Positions 1-64,000 of a stretch of 64,000 bases of DNA are shown piece by piece. The stretch covers positions 30,741,313 through 30,805,312 of the forward strand of contig CM046853.1 in assembly GCA_025617745.1 (NCBI GenBank). The letters run 5' to 3'. Each line of letters begins with the position of its first letter. Positions within the stretch are counted from its first letter, which is position 1. The stretch comes from Heliocidaris erythrogramma (lineage: Eukaryota > Echinodermata > Echinoidea > Camarodonta > Echinometridae). A program made the translations under genes and the position numbers. The notes under the pieces were generated by a model that ran no database searches, was not told the origin of the DNA, and saw only the letters and a program-made list of their open reading frames with translations.

Positions 1-935
1 ATAAGCATGATAAAACTCAAATGAAATCTGTGGTAATGGAATATGATAGTGAAATATAGAAACCATACTGGAAAAGAGAGAGAGGGGTATTTAATGTGTC
101 TGTTCACTTCAAAATGGAATATTTTCCCGTCCTCAAGTTTCATGGAGTACTCCAGGCGGACCCGGTCAAGTCATTCTGGCCCTTAAATTATGGCCCTCTA
201 ATACAGCCTGTTCAACGGAGTGCCATGCGAGTATTTTATAAAACATCGACTTCTTGGAAACTATAATGAGAAATAACAAGATACTCCAATATAACACTTT
301 GGGTGTTTTGGAAATATTATTTCGAAGATAGTAAAGTACGTTTTCCGTCGCTCGCTTCGCTTAATCACAAAACTTTGAAATAGTTTCAGGCAGCGAGGAC
401 CATGAATATTTTCATAGTATTTATTGTAATATGTGCATGAATGTTCAATGTTATGACAATTTTCGGGCACGTCACTGCCTTATTATCGCCATGGCGCCCA
501 GATATTAGGGTTACCTTACTTTCTATATTGAAATTAGCAACAGCAAATTAAAGTTCATTTTTCTTCGCTCGCTCGCAAATCTTAGAAATTAGATAGTTTC
601 AGGCAGCGAGGTGCATGAATATTTCCATAGGATGCTACTGCAATATTCAGGTACGTCGCTGCCCTATCGCCATGGCACCCAAATACTCGTTAGGTCCACT
701 TTCTATAGTGAAATCAGCACCAGCAAAGTAAAGAGCATTTTTCCTCGCTCGCTTCGCTCGCTCGCAAACCTTCTAAACGGGATAGTTCCATGCAGCGACT
801 CCGAGGTCCATGAATATTCAATGTTATGACAATTTTCAGGCACGTCACTGCCCTATCGCCATGGCGCCCAGATATAGGGGTTACCTTTCTATAAAAGAAC
901 AACGGAATGTGCGCCCCCCCCCCCCCCCCCGTTCG
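1..935. repeat. Three diverged tandem copies of a ~200-bp unit
   Basis: Three successive blocks (about 340-560, 560-755, 755-935) share the same order of motifs: a GCTCGCTTCGCTCGCTCGC-like run, a GATAGTTtCAgGCAGCGA segment, a CATGAATATT segment, then CACGTCaCTGCCcTATCGCC followed by ATGGCgCCCAgATA and a TTTCTATA segment. The copies differ by many substitutions, so the array is old. The first 340 bases hold only weak similarity. I see no supported gene; the short open frames here are incidental. The stretch ends in a 17-base C run (914-930). Confidence 0.7.
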
Positions 936-1163
936 CTTCACTTCCTAAAAACTTTATTAATATGAATGATTCCTGGCAACAAGATGACCGGAGATATAGC
1001 TTTACATTTCACCTATTGGTGACTAATGAAATAAATTTTTGCCACTTATAAGTACATATTTATTTTTCTCACGCTCTCTTTGCTCACTGGCAAAATTTAA
1101 AACCCTACACAGTGGTAGTATATGTCCGGGCTTCATATTTGACCCACCCCTGTCAAATAATCT

Positions 1164-1166
<3 letters not shown>

Positions 1167-1214
<48 letters not shown>
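1167..1214. repeat. (TA)n microsatellite
   Basis: Uninterrupted TA dinucleotides. They directly abut the hairpin element at 1215, and another TA run (about 1435-1454) lies on its far side. Confidence 0.95.
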
Positions 1215-1217
<3 letters not shown>

Positions 1218-1400
1218 AGAAAACTGCTAAAAGCGTTTGTAATGCATTGTGGCCAATTTTATTTTTACACTCGAATTTTCGGCGCTCCCTGGCGTCTTCT
1301 TCAGGAGAACAATAAGAAGACGCCAGGGAGCGCCGAAAATTCGAGTGTAAAAATGAAATTGGCCACAGTGCATTACAAACGCTTTTAGCAGTTTTCTTTC
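1215..1400. mobile_element. Near-perfect hairpin (foldback) element, 87-bp arms
   Basis: Positions 1215-1301 and 1314-1400 are reverse complements over 87 bases with only two mismatches, separated by a 12-base loop. The element sits inside TA dinucleotide repeats. Near-perfect arms imply either recent origin or ongoing correction. A foldback MITE is the likeliest class; a transcript would fold into a long hairpin resembling a small-RNA precursor. No coding capacity is seen. Confidence 0.75.
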
Positions 1401-1458
1401 AATTTGTTTGAACCGATACGTGAAACCTTAACATTATATATATATATATATATACACA

Positions 1459-1830
1459 CACTTAGAAATAAAGGTACAATTTTGCACCCTACAAATGCAA
1501 CACTGGCAGCACCTTTTTGAGTGCAACTTTGCACCATAAGAAGCTTTTTGCACCTTTAAGGGTACAGTTAGCTACATTTTGCACCCTTAAAGCGTGCAGC
1601 GATGTACCTTTTAGAAAAGGTACAAATTTGCACCCTTTGGATGCAAAAATTTCTGCACCCTTAAAGGTGCAAAGTTGCACCTTTTAGGGTGCAAACGGGC
1701 ATTAAAGGGTGCAAACAAGAACAAAAAGGTGCATTTTTGCACCCTTTTCATGTAGGGTGCAAGATTGCACCCAAAAAGGTGCTGCCAGTGTTGCATTTAG
1801 GGTGCAAACCTGAACCTTTTTTTCTAAGTG
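1459..1830. mobile_element. Foldback element built of TTTGCACCC / GGGTGCAAA motifs
   Basis: The ends are inverted (CACTTAGAAA at 1459, TTTCTAAGTG at 1821-1830), and the inversion continues inward for about 80 bases, including GCAACACTGGCAGCACCTTT and its complement. The interior is a degenerate series of GCACCC and GGGTGC motifs in both orientations, so the whole 372 bp can fold on itself at several registers. It is flanked by TA-rich sequence. This looks like a non-autonomous DNA transposon; the CACTT terminus recalls CACTA-type elements, which is only a suggestion. Confidence 0.6.
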
Positions 1831-1835
1831 TGTAT

Positions 1836-2885
1836 ATATATATAATATATATATATATTCCAGCAGAAGCAGCCCGTGTTTATGATTAATCACCGTACCG
1901 TATATTTGTCACAATAATCAAGTGAATTTAAAAAAAAGTCGGGTACAGTGTTATTTTTTTTTTACCAAGAAGTATTTACAACATGTGAGTATGTGTTATT
2001 TATCCAAAGCTATTTTGCATGAGTTCTGAAGAAAATACATTTTCATCTTGATGAAGACTAAATGATATGGATATAATTATGTAGTACTTGTATATACATG
2101 CATAGAGCTAGAGGGAGCGATTTGATCTTGACATGTTTCTGTGGTTTAATACTCAGAGAAATTAAGGCCATGCATGGAAACATAACATGCATAATTAGCG
2201 GTACATCCCCTGTAAAGGATGCAAAAATGAGAAAAAAAGAATTTATTGTCATTTTCTTTTTCAGGGGGATTATGGCCCCCTTATATTATATGGGTCTTGG
2301 GAGGACCGACATTTCCATACTACCCCCCCCCCCCCCCCATTCCATTGGCCTCCTGTCACCCCCAGCGCGATGGGAGAAGGGATTAATATCCTATACGTAT
2401 TCATATCATAGTGGTAATATTTTTTTTTCGGGGGGGGCTCCTTCTTTACACCATGCGTGGCAACCGATGTTCCTAAGTGACGTGATCTCCTAAACCTCCC
2501 CTCCTCCGAATGATGTCTACATATCGGTTTAGCCTGTCATAAGGGAATGAATTGAGGCGATATACAATAACATCTTTCCAACGGTATATGAAGGCCATTT
2601 TCCCCATTCGTGTCAATTCAAACTCCAAAGCCTAACCCCCCCCCCCCCCCCCCCCTTCCGTGGAGCTTCTTCTTATCATCTCTGCATTTGATATCCTTTT
2701 TCTTGAATTTTGCCTTTTTTTATACCATAAACGCGTAACCCGGTTTATGTGCTCAGTGAGACATGCCCCCCCCCCCCCCCCTCCCCCGGCGACCGCCGTG
2801 AAATCATAGAGTTACATATATACACACAAAACTGTGTATGTGAAGCTACAAAATAATGATGTAACTCTATGCGTGAAACATAGTA
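1836..2885. other. Gene-free stretch with three long C runs
   Basis: No supported gene. Runs of 16-20 C lie at 2323-2338, 2636-2655 and 2766-2781. A short inverted repeat (CATAGAGTTACAT near 2805 and ATGTAACTCTATG near 2860) brackets a 50-base AT-rich segment just before the Tc1-like element. Confidence 0.6.
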
Positions 2886-4554
2886 CACTGTTGGTCATAA
2901 AGGTGGAATAAAATATTTTTGAATAAAAATCGACAGTTTTGTTGGTATTTGAAAGGCTGCGCGTAGACAAAATGGTAATTGAGTGATTACATAATGTTTC
3001 CCCATTACACAGGTGACATTATAACATGAGAAATTTGGATTACGTAATAAATTCTTTTGTTGTAGACTATAAAAGCCTATGCATATGATATTCTGTCCCT
3101 TTCCCTGATTTAACACTGTGTATAAGAAGGTTGCATTTTTTCGAGTTCCTTGTACCGTTTGAAATAAAAATGGGTAGAGACGTTCCCTGGACTATGCCTG
3201 GTCCAACGGCAACAGCAACACGCGAGAGAGTGGTAGCACTGCGACAGGAGGGCTACAAGCAGACTGATATCGCAGAAGTCCTAGGGATATCACAGAGTGC
3301 AGTCTCTAAGATCCTGAAACGTCAACGTGAGGCGGGGAATGTGCGGCCACGGAAATCTCCAGGACGTCCCAGATTGACCACAAGAAGAGATGATCGCCAA
3401 CTGTTGAATTTCAGCCGCAGAAACCGGAAATTGCCCACGAGCCGTCTTCGTCGCTTGTGTAGGAGATATCATGGGATCAACGTTTCCCGGTCAACCGTTA
3501 ATCGCAGATTGCTCCAACATGGTTACCGAGCACGACGGTTGACCAAATGTCCACGCCTGTCTGTTCGCCACAGAGTAGCTCGTCTTCTTTGGACTAGGAG
3601 CACAGAAGGCTTCATCCAGGACATTGGCAACATGTGGTCTTCACGGACGAGAGCCGGTTCATCCTTGACCGAAAGGATGGGAGACAACGAGTTCGTCGAT
3701 TAGCCGGGGAAAACCTTCGCGATGAATGTATCCACGAGACGACTCAAGGCGGAGGCGGCTCAGTGATGATATGGGCCGGCATCCATTATGGAGGGAAAAC
3801 GCCACTGGTTGTTCCGGACGGAAACGTCAACGCCGCCGCCTACAGGGATATCTTGGAGTTCCACTGTCTTCCATATGCAAGACGAGTGTATGGGCACAAT
3901 TTCCGACTGCAGGATGACAACGCTAGACCGCACAGGGCCGCTGCAGTAAGGGAATTCCTGGAGGCAGAGGGCGTCGTACAGTTGCCATGGCCAGCTTGTT
4001 CGCCGGATATGAACCCCATAGAGCATGCATGGGATGACCTAGGCCGAGCCATCAACGACAGAGAGGTCATTCCTCAAAATCTGCAGGAGTTGGCAGATGC
4101 TCTGAGGGAAGAATGGGACGCTATGCCTGTTGACGTCATCAACAAGCTAGTGGACAGCATGCCACGACGTCTGCATGCGCTGGTTCGTGCCAGGGTGGAC
4201 ATACCCGATACTAGTGACTGAGTAAGAACAATGACTCAAGTTTGATGCAAATTTGTCCATGAAATCACAAAAAAGAAGTCATCTGGAAAACTGAGAGAGA
4301 TTGAAAATAAATACTGTATCTCATGATCCTTTAATTTACTGTATATTGTCGTCATTGTTGTTCTATGCTCATGACATCCATCGCTTAGGACATAAACTTG
4401 TAAAATATCACTGTCAAACGTGTGTAAAAGGCAGAATAATAAAGAATAATAAAGTAATAAAGTGCACCATAAATGCCATATTCAAATCATGTTGTAATAA
4501 TTACGCTGTGAAAATTTGGTGAAAAAAAATATTCCACCTTTATGACCAACAGTG
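2886..4554 (+). mobile_element. Complete Tc1-like DNA transposon with TIRs and TA target duplication
   Basis: The first 25 bases (from 2886, CACTGTTGGTCATAAAGG...) are the exact reverse complement of the last 25 (ending 4554). Each end is followed by TA (2884-2885 and 4555-4556), the target duplication diagnostic of the Tc1/mariner superfamily. The 1669-bp length and single internal transposase frame match Tc1-like elements. The element lies left of the duplicated region, so only one copy is present. Its transposase is frameshifted, so it is probably no longer autonomous. Confidence 0.93.
3170..4221 (+). pseudogene. Tc1-like transposase (DD34E), one frameshift
   Basis: The ATG at 3170 starts a frame of about 143 codons with a paired-type helix-turn-helix DNA-binding region: QTDIAEVLGISQSAVSKILK, a GRPR linker, then a second helical domain ending in STVNRRLLQHGYRARR. 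At about 3595-3600 the homology moves to another frame, consistent with loss of one base. It continues as VVFTDESRF (first catalytic D), LQDDNARPH (second D) and SPDMNPIEHAWDDL (E), with 34 residues between the second D and the E. The protein ends at 4221. Total length is about 350 residues, normal for Tc1 transposases. Cut-and-paste transposition in the nucleus is the family function. A sequencing error or programmed frameshift cannot be excluded, but decay is simplest. Confidence 0.9.
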
Positions 4555-4556
4555 TA

Positions 4557-4949
4557 CATGCAGTACATGAAGAAGTGCGTTGTGCGAACGAATAACACGT
4601 GTGTTGTTGCGCCGTATATATACTGTACATTGAAGCCATACATGCGGATTTGGCCTTGGAGTATACACGTCACGCTGTTCTTTGGCAATATACTAGTTGA
4701 GGTTTCACCCCTTCACAGGTAAAGGGTATGGGTTGGGGCATCACAGAAGGTACTTTTTCGTGCATCGGCAGAATTATTACTCCCTCCGGAAATTCATGTT
4801 TAGAAATGAATTTATGAAATATGACCGGCACGTCAGCCCTTAAAAAGTGCCTCCCAACCCTCTAAGAACCATTCCCCACCCGTAGGTACCAAAAGGTGGG
4901 GACCAAAAGAGCCAGGGGAGGCGCCTATTCGAACAAAAAAAAAGGCCCC
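4557..4949. other. Unique left flank of the duplicated region
   Basis: No gene seen. This is the last stretch of the left contig not repeated after the gap; homology with the right contig starts at 4950. Confidence 0.6.
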
Positions 4950-5084
4950 AAATTCCACGGGTTTTTGAAAGAAATTTTAGGATGGGCATTGTGGTGTGTG
5001 GGGATCAATTATGATAGGTTGTTGCAGCATGTATGCCTGTATATTTTTACATATATACGTATCAAGTGTACAAAAAATATGTTT

Positions 5085-5124
5085 CCCCCCCCCCCCCTTG
5101 GCCTCAAGGAGGGGGGGGGGGGGG
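5085..5124. repeat. C13 ... G14 palindrome
   Basis: A run of 13 C, the near-palindromic spacer TTGGCCTCAAGGA, then 14 G. The two runs can pair as a hairpin or form i-motif/G-quadruplex structures. In the second version (30094-30134) the C run is one base longer, as expected of an unstable tract. Confidence 0.85.
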
Positions 5125-5173
5125 AGGTGCTTGGAGTGATGGGAAAGTCGGTAAGAAAAAAAATTATATTTAT

Positions 5174-5240
5174 CTTGGATTCGAAAACGCGACATTCCAT
5201 ATGTGAGGCAGTGACGCTACCGCTTGAGCTATCGAGAATT
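5174..5240 (-). pseudogene. tRNA-derived relic (SINE-like)
   Basis: Read on the minus strand this has a box A-like TAGCTCAAGCGGTAG, then a GCCTCACATATGG segment where an anticodon loop would lie (CAC, valine-type), then a box B-like GTTTTCGAATCC. Spacing between the boxes is tRNA-like, but I cannot fold a clean acceptor stem and box B has an extra T. It is therefore best read as a decayed tRNA or the head of a tRNA-derived SINE. The second version is at 30184-30250. Confidence 0.5.
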
Positions 5241-5289
5241 ACCTGTTATGAAGTGTGTATTTGGTAATCATATATAAACGTCCGTATCC

Positions 5290-6823
5290 ACCAAATTTTG
5301 CGCCACCAAAATCACCATCTCACTGAATTTAAGAACGGTCAGAAGCACCCAAACTGCCCTTTATTATTAACAGATAATGAGAAAAATGATAAAAAATATA
5401 GAAGAAAGAGAAGAAAGACGTGTTTCGCAGTCATTTTCCAAATTACGCGCGTGTTCGTCATTGACGGACTCGCACGACGTCTGCGATAGTTCGAATCGTC
5501 TCAAACCACGCAGGTCAATGGCGTTTGGGCATGTAAAAAACCGTGATTTTGAAGCAAACGGGACAAATACAGGCCAAACGAATACCGTTCCGCACATCCA
5601 AGCAGAGAGCCGGACACGATGCAACGGAAGACGACCTCCGGGGCGAAGCGGGAAAAAAGCCTTTCTTCGACATAGAATCCCCTTTTTACAGCGTACGAAT
5701 CCCGTTGACTTACGTACGGTACCCCCCTCGACGCCTTACAGTATTATTATGATTGATTGATGATGATAGATAGATAGATACGCTCGCGCCCATACCCTTG
5801 GGGGGCACGACCCCTGACCCCACCACCCCTACTCGGTCGCTTCGCTCAGAAAGGTCCACTTTTTCCAATGTTGAACCCCCCCCCCCCCCCGCAAAAATCC
5901 TAGTTACTGGCCTGTATCTTCTTATCATATCAGGAAAATCACATAAAGTATGTTGACAGTATAACCTACCCATTCTTCGATTGTGCTTATAACCCCATCA
6001 AGTTCGGTTATTTTTCTCAAATGAAATCTGATCAGTCTGATCGAGGGCCGCTTTGATCGGAATTTAACAATCTATTTCTCTCTCGTGTAAGCTCATAACC
6101 TTGCAAAGAAAGGAAAGCTACCGCAGTAATAGTAATTGATTAATAGCACCACGAAACAAAAGCGCAAATATTTCTTTTCAATCCAAGGAATCTGTTTACC
6201 AGATGCTTCTGTAGAATGCAATGTTATTTTCCCCATAGCCCACCCTGATACTGCACTCTTATCTTTCCCCTTCTCAACTATACCCTTATTTGGATAATTT
6301 GAAAGAAACCTGAATAAAGTTCAGAAAAAAAATAATAAAGTTATATTACTACAAAAAAGCTAATGAGAATCATTTGCAATAAAAGTCATCGTTAACACAG
6401 TCACTATGACTTTGTGCTCTTTTATAATAACAAGGTCTTAAAAATAGACTATATTAGTCTCTGTTGTTTAATATAATTATACTGTACACGATAATAACTA
6501 CTTTCGAAAAATAAATTCAAGGGCAATTTCAAAGGCCTATTGTACTGCCAATAGAAATCAGGTCCGGATTACGTAATACGCGATTGTAATGTTCGCTCAT
6601 TTTTAAAGGTGATAGACAGGGCTATTGAAATTGCCTTCAGTTGATTTTTCGAAAAAAAGTAGTTTTTATCGTGTTTATACCACTTGGGACAAAAACAGCT
6701 ACCAAACAATTATTGCAAATGTTTGGTTTTTTTTACAATAATGTACACAAATACCCCCACAAGACAATCAAATATGTTATATCTTCCACTAGCAAGAACA
6801 GTTACATCACAAATGACTTAAAG
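5290..6823. other. Gene-free stretch
   Basis: Open frames here (for example about 127 codons from 5377) have no recognisable domain and change frame between the two versions of this region. A GATA run (5765-5780) and a C run (about 5877-5890) are present. The second version lacks about 20 bases matching roughly 6320-6340 and part of 5965-5985. Confidence 0.5.
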
Positions 6824-7723
6824 GAGAATTAACCCCTGAGTACAAATTTACTTATATTGAAAGGTGTAATATATTCCTACTTATTGGCCTAAATCATTTT
6901 CTAATAAGATATTAGAAAAGGGTATAAATAAAGATATTCCAACACCCGGTATCGTCTCCTACTCATTTACATGGGGGCTGCCATTTTCTTGCTGATTTGG
7001 ATTTGTACATGAACCATTGAGAAATGTTCCGGTCAGGAAGATATTTTGAATCCAAGACCTAAATTGATTTTCTTCATTACCTAAAATCCCATATGTGACG
7101 AAAAATATAAAGTGGGTGTTTACATGATTTATAAAAATTAAATCTTTATAATGATACTTTTAAATTGTCTGGTTTTGCTTAACAAAAATCTGTTTTCTTG
7201 GGTTTGCCAAACAGAGCAGAACATAATATATGCAGCATGCATTCTGACTTTTCAAGTCCCATTATCCGAAAGCAGGTGAATGCATAGTTTGCCGCTATAG
7301 ATGCTCAGGGAAGAAGCATCCATAAAATTTGAATTAATTTGCTCCGTCCATTGCGTCACAGTATGTAGAAAATAGATTTATATTAAGCGAATATCGATTT
7401 TCAACAGAAATATATAAGGAAATCTTCAGTTTAAAAATAAATTGACATATCTATTCTATATTTTTAATCTCAAATGGGTTTTTAATTTTGAAAAAGGCAA
7501 TTGGGCATTTGGATTAAGAAAATCTTCTTGTACACATAAAAAAATGGCAGCCCCCATGTATTGCTAGCAGACGATACATATTGCTAGCAGATGATAAATT
7601 TTGCTCAGAAAATCTTGATTCGTATCGATCTCGTATATTTTGACGCGAAGCCATATAGTCTAACAAGTAGGAATAAATAACACCTTTGAACACTATCGTC
7701 TTTATTGTTTGAGGTTAATTCTC
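6824..7723. mobile_element. 900-bp non-autonomous element with GAGAATTAACC ends
   Basis: GAGAATTAACC (6824-6834) is exactly inverted at 7713-7723 (GGTTAATTCTC), with weaker inverted similarity continuing inward (TTCCTACTTATTGG and its counterpart). A second inverted pair, ACATGGGGGCTGCCATTTT near 6970 and its complement near 7540, lies inside. There is no coding capacity. The architecture fits an old non-autonomous TIR transposon; no clear target duplication is visible. Confidence 0.5.
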
Positions 7724-7926
7724 AATTATGTACCGGAGCACAGATCTGGACCTCCCAAGATGATACCATTAAATCACTATGTTTTTATTTAAACGTAAAC
7801 TGAAAAGAAATTCCTGCTGAATAGATATAACTGTTAAGTGGCAACAAGAAAATGAATGAAAATAAAATCAAAGCAAGAGGCGTGAAAATGTGTGATTCCC
7901 CATCCTTCATCTTCCATCTATTTACC

Positions 7927-7970
7927 TCCCCCCCCCCCCCCCCCCCCCCCTCTCTCTCTCTCTCTCTCTT
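7927..7970. repeat. C run followed by (CT)n
   Basis: About 24 C followed by CT dinucleotides. Length differs in the second version (32905-32942). Confidence 0.9.
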
Positions 7971-8133
7971 TCCCCTACTTAAGACATTGCTTCTTATTGT
8001 TTACATTACAATGATTTTTATACATACTGTTGTTACAACTCTTCTATTATGTAGTGTAAGGATGGGGGGGGGTGTCATGCGGGTCTAGTGTCATTGTATT
8101 TAATTATATTACAGAGCATTTGTATAAATACAA

Positions 8134-8206
8134 TGGTTTACTGCCACTTGGTCTAATGCCAACCGGTCTAACAGCATTCGGTCTAATATCAGTTGGTCTA
8201 ATAACC
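8134..8206. repeat. Four copies of a ~15-bp GGTCTAA-containing repeat
   Basis: CTTGGTCTAATGCC, ACCGGTCTAACAGC, TTCGGTCTAATATC and GTTGGTCTAATAACC follow one another. The array replaces the left arm of the 253-bp foldback element whose remainder follows at 8209-8376. The second version (33105-33174) has lost a G in the second copy. Confidence 0.75.
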
Positions 8207-8208
8207 AA

Positions 8209-8376
8209 ATGACAAAAGGAGTTCGTCCAAGCTTTGCGATTGTTCTGAAATTACGGCGTCCGGATTGCATCCGGGTTCGAGTATAATATAGTTGATTTCG
8301 AGTAATTTGTTATATACCTGCGTGATAACCTGATGAGTGCACCATTCGTTATCATGTCTCTTTTTCGTGCCATATT
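8209..8376. mobile_element. Truncated copy of the 253-bp foldback element (unit A)
   Basis: Matches the spacer and right arm of the complete element at 12316-12568, including GGCGTCCGGxTTG and the TTTTTCGTGCCATATT end. The left arm is missing and the right arm has lost about 14 bases. The second version is at 33179-33346. Confidence 0.75.
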
Positions 8377-8434
8377 ACAATAATATTTGTAAACCGCTCA
8401 ATGATTGATCTTGTCTGATTTGTATCTCTGTCTC

Positions 8435-9626
8435 TCAGTCCGTTGGTGAGTCGATGAAAATGGGAAATCTCTCGTAGCGAAGTGCAGATTTGCAGGAATC
8501 GGTCCACCACTCTCTCCAGTTCTCCACCAAAGGCATTCTCATCTCTTCTTTTTGTTCCTCATCTCTCAAAATATGGTGAATTACATGCTTGCAAAAATTC
8601 TCCGGTTCTAAGAACGAATCCTCCTTATTGGTCGTCACTGAGCCGAATTTCTTCCACTCAAAATATCTATTATACATCTCATCATTTTTATCCAGTTTGT
8701 CCAAGTATTCGGCAAGTTTAGACACAGATGGGAAATCTTGTACACCAAGCCCAGTGTCAAGGCATTGTACCAAAACTTTTCGGTGATATAATCGCGACAT
8801 TCACTGTTTTCTAGAGCGAGATAGAACTTGTACTTCGGAAGACAGTTGTTAAGATTCCCACAAGGCTTCTCACCACATATCCCAAAACTATCGACACTGA
8901 TATGTTTTGACAGAGCTCTAACAAACTCTTTGCGACTCCATGAGACTACCTGGCAATTAGATGACACCCATGCAACCAGTTTTGTTTTGTTTTTTGCCCA
9001 GTTCCTGGTGACATTACCAACAGTGGATGGTGCATGCGGCACGTATCGCCCATATTCGGCTCCGGACATGACGGCCTTTTTGTTGGTTGCTCCTGTGCGA
9101 TACGTCATGATATAGTCATAGGACTTATTCAGGTATTTGGCGGTGGAATAACCTGTTCTGTCGTGTGTATCGGGCTCTCAAAAGTCCAGAAGATCCATTT
9201 CTGATGCTCGGATCGATACTGCATCAGCTTATCCCAGTTCCAGCTTGATTTGTAATAGAGCAATACAACATCACTTGAAGCAAGTTGGTCATAGTCCTGC
9301 CCATAATCTATCTGAACGCCACAAGATAACCCAAGACAAGAATATTTGCATTTAATCTTGTTGTCCCGAATTAATCGTTCGAAGGGCCAGCCTATAGCAT
9401 TATGCTTTCGATCAAGCCAAACATAAACACTCTTGTAGCATTTCATAAGGGGTTGAGGCACTCTCTCTCCCCCCGTTGGTGTCATTATTGCGCTTACATT
9501 ATGTCTTGCTGCTTTTACGTGGTTTGCCAATTTCGTGACTGGGCTTGCATTATATGACAATAAAAGAAAGTAAATGATAAAGCTGAAAATACATCCAAAC
9601 AACCAGAATCTCATCAAATCCCTCAT
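8435..9626 (-). pseudogene. Fucosyltransferase A (GT10), disrupted
   Basis: Same protein as the intact copy at 56870-58129 but with two lesions. A 67-bp deletion (junction 8744/8745) removes about residues 295-317, the stretch after LTLGLV that forms part of the GDP-fucose-binding motif, and shifts the frame. One C is also lost near 9140 in the GGCCGGTGG segment. The ATG (9624-9626), the N-terminal membrane segment and the terminal SPTD with its stop are preserved. The 67-bp deletion is present in both versions of this locus, so it is real, and the product would be catalytically dead even without the second lesion. The acceptor-side patch is of the HNAIGWPFER type. Confidence 0.9.
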
Positions 9627-10065
9627 CTTGTGCAGACTTCACGAGCTTCCGTAGGCTGTAGAAATATACACAACTTTCTTCGACATATCCAACGCGGCGA
9701 CACATAGACGCATATACGCGTAGAGAGGTCCTAGACATTAAGGGAGCATTGGCATCAATATGGGATATGGGGGGGGGGGTTACCTGTCTCATGAGGTGGA
9801 TCAAATTACCACGGCCACTGATGGGGGAAGGGTCATAACTGGATCGTAGCATCTTCTTTTTACGTTCCTTTCTCCCTCTCCTTTTTTTTTTTACTTCTTT
9901 GCGCCATTCGATAGGATGGGGGGGGGGGGGGGGACACGACCCGTGATCCCCACCCCCATCCACACTCATCCCAACAAGCAGAATCAATAATGACATCTGT
10001 TGCGAGAAAAAAAAACAATTGCCATTGTATTTATAAACAGCCTCAGTGGGAAGAATAAAGCATAA

Positions 10066-10313
10066 TTGAATAGGATAGTGAAACACGCCAACAGAGAAAT
10101 TCGTGTCACTGAAGAACAACTGGAAGATATTGTAGAAAGGGCAGTACTGGAAAAGTTGCAAGTGATTGTGAAAGATTCGAATCACCCTCTGCATGAGGAA
10201 GTGTTCTTTAACAGATCTGGAAGAATTACGCTGCCTGGAATAAGGACTGATAGGTTTGGAGGTCATTTCTCCCAAGTGCAGTGAAAGCATTCAACTACAT
10301 TTTCTGTAGATGA
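10066..10313 (+). pseudogene. Reverse-transcriptase C-terminal relic, non-LTR type (unit A)
   Basis: The frame reads REIRVTEEQLEDIVERAVL then KLQVIVKDSNHPLHEEVF, RSGRITLPGIRTDRF and, after a one-base loss near 10258, a tail ending FCR and stop. The layout ...HPLH...SGR.RLPGIRT.RF..SF.P.A.KAFN resembles the extreme C terminus of reverse transcriptases of some invertebrate non-LTR retrotransposons. Only this 3' end is present. It lies upstream of fucosyltransferase A on the opposite strand and recurs in units A-D, so it was duplicated with the array. Family assignment is from memory of the pattern. Confidence 0.55.
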
Positions 10314-10375
10314 AAGATCTAGTCTCTAGTGTAGTTTCATCACCTCTGAGTATTTCTTTCTACGTTCTCTTCTTT

Positions 10376-10640
10376 TCTCTCTCTCTCTCTCTTCGTCTTT
10401 GAAGTACAGGGGTGACTGTAGGTTTGGGTTAGGTTGAGTTAAGGATTTACCAATAATTTCTCATTAATTTGTATTTTTATGGAAATAACATTGGAGTAAA
10501 ATCTGAACCTATCAGTTTTCCGGAAATGGTTGTAACAATTTGACAGTTGATTGCAATACATGTAATTATGTCTGCCTTATATTACTTCTCCTCTCATTCT
10601 CTCTTTCTTTCTCTCTCTCTCTCTCTCTGACTCTCTTTCT
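10376..10640. repeat. Two (CT)n tracts
   Basis: CT-rich runs at about 10376-10392 and 10580-10640. These recur at the same place in every unit with different lengths (for example 14636-14680, 39613-39655, 54267-54307, 58853-58885). Confidence 0.85.
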
Positions 10641-11159
10641 CTTTATCTTCCACCCTACAGTGGTCATTACGCATATAATGTGTTTACATTACAGTTCAGT
10701 GTTTCTTACACAAAGTTCTAGTATATAGGTGCAATAATTTTTGTTTGTTACACAGCAATTAGGCAGATTAGGAGATGCAACATTTAATGTAACATTCAAA
10801 TCAGTATTACCGATTAAACAAGGGCAACGAAAAGCGTAGCACCCCCTCGCCGGGTACAACGTGTGTTATCACGGTTTTTGTTATTTTTTTACGGTCACAA
10901 GGTGCTATTTGACCAATCAGGATGGCTACATTATTGAATCCGCTTTATAAAACAAGTTATCTGAATTAGACTATACTATTGTATTACTAGGCAAGGAAGT
11001 TACTAATACCTAGGAATTGGATGTACAGAAAGTTTACTACTTTATGTAATGACCCATTTCATCGTTACAACTTTTCTATTATGTAGTGTAAGGAGGGAGT
11101 GTCATGCACGTCTTGTGTCATGTAAAGAATTGTATATCTACATTTCTTTAATATGATTG

Positions 11160-11434
11160 TATCTAATTATATTACAGAGCATTTGTATGTACTTTTTTCT
11201 TTTTCACAAAGGGGTCTGTAAATTCCAACAGAGCGTTTTAATAGACTTCTCCACTTTTTTTTGCTACGAATAATTTTATGATAGTAAATTTTGATATTAC
11301 AACTGTTTTTTATGTGTAATTGTAAACACTTTTTAATGTAATTTGTTTGATATTACGTAAAATAAATCTGTGTATGTCCATTTCTTAGACATTTGTGGAA
11401 AATAAACAAAATTTGAAACCTTAAAACCTTACCT
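11160..11434 (+). other. LINE-like 3' end common to all units
   Basis: A stretch ending GTAAAATAAATCTGTG, a GGAAAATAAACAAAATTTG segment and GAAACCTTaaAACCTT looks like a transcript 3' end with AATAAA-type signals followed by a short tandem tail. It probably belongs to the same retrotransposon as the relic at 10066-10313, which is in the same orientation. No gene otherwise from 10314 to 11760. Confidence 0.35.
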
Positions 11435-11550
11435 TTAAGGACCCCATTGGAAATAAGCCATTTCGGCTTTCATGGGCTATCCTGTCATGGTACCCGGTTA
11501 TGTTTGTATTGCAATATACCTGACGAATAAAATCAAATCAAATCAAATCA
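11435..11550 (+). mobile_element. 116-bp LINE/SINE tail insertion with TACCT duplication
   Basis: Present only in unit A (and A'); units B-E have an uninterrupted CCTTACCTAGAGATTG-type junction here. The insert ends GACGAATAAAATCAAATC with repeated AATCA, a typical 3' tail of a target-primed retroelement. It is flanked by TACCT on both sides (11430-11434 and 11551-11555). It is strongly 5'-truncated and has no coding capacity. Confidence 0.75.
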
Positions 11551-11670
11551 TACCTAGAGATTGCCCGAGGATATAGTCTATTTTTATTTATTAAAATTTC
11601 ACACATACCTAGATTTACCTCTACATGATGATCAAAGAATAGTACTTGAAAGAATTGTTTTGTCTGTTCT

Positions 11671-11700
11671 CCTCTCCCCCCCCCCCCCCCCCCCCCTCCT
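11671..11700. repeat. C run
   Basis: About 21 C within a pyrimidine stretch. The same site in other units carries 14-24 C, an unstable tract at a fixed position of the array unit. Confidence 0.9.
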
Positions 11701-11922
11701 CCGGAAAGAAAAACAAATAAAATTTAAGTCACACAAATACAATGTACCTCGTTAAACATACTCAAAGAAAAATCACGTGTACCGAATACTGTAAGCATAG
11801 AGTATCGCAGCCGTTCCCAGCGTGTGTTTTTTTTTGTGTCCAACCACACGTGGACGTATTTGCCTCGCCGTCACAATGTATGAAAGCTTTCCCATTTCCA
11901 ATAAACTGGTGTATTAATGTAC

Positions 11923-12011
11923 CTCGCTCTTCCGCTAATTTTCTTTCCTCTCGTTCATTTTCCAGCATTCTTTGTTTAATTTCTTGAAGAGTTGGGGGTT
12001 TCATTTTAGTT
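11923..12011 (-). other. Exon-like segment encoding a charged helix (unit A/B)
   Basis: On the minus strand a candidate acceptor (TTTATAGCAG, ending 12012) and a candidate donor (GAGCGAG|GTACATT) frame 89 bases containing an ATG at 12004 and a frame reading MKPPTLQEIKQRMLENEREE then RKLAEER. The peptide is rich in E, K and R with a heptad-like pattern. Related segments with the same borders recur at 26076-26166, 36901-36988, 51060-51150, 55654-55744 and 63622-63709, several with frame-breaking changes. I do not recognise the family. It may be a captured exon or a leader exon of a transcript; splicing it straight to the fucosyltransferase reading frame meets a stop. Confidence 0.35.
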
Positions 12012-12315
12012 CTGCTATAAACAAAAATCATATACTTAATCAAAAGTACAATATGATTAATTTAATTGCTCTTTCCCTATACATTTAAAGCTTTTATACC
12101 TATGCAAATCCCCCCTCCCAGTTTATATTTTTAATATCCAATAAATTGAAGTACATTTCCTAGGTCTTAAAAATGTCTTTTTCAGATTCAAAATCAATGA
12201 TTTCAGTGGCTTATAACAATTCTTGTACCTTATATCGATAACAAGTTTTATGAAAACAGGGTCCTGATCGACATGTAATAGGAAAACTATATTTTTCTTG
12301 GTACTACAAAATTTT

Positions 12316-12568
12316 AATATGGCACGAAAAAGAGACATGATAACGAAGCTTTTCGACCTGCACTCATCAGGTTATCACGCAAATTACTCGAAATGACAAA
12401 AGGAGTTCGTCCAAGCTTTGCGATTGTTCTGAAATTACGGCGTCCGGGTTGTGTCCGGGTTCGAGTATAATATAGTTGATTTCGTTTTTTTTTTTTTATA
12501 CCTGCGTGATAACCTGATGAGTGCAGGTCGAAAAGCTTCGTTATCATGTCTCTTTTTCGTGCCATATT
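12316..12568. mobile_element. 253-bp foldback MITE with perfect 66-bp arms (unit B)
   Basis: Positions 12316-12381 and 12503-12568 are exact reverse complements (AATATGGCACGAAAAAGAGA... / ...TCTCTTTTTCGTGCCATATT), with a 121-base spacer. Units C, D and E lack it and read straight from the flank into ACAATAATATTTGTAAACCG. It lies just downstream of the fucosyltransferase B stop. A non-autonomous DNA transposon is the best class. Confidence 0.85.
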
Positions 12569-12626
12569 ACAATAATATTTGTAAACCGCTCAATGATTGA
12601 TCTTGTCTGATTTGTATCTCTGTCTC

Positions 12627-13886
12627 TCAGTCCGTTGGTGAGTCGATGAAAATGGGAAATCTCTCGTAGCGAAGTGCAGATTTGCAAGAATCGGTCCACC
12701 ACTCTCTCCAGTTCTCCACCAAAGGCATTCTCATCTCTTCTTTTTGTTCCTCATCTCTCAAAATATGGTGAATTACATGCTTGCAAAAATTCTCCGGTTC
12801 TAAGAACGAATCCTCCTTATTGGTCGTCACTGAGCCGAATTTCTTCCACTCAAAATATCTATTATACATCTCATCATTTTTATCCAGTTTGTCCAAGTAT
12901 TCGGCAAGTTTAGACACAGATGGGAAATCTTGTACATGTATAAAGGAGTTCGGTGGAGCCATTCTGATGTAGTCTTCTTTTGGAGCTCCGTAGACAACTG
13001 GAACCAAGCCCAGTGTCAAGGCATTGTACCAAAACTTTTCGGTGATATAATCGCGACATTCGCTGTTTTCTAGAGCGAGATAGAACTTGTACTTCGGAAG
13101 ACAGTTGTTAAGATTCCCACAAGACTTCTCACCGCATTTCCCAAAACTATCGACACTGATATGTTTTGACAGAGCTCCAACGAACTCTTTGCGACTCCAT
13201 GAGACTACCTGGCAATTAGATGACACCCACGCGACCAGTTTTGTTTTGTTTTTTGCCCAGTTCTTGGTGACATTACCAACAGTGGATGGTGCATGCGGCA
13301 CGTATCGCCCATATTCGGCCCCGGACATGACGGCCTTTTTGTTGGTTGCTCCTGTACGATACGTCATGATATAGTCATAGGACTTATTCAGGTATTTGGC
13401 CGGTGGAATAACCTGTTTTGTCGTGTGTATCGGGCTCTCAAATGTCCAGAAGATCCATTTCTGATTCTCGGATCGATACTGCATCAGCTTATCCCAGTTC
13501 CAGCTTGATTTGAAATCGAGCAATACAACATCACTTGAAGCAAGTTGGTCATAGTCCTGCCCATAATCTATCTGAACGCCACAAGATAACCCAAGACAAG
13601 AATATTTGCCTTTAATCTTATTGTCCCGAATTAATAGTCCTAGGGGCCAGCTTATATCAATACGCTTTCGATCAAGCCAAACATAAACACTCTTGTAGTA
13701 TTTCATAAGGGGTTGAGGCACTCTCTCTCTCCCCGTTGGTGTCATCGTTGCGCTTACATTATGTCTTGCTGCTTTTACGTGGTTTGCCGATTTCGCGACT
13801 GGGCTTGCATTATATGATAATAAAAGAAAGTAAATGATAGAGCTGAAAATACATCCAAACAACCACAATCTCATCAAATCCCTCAT
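12627..13886 (-). CDS. Alpha-1,3-fucosyltransferase B (GT10), intact, 419 aa
   Basis: Transfers L-fucose from GDP-fucose to an N-acetylglucosamine or glucose-type acceptor on glycans in the Golgi (family function). A short cytoplasmic tail is followed by one membrane segment (about residues 7-24), a stem, and the GT10 catalytic region. This contains WIFWTFESPIHT (about 144-155), YDYIMTYRTGATNKKAV (about 170-186), LVAWVSSNC (217-225), and the donor-binding block YKFYLALENSECRDYITEKF to PPNSFIHVQDF (about 266-321). N-glycosylation sequons NVS, NKS, NVT and NKT suit a secretory protein. The single exon and 419 residues are normal for the family. The chosen ATG gives the complete type II signal anchor. 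The patch at residues 75-84 is of the RIDISWPLGL type, unlike A, C and D. Its second version (37604-38865) differs by frame-breaking C insertions. Confidence 0.93.
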   Translation of the reverse strand: MRDLMRLWLFGCIFSSIIYFLLLSYNASPVAKSANHVKAARHNVSATMTPTGRERVPQPLMKYYKSVYVWLDRKRIDISWPLGLLIRDNKIKGKYSCLGLSCGVQIDYGQDYDQLASSDVVLLDFKSSWNWDKLMQYRSENQKWIFWTFESPIHTTKQVIPPAKYLNKSYDYIMTYRTGATNKKAVMSGAEYGRYVPHAPSTVGNVTKNWAKNKTKLVAWVSSNCQVVSWSRKEFVGALSKHISVDSFGKCGEKSCGNLNNCLPKYKFYLALENSECRDYITEKFWYNALTLGLVPVVYGAPKEDYIRMAPPNSFIHVQDFPSVSKLAEYLDKLDKNDEMYNRYFEWKKFGSVTTNKEDSFLEPENFCKHVIHHILRDEEQKEEMRMPLVENWREWWTDSCKSALRYERFPIFIDSPTD

Positions 13887-14040
13887 CTTGTGCAGACTTC
13901 AGGAGCTTCCGTAGGCTTTAGAAATACACAACTTTCTTCGACATAACCAACGCGGCGACACATTCATGAGAATGATTTATACCATAATTTAGTGACGCGT
14001 ACAGAGGGCCTAGACATTAAGGGAGCACTGGCATCAATAT

Positions 14041-14200
14041 GGGGGGGGGGGGGGGTTACCTGTCTCATGAGGTGGATCAAATTATCACGGCCACTGATGG
14101 GGGAAGGGTCATAGCTGGGTCGTAGCATCTTCTTTTTACGTTCCTTTCTCCCTCTCTCTTTTTTTTACTTCTTTGCGCCATTCGATAGGAAGGGGGGAGG
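14041..14200. repeat. G runs upstream of fucosyltransferase B
   Basis: A run of about 15 G at 14041-14055 and a shorter G-rich stretch near 14190. The same two G tracts lie 150-300 bases upstream of every gene of the array (for example 9769-9778 and 9918-9932; 28679-28688 and 28832-28842), with variable length. On the coding strand they are C runs. Confidence 0.8.
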
Positions 14201-14332
14201 GTACACGACCCGTGATCCCCACCCTCATCCACACTCATGCCAACAAGCATAATAATTAATGACATCTGTTGCGAGAAAAGAAAAGCAGTTGCCATTGTAT
14301 TTGTTAACAACCTCAGTGTGAAGAATAAAGCA

Positions 14333-14552
14333 TAATTGAATAGGATAGTGAAACGTGCCAACAGAGAAATTGGTGTCACTTAAAAACAGCTGGAAGATAT
14401 TGTAGAAAGAGCAGTACTGGAAAAGTTGCAAGTGATTGTGAAACATTCAAATCACCCTCTGCATGAGGAAGGGGTCTTAAATATATCTGGAAGAAGTTTG
14501 GGAGGTCATTTCTCCCAAGTGCAGTGAAAGCATTCAACTACAGTTTCTGTAG
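14333..14552 (+). pseudogene. Reverse-transcriptase C-terminal relic (unit B)
   Basis: Same relic as at 10066-10313 but more decayed: a TAA interrupts after REIGVT, and about 30 bases encoding the LPGIRTDRF part are deleted after SGR. Confidence 0.5.
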
Positions 14553-15597
14553 ATTAAAGATCTAGTCTCTAGTGTAGTTTCATCACCTCTGAGTACTTCT
14601 TTCTACTTTCTCTTCTTTCTCTTTCTCCCCCCCCCCCCTCTCTCTCTCTCTCTCGCTCTCTCACTCTCTCACTCTCTTTTGGGTTAGGTTGCGTTAAGGA
14701 TTTACCGCTAATTTCTCATTAATTGGTATTTTTATTGAAATAACATGGGAGTAAAATCTGAACCTATCAGTTTTCAGGAAATGGTTGTAACAATTTGACA
14801 GTTGATTATAATACATGTAATTATGTATGCATTATATTACCTCTCTCTCTCTCTCTCTCTCTCTTCTTCTCTCTCTTTCTCTTTATCTTCCACCCTACAT
14901 TTGTCATTATGCATATAATGTGTTTACATTACAGTTCAGTGTTTCGTACACAAAGTTCTAGTATAGGGGCAATCATTTTTGTTTATTAGAAAGCAATTAG
15001 GCAGATTAGGAGATGCAACATTGAATGTAACATTCAAATCAGTATTACCGATTAAACAAGGGCAACGAAAAGCGTAGCACCCCCTCGCCGGGTACAACGT
15101 GTGATATCACTGTTTTTTTTGCATGGTCACATGGTGTTATTTGACCAATCAGGATGGCTACATTATTGAACCCGCTTTATGAAACAAGTTATCTCAATTA
15201 GACTATACTATTGTATTACTAGGCAAGGAAGTTACTAATACCTAGGAATTGGATGTACAGAAAGTTTACTACTTTATGTAATGACCCATGTCATCGTTAC
15301 AACTTTTCTATTATGTAGTGTAAGGAGGGAGTGTCATGCAGGACTTGTGTCATGTAAAGAATTGTATATCTACATTTCTTTAATATGATTGTATTTAATT
15401 ATATTACAGAGCATTTGTATGTACTTTTTCTTTTTCACAAAGGTTCTGTAAATTCCAACAGAGCGTTTTAATAGACTTCTCCACTTTTTTTTTGCTACGA
15501 ATAGTTTTATGATAGTAATTTTGATATTACAACTGTTTTTTATGTGTAATTGTAAACACTTTTAATGTAATTTTGTTTGATATTACGTAAAATAAAT

Positions 15598-15835
15598 CTT
15601 GTATGTCCGTTTCTTAGACATTTGTGGAAATAAAAGAAATTTGAAACCTTGAAACCTTACCTAAGATTGCCCGAGGATAAGTCTATTTTTATTTATTAAA
15701 ATTCACACATACCTAAATTAACCTCTACATGATGATCAAAGAATATACTTGAAAGAATTGTTTTGTCTGTTCTCCTCTCACCCCACCCCCCCCCCCCCCC
15801 CCCCTCCTCCGGAAAGAAAAAAAAATAAAATTTAA
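15598..15835. repeat. Left 240-bp direct repeat framing the 9.8-kb block
   Basis: Array-unit sequence from TGTATGTCCGTTTCTTAG through the C run and CCTCCGGAAAG to AAAATTTA. The same segment is repeated at 25639-25880 where the array resumes. After AAAATTTA the sequence turns into AAGGTATTGTGTAGC, unlike any unit. Confidence 0.85.
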
Positions 15836-16465
15836 AGGTATTGTGTAGCTTTGCAAAATTTGACAAATTCAGCGTGAAAGTGGTCCAATTATATATAATC
15901 CTACTGTTAGAACTATAATTAGTGACATGTGAAAGTAAGATAGAAATTGGAGCTCATTTACTATTTTTAAAAAAGAAAATAAATATGGTTTTGAAATCAA
16001 AATTCTGGCTGAAATAACGGCAGATCTACGTTTCAAACAGTATTTGGTCTAGCGTCCTCATGCGTTCGTTGTGAGACATTGGCAATACGCTATGTGTGTT
16101 TCGTACATGTTATCTCTGGTAAGCCAGTTTATACCCAACATCAACTTACAGGCGCTAGGCGCCAGTGATATACCAGCTTTTAGCTAGCTGAGCTGTCGGG
16201 ATAGTTACTTGTACAGTGCAACGGTATACGGTCGTACCGTACCCGTCGGCGAGCCATGCCAGCGCCAGCGTATACGCATATCGCATGTAGCTAACTAACT
16301 CGGCTCAGTGCAGCTAGCTAGCATACTGAAAGCTAGTTCTCGACGTTTGTTTTATCATCTTGAGACTTGAGATTTTTTTCTCCTTCAGACAAGCAGCGGC
16401 AGCTGTCTAGTCAGATTGATGCCAGCGCCGGGACAGGGGCACAGTGTGATATCCACAACTCACTG

Positions 16466-16501
16466 TAAGATTTGTAAGATTTGTAAGATTTGTAAGATTT
16501 T
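16466..16501. repeat. Tandem 9-bp repeat TAAGATTTG x4
   Basis: Three exact copies and a fourth ending TTTT. Identical in the second version at 41453-41488. Confidence 0.95.
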
Positions 16502-17391
16502 ATTGACTCTAGCTCTATCGACTGGAGTGGTATCCCGGGTATAATGGGGTGACCTACATGTACATGATTGTACTGCGTACTTTACTGTACGCCGAGCTCC
16601 TTGGCTGATCAATCTGGTAATTGGTATAGTGGCAGTGGTACTGGCCTCCGCAGCTGTATGGGGAGCGCTAGGTCTGCGCACCTAAGGTTTTGACGGGAAA
16701 AATGAACAAGAATTTCTTTACTATTCCTCTAAAGATTTATTTTATTTTATTCCTGATATTCTAAAGAGTAAGTTTGAAAAAAAATTGCATCAAAATTAGA
16801 GCAAGGACAATGCCATTTTCACAAGAAACGGTGGTCTTCACCGTCTTGTCATTTCAAGTAGGCCCTAATTCAACATTGAATATAAAATTTTTTATAAACA
16901 ATCTTGCATGGTTCCCAATCCCATGTCTGCGCACTTATTCAAATATTCATTTACACGCAGTTCGGGAGTTTTTGACGTGAAAAACAACATTTTGAGGCTT
17001 GTGAATAAAATGTCTGGTTTGTATGGCTCGTAAGTATGTGAGGAATGATTATAATTCATTTAGACATGCATGACATGTTACAAGTTATTGTTAGATCTTG
17101 TTTTTGTTGATATGTGCCTCCGACTCCACTCACAGTTGGATACCATGGCATGAACGGCTCCGTAGGCCAGTACTACTAGTACTAGTACCAGATTGATAAG
17201 CCAAGGAGCTCATAATATAGGTAGGATCCATACCGTGTGTGGAGGCAGATAATGAGATATCAACCCCCCCCCCCCCCCAAAAAAAAAAAAATAGATCTAA
17301 AAATTAAAATAAATATTGCCATTTCTCACATACTGTGAGTCACTGTCATGCAAACCATCCTCAGCCAGGCCTCAGAGTCAGAGTTTCTAAA

Positions 17392-17658
17392 GGGTTACCT
17401 TCAACTCCAGGATCAACTAAGGTTGTAAAAATTGATTGACAAAAAAAAACAACACAAAACTGGCAGGTGTGATCAGGTTTTTTTTTACTTGCACATGATG
17501 TAAGTTATATGGGACTACCCATGCAAGGTAAGGTTTGTGTGTCCCATATATATATACGTTACAAATGCAAGGTAAAAAAATCTGTTGATTTTAGTCTTTT
17601 TTCCCCCTTTTTTAGTTATTCAATTTTTACAATCTTAGTTGATCCTGGAAGGTAACCC
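17392..17658. mobile_element. 267-bp MITE with ~45-bp imperfect TIRs
   Basis: GGGTTACCTTCAACTCCAGG at the left matches the inverted right end (GGATCCTGGAAGGTAACCC-like), and the pairing continues through GATCAACTAAGGTTGTAAA / AATTTTTACAATCTTAG. One end has an extra three bases. No coding capacity. The second version is at 42381-42650. Confidence 0.65.
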
Positions 17659-18106
17659 CTATAGCAAATTCCGAGGGTGGGTTGCATGGGTCAAATTATG
17701 TGAGAAATGGTGAATTTAGATGTAGTTTTTTGGGGTGATGCCTTCCAACACACAAGGTATATGGATCCCATGTACAGCTCCATAGGCAAGTACCAGATTG
17801 ATAAGCCAAGGAGCTCGTACAGCTACCTGGTACCCACACACAAGCTCCCATGCATTCGCTTAAACGCAGTGTGCCATGGCACGTCTATTCTATGTTGTCT
17901 TTGAAGCGAAACGGGCAAGGCGAGACGTGCCAGAACGACTAGAACGACAAAATGAAAAAAAAAAAACGTTGCTTTGGAATGTTTTTTCTCTTTTTCTCAA
18001 GAAAAAAATGGTATGCTTTGGAACGAAAACTTTAGTGTAAAAATGGGGGTCTTCTGGGCGGCACATACCCACCACACACTGCATGTACATGTATATACTG
18101 AGTGCT

Positions 18107-18133
18107 CCCCCCCCCCCCCCCCCCCCCCCCCCC
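18107..18133. repeat. C27 homopolymer
   Basis: The longest C run of the left contig; the second version (about 43097-43121) is shorter. Confidence 0.9.
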
Positions 18134-19393
18134 GATCGTTAGATCTGTTTCTTTCTTCCAGATTTGAAAAAATAGATTCACTCTGCTCTTTCCAGGAATT
18201 TTGAATCTTCTTCTTGCCGCTTTTCCAATCTGGTGGAATATTACATACCAATCATGCCATTGAGTAATTGCATTGTTTTCTTAGCAGTTCAAAATCTTGA
18301 TTTATATAGGATTTATATGTGACAGTTCTTATCAATGAGAATGAGAAATCCTTATCACTAAGTATACCTATGTTGGGTGTCCGGACAGATAGTTTCCAAC
18401 TACTGGTAGATCTGATCTGTAAATTTTAAAAATTTTGCATTCAATATTCGGGAAATCGCAATGTATGTTGGGCATAAGCATGAATAAATATTTTATCTTG
18501 GTTAGTGCTATTCCATGCATATTATTTTTGGAGAAATCCAATGGCAAACTTCAGTTATATGGACCCACCCCTTCATACTACTGAATTTTATTTTTAAAAT
18601 GTTTTTTAATACTTCCCTGGATAAGTGGATATATGCAATAGGACAGGGAGGTGTGGGCTGTTCACAGGTACATGTATATGATTCAGTAGATATCGACAAA
18701 CTCTTATTTTTAGTCTTCATTCAGATCCATATACTTGTCTAAGAAAACGGTTTGATAGTCTGTTATGGATACATTTGACTAGTCATTCTATTTTGCTTAC
18801 AGATGCATGACATCTCTTATTTGATGATGGAGCAGACACAGTCATGCCAGAAACATGCAAATAGATCTACACTCACCTACAGGTAAATATCCTCTTTCCT
18901 CACCTTCCATGTTTACTTGAGAGATGTGCAATTATAGAACAGGAATGAAACAAAGAACAATTTTGTATTTGGAGTAGTAGGGTCTACATGTAAAAAATAA
19001 AGAAATGAAGTATAATAAAAAATAAAATTCAGCTGGTTTATTGCCACTTGGGTCTATTCCATTAAAGTTTTTGTCATGCAAGAGCTTGACTAACTGGGGC
19101 GTTGATAGAACATTTTGAATGGGATTGTGACACTCAAATTTGCCAACAAATGGATGCGATACCCATTTTTGCCGACAAAACTGCTGCACCCTAATCCCTC
19201 TCCCCCGACAAAAATTAATAAAAGAAAATCGCAGACATAGAGATCTTGATCAGACAGGCCCATTTCGTAAGGAGGGGACTGACGCCTTATGCCCAAATAT
19301 CAGCTTTTCAATTTCTAAATATTTTGCCAGATAATTACATAAGTTACCGGTATGTAATTATCCTGGAACCTTTCTTCTTCAATATGTGGATAT

Positions 19394-20203
19394 GGGTCTG
19401 TTCACAAAGTTGGGCACCTTTTGAGACATTTTTTTCTGTAATCCCCTGTAATTTGATGAAAAAGTCTAGTTAGAATTTTCTTACTTGGCCATTCTATCTC
19501 TGGTGAAAATAAAAAGCATCTGAGAAACATAAACATGTTGTTCCACAATGTATTTTGGAAATAATTATGAAAAACCAGCGTGTGGATGTAACCGGACATT
19601 GTGTCCGTGTTACATCCGCAAAGTCTTATTTTGAGACATAACGGCACATCCATAATGCTCTTGATGATAAATATTTGCCTGGTTACTTTAGGTTCTCTAT
19701 TTAATTCAATGCAACAACAACTGCAATGAGAGTATATACTGACTTCAAGAGTTATTGATGAAAGTTGCAGATATTCTTTGGTGTCTCGTTCATCCACAAC
19801 TTGTGACATTTGATTGGAAACCGTTACACCCACAACATTCATGATAAACTCAGGGAAGATATTTATTCTTTTGTTAAAAGTTTTGCTTCATTAAGTCAGC
19901 ACCATAACACAATGTACCCATTACTAATAGGATTTAGCTTTGTAATAAAGGTATCATGCATGTTGATATGCTGGTAATCTAAAAAAAAGGTGGTTGTGGA
20001 TGTAACATGGAACACCAGTATATTTTTGTCAATATTTTGAAAATGCCCCTCAAAACAATTTGTCTTGTGTTCTTCAAAAGCTTCCTGGAGGCACCAAGTA
20101 CATTCATATAAAACAACTTAATGGTGTAAGTCATAGTGTTAAAACTACAATGTTTTTACGATAAAATGTCAAGTTTCGGTGCCCCAACTTTGTGAACAGA
20201 CCC
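19394..20203. mobile_element. 810-bp TIR element with internal hairpin
   Basis: GGGTCTGTTCACAAAGTTGG at 19394 is inverted at the right end (20179-20203), with one extra G there, giving TIRs of about 25 bp. ATAT flanks both ends (19390-19393 and 20204-20207), a likely target duplication. Inside, 19582-19619 is a strong hairpin: GTGGATGTAACCGGACA and its inverted partner TGTCCGTGTTACATCCGC. A 146-codon minus-strand frame (19402-19842) fills half the element but has no recognisable domain. The second version (44382-45191) has exactly the same length. Confidence 0.7.
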
Positions 20204-20343
20204 ATATACATGTATACTAGCACTTCGCTGCCCGAATGTGACCATCTGAACTTTGACAATCCCAGGGGGGCAGCCATTTGCCCAAAGATTAACATCTCAA
20301 TGTTTTTTGCGAGCGACTTGAGCGAGCGAGCAAAAAAATTTGA

Positions 20344-20470
20344 CCAGTTTTTCCTTCTTTCTCTTCCATTCCTTTCCTTCTTTTTAGTGTTTATTTTCCT
20401 TTCCCTTCCTTTCCTTTTTTACCCTATATTTCCTCTTCCCTCACTCTCCCCCCCCCCCCCTTTTTTTGTT
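20344..20470. repeat. Polypyrimidine tract (CCTTTCC-rich) ending in a C run
   Basis: About 125 bases almost entirely C and T, preceded by the GAGCGACTTGAGCGAGCGAG motif that also occurs in the tandem repeats at 1-935. Confidence 0.8.
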
Positions 20471-21230
20471 GCCAACAGAGGTGGCGCATTTGCCGCTAGC
20501 GACGCCCGGTTGACAAATTTATGATATTTATATCCGCATTCCTATAGATTTTGTAAATTTGTCTTGATGAATGATGAAAGAAATATTTGTGGATGAAGGA
20601 TGGATTTACTTTACATTTTATATTCTTATGATGAATAATTTATGGATTCTGTATTACAGTCAGATATAGAGATTTTTGTTAGTATAAGTAATTTTTTTGT
20701 AGGCAGTTGTTAGTTCATGTCTGATTTGTTTGCACGTTAGTTTTACACAAGGTGTTGCTGTGTAAATTACTAGAATATTTTAAAAGGTACCTCTACCATC
20801 ATGTAGACCAGTGCATGTTGTGTTCGCAACACTGGCATATTTCACTTTAGGACAGTTTCCATTTCAGTTCATGACCAAAAAAGTGTTATGAAAAGCTTGA
20901 CACCTTGTTAAGAAACACATTGGCCACAATTCACAAAGGAGGGTAAACCCATGGTCTAAACTATGGTTTAAAATAAGCGTAGCCTGTATTGCCATTTATG
21001 ATTGGGCATGAGGCCATGTACGTTGCTTGTAATACCCTTACAGAAGTATTCATGAATTCAGGCAATGGCCTTTTCACAAAAGAAAAAAAAATCTATTTCA
21101 TTGAAATTCTAATTCATTTTTTTAAAACTATCTTTTCTTTTATTACAGCACCACCAAACTGTTGTACGTGCTGATTGGATTCCCTGCCACTGTCAGCTTA
21201 GTTATGGTGTTAGACTTCCTGGTCTTGCTC

Positions 21231-21604
21231 AGTTCCAAGATACGATTGATGAGATCACTCGTCCTATCCATCTACCTGTTTGCCTGGGAATCCTGGACCC
21301 TCACAGCAGACCTCCAGAGGCGAATTCAAGCAATGGAAATGAGATGCTTCTGTAAAATCTCATATAAAGACCACATAACCGAGACGGTCCGCACCATCAT
21401 CCACCAAGCAATTGGGCCATACGAAGAACTCCTCATGACCGTGAAAAAGCGCAAACTGAAATGATATGTCATGTTTCACATTCTTCGGGTCTTGCAAAAA
21501 CCATCCTGCAAGGCACAGTGAAAGGTGGAAGAAAAAGAGGAAGACAGAAGAAAAGATGGGAAGACGATATCAAAGAGTGGACCGGCCTGGACTTTTCTTG
21601 TTAG
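21231..21604 (+). pseudogene. Non-LTR retrotransposon RT C-terminal relic
   Basis: First frame: KIRLMRSLVLSIYLFAWESW, TLTADLQRRIQAMEMRCF, then DHITETVRTIIHQAIG and LLMTVKKRKLK (stop at 21464). After a frame change the text resumes at about 21491 as LAKTILQGTVKGGRKRGRQK, KRWEDDIKEWTGLDFSC and stop at 21602-21604. This is the well-known C-terminal end of endonuclease/reverse-transcriptase proteins of invertebrate LINEs. The conserved W-GHV segment between the two parts is corrupted. The rest of the element is absent. The second version is 46219-46592. Confidence 0.85.
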
Positions 21605-22502
21605 CTCACCTGAGCCTAAGGCTTGAGCGAGCTATTGCGATGGAAATTTGTCCGTCGTCCGTCGTGCGTTGTCCGTTAACTTTTTACATTTTCATGTTCT
21701 TGATCACATGATCGGAATTCAACCAAACTAGGTAAATCATCCTTAGGGTTAGGGGACCCAAAGTTGCTACCCTGGGGGAGAGCCCCTGATTGTAAAAGCT
21801 ATGTAAATTTCAAACATCTTCTCCAGAACCAGGCATAGCTCAGACTTGGTATTGTGTATGGAGATACCTCTATAGATGAAGAATGAATGTTGTTCATGAA
21901 ATTTCTCTGAGTGGCCCTATAGGGGCCCTGTGGGGGTAACACACTGAGAGAGGGTGGGGGGGGTGCTGCCAGGCAAAATGTACATTCTGATCTTCTTCTC
22001 CAAAACACACGATCGGAATTCAACCAAACTTGGTAGGAATCATCCTTAGGGGTAGGGGATCCAAAATTGCTAAATTGGTACATGTGGCCCCCAGGGGGGC
22101 CCAGGGGGAGGGCCCCCAAGTGTAAAAGCTATGTCAATTCAAACATCTTCTTCTCCAGAATCGGAATAGCTCAGACTTGGTATTGTGTATGGAGATACCT
22201 CTATAGACGAAAAATGAAAGTTCATGATTTTTTTCTGGGTGGCCCTATAGGGGGTCTGTGGGGGTAACATACTGGAGGGGGGGGGGGGCAAGTTGTCCGC
22301 CATTCATAAACTTTTTACATTTTCAGCTTCTTCTCCAAAACCAATGATTGGAATTTAACCGAACTTGGTAGGAAGCTCAGACTTGGTATTGTGTATAGAG
22401 ATACCTCTATACATGAAGAATGAAAGTTGTTCATGAAATTTTTCTGGGTGGCCTTATAGGGGCCCCTGCACCAGATGTGAATTGATCCACGTCAGGTGAG
22501 CT
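21603..22502. mobile_element. 900-bp element with AGCTCACCTGA terminal inverted repeats
   Basis: AGCTCACCTGA (21603-21613) is exactly inverted at 22492-22502. Internally a segment beginning CTCAGACTTGGTATTGTGTA, with GAGATACCTCTATAGA and GGTGGCCcTATAGGGG, is repeated three times (near 21840, 22170 and 22378), and CGGAATTCAACCAAACTtGG is repeated too. No coding capacity. The left end coincides with the stop codon of the LINE relic. A family with these termini and internal repeats is common in marine invertebrate genomes (recollection). Second version 46591-47493. Confidence 0.75.
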
Positions 22503-23312
22503 TCATGCCCCCAATTTTGCTGTGACTCTTTTTTATAGAGTAGAAATGGAATTTTATTATTGTGAATGGCAATTCAGTAGCAATGAATTCCTGTACATGT
22601 AGAGAAAATGAAATTTGCCTCTTTTTTTTTTTTTTTTTTTAACATTTATCAATTGATGGCTTTTTTCCTTGTCCATCTTCCTAATACCTCAATCACACTA
22701 ATAAGACCGACACAAGACCCAGAACAAAATTACCCTTAATGGCAAAGAACTGGTCGGTTTGGTGGTGTGATGGTGGTAATAGGATGAGTGGGTGTAACTT
22801 GTGCCCCCCCCCCTTTCCTGAATCTTTAGGAAAAGTGTTAAAGACAACTTGCATGTTGTCTTCAGCACTTGTTGCTGCCAAGAAATATTATGTCCAGATA
22901 TATTTTTAAAAAATAAAATGTTGATCCTTTGCCACTGATAATATCCTTCTTGAAAAATCCCTACCCTTACCAACAATACAGAGCCACATAATGGTCCGAA
23001 CCAGTTAGTCTGTAATTTCTGTTGTATTGTAATTTGAATATACCCTTATTGAAACAAAAAATGAACTTTTTCCTTTAATTTGAACTTCCTTTTCTTGTGA
23101 AGGGTCAGAAAGGAGAAGGGAATAAGAGAGGAGAAAATGGAGAGGTGCAAAAAAACGGTAAAAACAAGCCATTGAGAGAAAGGAAGGAAAGGATGAAGAA
23201 ACAAATCATGAGAAGAGGATGAGGGAGAACGCAGTGATGGAGATATTGAGAGAGAGGAGAATAGTGAAGAGTGAACACAATCCCAAAGTGAATTTTGAAA
23301 TATTAGTAGGCC

Positions 23313-23625
23313 AAGTGCCGTACCCAGGATTTGTTAAAAGGGGGAGGGGGGTGGGTGTATATATCAGTATTTTGGGGGTCTTTTTACTCCAAAAAATCTC
23401 TGACAAGCCAAACAAAAAGAAAAAAAGTAACATTATTTGGGGTTACTTTCAAATTATCCAATATGTGTTAAAAAAAGTTAACAGGAATTCTAAGGCGGCG
23501 TTTTTAACATCAAAAAGGCGTGTGCCGACTTACAATAACACAAAAAGGGGGTGTCGACCACCTAAAAATGCCCCTTTTGTCAAAGGGGGTGTTTGGACAC
23601 CCCCCTCCCCTAGATAAGTGCATGG
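23313..23625. mobile_element. hAT-like non-autonomous element
   Basis: GTAGGCC precedes (23306-23312) and follows (23626-23632) a 313-bp segment whose left end, AAGTGCCGTACCCAGGATTT, resembles hAT-type termini. The G-rich left interior (GGGGGAGGGGGGTG) is mirrored by CACCCCCCTCCCC near the right end, though the very ends match poorly. Second version 48306-48620. Confidence 0.45.
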
Positions 23626-25073
23626 GTAGGCCTACCTTCTTGCATTAATTTTATTCTTCATTTCATGTATTCTGCATCTGTGTATTTATTTACTAAACCA
23701 AATTTATAACTAAAAAACACTTGATAACTCCTTGCCTGAACCAACATCGTGATTAGATGGAAGCTTGTGAACGTGTTAGAGTAAGGATGTGTATGTAGAG
23801 AGAGAGAGAGAGAGAGAAGAGGGGAGGGCGAGGTGTTTGCTGACAGAAATTGATGTCCATGCCCAGTCTAAACTGTCTTTGAAAAAGAGCATTCTGCAGC
23901 TACCTGGTGAAAAGAATATTTATGAAGCCGAAGTGAACCACGGAGAGCAGCAATACAAATTTCACAAGTGTTGGCTATATGTAAAGAGCAAGGAGTTCTG
24001 TCATAACTCCTTGGTCAGAGCAGGGAGGTAGAAGAGAGATCTCTCTTCCACCTCCCCAGTCAGAGCAAGAAGCTTACACTCCTTAGCCAGATGACTTGGC
24101 AAATCAGGTGTAGGCCTATGAGGGTAGGGGGCTATGAGGGTAGGGGGCTGGATCAAGTTTCATTTTGAGAAAATTTACCACAAACATTTGGATGATTTTG
24201 GCGTAATGAAAATTTTCTCACTTTTCAGATATGACGGTAACCTGATATGACTTGGATATTATCAATAATCAAGCTTCCAGAATGTTAGGCTATAGCCCAA
24301 TATTAGAAATATTAGAAGAAGAAAAAAGAAAGAAACCCCCAAACAAAAATCACTGACGTGAGGGGGGAGGGGCCAGGGGGATGCCACACTCTTATGACAA
24401 GTATTACATCTCCCTAATCAATTCCCCGTCCAAGGAGACAAAATAAAATCTTATGTGTTCATTGTTTTATCAGTCTTCAGTCGATCGCATGATCCTGCTG
24501 TTCTGAAGATACAAAAAAGGCTTTTCCCCACATTTCTCTCTATCCTCCTCCGATTGTAGTATTGGAAATTTGTCTAAGCATCCAACCGCATAGGCCTATA
24601 TGCCCGCCCCCGCACTATTTCCAGTACAATGTATATCTTGACGACTAGTAACCGAAATTAGTTTGGAAAATGTGAGGGATATTTTCGCTCGAGAGCGAGA
24701 AATAAATTTATTGGACCTGCGGGCACTCGTACTCCGCGAGCGCGCGGTGGCCGTTACCCGAAAATAAAACCAGAGTGGCGGGCTCTGAAACCAGCTAGCC
24801 CCTGCCTCGTACGGCAATAATTGTGAATGACGACAGGGCTGTATTTCCTCCACTCCGATGTCTCTCATTTTCTCTCCCTCCGAGCTCCAGCCCCGGCCCC
24901 TCCTTCCCTTACACAACGTCTAGTACGTCTCTGGTATAGAGCTGATCTTATGGATTGTTGTTTCGTCCATGTTTCAAAATGTGCGACCTCCCCTTCCCCT
25001 TTTCATTTGTTTCCTCTTTCTCTTTCTTTCTTGTCGGGCAAAAACATTTGTTATTCATGTATGTAGGATTACC

Positions 25074-25265
25074 ATGCAATAATCAAAATTTGGTAATTCT
25101 CCTCACACACAATGTCGCGACTACCCCAGCGACCGCCGGCCAGGCCAGGCGATCGACAGGCTAGGCTAGATGCAATAATCAAAATTTGGTAATTCTCCTC
25201 ACACACGATGTCGCGACTACCCCAGCGACCGCCGGCCAGGCCAGGCGATCGACAGGCTAGGCTAG
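25074..25265. repeat. Two tandem copies of a 96-bp CpG-containing unit
   Basis: ATGCAATAATCAAAATTTGG to GACAGGCTAGGCTAG is repeated head to tail, nearly identical (one A/G difference at ACACACaATGTCGCG). Second version 50068-50259. The surroundings (24700-25330) are richer in CpG than the rest of the window. Confidence 0.9.
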
Positions 25266-25638
25266 CCCCTTGCCGGCCCACGGGATGAGCTCCAGCGCTC
25301 AAGTTTTCTCTCGCGCGCGATAGTATTGCCGAGTTATCAATCCTTGGTATTGCAAGCCCTGTCAGCATTACACCCCACAGCGGCAGGCCAATGTAAATAG
25401 ACGTTACGCTGTGCATTTGCCGAAAGAGGGAGGTAGGCCGACCGTCACAAGTTATAAGCGTCATGCCATACGCTTATAAAATTTCGATTTTAAATCATAA
25501 ATATCTTGATAATGAAATCAGCAATTGACCTGTAAAAGTCACACGATTCCCGACTGACCTAAAGGTTTCTAATTATCATTGCAGCATGAGCTAATTCAGA
25601 TTTTTTTTTTTCTGATCTCCAACAAAGTTACTTGTTAC

Positions 25639-25880
25639 TCTGTGTATGTCCGTTTCTTAGACTTAGTGGAAAAAAAGAAAATTTGAAACCTTGAAACCTT
25701 ACCTAGAGATTGCCCGAGGGATATAGTCTATTTTTATTTTATTAAAATTTCACACATACCTAATTTTTTACCTCACATGATGATCAAAGAATAGTACTTG
25801 AAAGAATTGTTTTGTCTGTTCTCCTCTCACCCCCCCCCCCCCCCCCCCCTCCTCCGGAAAGAAAAAAAAAATAAAATTTA
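25639..25880. repeat. Right 240-bp direct repeat framing the 9.8-kb block
   Basis: Copy of the segment at 15598-15835; array sequence continues to the right (AAGTCACACAAATACAATG). Confidence 0.85.
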
Positions 25881-26075
25881 AGTCACACAAATACAATGTA
25901 CCCCGTTAAACATACTGAAAAAAAAATCACGTGTACCGAATACTGTAAGCATAGAGTATCGCAGCCATCCCCAGCGTCTGTTTGTTTTTTGGTCCAACCT
26001 CAAGTGGGCGTATTCGCCTCGCCGTCCCTACGTATGAAAGTTTTCCATTTCCTATAAAGTGGTGTATTAATATAC

Positions 26076-26166
26076 CTCGCTCTTCCGCTAATTTTCCATC
26101 CTCTCGTTCATTTTCCAGCATTCTTTTTTTTAAATTTCTTGAAGAGTTGGGGGTTTCATTTTAGTT
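26076..26166 (-). other. Exon-like segment (unit C), frame broken
   Basis: Counterpart of 11923-12011. The AG acceptor and GAGCGAG|GTATAT donor are kept, but insertion of bases in the ATTT.AAAAAAA stretch puts a stop after MKPPTLQE and shifts the frame. Confidence 0.35.
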
Positions 26167-26190
26167 CTGCTACAAAACTAAAATCATATA

Positions 26191-26826
26191 TTCAGAAAAA
26201 GGTTTGCGGTACAACCATGTGAGTTGGAATAACTCCACGTTCCGGTCAGAATGCTCTGGCCGTCGTCAGGAGAATGAGAAGAGCGAAAAAATCAGCAGAA
26301 TTTATATATGAAGCAGCAATTTACTTAATAAAATGGATGCAATCAAATAACATAGAAAGAAATAGTAACAGTAACATCAAAGTACCTACATAATTTCTTT
26401 CCCCAACAGGATGCCATGTTTCTCTCCACAGATTACCTATGGTCCCAAACCCCCTTTTGTGTCCAGCTTATCCAATGGTTAATCGATTTCTTAGGCCTAT
26501 TGTTCACTTGCTTTCATTGTTTTCTTTTCAACGCAGGATTCGTTTGATGTCACTTATCCTTTCAATGCAGGTACCTTGATGTTATTTATCCTTTCAATGT
26601 AGGTACTTTGATGTTACTGTTACTATTTCTTTCTATGTTATTTGATTGCATCCATTTTATTAAGTAAATTGCTGCTTCATATATAAATTCTGCTGATTTT
26701 TTCGCTCTTCTCATTCTCCTGACGACGGCCAGAGCATTCTGACCGAACGTGGAGTTATTCCAACTCACATGGTTGTACCGCAAACCTTTTTCTGAATAAC
26801 AACTTCACCATGCAAACCTTCAAATC
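26191..26826. mobile_element. Foldback element with 201-bp arms and 13-bp target duplication (unit C)
   Basis: Arms 26191-26391 and 26597-26797 are reverse complements with about one indel; the spacer is 205 bases. CTAAAATCATATA occurs before (26178-26190) and after (26827-26839) the insert, and unit E carries the empty site with a single copy. About 29 bases (AACAACTTCACCATGCAAAC...) lie between the right arm and the right duplication, so the arms are not strictly terminal on that side. The long arms recall foldback Mutator-like elements, but the duplication length is unusual. Confidence 0.8.
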
Positions 26827-27287
26827 CTAAAATCATATACTTATTCAAAAGTCCAATAAGGTTAATTAACTGCTCTTTCCCTATATATTTAAAGCTTTTA
26901 TACCAATGCAAATCCCCCTCCCAGTTTATATACATGTATTTTTTTAATATCCAATAAATTGAAATAAATCACCATGATCTTTCCAAAGGACTCTTATTTT
27001 TCACAGGTAAAAAATAAATGCTCATATGTCTCTTCATTTTTATAACAAAAGGAGCACATATTATTTTCCTAGTACATATAAGCTTATATAACATTTTAAC
27101 CTGAAACTTACATTTAAAGTACATTTCCTAGGTCTTAAAAATGTCTTTTTCAGATTCAAAATCAATGATTTCAGTGCCTTATACTGATAACAAGTTTTAT
27201 GAAACAGGTCCTGATCGACATGTAATAGGACAATAATATTTGTAAACCGCTCAATGATTGAACTTGTCTGAATTGTACCTCTGTCTC

Positions 27288-28537
27288 TCAGTCCGTTGGT
27301 GAGTCGATGAAAATGGGAAATCTCTGGTAGCGAAGTGCAATTTGCAGGAATCGGTCCACCACTCTCTCCAGTTTCTCCACCAAAGGCATTCTCATCTCTT
27401 CTTTTGTTCCTCATCTCTCAAATATGGTGAATAACATGCTTGCAAAAATTCTCCGGTTCTAAGAACGAATCCTCCTTATGGTCGTCACTGAGCCGAATTT
27501 CTTCCACTCAAAGTATTTATTATACATCTCATCATTCTTATCCAGTTTGTCCAAGTATTCGCAAGTTTAGACACAGATGGGAAATCTTGTACATGTATAA
27601 AGGAGTTCGGTGGAGCCATTCTGATGTAGTCTTCTTTTGGAGCTCCGTAGACAACTGGAAACCAAGCCCAGTGTCAAGGCATTGTACCAAAACTTTTCGG
27701 TGATATAATCGCGACATTCACTGTTTTCTAGAGCGAGATAGAACTTGTACTTCGGAAGACAGTTGTTAAGATTCCCACAAGGCTTCTCACCACATATTCC
27801 AAAACTATCGACACTGATATGTTTTGACAGAGCTCCAACAAACTCTTTGCGACTCCATGAGACTACCTGCAATTAGATGACACCCATGCAACCAGTTTTG
27901 TTTTGTTTTTTGCCCAGTTCCTGGTGACATTACCAACATGGATGGTGCATGCGGCACGTATCGCCCATATTCGGCCCCGGACATGACGGCCTTTTTGTTG
28001 GTTGCTCCTGTACGATACGTCATGATATAGTCATATGACTTATTCAGGTATTTGGCCGGGGAATAACCTGTTTTGTCGTGTGTATCGGGCTCTCAAATGT
28101 CCAGAAGATCCATTTCTGATGCTCGGATCGATACTGCATCAGCTTATCCCAGTTCCAGCTTGATTTGTAATAGAGCAATACAACATCACTTGAAGCAAGT
28201 GGTCATAGTTCTGCCCATAATCTATCTGAACGCCACAAGATAACCCAGGACAAGAATATTGCTTTTAATCTTGTTGTCCCGAATTAATCGTATCGAAGGG
28301 CCAGCCTATAGGATTATGCTTTCGACAAGCCAAACATAAACACTCTTGTAGCATTTCATAAGGGTTGAGGCACTCTCTCTCCCCCCGTTGGTGTCATTAT
28401 TGCGCTTACATTATGTCTTGCTGCCTTTACGGGTTTGCCAATTTCGTGACTGGGCTTGCATTATATGATAATAAAAGAAAGTAAATGATAAAGCTGAAAA
28501 TACATCCAAACAACCAGAATCTCATCAAATCCCTCAT
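27288..28537 (-). pseudogene. Fucosyltransferase C (GT10), many single-base indels
   Basis: Full-length homolog from ATG (28537) to stop, closest to D in its diagnostic positions. The frame is broken by roughly a dozen one- or two-base indels, among them GTGCAATTTGC near 27338, CCTTATGGTCG near 27477, ATTCGCAAG near 27558, CTGCAATTAG near 27869, CAACATGGATG near 27938 and GGCCGGGGAATAA near 28059. Most are absent from the second version of this locus (52276-53528), which has other indels instead. That suggests consensus errors near a contig end and not shared mutations, so the locus may be intact in the animal. Confidence 0.85.
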
Positions 28538-28974
28538 CTTGTGCAGACTTCAGGAGCTTCCGTAGGCTGTAAAAATATACACAACTTTCTTCGACATATC
28601 CAACGCGGCGACACATAGACGCATATACGCGAAGAGAGGGCCTAGACATTAAGGAGCATTGGCATCAATATGGATATGGGGGGGGGGGTGTTACCTGTCT
28701 CATTACGTGGATCAAATTATCACGGCCACTGATGGGGGAAGGTCATAGCTGGATCGTAGCATCTTCTTTTTACGTTCCTTTTCTCCCTCTCTTTTTTTTT
28801 TTTTTACTTCTTTGCGCCATTCGATAGGATTGGGGGGGGGGGGCACGACCCGTGATCCCCACCCTCATCCACACTCATGCCAACAAGCATAATAATTAAT
28901 GACATCTGTAGCGAGAAAAGAAAAGCATTGCCATTGTATTTGTTAACAACCTCAGTGTGAAGAATAAAGCATAA

Positions 28975-29188
28975 TTGAATAGATAGTGAAACGTGCCAAC
29001 AGAGAAATTGGTGTCACTTAAAAACAGCTGGAAGATATTGTAGAAAAGCAGTACTGGAAAAGTTGCAAGTGATTTGGAAACATTCAAATCACCCTCTGCA
29101 TGAGGAAGGGTCTTAAATATATCTGGAAGAAGTTTGGGAGGTCATTTCTCCCAAGTGCAGTGAAAGCATTCAACTACAGTTTCTGTAG
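28975..29188 (+). pseudogene. Reverse-transcriptase C-terminal relic (unit C)
   Basis: Same decayed form as in unit B (stop after REIGVT, LPGIRTDRF part missing), with further one-base losses (GTAGAAAAGCAG). Confidence 0.45.
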
Positions 29189-29457
29189 ATTAAAGATCTA
29201 GTCTCTAGTGTAGTTTCATCACCTCTGAGTACTTCTTTCTACTTTCTCTTCTTTTCTCCCCCCCCCCCCCCCTCCTCTCTCTCTCTCTCTCTCGCTCTCT
29301 CACTCTCTCACTCTCTTTTGGGTAGGTTGCGTTAAGGATTTACCGCTAATTTTCTCATTAATTGGTATTTTTATTGAAATAACATGGGAGTAAAATCTGA
29401 ACCTATCAGTTTTCAGGAAATGGTTGTAACAATTTGACAGTTGATTATAATACATGT

Positions 29458-29957
29458 NNNNNNNNNNNNNNNNNNNNNNNNNNNNNNNNNNNNNNNNNNN
29501 NNNNNNNNNNNNNNNNNNNNNNNNNNNNNNNNNNNNNNNNNNNNNNNNNNNNNNNNNNNNNNNNNNNNNNNNNNNNNNNNNNNNNNNNNNNNNNNNNNNN
29601 NNNNNNNNNNNNNNNNNNNNNNNNNNNNNNNNNNNNNNNNNNNNNNNNNNNNNNNNNNNNNNNNNNNNNNNNNNNNNNNNNNNNNNNNNNNNNNNNNNNN
29701 NNNNNNNNNNNNNNNNNNNNNNNNNNNNNNNNNNNNNNNNNNNNNNNNNNNNNNNNNNNNNNNNNNNNNNNNNNNNNNNNNNNNNNNNNNNNNNNNNNNN
29801 NNNNNNNNNNNNNNNNNNNNNNNNNNNNNNNNNNNNNNNNNNNNNNNNNNNNNNNNNNNNNNNNNNNNNNNNNNNNNNNNNNNNNNNNNNNNNNNNNNNN
29901 NNNNNNNNNNNNNNNNNNNNNNNNNNNNNNNNNNNNNNNNNNNNNNNNNNNNNNNNN
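29458..29957. other. Assembly gap of exactly 500 N
   Basis: Exactly 500 undetermined bases, the usual placeholder for a join of unknown size. Sequence on the two sides is not continuous: the left side ends in unit C, the right side restarts at the counterpart of position 4950. Confidence 0.98.
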
Positions 29958-30183
29958 AAATTCCACGGGTTTTTGAAAGAAATTTTAGGATGGGCATTGT
30001 GGTGTGTGGGGATCAATTATGATAGGTTGTTGCAGCATGTATGCCTGTATATTTTTACATATATACGTATCAAGTGTACAAAAAAATATGTTTCCCCCCC
30101 CCCCCCCTTGGCCTCAAGGAGGGGGGGGGGGGGGAGGTGCTTGGAGTGATGGGAAAGTCGGTAAGAAAAAAAATTATATTTAT

Positions 30184-30250
30184 CTTGGATTCGAAAACGC
30201 GACATTCCATATGTGAGGCAGTGACGCTACCGCTTGAGCTATCGAGAATT
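30184..30250 (-). pseudogene. tRNA-derived relic (second version)
   Basis: Same sequence as 5174-5240 in the part covering boxes A and B. Confidence 0.5.
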
Positions 30251-31798
30251 ACCTGTTATGAAGTGTGTATTTGGTAATCATATATAAACGTCCGTATCCA
30301 CCAAATTTTGCGCCACCAAAATCACCATCTCACTGAATTTAAGAACGGTCAGAAGCACCCAAACTGCCCTTTATTATTAACAGATAATGAGAAAAATGAT
30401 AAAAAATATAGAAGAAAGAGAAGAAAGACGTGTTTTGCAGTCATTTTCCAAATTACGCGCGCGTGTTCGTCATTGACGGACTCGCACGACGTCTGCAATA
30501 TTTCGAATCGTCTCAAACCACGCAGGTCAATGGCGTTTGGGCATGTAAAAAACCGTGATTTTGAAGCAAACGGGACAAATACAGGCCAAACGAATACCGT
30601 TCCGCACATCCAAGCAGAGAGCCGGACACGATGCAACGGAAGACGACCTCCGGGGCGAAGCGGGAAAAAAGCCTTTCTTCGACATAGAATCCCCTTTTTA
30701 CAGCGTACGAATCCCGTTGACTTACGTACGGTACCCCCCTCGACGCCTTACAGTATTATTATGATTGATTGATGATGATAGATAGATAGATACGCTCGCG
30801 CCCATACCTTGGGGGGCACGACCCCTGACCCCACCACCCCTACTCGGTCGCTTCGCTCAGAAAGGTCCACTTTTTCCAATGTTGAACCCCCCCCCCCCCC
30901 CGCAAAAATCCTAGTTACTGGCCTGTATCTTCTTATCATATCAGGAAAATCACATAAAGTATGTTGACAGTATAACCCCATCTTATAACCCCATCAAGTT
31001 CGGTTATTTTTCTCAAATGAAATCTGATCAGTCTGATCGAGGGCCGCTTTGATCGGAATTAACAATCTATTTCTCTCTCGTGTAAGCTCATAACCTTGCA
31101 AAGAAAGGAAAGCTACCGCAGTAATAGTAATTGATTAATAGCACCACGAAACAAAAGCGCAAATATATCTTTTCAATCCAAGGAATCTGTTTACCAGATG
31201 CTTCTGTAGAATGCAATATTATTTTCCCCATAGCCCACCCTGATACTGCACTCTTATCTTTCCCCTTCTCAACTATACCCTTATTTGGATAATTTGAAAC
31301 AAACCTGAATAAAGTTATATTACTACAAAAAAGCTAATGAGAATCATTTGCAATAAAAGTCATCGTTAACACAGTCACTATGACTTTGTGCTCTTTTATA
31401 ATAACAAGGTCTTAAAAATAGACTATATTAGTCTCTGTTGTTTAATATAATTATACTGTACACGATAATAACTACTTTCGAAAAATAAATTCAAGGGCAA
31501 TTTCAAAGGCCTATTGTACTGCCATAGAAATCAGGTCCGGATTACGTAATACGCGATTGTAATGTTCGCTCATTTTTAAAGGTGATAGACAGGGCTATTG
31601 AAATTGCCTTCAGTTGATTTTTCGAAAAAAAGTAGTTTTTATCGTGTTTATACCACTTGGGACAAAAACAGCTACCAAACAATTATTGCAAATGTTTGGT
31701 TTTTTTTTACAATAATGTACACAAATACCCCCACAAGACAATCAAATATGTTATATCTTCCACTAGCAAGAACAGTTACATCACAAAATGACTTAAAG

Positions 31799-32699
31799 GA
31801 GAATTAACCCCTGAGTACAAATTTACTTATATTGAAAGGTGTAATATATTCCTACTTATTGGCCTAAATCATTTTCTAATAAGATATTAGAAAAGGGTAT
31901 AAATAAAGATATTCCAACACCCGGTATCGTCTCCTACTCATTTACATGGGGGCTGCCATTTTCTTGCTGATTTGGATTTGTACATGAACCATTGAGAAAT
32001 GTTCCGGTCAGGAAGATATTTTGAATCCAAGACCTAAAATTGATTTTCTTCATTACCTAAAATCCCATATGTGACGAAAAATATAAAGTGGGTGTTTACA
32101 TGATTTATAAAAATTAAATCTTTATAATGATACTTTTAAATTGTCTGGTTTTGCTTAACAAAAATCTGTTTTCTTGGGTTTGCCAAACAGAGCAGAACAT
32201 AATATATGCAGCATGCATTCTGACTTTTCAAGTCCCATTATCCGAAAGCAGGTGAATGCATAGTTTGCCGCTATAGATGCTCAGGGAAGAAGCATCCATA
32301 AAATTTGAATTAATTTGCTCCGTCCATTGCGTCACAGTATGTAGAAAATAGATTTATATTAAGCGAATATCGATTTTCAACAGAAATATATAAGGAAATC
32401 TTCAGTTTAAAAATAAATTGACATATCTATTCTATATTTTTAATCTCAAATGGGTTTTTAATTTTGAAAAAGGCAATTGGGCATTTGGATTAAGAAAATC
32501 TTCTTGTACACATAAAAAAATGGCAGCCCCCATGTATTGCTAGCAGACGATACATATTGCTAGCAGATGATAAATTTTGCTCAGAAAATCTTGATTCGTA
32601 TCGATCTCGTATATTTTGACGCGAAGCCATATAGTCTAACAAGTAGGAATAAATAACACCTTTGAACACTATCGTCTTTATTGTTTGAGGTTAATTCTC
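31799..32699. mobile_element. GAGAATTAACC element (second version)
   Basis: Counterpart of 6824-7723, 901 bp, same terminal inverted repeats. Confidence 0.5.
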
Positions 32700-33404
32700 A
32701 ATTATGTACCGGAGCACAGATCTGGACCTCCCAAGATGATACCATTAAATCACTATGTTTTTATTTAAACGTAAACTGAAAAGAAATTCCTGCTGAATAG
32801 ATATAACTGTTAAGTGGCAACAAGAAAATGAATGAAAATAAAATCAAAGCAAGAGGCGTGAAAATGTGTGATTCCCCATCCTTCATCTTCCATCTATTTA
32901 CTCTCCCCCCCCCCCCCCCCCTCTCTCTCTCTCTCTCTCTTTCCCCTACTTAAGACATTGCTTCTTATTGTTTACATTACAATGATTTTTATACATACTG
33001 TTGTTACAACTCTTCTATTATGTAGTGTAAGGATGGGGGGGGGTGTCATGCGGGTCTAGTGTCATTGTATTTAATTATATTACAGAGCATTTGTATAAAT
33101 ACAATGGTTTACTGCCACTTGGTCTAATGCCAACCGTCTAACAGCATTCGGTCTAATATCAGTTGGTCTAATAACCAAATGACAAAAGGAGTTCGTCCAA
33201 GCTTTGCGATTGTTCTGAAATTACGGCGTCCGGATTGCATCCGGGTTCGAGTATAATATAGTTGATTTCGAGTAATTTGTTATATACCTGTGTGATAACC
33301 TGATGAGTGCACCATTCGTTATCATGTCTCTTTTTCGTGCCATATTACAATAATATTTGTAAACCGCTCAATGATTGATCTTGTCTGATTTGTATCTCTG
33401 TCTC

Positions 33405-34595
33405 TCAGTCCGTTGGTGAGTCGATGAAAATGGGAAATCTCTCGTAGCGAAGTGCAGATTTGCAGGAATCGGTCCACCACTCTCTCCAGTTCTCCACCAA
33501 AGGCATTCTCATCTCTTCTTTTTGTTCCTCATCTCTCAAAATATGGTGAATTACATGCTTGCAAAAATTCTCCGGTTCTAAGAACGAATCCTCCTTATTG
33601 GTCGTCACTGAGCCGAATTTCTTCCACTCAAAGTATCTATTATACATCTCATCATTTTTATCCAGTTTGTCCAAGTATTCGGCAAGTTTAGACACAGATG
33701 GGAAATCTTGTACACCAAGCCCAGTGTCAAGGCATTGTACCAAAACTTTTCGGTGATATAATCGCGACATTCACTGTTTTCTAGAGCGAGATAGAACTTG
33801 TACTTCGGAAGACAGTTGTTAAGATTCCCACAAGGCTTCTCACCACATATCCCAAAACTATCGACACTGATATGTTTTGACAGAGCTCTAACAAACTCTT
33901 TGCGACTCCATGAGACTACCTGGCAATTAGATGACACCCATGCAACCAGTTTTGTTTTGTTTTTTGCCCAGTTCCTGGTGACATTACCAACAGTGGATGG
34001 TGCATGCGGCACGTATCGCCCATATTCGGCCCCGGACATGACGGCCTTTTTGTTGGTTGCTCCTGTGCGATACGTCATGATATAGTCATAGGACTTATTC
34101 AGGTATTTGCCGGTGGAATAACCTGTTCTGTCGTGTGTATCGGGCTCTCAAAAGTCCAGAAGATCCATTTCTGATGCTCGGATCGATACTGCATCAGCTT
34201 ATCCCAGTTCCAGCTTGATTTGTAATAGAGCAATACAACATCACTTGAAGCAAGTTGGTCATAGTCCTGCCCATAATCTATCTGAACGCCACAAGATAAC
34301 CCAAGACAAGAATATTTGCATTTAATCTTGTTGTCCCGAATTAGTCGTTCGAAGGGCCAGCCTATAGCATTATGCTTTCGATCAAGCCAAACATAAACAC
34401 TCTTGTAGCATTTCATAAGGGGTTGAGGCACTCTCTCTCCCCCGTTGGTGTCATTATTGCGCTTACATTATGTCTTGCTGCCTTTACGTGGTTTGCCAAT
34501 TTCGTGACTGGGCTTGCATTATATGACAATAAAAGAAAGTAAATAATAAAGCTGAAAATACATCCAAAAAAACAGAATCTCATCAAATTGCTCAT
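33405..34595 (-). pseudogene. Fucosyltransferase A' (GT10), disrupted
   Basis: Carries the same 67-bp deletion as A (junction 33714/33715). Near 34110 it also has a one-base loss in the GGCCGGTGG segment, but it lost a G where A lost a C. A further one-base loss lies in the C run before GTTGGTGTCAT near 34440. The N terminus reads MSNLMRFCFFG in place of MRDLMRFWLFG. Confidence 0.9.
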
Positions 34596-35030
34596 CTTGT
34601 GCAGACTTCACGAGCTTCCGTAGGCTGTAGAAATATACACAACTTTCTTCGACATATCCAACGCGGCGACACATAGACGCATATACGCGTAGAGAGGTCC
34701 TAGACATTAAGGGAGCATTGGCATCAATATGGGATATGGGGGGGGGGGTTACCTGTCTCATGAGGTGGATCAAATTACCACGGCCACTGATGGGGGAAGG
34801 GTCATAACTGGATCGTAGCATCTTCTTTTTACGTTCCTTTCTCCCTCTCCTTTTTTTTTTTACTTCTTTGCGCCATTCGATAGGAAGGGGGGGGGGGACA
34901 CGACCCGTGATCCCCACCCCCATCCACACTCATGCCAACAAGCATAATCAATAATGACATCTGTTGTGAGAAAAAAAAAACAATTGCCATTGTATTTGTA
35001 AACAGCCTCAGTGGGAAGAATAAAGCATAA

Positions 35031-35273
35031 TTGAATAGGATAGTGAAACACGCCAACAGAGAAATTGGTGTCACTGAAGAACAGCTGGAAGATGAAAGGG
35101 CAGTACTGGCAAGGTTGCAAGTGATTGTGAAAGATTCGAATCACCCTCTGCATGAGGAAGTGTTCTTTAACAGATCTGGAAGAATTAGGCTGCCTGGAAT
35201 AAGGACTGATAGGTTTGGGAGGTCATTTCTCCCAAGTGCAGTGAAAGCATTCAACTACATTTTCTGTAGATGA
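35031..35273 (+). pseudogene. Reverse-transcriptase C-terminal relic (unit A', best preserved)
   Basis: Longest continuous frame of this relic: HANREIGVTEEQLEDERAVL, LQVIVKDSNHPLHEEVFF, RSGRIRLPGIRTDRFGRSFL, then PSAVKAFNYIFCR and stop. It lacks the five residues after EQLED that the other copies have. No methionine start; it is the 3' tip of a longer lost frame. Confidence 0.6.
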
Positions 35274-36410
35274 AAGATCTAGTCTCTAGTGTAGTTTCAT
35301 CACCTCTGAGTATTTCTTTCTACGTTCTCTTCTTTTCTCTCTCTCTCTCTCTTCGTCTTTGAAGTACAGGGGTGACTGTAGGTTTGGGTTAGGTTGAGTT
35401 AAGGATTTACCAATAATTTCTCATTAATTTGTATTTTTATGGAAATAACATGGGAGTAAAATCTGAACCTATCAGTTTTCAGGAAATGGTTGTAACAATT
35501 TGACAGTTGATTGTAATACATGTAATTATGTCTGCCTTATATTACTTCTTCTCTCATTCTCTCTTTCTTTCTCTCTCTCTCTCTCTCTTGTCTCTCTTTC
35601 TCTTTATCTTCCACCCTACAGTGGTCATTACGCATATAATGTGTTTACATTACAGTTCAGTGTTTCTTACACAAAGTTCTAGTATAGGTGCAATAATTTT
35701 TGTTTGTTACACAGCAATTAGGCAGATTAGGAGATGCAACATTTAATGTAACATTCAAATCAGTATTACCGATTAAACAAGGGCAACGAAAAGCGTAGCA
35801 CCCCCTCGCCGGGTACAACGTGTGTTATCACGGTTTTTGTTATTTTTTTACGGTCACAAGGTGCTATTTGACCAATCAGGATGGCTACATTATTGAATCC
35901 GCTTTATAAAACAAGTTATCTGAATTAGACTATACTATTGTATTACTAGGCAAGGAAGTTACTAATACCTAGGAATTGGATGTACAGAAAGTTTACTACT
36001 TTATGTAATGACCCATTTCATCGTTACAACTTTTCTATTATGTAGTGTAAGGAGGGAGTGTCATGCACGTCTTGTGTCATGTACGTCTTGTGTCATGTAA
36101 AGAATTGTATATCTACATTTCTTTAATATGATTGTATTTAATTATATTACAGAGCATTTGTATGTACTTTTTTCTTTTTCACAAAGGGGTCTGTAAATTC
36201 CAACAGAGCGTTTTAATAGACTTCTCCACTTTTTTTTGCTACGAATAATTTTATGATAGTAAATTTTGATATTACAACTGTTTTTTATGTGTAATTGTAA
36301 ACACTTTTTAATGTAATTTTGTTTGATATTACGTAAAATAAATCTGTGTATGTCCATTTCTTAGACATTTGTGGAAAATAAACAAAATTTGAAACCTTAA
36401 AACCTTACCT

Positions 36411-36526
36411 TTAAGGACCCCATTGGAAATAAGCCATTTCGGCTTTCATGGGCTATCCTGTCATGGTACCCGGTTATGTTTGTATTGCAATATACCTGAC
36501 GAATAAAATCAAATCAAATCAAATCA
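36411..36526 (+). mobile_element. 116-bp LINE/SINE tail insertion (second version)
   Basis: Counterpart of 11435-11550, with the same TACCT flanks. Confidence 0.75.
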
Positions 36527-36900
36527 TACCTAGAGATTGCCCGAGGATATAGTCTATTTTTATTTATTAAAATTTCACACATACCTAGATTTACCTCTAC
36601 ATGATGATCAAAGAACAGTACTTGAAAGAATTGTTTTGTCTGTTCTCCTCTCCCCCCCCCCCCCCCCCTCCCTCCTCCGGAAAGAAAAAAACAAATAAAA
36701 TTTAAGTCACACAAATACAATGTACCTCGTTAAACATACTCAAAGAAAAATCACGTGTACCGAATACTGTAAGCATAGAGTATCGCAGCCGTTCCCAGCG
36801 TGTGTTTTTTTTTGTGTCCAACCACACGTGGACGTATTTGCCTCGCCGTCACAATGTATGAAAGCTTTCCCATTTCCAATAAACTGGTGTATTAATGTAC

Positions 36901-36988
36901 CTCGCTCTTCCGCTAATTTTCTTTCCTCTCGTTCATTTTCCAGCATTCTTTGTTTAATTTCTTTAAGAGTTGGGGTTTCATTTTAGTT
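36901..36988 (-). other. Exon-like segment (second version of 11923-12011)
   Basis: Same putative splice borders. One G of the TTGGGGG run is missing, so the frame after MKP is shifted in this version. Confidence 0.3.
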
Positions 36989-37292
36989 CTGCTATAAACA
37001 AAAATCATATACTTATAATCAAAAGTACAATATGATTAATTTAACTGCTCTTTCCCTATACATTTAAAGCTTTTATACCTATGCAAATCCCCCCTCCCAG
37101 TTTATATTTTTAATATCCAATAAATTGAAGTACATTTCCTAGGTCTTAAAAATGTCTTTTTCAGATTCAAAATCAATGATTTCAGTGGCTTATAACAATT
37201 CTTGTACCTTATATCGATAACAAGTTTTATGAAACAGGGTCCTGATCGACATGTAATAGGAAAATTATATTTTCTTGGTACTACAAAATTTT

Positions 37293-37545
37293 AATATGGC
37301 ACGAAAAAGAGACATGATAACGAAGCTTTTCGACCTGCACTCATCAGGTTATCACGCAAATTACTCGAAATGACAAAAGGAGTTCGTCCAAGCTTTGCGA
37401 TTGTTCTGAAATTACGGCGTCCGGGTTGTGTCCGGGTTCGAGTATAATATAGTTGATTTCGAGTAATTTGTTATATACCTGCGTGATAACCTGATGAGTG
37501 CAGGTCGAAAAGCTTCGTTATCATGTCTCTTTTTCGTGCCATATT
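37293..37545. mobile_element. 253-bp foldback MITE (unit B')
   Basis: Counterpart of 12316-12568, identical length; the T run in the spacer of the left version is here GAGTAATTTGTTA. Confidence 0.85.
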
Positions 37546-37603
37546 ACAATAATATTTGTAAACCGCTCAATGATTGATCTTGTCTGATTTGTATCTCTGT
37601 CTC

Positions 37604-38865
37604 TCAGTCCGTTGGTGAGTCGATGAAAATGGGAAATCTCTCGTAGCGAAGTGCAGATTTGCAGGAATCGGTCCACCACTCTCTCCAGTTCTCCACCAAA
37701 GGCATTCTCATCTCTTCTTTTTGTTCCTCATCTCTCAAAATATGGTGAATTACATGCTTGCAAAAATTCTCCGGTTCTAAGAACGAATCCTCCTTATTGG
37801 TCGTCACTGAGCCGAATTTCTTCCACTCAAAATATCTATTATACATCTCATCATTTTTATCCAGTTTGTCCAAGTATTCGGCAAGTTTAGACACAGATGG
37901 GAAATCTTGTACATGTATAAAGGAGTTCGGTGGAGCCATTCTGATGTAGTCTTCTTTTGGAGCTCCGTAGACAACTGGAACCAAGCCCAATGTCAAGGCA
38001 TTGTACCAAAACTTTTCAGTGATATAATCGCGACATTCACTGTTTTCTAGAGCGAGAAAGAACTTGTACTTCGGAAGACAGTTGTTAAGATTCCCCACAA
38101 GGCTTCTCACCGCATTTCCCAAAACTATCGACACTGATATGTTTTGACAGAGCTCCAACGAACTCTTTGCGACTCCATGAGACTACCTGGCAATTAGATG
38201 ACACCCACGCGACCAGTTTTGTTTTGTTTTTTGCCCAGTTCTTGGTGACATTACCAACAGTGGATGGTGCATGCGGCACGTATCGCCCATATTCGGCCCC
38301 GGACATGACGGCCTTTTTGTTGGTTGCTCCTGTACGATACGTCATGATATAGTCATAGGACTTATTCAGGTATTTGGCCGGTGGAATAACCTGTTTTGTC
38401 GTGTGTATCGGGCTCTCAAATGTCCAGAAGATCCATTTCTGATTCTCGGATCGATACTGCATCAGCTTATCCCAGTTCCAGCTTGATTTGAAATCGAGCA
38501 ATACAACATCACTTGAAGCAAGTTGGTCATAGTCCTGCCCATAATCTATCTGAACGCCACAAGATAACCCAAGACAAGAATATTTGCCTTTAATCTTATT
38601 GTCCCGAATTAATAGTCCTAGGGGCCAGCTTATATCAATACGCTTTCGATCAAGCCAAACATAAACACTCTTGTAGTATTTCATAAGGGGTTGAGGCACT
38701 CTCTCTCTCCCCCGTTGGTGTCATCGTTGCGCTTACATTATGTCTTGCTGCTTTTACGTGGTTTGCCGATTTCGCGACTGGGCTTGCATTATATGATAAT
38801 AAAAGAAAGTAAATGATAGAGCTGAAAATACATCCAAACAACCAGAATCTCATCAAATCCCTCAT
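37604..38865 (-). pseudogene. Fucosyltransferase B' (GT10), two C insertions
   Basis: Differs from intact B by an extra C in GATTCCCCACAAGG near 38093 and an extra C in CTCTCCCCCGTTGG near 38711, each shifting the frame. All motifs of B are otherwise present. One replacement is KFFLALENS for KFYLALENS, shared with gene E. Because both lesions are homopolymer-length changes, a consensus error is more likely than a real null allele. Confidence 0.88.
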
Positions 38866-39318
38866 CTTGTGCAGACTTCAGGAGCTTCCGTAGGCTTTAG
38901 AAATATACACAACTTTCTTCGACATAACCAACGCGGCGACACATTCATGAGAATGATTTATACCATAATTTAGTGACGCGTACAGAGGGCCTAGACATTA
39001 AGGGAGCACTGGCATCAATATGGGGGGGGGGGGGGGTTACCTGTCTCATGAGGTGGATCAAATTATCACGGCCACTGATGGGGGAAGGGTCATAGCTGGG
39101 TCGTAGCATCTTCTTTTTACGTTCCTTTCTCCCTCTCTCTTTTTTTTTACTTCTTTGCGCCATTCGATAGGAAGGGGGGAGGGTACACGACCCGTGATCC
39201 CCACCCTCATCCACACTCATGCCAACAAGCATAATAATTAATGACATCTGTTGCGAGAAAAGAAAAGCAGTTGCCATTGTATTTGTTAACAACCTCAGTG
39301 TGAAGAATAAAGCATAAT

Positions 39319-39535
39319 TGAATAGGATAGTGAAACGTGCCAACAGAGAAATTGGTGTCACTTAAAAACAGCTGGAAGATATTGTAGAAAGAGCAGTACT
39401 GGAAAAGTTGCAAGTGATTGTGAAACATTCAAATCACCCTCTGCATGAGGAAGGGGTCTTAAATATATCTGGAAGAAGTTTGGGAGGTCATTTCTCCCAA
39501 GTGCAGTGAAAGCATTCAACTACAGTTTCTGTAGA
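39319..39535 (+). pseudogene. Reverse-transcriptase C-terminal relic (unit B')
   Basis: Counterpart of 14333-14552 with the same stop and internal deletion. Confidence 0.45.
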
Positions 39536-42380
39536 TTAAAGATCTAGTCTCTAGTGTAGTTTCATCACCTCTGAGTACTTCTTTCTACTTTCTCTTCTTT
39601 TCTCCCCCCCCCCCCCTCTCTCTCTCTCTCTCGCTCTCTCACTCTCTCACTCTCTTTTGGGTTAGGTTGCGTTAAGGATTTACCGCTAATTTCTCATTAA
39701 TTGGTATTTTTATTGAAATAACATGGGAGTAAAATCTGAACCTATCAGTTTTCAGGAAATGGTTGTAACAATTTGACAGTTGATTATAATACATGTAATT
39801 ATGTATGCATTATATTACCTCTCCTCTCTCTCTCTCTCTCTCTTCTTGTCTCTCTTTCTCTTTATCTTCCACCCTACATTTGTCATTATGCATATAATGT
39901 GTTTACATTACAGTTCAGTGTTTCGTACACAAAGTTCTAGTATAGGGGCAATAATTTTTGTTTATTAGAAAGCAATTAGGCAGATTAGGAGATGCAACAT
40001 TGAATGTAACATTCAAATCAGTATTACCGATTAAACAAGGGCAACGAAAAGCGTAGCACCCCCTCGCCGGGTACAACGTGTGATATCACTGTTTTTTTGC
40101 ATGGTCACATGGTGTTATTTGACCAATCAGGATGGCTACATTATTGAACCCGCTTTATGAAACAAGTTATCTCAATTAGACTATACTATTGTATTACTAG
40201 GCAAGGAAGTTACTAATACCTAGGAATTGGATGTACAGAAAGTTTACTACTTTATGTAATGACCCATGTCATCGTTACAACTTTTCTATTATGTAGTGTA
40301 AGGAGGGAGTGTCATGCAGGACTTGTGTCATGTAAAGAATTGTATATCTACATTTCTTTAATATGATTGTATTTAATTATATTACAGAGCATTTGTATGT
40401 ACTTTTTCTTTTTCACAAAGGGTTCTGTAAATTCCAACAGAGCGTTTTAATAGACTTCTCCACTTTTTTTTTGCTACGAATAGTTTTATGATAGTAAATT
40501 TTGATATTACAACTGTTTTTTATGTGTAATTGTAAACACTTTTTAATGTAATTTTGTTTGATATTACGTAAAATAAATCTGTGTATGTCCGTTTCTTAGA
40601 CATTTGTGAAAATAAAGAAAATTTGAAACCTTGAAACCTTACCTAGAGATTGCCCGAGGATATAGTCTATTTTTATTTATTAAAATTTCACACATACCTA
40701 GATTTACCTCTACATGATGATCAAAGAATAGTACTTGAAAGAATTGTTTTGTCTGTTCTCCTCTCTCCCCACCCCCCCCCCCCCCCCCCCCTCCTCCGGA
40801 AAGAAAAAAAAATAAAATTTAAAGGTATTGTGTAGCTTTGCAAAATTTGACAAATTCAGCGTGAAAGTGGTCCAATTATATATAATCCTACTGTTAGAAC
40901 TATAATTAGTGACATGTGAAAGTAAGATAGAAATTGGAGCTCATTTACTATTTTTAAAAAAGAAAATAAATATGGTTTTGAAATCAAAATTCTGGCTGAA
41001 ATAACGGCAGATCTACGTTTCAAACAGTATTTGGTCTAGCGTCCTCATGCGTTCGTTGTGAGACATTGGCAATACGCTATGTGTGTTTCGTACATGTTAT
41101 CTCTGGTAAGCCAGTTTATACCCAACATCAACTTACAGGCGCTAGGCGCCAGTGATATACCAGCTTTTAGCTAGCTGAGCTGTCGGGATAGTTACTTGTA
41201 CAGTGCAACGGTATACGGTCGTACCGTACCCGTCGGCGAGCCATGCCAGCGCCAGCGTATACGCATATCGCATGTAGCTAACTAACTCGGCTCAGTGCAG
41301 CTAGCTAGCATACTGAAAGCTAGTTCTCGACGTTTGTTTTATCATCTTGAGACTTGAGATTTTTTTCTCCTTCAGACAAGCAGCGGCAGCTGTCTAGTCA
41401 GATTGATGCCAGCGCCGGGACAGGGGCACAGTGTGATATCCACAACTCACTGTAAGATTTGTAAGATTTGTAAGATTTGTAAGATTTTATTGACTCTAGC
41501 TCTATCGACTGGAGTGGTATCCCGGGTATAATGGGGTGACCTACATGTACATGATTGTACTGCGTACTTTACTGTACGCCGAGCTCCTTGGCTGATCAAT
41601 CTGGTAATTGGTATAGTGGCAGTGGTACTGGCCTCCGCAGCTGTATGGGGAGCGCTAGGTCTGCGCACCTAAGGTTTTGACGGGAAAAATGAACAAGAAT
41701 TTCTTTACTATTCCTCTAAAGATTTATTTTATTTTATTCCTGATATTCTAAAGAGTAAGTTTGAAAAAAAATTGCATCAAAATTAGAGCAAGGACAATGC
41801 CATTTTCACAAGAAACGGTGGTCTTCACCGTCTTGTCATTTCAAGTAGGCCCTAATTCAACATTGAATATAAAATTTTTTATAAACAATCTTGCATGGTT
41901 CCCAATCCCATGTCTGCGCACTTATTCAAATATTCATTTACACGCAGTTCGGGAGTTTTTGACGTGAAAAACAACATTTTGAGGCTTGTGAATAAAATGT
42001 CTGGTTTGTATGGCTCGTAAGTATGTGAGGAATGATTATAATTCATTTAGACATGCATGACATGTTACAAGTTATTGTTAGATCTTGTTTTTGTTGATAT
42101 GTGCCTCCGACTCCACTCACAGTTGGATACCATGGCATGAACGGCTCCGTAGGCCAGTACTACTAGTACTAGTACCAGATTGATAAGCCAAGGAGCTCAT
42201 AATATAGGTAGGATCCATACCGTGTGTGGAGGCAGATAATGAGATATCAACCCCCCCCCCCCCCCCAAAAAAAAAAAAATAGATCTAAAAATTAAAAATA
42301 AATATTGCCATTTCTCACATACTGTGAGTCACTGTCATGCAAACCATCCTCAGCCAGGCCTCAGAGTCAGAGTTTCTAAA

Positions 42381-42650
42381 GGGGTTACCTTCAACTCCAG
42401 GATCAACTAAGGTTGTAAAAATTGATTGACAAAAAAAAACAACACAAAACTGGCAGGTGTGATCAGGTTTTTTTTTTACTTGCACATGATGTAAGTTATA
42501 TGGGACTACCCATGCAAGGTAAGGTTTGTGTGTCCCATATATATATACATTACAAATGCAAGGTAAAAAAATCTGTTGATTTTAGTCTTTTTTCCCCCTT
42601 TTTTAGTTATTCAATTTTTACAATCTTAGTTGATCCTGGAAGGTAACCCC
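42381..42650. mobile_element. 267-270-bp TIR MITE (second version)
   Basis: Counterpart of 17392-17658; here both ends keep four G/C (GGGGTTACC ... GGTAACCCC). Confidence 0.65.
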
Positions 42651-44381
42651 TATAGCAAATTCCGAGGGTGGGTTGCATGGGTCAAATTATGTGAGAAATG
42701 GTGATATTTAGATGTAGTTTTTTGGGTGATGCCTTCCAACACACAAGGTATATGGATCCCATGTACAGCTCCATAGGCAAGTACCAGATTGATAAGCCAA
42801 GGAGCTCGTACAGCTACCTGGTACCCACACACAAGCTCCCATGCATTCGCTTAAACGCAGTGTGCCATGGCACGTCTATTCTATGTTGTCTTTGAAGCGA
42901 AACGGGCAAGGCGAGACGTGCCAGAACGACTAGAACGACAAAATGAAAAAAAAAAACGTTGCTTTGGAATGTTTTTTCTCTTTTTCTCAAGAAAAAAATG
43001 GTATGCTTTGGAACGAAAACTTTAGTGTAAAAATGGGGGTCTTCTGGGCGGCACATACCCACCACACACTGCATTTACATGTATATACTGAGTGCTCCCC
43101 CCCCCCCCCCCCCCCCCCCCCGGATCGTTAGATCTGTTTCTTTCTTCCAGATTTGAAAAAATAGATTCACTCTGCTCTTTCCAGGAATTTTGAATCTTCT
43201 TCTTGCCGCTTTTCCAATCTGGTGGAATATTACATACCAATCATGCCATTGAGTAATTGCATTGTTTTCTTAGCAGTTCAAAATCTTGATTTATATAGGA
43301 TTTATATGTGACAGTTCTTATCAATGAGAATGAGAAATCCTTATCACTAAGTATACCTATGTTGGTGTCCGGACAGATAGTTTCCAACTACTGGTAGATC
43401 TGATCTGTAAATTTTAAAAATTTTGCATTCAATATTCGGGAAATCGCAATGTATGTTGGGCATAAGCATGAATAAATATTTTATCTTGGTTAGTGCTATT
43501 CCATGCATATTATTTTGGGAGAAATCCAATGGCAAACTTCAGTTATATGGACCCACCCCTTCATACTACTGAATTTTATTTTTAAAATGTTTTTTAATAC
43601 TTCCCTGGATAAGTGGATATATGCAATAGGACAGGGAGGTGTGGGCTGTTCACAGGTACATGTATATGATTCAGTAGATATCGACAAACTCTTATTTTTA
43701 GTCTTCATTCAGATCCATATACTTGTCTAAGAAAACGGTTTGATAATCTGTTATGGATACATTTGACTAGTCATTCTATTTTGCTTACAGATGCATGACA
43801 TCTCTTATTTGATGATGGAGCAGACACAGTCATGCCAGAAACATGCAAATAGATCTACACTCACCTACAGGTAAATATCCTCTTTCCTCACCTTCCATGT
43901 TTACTTGAGAGATGTGCAATTATAGAACAGGAATGAAACAAAGAACAATTTTGTATTTGGAGTAGTAGGGTCTACATGTAAAAAATAAAGAAATGAAGTA
44001 TAATAAAAAATAAAATTCAGCTGGTTTATTGCCACTTGGGTCTATTCCATTAAAGTTTTTGTCATGCAAGAGCTTGACTAACTGGGGCGTTGATAGAACA
44101 TTTTGAATGGGATTGTGACACTCAAATTTGCCAACAAATGGATGCGATACCCATTTTTGCCGACAAAACTGCTGCACCCTAATCCCTCTCCCCCGACAAA
44201 AATTAATAAAAGAAAATCGCAGACATAGAGATCTTGATCAGACAGGCCCATTTCGTAAGGAGGGGACTGACGCCTTATGCCCAAATATCAGCTTTTCAAT
44301 TTCTAAATATTTTGCCAGATAATTACATAAGTTACCGGTATGTAATTATCCTGGAACCTTTCTTCTTCAATATGTGGATAT

Positions 44382-45191
44382 GGGTCTGTTCACAAAGTTG
44401 GGCACCTTTTGAGACATTTTTTTCTGTAATCCCCTGTAATTTGATGAAAAAGTCTAGTTAGAATTTTCTTACTTGGCCATTCTATCTCTGGTGAAAATAA
44501 AAAGCATCTGAGAAACATAAACATGTTGTTCCACAATGTATTTTGGAAATAATTATGAAAAACCAGCGTGTGGATGTAACCGGACATTGTGTCCGTGTTA
44601 CATCCGCAAAGTCTTATTTTGAGACATAACGGCACATCCATAATGCTCTTGATGATAAATATTTGCCTGGTTACTTTAGGTTCTCTATTTAATTCAATGC
44701 AACAACAACTGCAATGAGAGTATATACTGACTTCAAGAGTTATTGATGAAAGTTGCAGATATTCTTTGGTGTCTCGTTCATCCACAACTTGTGACATTTG
44801 ATTGGAAACCGTTACACCCACAACATTCATGATAAACTCAGGGAAGATATTTATTCTTTTGTTAAAAGTTTTGCTTCATTAAGTCAGCACCATAACACAA
44901 TGTACCCATTACTAATAGGATTTAGCTTTGTAATAAAGGTATCATGCATGTTGATATGCTGGTAATCTAAAAAAAAGGTGGTTGTGGATGTAACATGGAA
45001 CACCAGTATATTTTTGTCAATATTTTGAAAATGCCCCTCAAAACAATTTGTCTTGTGTTCTTCAAAAGCTTCCTGGAGGCACCAAGTACATTCATATAAA
45101 ACAACTTAATGGTGTAAGTCATAGTGTTAAAACTACAATGTTTTTACGATAAAATGTCAAGTTTCGGTGCCCCAACTTTGTGAACAGACCC
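44382..45191. mobile_element. 810-bp TIR element (second version)
   Basis: Counterpart of 19394-20203, same length, same ATAT flanks and internal hairpin. Confidence 0.7.
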
Positions 45192-46218
45192 ATATACATG
45201 TATACTAGCACTTCGCTGCCCGAATGTGACCATCTGAACTTTGACAATCCCAGGGGGGCAGCCATTTGCCCAAAGATTAACATCTCAATGTTTTTTGCGA
45301 GCGACTTGAGCGAGCGAGCAAAAAAATTTGACCAGTTTTTCCTTCTTTCTCTTCCATTCCTTTCCTTCTTTTTAGTGTTTATTTTCCTTTCCCTTCCTTT
45401 CCTTTTTTACCCTATATTTCCTCTTCCCTCACTCTCCCCCCCCCCCCTTTTTTGTTGCCAACAGAGGTGGCGCATTTGCCGCTAGCGACGCCCGGTTGAC
45501 AAATTTATGATATTTATATCCGCATTCCTATAGATTTTGTAAATTTGTCTTGATGAATGATGAAAGAAATATTTGTGGATGAAGGATGGATTTACTTTAC
45601 ATTTTATATTCTTATGATGAATAATTTATGGGATTCTGTATTACAGTCAGATATAGAGATTTTTGTTAGTATAAGTAATTTTTTTGTAGGCAGTTGTTAG
45701 TTCATGTCTGATTTGTTTGCACGTTAGTTTTACACAAGGTGTTGCTGTGTAAATTACTAGAATATTTTTTAAAAGGTACCTCTACCATCATGTAGACCAG
45801 TGCATGTTGTGTTCGCAACACTGGCATATTTCACTTTAGGACAGTTTCCATTTCAGTTCATGACCAAAAAAGTGTTATGAAAAGCTTGACACCTTGTTAA
45901 GAAACACATTGGCCACAATTCACAAAGGAGGGTAAACCCATGGTCTAAACTATGGTTTAAAATAAGCGTAGCCTGTATTGCCATTTATGATTGGGCATGA
46001 GGCCATGTACGTTGCTTGTAATACCCTTACAGAAGTATTCATGAATTCAGGCCATGGCCTTTTCACAAAAGAAAAAAAATCTATTTCATTGAAATTCTAA
46101 TTCATTTTTTTAAAACTATCTTTTCTTTTATTACAGCACCACCAAACTGTTGTACGTGCTGATTGGATTCCCTGCCACTGTCAGCTTAGTTATGGTGTTA
46201 GACTTCCTGGTCTTGCTC

Positions 46219-46592
46219 AGTTCCAAGATACGATTGATGAGATCACTCGTCCTATCCATCTACCTGTTTGCCTGGGAATCCTGGACCCTCACAGCAGACC
46301 TCCAGAGGCGAATTCAAGCAATGGAAATGAGATGCTTCTGTAAAATCTCATATAAAGACCACATAACCGAGACGGTCCGCACCATCATCCACCAAGCAAT
46401 TGGGCCATACGAAGAACTCCTCATGACCGTGAAAAAGCGCAAACTGAAATGATATGTCATGTTTCACATTCTTCGGGTCTTGCAAAAACCATCCTGCAAG
46501 GCACAGTGAAAGGTGGAAGAAAAAGAGGAAGACAGAAGAAAAGATGGGAAGACGATATCAAAGAGTGGACCGGCCTGGACTTTTCTTGTTAG
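46219..46592 (+). pseudogene. Non-LTR RT C-terminal relic (second version)
   Basis: Counterpart of 21231-21604 with the same stop and frame change, so these lesions are genuine and predate the split of the two versions. Confidence 0.85.
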
Positions 46593-47493
46593 CTCACCTG
46601 AGCCTAAGGCTTGAGCGAGCTATTGCGATGGAAATTTGTCCGTCGTCCGTCGTGCGTTGTCCGTTAACTTTTTACATTTTCATGTTCTTGATCACATGAT
46701 CGGAATTCAACCAAACTTGGTAGGAATCATCCTTAGGGTTAGGGGACCCAAAGTTGCTACCCTGGGGGAGAGCCCCTGATTGTAAAAGCTATGTAAATTT
46801 CAAACATCTTCTCCAGAACCAGGCATAGCTCAGACTTGGTATTGTGTATGGAGATACCTCTATAGATGAAGAATGAATGTTGTTCATGAAATTTCTCTGA
46901 GTGGCCCTATAGGGGCCCTGTGGGGGTAACACACTGGAGAGGGGGGGGGGGGGGGGTGCTGCCAGGCAAAATGTACATTCTGATCTTCTTCTCCAAAACA
47001 CACGATCGGAATTCAACCAAACTTGGTAGGAATCATCCTTAGGGGTAGGGGATCCAAAATTGCTAAATTGGTACATGTGGCCCCCAGGGGGCCCAGGGGG
47101 AGGGCCCCCAAGTGTAAAAGCTATGTCAATTTCAAACATCTCTTCTCCAGAATCGGGAATAGCTCAGACTTGGTATTGTGTATGGAGATACCTCTATAGA
47201 CGAAAAATGAAAGTTCATGATTTTTTTCTGGGTGGCCCTATAGGGGGTCTGTGGGGGTAACATACTGGAGGGGGGGGGGGCTGTTGTCCGCCATTCATAA
47301 ACTTTTTACATTTTCAGCTTCTTCTCCAAAACCAATGATTGGAATTTAACCGAACTTGGTAGGAAGCTCAGACTTGGTATTGTGTATAGAGATACCTCTA
47401 TACATGAAGAATGAAAGTTGTTCATGAAATTTTTCTGGGTGGCCTTATAGGGGCCCCTGCACCAGATGTGAATTGATCCACGTCAGGTGAGCT
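46591..47493. mobile_element. AGCTCACCTGA element (second version)
   Basis: Counterpart of 21603-22502. It preserves CCAAACTTGGTAGGAATCAT in its first repeat, where the left version has a short deletion. Confidence 0.75.
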
Positions 47494-48305
47494 TCATGCC
47501 CCCAATTTTTGCTGTGACTCTTTTTATAGAGTAGAAATGGAATTTTATTATTGTGAATGGCAATTCAGTAGCAATGAATTCCTGTACATGTAGAGAAAAT
47601 GAAATTTGCCTCTTTTTTTTTTTTTTTTTTTAACATTTATCAATTGATGGCTTTTTTCCTTGTCCATCTTCCTAATACCTCAATCACACTAATAAGACCG
47701 ACACAAGACCCAGAACAAAATTACCCTTAATGGCAAAGAACTGGTCGGTTTGGTGGTGTGATGGTGGTAATAGGATGAGTGGGTGTAACTTGTGCCCCCC
47801 CCCCCTTTCCTGAATCTTTAGGAAAAGTGTTAAAGACAACTTGCATGTTGTCTTCAGCACTTGTTGCTGCCAAAAATATTATGTCCAGATATATTATTTA
47901 AAAAATAAAATGTTGATCCTTTGCCACTGATAATATCCTTCTTGAAAAATCCCTACCCTTACCAACAATACAGAGCCACATAATGGTCCGAACCAGTTAG
48001 TCTGTAATTTCTGTTGTATTGTAATTTGAATATACCCTTATTGAAACAAAAAATGAACTTTTTCCTTTAATTTGAACTTCCTTTTCTTGTGAAGGGTCAG
48101 AAAGGAGAAGGGAATAAGAGAGAGAAAATGGAGAGGTGCAAAAAAAACGGTAAAAACAAGCCATTGAGAGAAAGGAAGGAAAGGATGAAGAAACAAATCA
48201 TGAGAAGAGGATGAGGGAGAACGCAGTGATGGAGATATTGAGAGAGAGGGAGAATAGTGAAGAGTGAACACAATCCCAAAGTGAATTTTGAAATATTAGT
48301 AGGCC

Positions 48306-48620
48306 AAGTGCCGTACCCAGGATTTGTTAAAAGGGGGAGGGGGGTGGGTGTATATATCAGTATTTTGGGGGTCTTTTTACTCCAAAAAATCTCTGACAAG
48401 CCAAACAAAAAGAAAAAAAGTAACATTATTTGGGGTTACTTTCAAATTATCCAATATGTGTTAAAAAAAGTTAACAGGAATTCTAAGGCGGCGTTTTTTA
48501 ACATCAAAAAGGCGTGTGCCGACTTACAATAACACAAAAAGGGGGTGTTCGACCACCTAAAAATGCCCCTTTTGTCAAAGGGGGTGTTTGGACACCCCCC
48601 TCCCCTAGATAAGTGCATGG
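48306..48620. mobile_element. hAT-like element (second version)
   Basis: Counterpart of 23313-23625 with the same GTAGGCC flanks (48299-48305 and 48621-48627). Confidence 0.45.
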
Positions 48621-50067
48621 GTAGGCCTACCTTCTTGCATTAATTTTATTCTTCATTTCATGTATTCTGCATCTGTGTATTTATTTACTAAACCAAATTT
48701 ATAACTAAAAAACACTTGATAACTCCTTGCCTGAACCAACATCGTGATTAGATGGAAGCTTGTGAACGTGTTAGAGTAAGGATGTGTATGTAGAGAGAGA
48801 GAGAGAGAGAGAGAAAGAGGGGAGGGCGAGGTGTTTGCTGACAGAAATTGATGTCCATGCCCAGTCTAAACTGTCTTTGAAAAAGAGCATTCTGCAGCTA
48901 CCTGGTGAAAAGAATATTTATGAAGCCGAAGTGAACCACGGAGAGCAGCAATACAAATTTCACAAGTGTTGGCTATATGTAAAGAGCAAGGAGTTCTGTC
49001 ATAACTCCTTGGTCAGAGCAGGGAGGTAGAAGAGAGATCTCTCTTCCACCTCCCCAGTCAGAGCAAGAAGCTTACACTCCTTAGCCAGATGACTTGGCAA
49101 ATCAGGTGTAGGCCTATGAGGGTAGGGGGCTATGAGGGTAGGGGGCTGGATCAAGTTTCATTTTGAGAAAATTTACCACAAACATTTGGATGATTTTGGC
49201 GTAATGAAAATTTTCTCACTTTTCAGATATGACGGTAACCTGATATGACTTGGATATTATCAATAATCAAGCTTCCAGAATGTTAGGCTATAGCCCAATA
49301 TTAGAAATATTAGAAGAAGAAAAAAGAAAGAAACCCCAAACAAAAATCACTGACGTGAGGGGGGAGGGGGCCAGGGGGATGCCACACTCTTATGACAAGT
49401 ATTACATCTCCCTAATCAATTCCCCGTCCAAGGAGACAAAATAAAATCTTATGTGTTCATTGTTTTATCAGTCTTCAGTCGATCGCATGATCCTGCTGTT
49501 CTGAAGATACAAAAAAGGCTTTTCCCCACATTTCTCTCTATCCTCCGATTGTAGTATTGGAAATTTGTCTAAGCATCCAACCGCATAGGCCTATATGCCC
49601 GCCCCCGCACTATTTCCAGTACAATGTATATCTTGACGACTAGTAACCGAAATTAGTTTGGAAAATGTGAGGGATATTTTCGCTCGAGAGCGAGAAATAA
49701 ATTTATTGGACCTGCGGGCACTCGTACTCCGCGAGCGCGCGGTGCCGTTACCCGAAAATAAAACCAGGGTGGCGGGCTCTGAAACCAGCTAGCCCCTGCC
49801 TCGTACGGCAATAATTGTGAATGACGACAGGGCTGTATTTCCTCCACTCCGATGTCTCTCATTTTCTCTCCCTCCGAGCTCCAGCCCCGGCCCCTCCTTC
49901 CCTTACACAACGTCTAGTACGTCTCTGGTATAGAGCTGATCTTATGGATTGTTGTTTCGTCCATGTTTCAAAATGTGCGACCTCCCCTTCCCCTTTTCAT
50001 TTGTTTCCTCTTTCTCTTTCTTTCTTGTCGGGCAAAAACATTTGTTATTCATGTATGTAGGATTACC

Positions 50068-50259
50068 ATGCAATAATCAAAATTTGGTAATTCTCCTCAC
50101 ACACAATGTCGCGACTACCCCAGCGACCGCCGGCCAGGCCAGGCGATCGACAGGCTAGGCTAGATGCAATAATCAAAATTTGGTAATTCTCCTCACACAC
50201 GATGTCGCGACTACCCCAGCGACCGCCGGCCAGGCCAGGCGATCGACAGGCTAGGCTAG
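50068..50259. repeat. 96-bp tandem duplication (second version)
   Basis: Counterpart of 25074-25265, same two copies. Confidence 0.9.
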
Positions 50260-51059
50260 CCCCTTGCCGCCCACGGGATGAGCTCCAGCGCTCAAGTTTT
50301 CTCTCGCGCGCGATAGTATTGCCGAGTTATCAATCCTTGGTATTGCAAGCCCTGTCAGCATTACACCCCACAGCGGCAGGCCAATGTAAATAGACGTTAC
50401 GCTGTGCATTTGCCGAAAGAGGGAGGTAGGCCGACCGTCACAAGTTATAAGCGTCATGCCATACGCTTATAAAATTTCGATTTTAAATCATAAATATCTT
50501 GATAATGAAATCAGCAATTGACCTGTAAAAGTCACACGATTCCCGACTGACCTAAAGGTTTCTAATTATCATTGCAGCATGAGCTAATTCAGATTTTTTT
50601 TTTTCTGATCTCCAACAAAGTTACTTGTTACTCTTGTATGTCCGTTTCTTAGACATTGTGAAAATAAAGAAAATTTGAAACCTTGAAACCTTACCTAGAG
50701 ATTGCCCGAGATATAGTCTATTTTTATTTATTAAAATTTCACACATACCTAGATTTACCTCTACATGATGATCAAAGAATAGTACTTGAAAAGAATTGTT
50801 TTGTCTGTTCTCCTCTCACCCCCCCCCCCCCCCCTCCTCCGAAAGAAAAAAAAAATAAAATTTAAGTCACACAAATACAATGTACCCCGTTAAACATACT
50901 GAAAAAAAAAAATCACGTGTACCGAATACTGTAAGCATAGAGTATCGCAGCCATCCCCAGCGTCTGTTTGTTTTTTGTCCAACCTCAAGTGGCGTATTCG
51001 CCTCGCCGTCCCTACGTATGAAATTTTCCCATTTCCTATAAAGTGGTGTATTAATATAC

Positions 51060-51150
51060 CTCGCTCTTCCGCTAATTTTCCATCCTCTCGTTCATTTTCC
51101 AGCATTCTTTTTTTTAAATTTCTTGAAGAGTTGGGGGTTTCATTTTAGTT
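51060..51150 (-). other. Exon-like segment (unit C', frame broken)
   Basis: Counterpart of 26076-26166 with the same stop-creating change. Confidence 0.3.
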
Positions 51151-51174
51151 CTGCTACAAAACTAAAATCATATA

Positions 51175-51813
51175 TTCAGAAAAAGGTTTGCGGTACAACC
51201 ATGTGAGTTGGAATAACTCCACGTTCCGGTCAGAATGCTCTGGCCGTCGTCAGGAGAATGAGAAGAGCGAAAAAATCAGCAGAATTTATATATGAAGCAG
51301 CAATTTACTTAATAAAATGGATGCAATCAAATAACATAGAAAGAAATAGTAACAGTAACATCAAAGTACCTACATAATTTCTTTCCCCAACAGGATGCCA
51401 TGTTTCTCTCCACAGATTACCTATGGTCCCAATCCCCCTTTTGTGTCCAGCTTATCCAGATGGTTAATCGATTTCTTAGGCCTATTGTTCACTTGCTTTC
51501 ATTGTTTTCTTTTCAACGCAGGATTCGTTTGATGTCACTTATCCTTTCAATGCAGGTACCTTGATGTTATTTATCCTTTCAATGTAGGTACTTTGATGTT
51601 ACTGTTACTATTTCTTTCTATGTTATTTGATTGCATCCATTTTATTAAGTAAATTGCTGCTTCATATATAAATTCTGCTGATTTTTTCGCTCTTCTCATT
51701 CTCCTGACGACGGCCAGAGCATTCTGACCGGAACGTGGAGTTATTCCCAACTCACATGGTTGTACCGCAAACCTTTTTCTGAATAACAACTTCACCATGC
51801 AAACCTTCAAATC
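51175..51813. mobile_element. Foldback element with 201-bp arms (unit C')
   Basis: Counterpart of 26191-26826, flanked by CTAAAATCATATA at 51162-51174 and 51814-51826. Confidence 0.8.
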
Positions 51814-52275
51814 CTAAAATCATATACTTATTCAAAAGTCCAATAAGGTTAATTAACTGCTCTTTCCCTATATATTTAAAGCTTTTATAACAATGCAAAT
51901 CCCCCTCCCAGTTTATATACATGTATTTTTTTAATATCCAATAAATTGAAATAAATCACCATGATCTTTCCAAAGGACTCTTATTTTTCACAGGTAAAAA
52001 ATAAATGCTCATATGTCTCTTCATTTTATAACAAAAGGAGCACATATTATTTTCTCTAGTACATATAAGCTTATATAACATTTTAACCTGAAACTTACAT
52101 TTAAAGTACATTTCCTAGGTCTTAAAAATGTCTTTTTCAGATTCAAAATCAATGATTTCAGTGCCTTATACTGATAACAAGTTTTATGAAACAGGGTCCT
52201 GATCGACATGTAATAGGACAATAATATTTGTAAACCGCTCAATGATTGAACTTGTCTGAATTGTACCTCTGTCTC

Positions 52276-53528
52276 TCAGTCCGTTGGTGAGTCGATGAAA
52301 ATGGGAAATCTCTGGTAGCGAAGTGCAGATTTGCAGGAATCGGTCCACCACTCTCTCCAGTTCTCCACCAAAGGCATTCTCATCTCTTCTTTTTGTTCCT
52401 CATCTCTCAAAATATGGTGAATTACATGCTTGCAAAAATTCTCCGGTTCTAAGAACGAATCCTCCTTATTGGTCGTCACTGAGCCGAATTTCTTCCACTC
52501 AAAGTATTTATTATACATCTCATCATTCTTATCCAGTTTGTCCAAGTATTCGGCAAGTTTAGACACAGATGGAAATCTTGTACATGTATAAAGGAGTTCG
52601 GTGGAGCCATTCTGATGTAGTCTTCTTTTGGAGCTCCGTAGACAACTGGAACCAGCCAGTGTCAAGGCATTGTACCAAAACTTTTCGGTGATATAATCGC
52701 GACATTCACTGTTTTCTAGAGCGAGATAGAACTTGTACTTCGGAAGACAGTTGTTAAGATTCCCACAAGGCTTCTCACCACATATTCCAAAACTATCAGT
52801 GTCGATATGTTTTGACAGAGCTCCAACTAAACTCTTTGCGACTCCATGAGACTACCTGGCAATTAGATGACACCCATGCAACCAGTTTTGTTTTGTTTTT
52901 TGCCCAGTTCCTGGTGACATTACCAACAGTGGATGGTGCATGCGGCACGTATCGCCATATTCGGCCCCGGACATGACGGCCTTTTTGTTGGTTGCTCCTG
53001 TACGATACGTCATGATATAGTCATATGACTTTTTCAGGTATTTGGCGGTGAATAACCTGTTTTGTCGTGTGTATCGGGCTCTCAAATGTCCAGAAGATCC
53101 ATTTTCTGAGCTCGGATCGATACTGCATCAGCTTATCCCAGTTCCAGCTTGATTTGTAATAGAGCAAATACAAACATCACTTGAAGCAAGTTGGTCATAG
53201 TCTGCCATAATCTATCTGAAAGCCACAAGATAACCCAGGACAAGAATATTTGCTTTTAATCTTGTTGTCCCGAATTAATCGTTCGAAGGGCCAGCCTATA
53301 GGATTATGCTTTCGATCAAGCCAAACATAAACACTCTTGTAGGCATTTCATAAGGGGTTGAGGCACTCTCTCTCCCCCCGTTGGTGTCATTATTGCGCTT
53401 ACATTATGTCTTGCTGCCTTTACGTGGTTTGCCAATTTCGTGACTGGGCTTGCATTATATGATAATAAAAGAAAGTAATGATAAAGCTGAAAATACATCA
53501 AACAACCAGAATCTCATCAAATCCCTCT
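52276..53528 (-). pseudogene. Fucosyltransferase C' (GT10), many single-base indels
   Basis: Second version of gene C. Private lesions include GATGGAAATC near 52570, AACCAGCCAGTG near 52652, an added TA in CCAACTAAACTC near 52825, ATCGCCATATT near 52952, GGCGGTGAATAA near 53045 and GCAAATACAAACATC near 53164. The ATG itself is corrupted (CCCTCTCTTGTG in place of CCCTCATCTTGTG). The last 118 residues read normally. See gene C for why consensus error is likely. Confidence 0.85.
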
Positions 53529-53971
53529 CTTGTGCAGACTTCAGGAGCTTCCGTAGGCTGTAGAATTATACACATCTTTCTTCGACATATCCAACGCGGC
53601 GACACATAGGACGCATATACGCGTAGAGAGGGCCTAGACATTAAGGAGCATTGGCATCAATATGGGATAGGGGGGGGGGGGGTGTTACCTGTCTCATTAC
53701 GTGGATCAAATTATCACGGCCACTGATGGGGGAAGGGTCATAGCTGGATCGTAGCATCTTCTTTTTACGTTCCTTTCTCCCTCTCTTTTTTTTTTTTTAC
53801 TTCTTTGCGCCATTCGATAGGATTTGGGGGGGGGGGGGGCACGACCCGTGATCCCCACCCTCATCCACACTCATGCCAACAAGCATAATAATTAATGACA
53901 TCTGTTGCGAGAAAAGAAAAGCAGTTGCCATTGTATTTGTTAACAACCTCAGTGTGAAGAATAAAGCATAA

Positions 53972-54187
53972 TTGAATAGGATAGTGAAACGTGCCAACAG
54001 AGAAATTGGTGTCACTTAAAACAGCTGGAAGATATTGTAGAAGAGCAGTACTGGAAAAGTTGCAAGTGATTGTGAAACATTCAAATCACCCTCTGCATGA
54101 GGAAGGGGTCTTAAATATATCTGGAAGAAGTTTGGGAGGTCATTTCTCCCAAGTGCAGTGAAAGCATTCAACTACAGTTTCTGTAGA
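53972..54187 (+). pseudogene. Reverse-transcriptase C-terminal relic (unit C')
   Basis: Same decayed form as units B and C. Confidence 0.45.
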
Positions 54188-54472
54188 TTAAAGATCTAGT
54201 CTCTAGTGTAGTTCATCACCTCTGAGTACTTCTTTCTACTTTCTCTTCTTTTCTCCCCCCCCCCCCCCTCTCTCTCTCTCTCTCTCGCTCTCTCACTCTC
54301 TCACTCTCTTTTGGGTTAGGTTGCGTTAAGGATTTACCGCTAATTTCTCATTAATTGGTATTTTTATTGAAATAACATGGGAGTAAAATCTGAACCTATC
54401 AGTTTTCAGGAAATGGTTGTAACAATTTGACAGTTGATTATAATACATGTAATTATGTATGCATTATATTAC

Positions 54473-54503
<31 letters not shown>

Positions 54504-55653
54504 TCTTGTCTCTCTTTCTCTTTATCTTCCACCCTACATTTGTCATTATGCATATAATGTGTTTACATTACAGTTCAGTGTTTCGTACACAAAGTTCTAG
54601 TATAGGGGCAATCATTTTTGTTTATTAGAAAGCAATTAGGCAGATTAGGAGATGCAACATTGAATGTAACATTCAAATCAGTATTACCGATTAAACAAGG
54701 GCAACGAAAAGCGTAGCACCCCCTCGCCGGGTACAACGTGTGATATCACTGTTTTTTTGCATGGTCACATGGTGTTATTTGACCAATCAGGATGGCTACA
54801 TTATTGAACCCGCTTTATGAAACAAGTTATCTCAATTAGACTATACTATTGTATTACTAGGCAAGGAAGTTACTAATACCTAGGAATTGGATGTACAGAA
54901 AGTTTACTACTTTATGTAATGACCCATGTCATCGTTACAACTTTTCTATTATGTAGTGTAAGGAGGGAGTGTCATGTAAAGAATTGTATATCTACATTTC
55001 TTTAATATGATTGTATTTAATTATATTACAGAGCATTTGTATGTACTTTTTCTTTTTCACAAAGGGTTCTGTAAATTCCAACAGAGCGTTTTAATAGACT
55101 TCTCCACTTTTTTTTTGCTACGAATAGTTTTATGATAGTAAATTTTGATATTACAACTGTTTTTTATGTGTAATTGTAAACACTTTTTAATGTAATTTTG
55201 TTTGATATTACGTAAAATAAATCTGTGTATGTCCGTTTCTTAGACATTTGTGGAAAATAAAGAAAATTTGAAACCTTGAAACCTTACCTAGAGATTGCCC
55301 GAGGATATAGTCTATTTTTATTTATTAAAATTTCACACATACCTAGATTTACCTCTACATGATGATCAAAGAATAGTACTTGAAAGAATTGTTTTGTCTG
55401 TTCTCCTCTCACCCCCCCCCCCCCCCTCCTCCGGAAAGAAAAAAAAAATAAAATTTAAGTCACACAAATACAATGTACCCCGTTAAACATACTGAAAAAA
55501 AAATCACGTGTACCGAATACTGTAAGCATAGAGTATCGCAGCCATCCCCAGCGTCTGTTTGTTTTTTGGTCCAACCTCAAGTGGGCGTATTCGCCTCGCC
55601 GTCCCTACGTATGAAAGTTTTCCCATTTCCTATAAAGTGGTGTATTAATATAC

Positions 55654-55744
55654 CTCGCTCTTCCGCTAATTTTCCATCCTCTCGTTCATTTTCCAGCATT
55701 CTTTTTTTTAAATTTCTTGAAGAGTTGGGGGTTTCATTTTAGTT
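55654..55744 (-). other. Exon-like segment (unit C/D)
   Basis: Counterpart of 26076-26166: splice-like borders kept, frame interrupted by the A-run change. Confidence 0.3.
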
Positions 55745-55768
55745 CTGCTACAAAACTAAAATCATATA

Positions 55769-56406
55769 TTCAGAAAAAGGTTTGCGGTACAACCATGTGA
55801 GTTGGAATAACTCCACGTTCCGGTCAGAATGCTCTGGCCGTCGTCAGGAGAATGAGAAGAGCGAAAAAATCAGCAGAATTTATATATGAAGCAGCAATTT
55901 ACTTAATAAAATGGATGCAATCAAATAACATAGAAAGAAATAGTAACAGTAACATCAAAGTACCTACATAATTTCTTTCCCCAACAGGATGCCATGTTTC
56001 TCTCCACAGATTACCTATGGTCCCAATCCCCCTTTTGTGTCCAGCTTATCCAGATGGTTAATTGATTTCTTAGGCCTATTGTTCACTTGCTTTCATTGTT
56101 TTCTTTTCAACGCAGGATTCGTTTGATGTCACTTATCCTTTCAATGCAGGTACCTTGATGTTATTTATCCTTTCAATGTAGGTACTTTGATGTTACTGTT
56201 ACTATTTCTTTCTATGTTATTTGATTGCATCCATTTTATTAAGTAAATTGCTGCTTCATATATAAATTCTGCTGATTTTTTCGCTCTTCTCATTCTCCTG
56301 ACGACGGCCAGAGCATTCTGACCGGAACGTGGAGTTATTCCAACTCACATGGTTGTACCGCAAACCTTTTTCTGAATAACAACTTCACCATGCAAACCTT
56401 CAAATC
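55769..56406. mobile_element. Foldback element with 201-bp arms (downstream of gene D)
   Basis: Nearly identical to the elements at 26191 and 51175, with CTAAAATCATATA at 55756-55768 and 56407-56419. It was inserted before the unit was duplicated into C and D. Confidence 0.8.
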
Positions 56407-56869
56407 CTAAAATCATATACTTATTCAAAAGTACAATAAGGTTAATTAACTGCTCTTTCCCTATATATTTAAAGCTTTTATACCAATGCAAATCCCCCTC
56501 CCAGTTTATATACATGTATTTTTTTAATATCCAATAAATTGAAATAAATCACCATGATCTTTCCAAAGGACTCTTATTTTTCACAGGTAAAAAATAAATG
56601 CTCATATGTCTCTTCATTTTTATAACAAAAGGAGCACATATTATTTTCCTAGTACATATAAAGCTTATATAACATTTTAACCTGAAACTTACATTTAAAG
56701 TACATTTCCTAGGTCTTAAAAATGTCTTTTTCAGATTCAAAATCAATGATTTCAGTGCCTTATACCGATAACAAGTTTTATGAAACAGGGTCCTGATCGA
56801 CATGTAATAGGACAATAATATTTGTAAACCGCTCAATGATTGAACTTGTCTGAATTGTACCTCTGTCTC

Positions 56870-58129
56870 TCAGTCCGTTGGTGAGTCGATGAAAATGGGA
56901 AATCTCTGGTAGCGAAGTGCAGATTTGCAGGAATCGGTCCACCACTCTCTCCAGTTCTCCACCAAAGGCATTCTCATCTCTTCTTTTTGTTCTTCATCTC
57001 TCAAAATATGGTGAATTACATGCTTGCAAAAATTCTCCGGTTCTAAGAACGAATCCTCCTTATTGGTCGTCACTGAGCCGAATTTCTTCCACTCAAAGTA
57101 TTTATTATACATCTCATCATTCTTATCCAGTTTGTCCAAGTATTCGGCAAGTTTAGACACAGATGGGAAATCTTGTACATGTATAAAGGAGTTCGGTGGA
57201 GCCATTCTGATGTAGTCTTCTTTTGGAGCTCCGTAGACAACTGGAACCAAGCCCAGTGTCAAGGCATTGTACCAAAACTTTTCGGTGATATAATCGCGAC
57301 ATTCACTGTTTTCTAGAGCGAGATAGAACTTGTACTTCGGAAGACAGTTGTTAAGATTCCCACAAGGCTTCTCACCACATATTCCAAAACTATCGACACT
57401 GATATGTTTTGACAGAGCTCCAACAAACTCTTTGCGACTCCATGAGACTACCTGGCAATTAGATGACACCCATGCAACCAGTTTTGTTTTGTTTTTTGCC
57501 CAGTTCCTGGTGACATTACCAACAGTGGATGGTGCATGCGGCACGTATCGCCCATATTCGGCCCCGGACATGACGGCCTTTTTGTTGGTTGCTCCTGTAC
57601 GATACGTCATGATATAGTCATATGACTTATTCAGGTATTTGGCCGGTGGAATAACCTGTTTTGTCGTGTGTATCGGGCTCTCAAATGTCCAGAAGATCCA
57701 TTTCTGATGCTCGGATCGATACTGCATCAGCTTATCCCAGTTCCAGCTTGATTTGTAATAGAGCAATACAACATCACTTGAAGCAAGTTGGTCATAGTTC
57801 TGCCCATAATCTATCTGAACGCCACAAGATAACCCAGGACAAGAATATTTGCTTTTAATCTTGTTGTCCCGAATTAATCGTTCGAAGGGCCAGCCTATAG
57901 GATTATGCTTTCGATCAAGCCAAACATAAACACTCTTGTAGCATTTCATAAGGGGTTGAGGCACTCTCTCTCCCCCCGTTGGTGTCATTATTGCGCTTAC
58001 ATTATGTCTTGCTGCCTTTACGTGGTTTGCCAATTTCGTGACTGGGCTTGCATTATATGATAATAAAAGAAAGTAAATGATAAAGCTGAAAATACATCCA
58101 AACAACCAGAATCTCATCAAATCCCTCAT
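56870..58129 (-). CDS. Alpha-1,3-fucosyltransferase D (GT10), intact, 419 aa
   Basis: Complete single-exon gene, the best reference copy of the array. The ATG gives MRDLMRFWLFGCIFSFIIYF, a short tail plus signal anchor (about residues 7-24), typical of Golgi type II transferases. Catalytic-region landmarks are WTFESPIHT (147-155), MTYRTGATNKKAV (174-186), LVAWVSSNC (217-225), CGEKPC (251-256), and the donor motif KFYLALENSECRDYITEKFW to SFIHVQDF (267-321). Sequons lie at about N43, N167, N205 and N213. The acceptor-side patch is HNPIGWPFER (75-84). It should fucosylate N-acetyllactosamine-type or related glycans; the exact linkage cannot be read from sequence. A 3'-AG site (TATATTTCTACAG) lies 30 bases before the ATG, so a 5' untranslated intron is possible. 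Confidence 0.93.
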   Translation of the reverse strand: MRDLMRFWLFGCIFSFIIYFLLLSYNASPVTKLANHVKAARHNVSAIMTPTGGERVPQPLMKCYKSVYVWLDRKHNPIGWPFERLIRDNKIKSKYSCPGLSCGVQIDYGQNYDQLASSDVVLLYYKSSWNWDKLMQYRSEHQKWIFWTFESPIHTTKQVIPPAKYLNKSYDYIMTYRTGATNKKAVMSGAEYGRYVPHAPSTVGNVTRNWAKNKTKLVAWVSSNCQVVSWSRKEFVGALSKHISVDSFGICGEKPCGNLNNCLPKYKFYLALENSECRDYITEKFWYNALTLGLVPVVYGAPKEDYIRMAPPNSFIHVQDFPSVSKLAEYLDKLDKNDEMYNKYFEWKKFGSVTTNKEDSFLEPENFCKHVIHHILRDEEQKEEMRMPLVENWREWWTDSCKSALRYQRFPIFIDSPTD

Positions 58130-58565
58130 CTTGTGCAGACTTCAGGAGCTTCCGTAGGCTGTAGAAATATACACAACTTTCTTCGACATATCCAACGCGG
58201 CGACACATAGACGCATATACGCGTAGAGAGGGCCTAGACATTAAGGGAGCATTGGCATCAATATGGGATATGGGGGGGGGGGTGTTACCTGTCTCATTAC
58301 GTGGATCAAATTATCACGGCCACTGATGGGGGAAGGGTCATAGCTGGATCGTAGCATCTTCTTTTTACGTTCCTTTCTCCCTCTCTTTTTTTTTTTTACT
58401 TCTTTGCGCCATTCGATAGGATTGGGGGGGGGGGCACGACCCATGATCCCCACCCCCATCCACACTCAGGCCAACAAGCAGAATCATTAATGACATCTGT
58501 TGCGAGAAAAACAAGCAATTGCCATTGTATTTATAAACAGCCTCGGTGGGAAGAATAAAGCATAA

Positions 58566-58783
58566 ATGAATAGGATAGTGAAACGTGCCAACAGAGAAAT
58601 TGGTGTCACTTAAAAACAGCTGGAAGATATTGTAGAAAGAGCAGTACTGGAAAAGTTGCAAGTGATTGTGAAACATTCAAATCACCCTCTGCATGAGGAA
58701 GGGGTCTTAAATATATCTGGAAGAAGTTTGGGAGGTCATTTCTCCCAAGTGCAGTGAAAGCATTCAACTACAGTTTCTGTAGA
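58566..58783 (+). pseudogene. Reverse-transcriptase C-terminal relic (unit D)
   Basis: Same form as units B and C: stop after REIGVT and LPGIRTDRF part deleted. Confidence 0.45.
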
Positions 58784-60759
58784 TTAAAGATCTAGTCTCT
58801 AGTGTAGTTTCATCACCTCTGAGTACTTCTTTCTACTTTCTCTTCTTTTCTCTCCCTCTCTCTCTCTCTCTCGCTCTCTCACTCTCTTTTGGGTTAGGTT
58901 GCGTTAAGGATTTACCGCTAATTTCTCATTAATTGGTATTTTTATTGAAATAACATGGGAGTAAAATCTGAACCTATCAGTTTTCAGGAAATGGTTGTAA
59001 CAATTTGACAGTTGATTATAATACATGTAATTATGTATGCATTATATTACCTCTTCTCTCTCTCTCTCTCTCTCTCTTCTTGTCTCTCTTTCTCTTTATC
59101 TTCCACCCTACAGTTGTCATTATGCATATAATGTGTTTACATTACAGTTCAGTGTTTCGTACACAAAGTTCTAGTATAGGTGCAATAATTTTTGTTTATT
59201 AGAAAGCAATTAGGCAGATTAGGAGATGCAACATTGAATGTAACATTCAAATCAGTATTACCGATTAAACAAGGGCAACGAAAAGCGTAGCACCCCCTCG
59301 CCGGGTACAACGTGTGATATCACTGTTTTTTTGCATGGTCACATGGTGTTATTTGACCAATCAGGATGGCTACATTATTGAACCCGCTTTATGAAACAAG
59401 TTATCTCAATACGACTATACTATTGTATTACTAGGCAAGGAAGTTACTAATACCTAGGAATTGGATGTACAGAAAGTTTACTACTTTATGTAATGACCCA
59501 TGTCATCGTTACAACTTTTCTATTATGTAGTGTAAGGAGGGAGTGTCATGCAGGACTTGTGTCATGTAAAGAATTGTATATCTACATTTCTTTAATATGA
59601 TTGTATTTAATTATATTACAGAGCATTTGTATGTACTTTTTCTTTTTCACAAAGGGGTCTGTAAATTCCAACAGAGCGTTTTAATAGACTTCTCCACTTT
59701 TTTTTTGCTACGAATAGTTTTATGATAGTAAATTTTGATATTACAACTGTTTTTTATGTGTAATTGTAAACACTTTTTAATGTAATTTTGTTTGATATTA
59801 CGTAAAATAAATCTGTGTATGTCCGTTTCTTACACATTTGTGGAAAATAAAGAAAATTTGAAACCTTGAAACCTTACCTAGAGATTGCCCGAGGATATAG
59901 TCTATTTTTATTTATTAAAATTTCACACATACCTAGATTTACCTCTACATGATGATCAAAGAATAGTACTTGAAAGAATTGTTTTGTCTGTTCTCCTCTC
60001 ACCCCCCCCCCCCCCCCCCTCCTCCGGAAAGAAAAAAAAAATAAAATTTAAGTCACACAAATACAATGTACCCCGTTAAACATACTGAAAAAAAAATCAC
60101 GTGTACCGAATACTGTAAGCATAGAGTATCGCAGCCGTCCCCAGCGTCTGTTTGTTTTTTGGTCCAACCTCAAGTGGGCGTATTCGCCTCGCCGTCCCTA
60201 CGTATGAAAGTTTTCCATCCTCTCGTTCATTTTCCAGCATTCTTTTTTTTTAATTTCTTGAAGAGTTGGGGGTTTCATTTTAGTTCTGCTACAAAACTAA
60301 AATCATATACTTATTCAAAAGTACAATAAGGTTAATTAACTGCTCTTTCCCTATATATTTAAAGCTTTTATACCAATGCAAATCCCCCTCCCAGTTTATA
60401 TACATGTATTTTTTTTAATATCCAATAAATTGAAATAAATCACCATGATCTTTCCAAAGGACTCTTATTTTTCACAGGTAAAAAATAAATGCTCATATGT
60501 CTCTTCATTTTTATAACAAAAGGAGCACATATTATTTTCCTAGTACATATAAGCTTATATAACATTTTAACCTGAAACTTACATTTAAAGTACATTTCCT
60601 AGGTCTTAAAAATGTCTTTTTCAGATTCAAAATCAATGATTTCAGTGCCTTATACCGATAACAAGTTTTATGAAACAGGGTCCTGATCGACATGTAATAG
60701 GACAATAATATTTGTAAACCGCTCAATGATTGAACTTGTCTGAATTGTACCTCTGTCTC
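58784..60759. other. Spacer between genes D and E
   Basis: Array-unit spacer with CT tracts (58853-58885, 59053-59078), the LINE-like 3' end (about 59600-59880), a C run (60002-60019) and a partial exon-like segment (60210-60290) whose donor side is deleted. It lacks both foldback elements and so provides their empty sites. No other gene seen. Confidence 0.6.
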
Positions 60760-62023
60760 TCAGTCCGTTGGTGAGTCGATGAAAATGGGGAATCTCTGGT
60801 AGCGAAGTGCAGATTTGCAGGAATCGGTCCACCACTCTCTCCAGTTCTCCACCAAAGGCATTCTCAACTCTTCTTTTTGTTCCTCATCTCTCAAAATAAT
60901 TTATGGTGAATTACATGCTTGCAAAAATTCTCCGGTTCTAAGAACGAATCCTCCTTATTGGTCGTCACTGAGCCGAATTTCTTCCACTCAAAGTATTTAT
61001 TATACATCTCATCATTTTTATCCAGTTTGTCCAAGTATTCGGCAAGTTTAGACACAGATGGGAAATCTTGTACATGTATAAAGGAGTTCGGTGGAGCCAT
61101 TCTGATGTAGTCTTCTTTTGGAGCTCCGTAGACAACTGGAACCAAGCCCAGTGTCAAGGCATTGTACCAAAACTTTTCGGTGATATAATCGCGACATTCA
61201 CTGTTTTCTAGAGCGAGAAAGAACTTGTACTTCGGAAGACAGTTGTTAAGATTCCCACAAGGCTTCTCACCACATATCCCAAAACTATCGACACTGATAT
61301 GTTTTGACATAGCTCTAACAAACTCTTTGCGACTCCATGAGACTACCTGGCAATTAGATGACACCCATGCAACCAGTTTTGTTTTGTTTTTTGCCCAGTT
61401 CCTGGTGACATTACCAACAGTGGATGGTGCATGCGGCACGTATCGCCCATATTCGGCCCCGGACATGACGGCATTTTTGTTGGTTGCTCCTGTACGATAC
61501 GTCATGATATAGTCATATGACTTATTCAGGTATTTGGCCGGTGGAATAACCTGTTCTGTCGTGTGTATCGGGCTCTCAAATGTCCAGAAGATCCATTTCT
61601 GATGCTCGGATCGATACTGCATCAGCTTATCCCAGTTCCAGCTTGATTTGTAATAGAGCAATACAACATCACTTGAAGCAAGTTGGTCATAGTCCTGCCC
61701 ATAATCTATCTGAACGCCACAAGATAACCCAAGACAAGAATATTTGCCTTTAATCTTATTGTCCCGAATTAATAGTCCTAGGGGCCAGCTTATATCAATA
61801 CGCTTTCGATCAAGCCAAACATAAACACTCTTGTAGTATTTCATAAGGGGTTGAGGCACTCTCTCTCTCCCCGTTGGTGTCATTGTTGCGCTTACATTAT
61901 GTCTTACTGCTTTTACGTGGTTTGCCGATTTCGTGACTGGCTTGCATTATATGATAATAAATGAAAGTAAATGATAGAGCTGAAAATACATCCAAACAAG
62001 CAGAATCTCATCAAATCCCTCAT
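60760..62023 (-). pseudogene. Fucosyltransferase E (GT10), frameshifted at both ends
   Basis: A continuous frame runs from about residue 48 to 374 (60891-61883) with all catalytic motifs. A 5-bp insertion (AATTT near 60898-60902) then replaces the last 45 residues by KLF and a stop. At the other end a lost G in GACTGGCTTGC near 61940 separates the membrane anchor from the catalytic domain. The sequence is mosaic: RIDISWPLGL and KGKYSC like B, but YYKSSWNW, SEHQKW, TTEQVIPP and EFVRA like A. Without a second version of this locus I cannot tell sequencing error from decay for the one-base lesion; the 5-bp insertion looks real. Confidence 0.88.
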
Positions 62024-62072
62024 CTTGTGCAGACTTCAGGAGCTTCCGTAGGCTGTAGAAATATACACAACT

Positions 62073-62793
62073 TAACAAGTTAACTCAATTGGACTACACT
62101 ATTATATTACTAGGCAAGGAAGTTACTAATACCTAGGAATTGGATGTACAGAAAGTTTACTACTTTATGTAATGACCCATGTCATTGTTACAACTTTTCT
62201 ATAATGTAGTGTAAGGAGGGAGTGTCATGTACGTCTTGTGTCATGTAAAGAATTGTATATCTACATTTCTTTAATATGATTGTATTTAATTATATTACAG
62301 AGCATTTGTATGTACTTTTTCTTTTTCACAAAGGGATCTGTAAATTCCAACAAGGCGTTTTAATAGACTTCTCCACTTTTTTTTGCTACGAATAATTTTA
62401 TGATAGTAAATTATGATAATTTATTACAACTGTCTTTTAAGTGTAATTGTATAATCTTTTTTTCTGTATCATTGTATGTAAACACTTTTTAATGTAATTT
62501 TGTTTGATATTACGTAAAATAAATCTGTGTATGTCCGTTTCTTAGACATTTGTGGAAAATAAACAAAATTTGAAACCTTGAAACCTTACCTAGAGATTGC
62601 CCGAGGATATAGTCTATTTTTATTTATTAAAATTTCGCACATATCTAGATTTACCTCTACATGATGGTCAAAGAATAGTACTTGAAAGAATTGTTTTATC
62701 TGTTCTCCCCTCCCCCATCCCCCCCCCCCCCCCACCCCCTCCACCGGAAAGAAAAAAAAAATGAAGTCACACAAACACAATGTACTCCGTTAA
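62073..62793. other. Truncated upstream part of unit E
   Basis: At about 62073 the sequence jumps from the upstream flank of gene E (ACACAACTT) to the LINE-like 3' region (AACAAGTTAACTCAATTGG). About 1.2 kb is therefore missing relative to unit D (from about 58175 to 59394), including the reverse-transcriptase relic. The LINE-like end (62290-62585) and a C-rich run (62715-62735) follow. No gene. Confidence 0.65.
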
Positions 62794-63433
62794 AGCAGAT
62801 AACCTGAGAAATGTCCCATAAAATAAGAAACAGGACAAATTATACATTTTGGGAAAGCTAATCCCCCAAAGAATACGATGAAATTAAATTTTAGAGATGT
62901 AAGCTTGTTCAAAAAGATTCTTGCGCTAGAAAAATGACGTCATTCTCGGGACAGCCTTACGGTATACGACTTGACTGTACTGTAGCTGTATGAATCGTAT
63001 ATGTGTGTGTGGCTGCTGCAGTGATTCACCCACTGGTTGATGGCATGACGGTGTGATTCCAGGTTCTAACATCTGAATCAGGGCCAAAATCAGACATTTT
63101 GTCTACAAGATTTTCAAAGATTGGAAGAAATCAGTAGCTTACCTCGAACCGTGAACGTTATGTGCGCGCGCTGTATTGACGTGATCGTGAGCTAGCTAGA
63201 AGCAAGCAAGTGTGTCCCGAGTATTACGTCACATTTCCAAGGTTGAAAAAGAAACTGCTCGCGGGGCGAAAATATGTGACTATTTTGGCACACATCTGAA
63301 ATAGAATAATATTAATTTATGAAAACCTATGGATTTCGAATGTTGATGGAATGTTTTATGGCATCTTCCCATTTCCGTTGATACCACATTTATTGCATTT
63401 TAATTTGTTTGTACATCTCCGAGTAACACCTTT
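62794..63433. mobile_element. ~640-bp insertion in the last unit
   Basis: Other units read CCCCGTTAAACATACTGAAA here. In this unit about 640 unrelated bases separate CGTTAA from TTTAAACATAC, so TTAA flanks both sides. The ends (AGCAGATAACC and the inverted AGGTGTTACTC) are only weakly alike. It may be a non-autonomous element with TTAA target preference; no coding capacity. Confidence 0.45.
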
Positions 63434-63515
63434 AAACATACAAAAAAAAAATCACGTGTACCGAATACTGTAAGCATAGAGTATCGCGCGCAGCCGTTCC
63501 CAGCGTGTATTTTTT

Positions 63516-63538
63516 TTTGTGTGTGTGTGTGTGTGTGT
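63516..63538. repeat. (GT)n microsatellite
   Basis: A GT run expanded only in this unit; other units have TTTTTTTTTGTGTCC at the same place. Confidence 0.9.
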
Positions 63539-63621
63539 CCAACCTCAAGTGGACGTATTCGCCTCGCCGTCCCTATGTATGAACGTTTTCCCATTTCCTA
63601 TAAAGTGGTGTATTAATGTAC

Positions 63622-63709
63622 CTCGCTCTTCCGCTTATTTTCTTTCCTCTCGTTCATTTTCCAGCATTCTTTGTTTAATTTCTTGAAGAGTTGGGGTTTC
63701 ATTTTAGTT
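63622..63709 (-). other. Exon-like segment (last unit)
   Basis: Closest to 11923-12011 (ACATT donor side, TTTATAGCAG acceptor), but one G is missing in GTTGGGGTTTC, shifting the frame after MKP. The rest to 64000 is array spacer and may run on to a further unit beyond the window. Confidence 0.3.
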
Positions 63710-64000
63710 CTGCTATAAACAAAAATCATATACTTAATCAAAAGTACAAAATGATTAATTTAATTGCTCTTTCCCTATACATGTAAAGCTTTTATACCAA
63801 TGCAAATCCCCCTCCCAGTTTATATTTTTAATATCCAATAAATTGAAATAAATCACCATGTTCTTTCCAAAGGACTCTTATTTTTTCACAAGTACAAAAT
63901 AAAAGCTCATATGTCTCTTCATTTTTATAACAAAAGGAGCACATATTAGGCTACTTATACAGAATTATGTTTCCTAGTACATATAAGCTCATACATTTTA

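Follow-up and report, generated by a model that had tools for sequence, protein, structure and literature searches.

A 24.5-kb end-to-start overlap at a 500-N gap in a fucosyltransferase locus of Heliocidaris erythrogramma: a probable false duplication

In the genome assembly of the sea urchin Heliocidaris erythrogramma, a locus of GT10 fucosyltransferases contains a segment of 24.5 kb twice, once on either side of a scaffold gap. This raises the question of whether the segment is duplicated in the animal or only in the assembly. The window analysed here comprises 64,000 nucleotides of CM046853.1 (assembly GCA_025617745.1), and its parts upstream and downstream of the gap will be denoted as left and right contig.

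Geometry of the overlap and the gene copies within it

The window harbors a single N run of exactly 500 positions. BLASTN aligns the end of the left contig with the start of the right one in a single collinear alignment of 24,617 columns at 98.63% identity, with 105 mismatches and 143 gap openings. The three segments are:

4950..29457, plus strand: left-contig suffix, first version of the overlapped segment (98.63% identical to 29958-54450, ends base-exact)
29458..29957, no strand: scaffold gap of 500 N; two other gaps seen in the genome likewise measure exactly 500 N
29958..54450, plus strand: right-contig prefix, second version of the segment (from the alignment, ends base-exact)

The initial 60 bases of the right contig are exactly those from 4950 onward, and the final 60 bases of the left contig are exactly those up to 54450. 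A preliminary description of the window had reported a collinear end-to-start overlap of 24.5 kb across a 500-N join, and its coordinates are reproduced by the alignment and by these exact 60-base ends. Extension of the window by 100 kb per side left the alignment limits unchanged, and no further gap was found within the window and these two extensions. The coincidence of the duplication edges with the contig edges is by itself a weak argument, because a tandem duplication with its junction in the gap would always show the same edges: the right contig would then be bound to begin with sequence found inside the left one, and the left contig to end with sequence found inside the right one. The N run is the only possible site for the junction sequence of a true tandem.

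Eight GT10 copies, coded in one open frame, are found in the window, all on the minus strand; six of them form three collinear pairs (L1/R1, L2/R2 and L3/R3), and R4 and R5 are single:

8435..9626, minus strand: L1, a pseudogene as assembled, with 1-bp and 67-bp deletions common to R1
12627..13886, minus strand: L2, intact, 419 amino acids, open frame with PF00852
27288..28537, minus strand: L3, near the tip of the left contig; departs from the majority of the eight copies by 16 indels, 15 of them private
33405..34595, minus strand: R1, collinear partner of L1, with both L1 deletions and one private 1-bp deletion
37604..38865, minus strand: R2, collinear partner of L2, with two 1-bp insertions of its own, both in G runs
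52276..53527, minus strand: R3, collinear partner of L3; departs from the majority by 11 indels, nearly all elsewhere than those of L3
56870..58129, minus strand: R4, intact, 419 amino acids, on the right contig outside the duplicated segment; 4.6-kb tandem neighbour of R3
60760..62023, minus strand: R5, differing from the majority by a 1-bp deletion and a 5-bp insertion; its longest frame has 330 amino acids

The L2 protein matches the Glyco_transf_10 domain PF00852 with 191.6 bits (Pfam cut-off 23.9), and the best solved relative of R4 is FUT9 (PDB code 8d0o, E 5.7e-31). The window proteins thus belong with the GT10 fucosyltransferases, a match that says nothing on the duplication. Intact frames are present in two assembled copies of the window, L2 and R4, and a sixth GT10 locus with an intact frame of 419 residues is located just beyond it at 64197-65456. 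L1 and R1 apparently represent one pseudogene, because the 1-bp and 67-bp deletions are common to both. Merging of the two versions would leave five GT10 loci in the window, one of them a pseudogene in both versions, in agreement with the earlier estimate that the overlap inflates the fucosyltransferase count from five to eight.

The pairing of L3 is less evident from identity. Within the F3 unit the distances of L3 to R4 (97.48%, 29 mismatches, 42 gaps) and to R3 (97.33%, 30 mismatches, 61 gaps) are about equal, and in a three-way alignment it is slightly nearer to R4 (46 mismatches and 40 indels, against 54 and 56 for R3). L3 is nonetheless paired with R3, because the collinear alignment goes on left of 25639 for L3-R3 and ends there for L3-R4, and because near the left tip a block of 12 substitutions and a length difference of about 20 bp separate L3 and R3 jointly from R4.

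Differences between the two versions

Alignment of the left with the right version by MAFFT yields 135 mismatches and 133 indels, the mismatches accounting for about half of all difference events. The indels are 1 bp long in 105 of the 133 cases, the longest being 21 bp. The preliminary description had attributed the differences mostly to homopolymer lengths, which is contradicted by the share of mismatches and by the finding that only 47 of the 133 indels are situated in runs of at least four bases. Among the one-base indels 61 of 105 fall in runs of three or fewer; longer runs are over-represented for their number, yet they are a minority.

The differences are unevenly spread. The 9.8-kb spacer contains 13 mismatches and 36 indels, the F1 block is rich in mismatches (25 in 2.7 kb), and one stretch of about 1.7 kb is identical between the versions. 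Over the terminal 2.5 kb of the left contig the density of one-base indels rises to 15.2 per kb, from 2.8 and 3.3 per kb before, so that this tip looks like a thinly supported contig end. In F3 both copies are noisy, largely at different places, and L3 and R3 have a single indel site in common when each is compared with the majority of the eight copies. In F2 the left copy is clean and the right one carries two 1-bp insertions.

Noise is also found within the right contig. R3 differs from R4 by 24 one-base indels over the 3.8 kb that belong to the duplicated segment and by none over the following 1.25 kb, past 54450, where 7.9 would be expected; this comparison is post hoc, having been chosen with the data already in view, and it concerns one-base indels alone. 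Longer indels number eight inside the overlap and four beyond 54450, one of the latter being probably an alignment-end effect. The noise of R3 is not uniform either, with a quiet stretch at 51-52 kb.

The ratio of indels to mismatches ranges from 0.36 to 2.77 in five left-right blocks, from 0.12 to 0.17 in five comparisons among right-contig paralogues, and from 0.21 to 0.22 in two paralogue comparisons that include left copies. The R3-R4 ratio is high as well (1.12), although both copies lie inside one contig, because R3 is noisy. A high ratio was considered as proof of a false duplication and was dropped: left-right comparisons outside F3 have 3.3-5.2 indels per kb, similar to the 2.2-10.6 of the paralogue comparisons, and the high left-right ratio therefore shows only low divergence together with background noise.

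Comparable overlaps elsewhere in the assembly

The initial kilobase of the right contig served as query against the genome (1.064 Gb, 26 contigs). From the 40 of 1357 candidates that were scored, at least 48 matches were obtained, which correspond to at least 34 distinct loci outside the window when a local pair is counted as one. Most of them begin from about base 206 of the query, and two shorter ones cover bases 1-75. N runs were present in three of the 42 genome loci examined, the gap of the window included, and each of these three distinct gaps is located at an end-to-start overlap.

Four pairs of same-strand matches 13-190 kb apart (on C16, C1, C11 and C10) were compared. Three of the four are near-identical over the stretch compared, C10 being the exception, and a 500-N gap is found at the junction in both near-identical pairs whose junction was inspected. 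On C16 the left suffix 16487184-16500297 corresponds to the right prefix 16500798-16513952 around such a gap, an overlap of 13.1 kb. It aligns over 8064 columns at 99.3% and 4941 columns at 97.6% with about 189 bp unaligned in between; 87 of its 141 mismatches are concentrated in two 1-kb bins around this unaligned patch, and it contains nine 4-bp and two 36-bp indels. On C1 the gap of 500 N occupies 44373217-44373716. The tip of the contig left of it matches 44390201-44391905 at 98.5% and is noisy (11 gaps and 5 mismatches over 1.7 kb); the start of the contig right of it, expected from this offset near 44355016, matches from 44355037 (97.7%, then 99.3%), within short tandem repeats that also give weaker off-register matches. 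Comparison of both ends gives an overlap of about 18.2 kb. Overlap lengths in the assembly are thus 13.1, about 18.2 and 24.5 kb.

The C11 pair, offset by about 51 kb, shows 99.6% identity across 2.93 kb, the comparison being limited to its two stretches. The C10 pair, in which 1.8 kb of the 3-kb stretch align at 96.8%, was ruled out as a further overlap, and a pair on C5, 1 Mb apart, is not near-identical (89.9% over 1.1 kb). The overlaps on C16 and C1 were found by following repeat copies and hence form a non-random sample, which gives no estimate of the share of such overlaps among all gaps.

Origin of the second version and its consequences

The duplication of 24.5 kb is very probably an assembly artefact, an unmerged overlap or a retained haplotype. 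This reading, which the preliminary description had preferred as well, is supported mainly by the overlaps on C16 and C1, likewise end to start at 500-N gaps, and by the published description of this type of error. The small number of mismatches between the versions, the indel-dense tip of the left contig and the drop of R3-R4 noise past 54450 count in its favour as well. Gaps between duplicated pairs on one scaffold are named among the main characteristics of false duplications in a part of Ko et al. 2022 (PMC9516828), and here 500 N lie exactly at the junction of such a pair. The legend of Extended Data Fig. 5 in Rhie et al. 2021 (PMC8081667) describes dovetailing contig ends as 'overlapping sequences at contig boundaries', an arrangement found here base-exact at both ends and in two further cases of the assembly. 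Two contigs would accordingly cover one locus, with the final 24.5 kb of the one recurring at the start of the other; the assembler would have left them unmerged, and the scaffolder would have set them side by side with a fixed spacer of 500 N. The left contig probably ended in the F3 unit owing to the near-identical 4.6-kb neighbour F4, and the right contig starts in repetitive DNA. The reason for the contig breaks and the scaffolder used are parts of this account that we infer. Fixed 500-bp N spacers are reported in a passage of PMC8926247 for one assembly made with 3D-DNA, and that the same tool was employed here is a guess.

Alternatively, the segment may have been duplicated in the genome very recently as part of the fucosyltransferase array, with its breakpoint hidden in the gap and the copy number raised from five to eight in one step. 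The locus does grow by tandem copying: the GT10 copies are paralogues in one orientation, and F3 and F4 are 4.6-kb tandem copies inside one contig. Real duplications can break assemblies, and if a very recent one did so where its two copies meet, the geometry and the low mismatch rate would be just as observed; in the F3 unit, moreover, the left tip is no farther from R4 than from R3. Against this stands that the junction would have to fall in the gap, with like coincidences at C16 and C1, and that the edges provide no good substrate for recombination. A comparison of the two 40-kb flanks, left of 4950 and right of 54450, found a single match, of 70 bp at 83%, and unequal crossing-over was rejected as a cause on these flanks. 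False duplications are common besides, amounting to 4-16% of the sequence in three older assemblies according to a part of PMC9516828. Overall a true tandem duplication is considered improbable.

If the duplication is false, the two versions could be the two haplotypes of one locus, both retained, for which we see about an even chance. Such a heterotype duplication, as portrayed in part by Ko et al. 2022 (PMC9516828), resembles the window in that both versions lie on one scaffold with a gap in the pair and that a family of close paralogues is inflated; it differs in that the mismatch rate here is low in parts. The differences in F2 are variant-like (seven substitutions, four of the seven synonymous and one matching the state of R5), 46 of the 135 mismatches are isolated from other differences, and the 4-bp and 36-bp indels of the C16 overlap fit two haplotypes as well. 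The low mismatch rate in the spacer and the long identical stretch speak against haplotypes, however; the isolated mismatches, with 23 transitions to 23 transversions, have no clear mutation spectrum, and many differences are clustered noise, as in the two dense bins on C16. One sequence could instead, with somewhat less than an even chance, have been assembled in both contigs where they meet, consensus errors then accounting for the differences between the copies. Homotype duplications of this kind, in the available part of Rhie et al. 2021 (PMC8081667), share with the window the dovetailing ends, tandem copies with a gap, and a noisy consensus. Consistent with them are the contig-boundary dovetail, the overlaps of 13-25 kb, the noisy left tips in the window and at C1:44.37 Mb, and the frame-breaking indels, which are largely different in L3 and R3. 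The F2 substitutions and the mismatch-rich F1 block, by contrast, are not readily explained by consensus error, and it is in such apparently allelic differences that the window departs from the published homotype cases. Both kinds may apply together.

As described in part by PMC9516828, false duplications inflate families of close paralogues. Fucosyltransferase families are given as expanded or species-specific in passages of two sea-cucumber genome papers (PMC10213396, PMC13228809), the latter of which itself cautions that its expanded families may include artefacts; the link from the window to these expansions is one of caution only. In an annotation of the present assembly, three fucosyltransferase loci in the window would be double-counted, and since a small non-random sample yielded two more such overlaps, expansions of gene families deduced from this assembly should be verified.

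Fucosyltransferase units and the margin of the overlap

Between positions 50635 and 60309 a single contig carries the GT10 fucosyltransferase units F3 and F4 as tandem copies of 4.6 kb. Comparison of their right-contig copies, R3 (52276..53527) and R4 (56870..58129), reveals 24 one-base indels as far as 54450, where the overlap ends, and none in the following 1.25 kb. To the left of the window overlap sits a Tc1/mariner-like transposase. Features in window coordinates:

3170-4221, Tc1/mariner-like transposase, split over two frames, with HTH_Tnp_Tc3_2 and DDE_3 domains
64197-65456, sixth fucosyltransferase locus, beyond the window (stretch L019), with an intact 419-residue frame

Duplicated segments on other contigs of the assembly

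On contig C11, 3220300-3223300 and 3271300-3274300 (L036, L037) are 99.6% identical across 2.93 kb and lie ~51 kb apart. An end-to-start overlap of ~18.2 kb is observed on contig C1 at 44354000-44393900 (L034, L035, L040-L042; checked at each of its two ends), and another of 13.1 kb on contig C16 within 16478100-16524658 (L032, L029, L004, L030, L033, L003, L031). Gaps around which the C1 and C16 overlaps lie:

C1:44373217-44373716, 500 N
C16:16500298-16500797, 500 N

The 13.1-kb overlap on C16 is likely a false duplication of the same kind as the probable one in the window.
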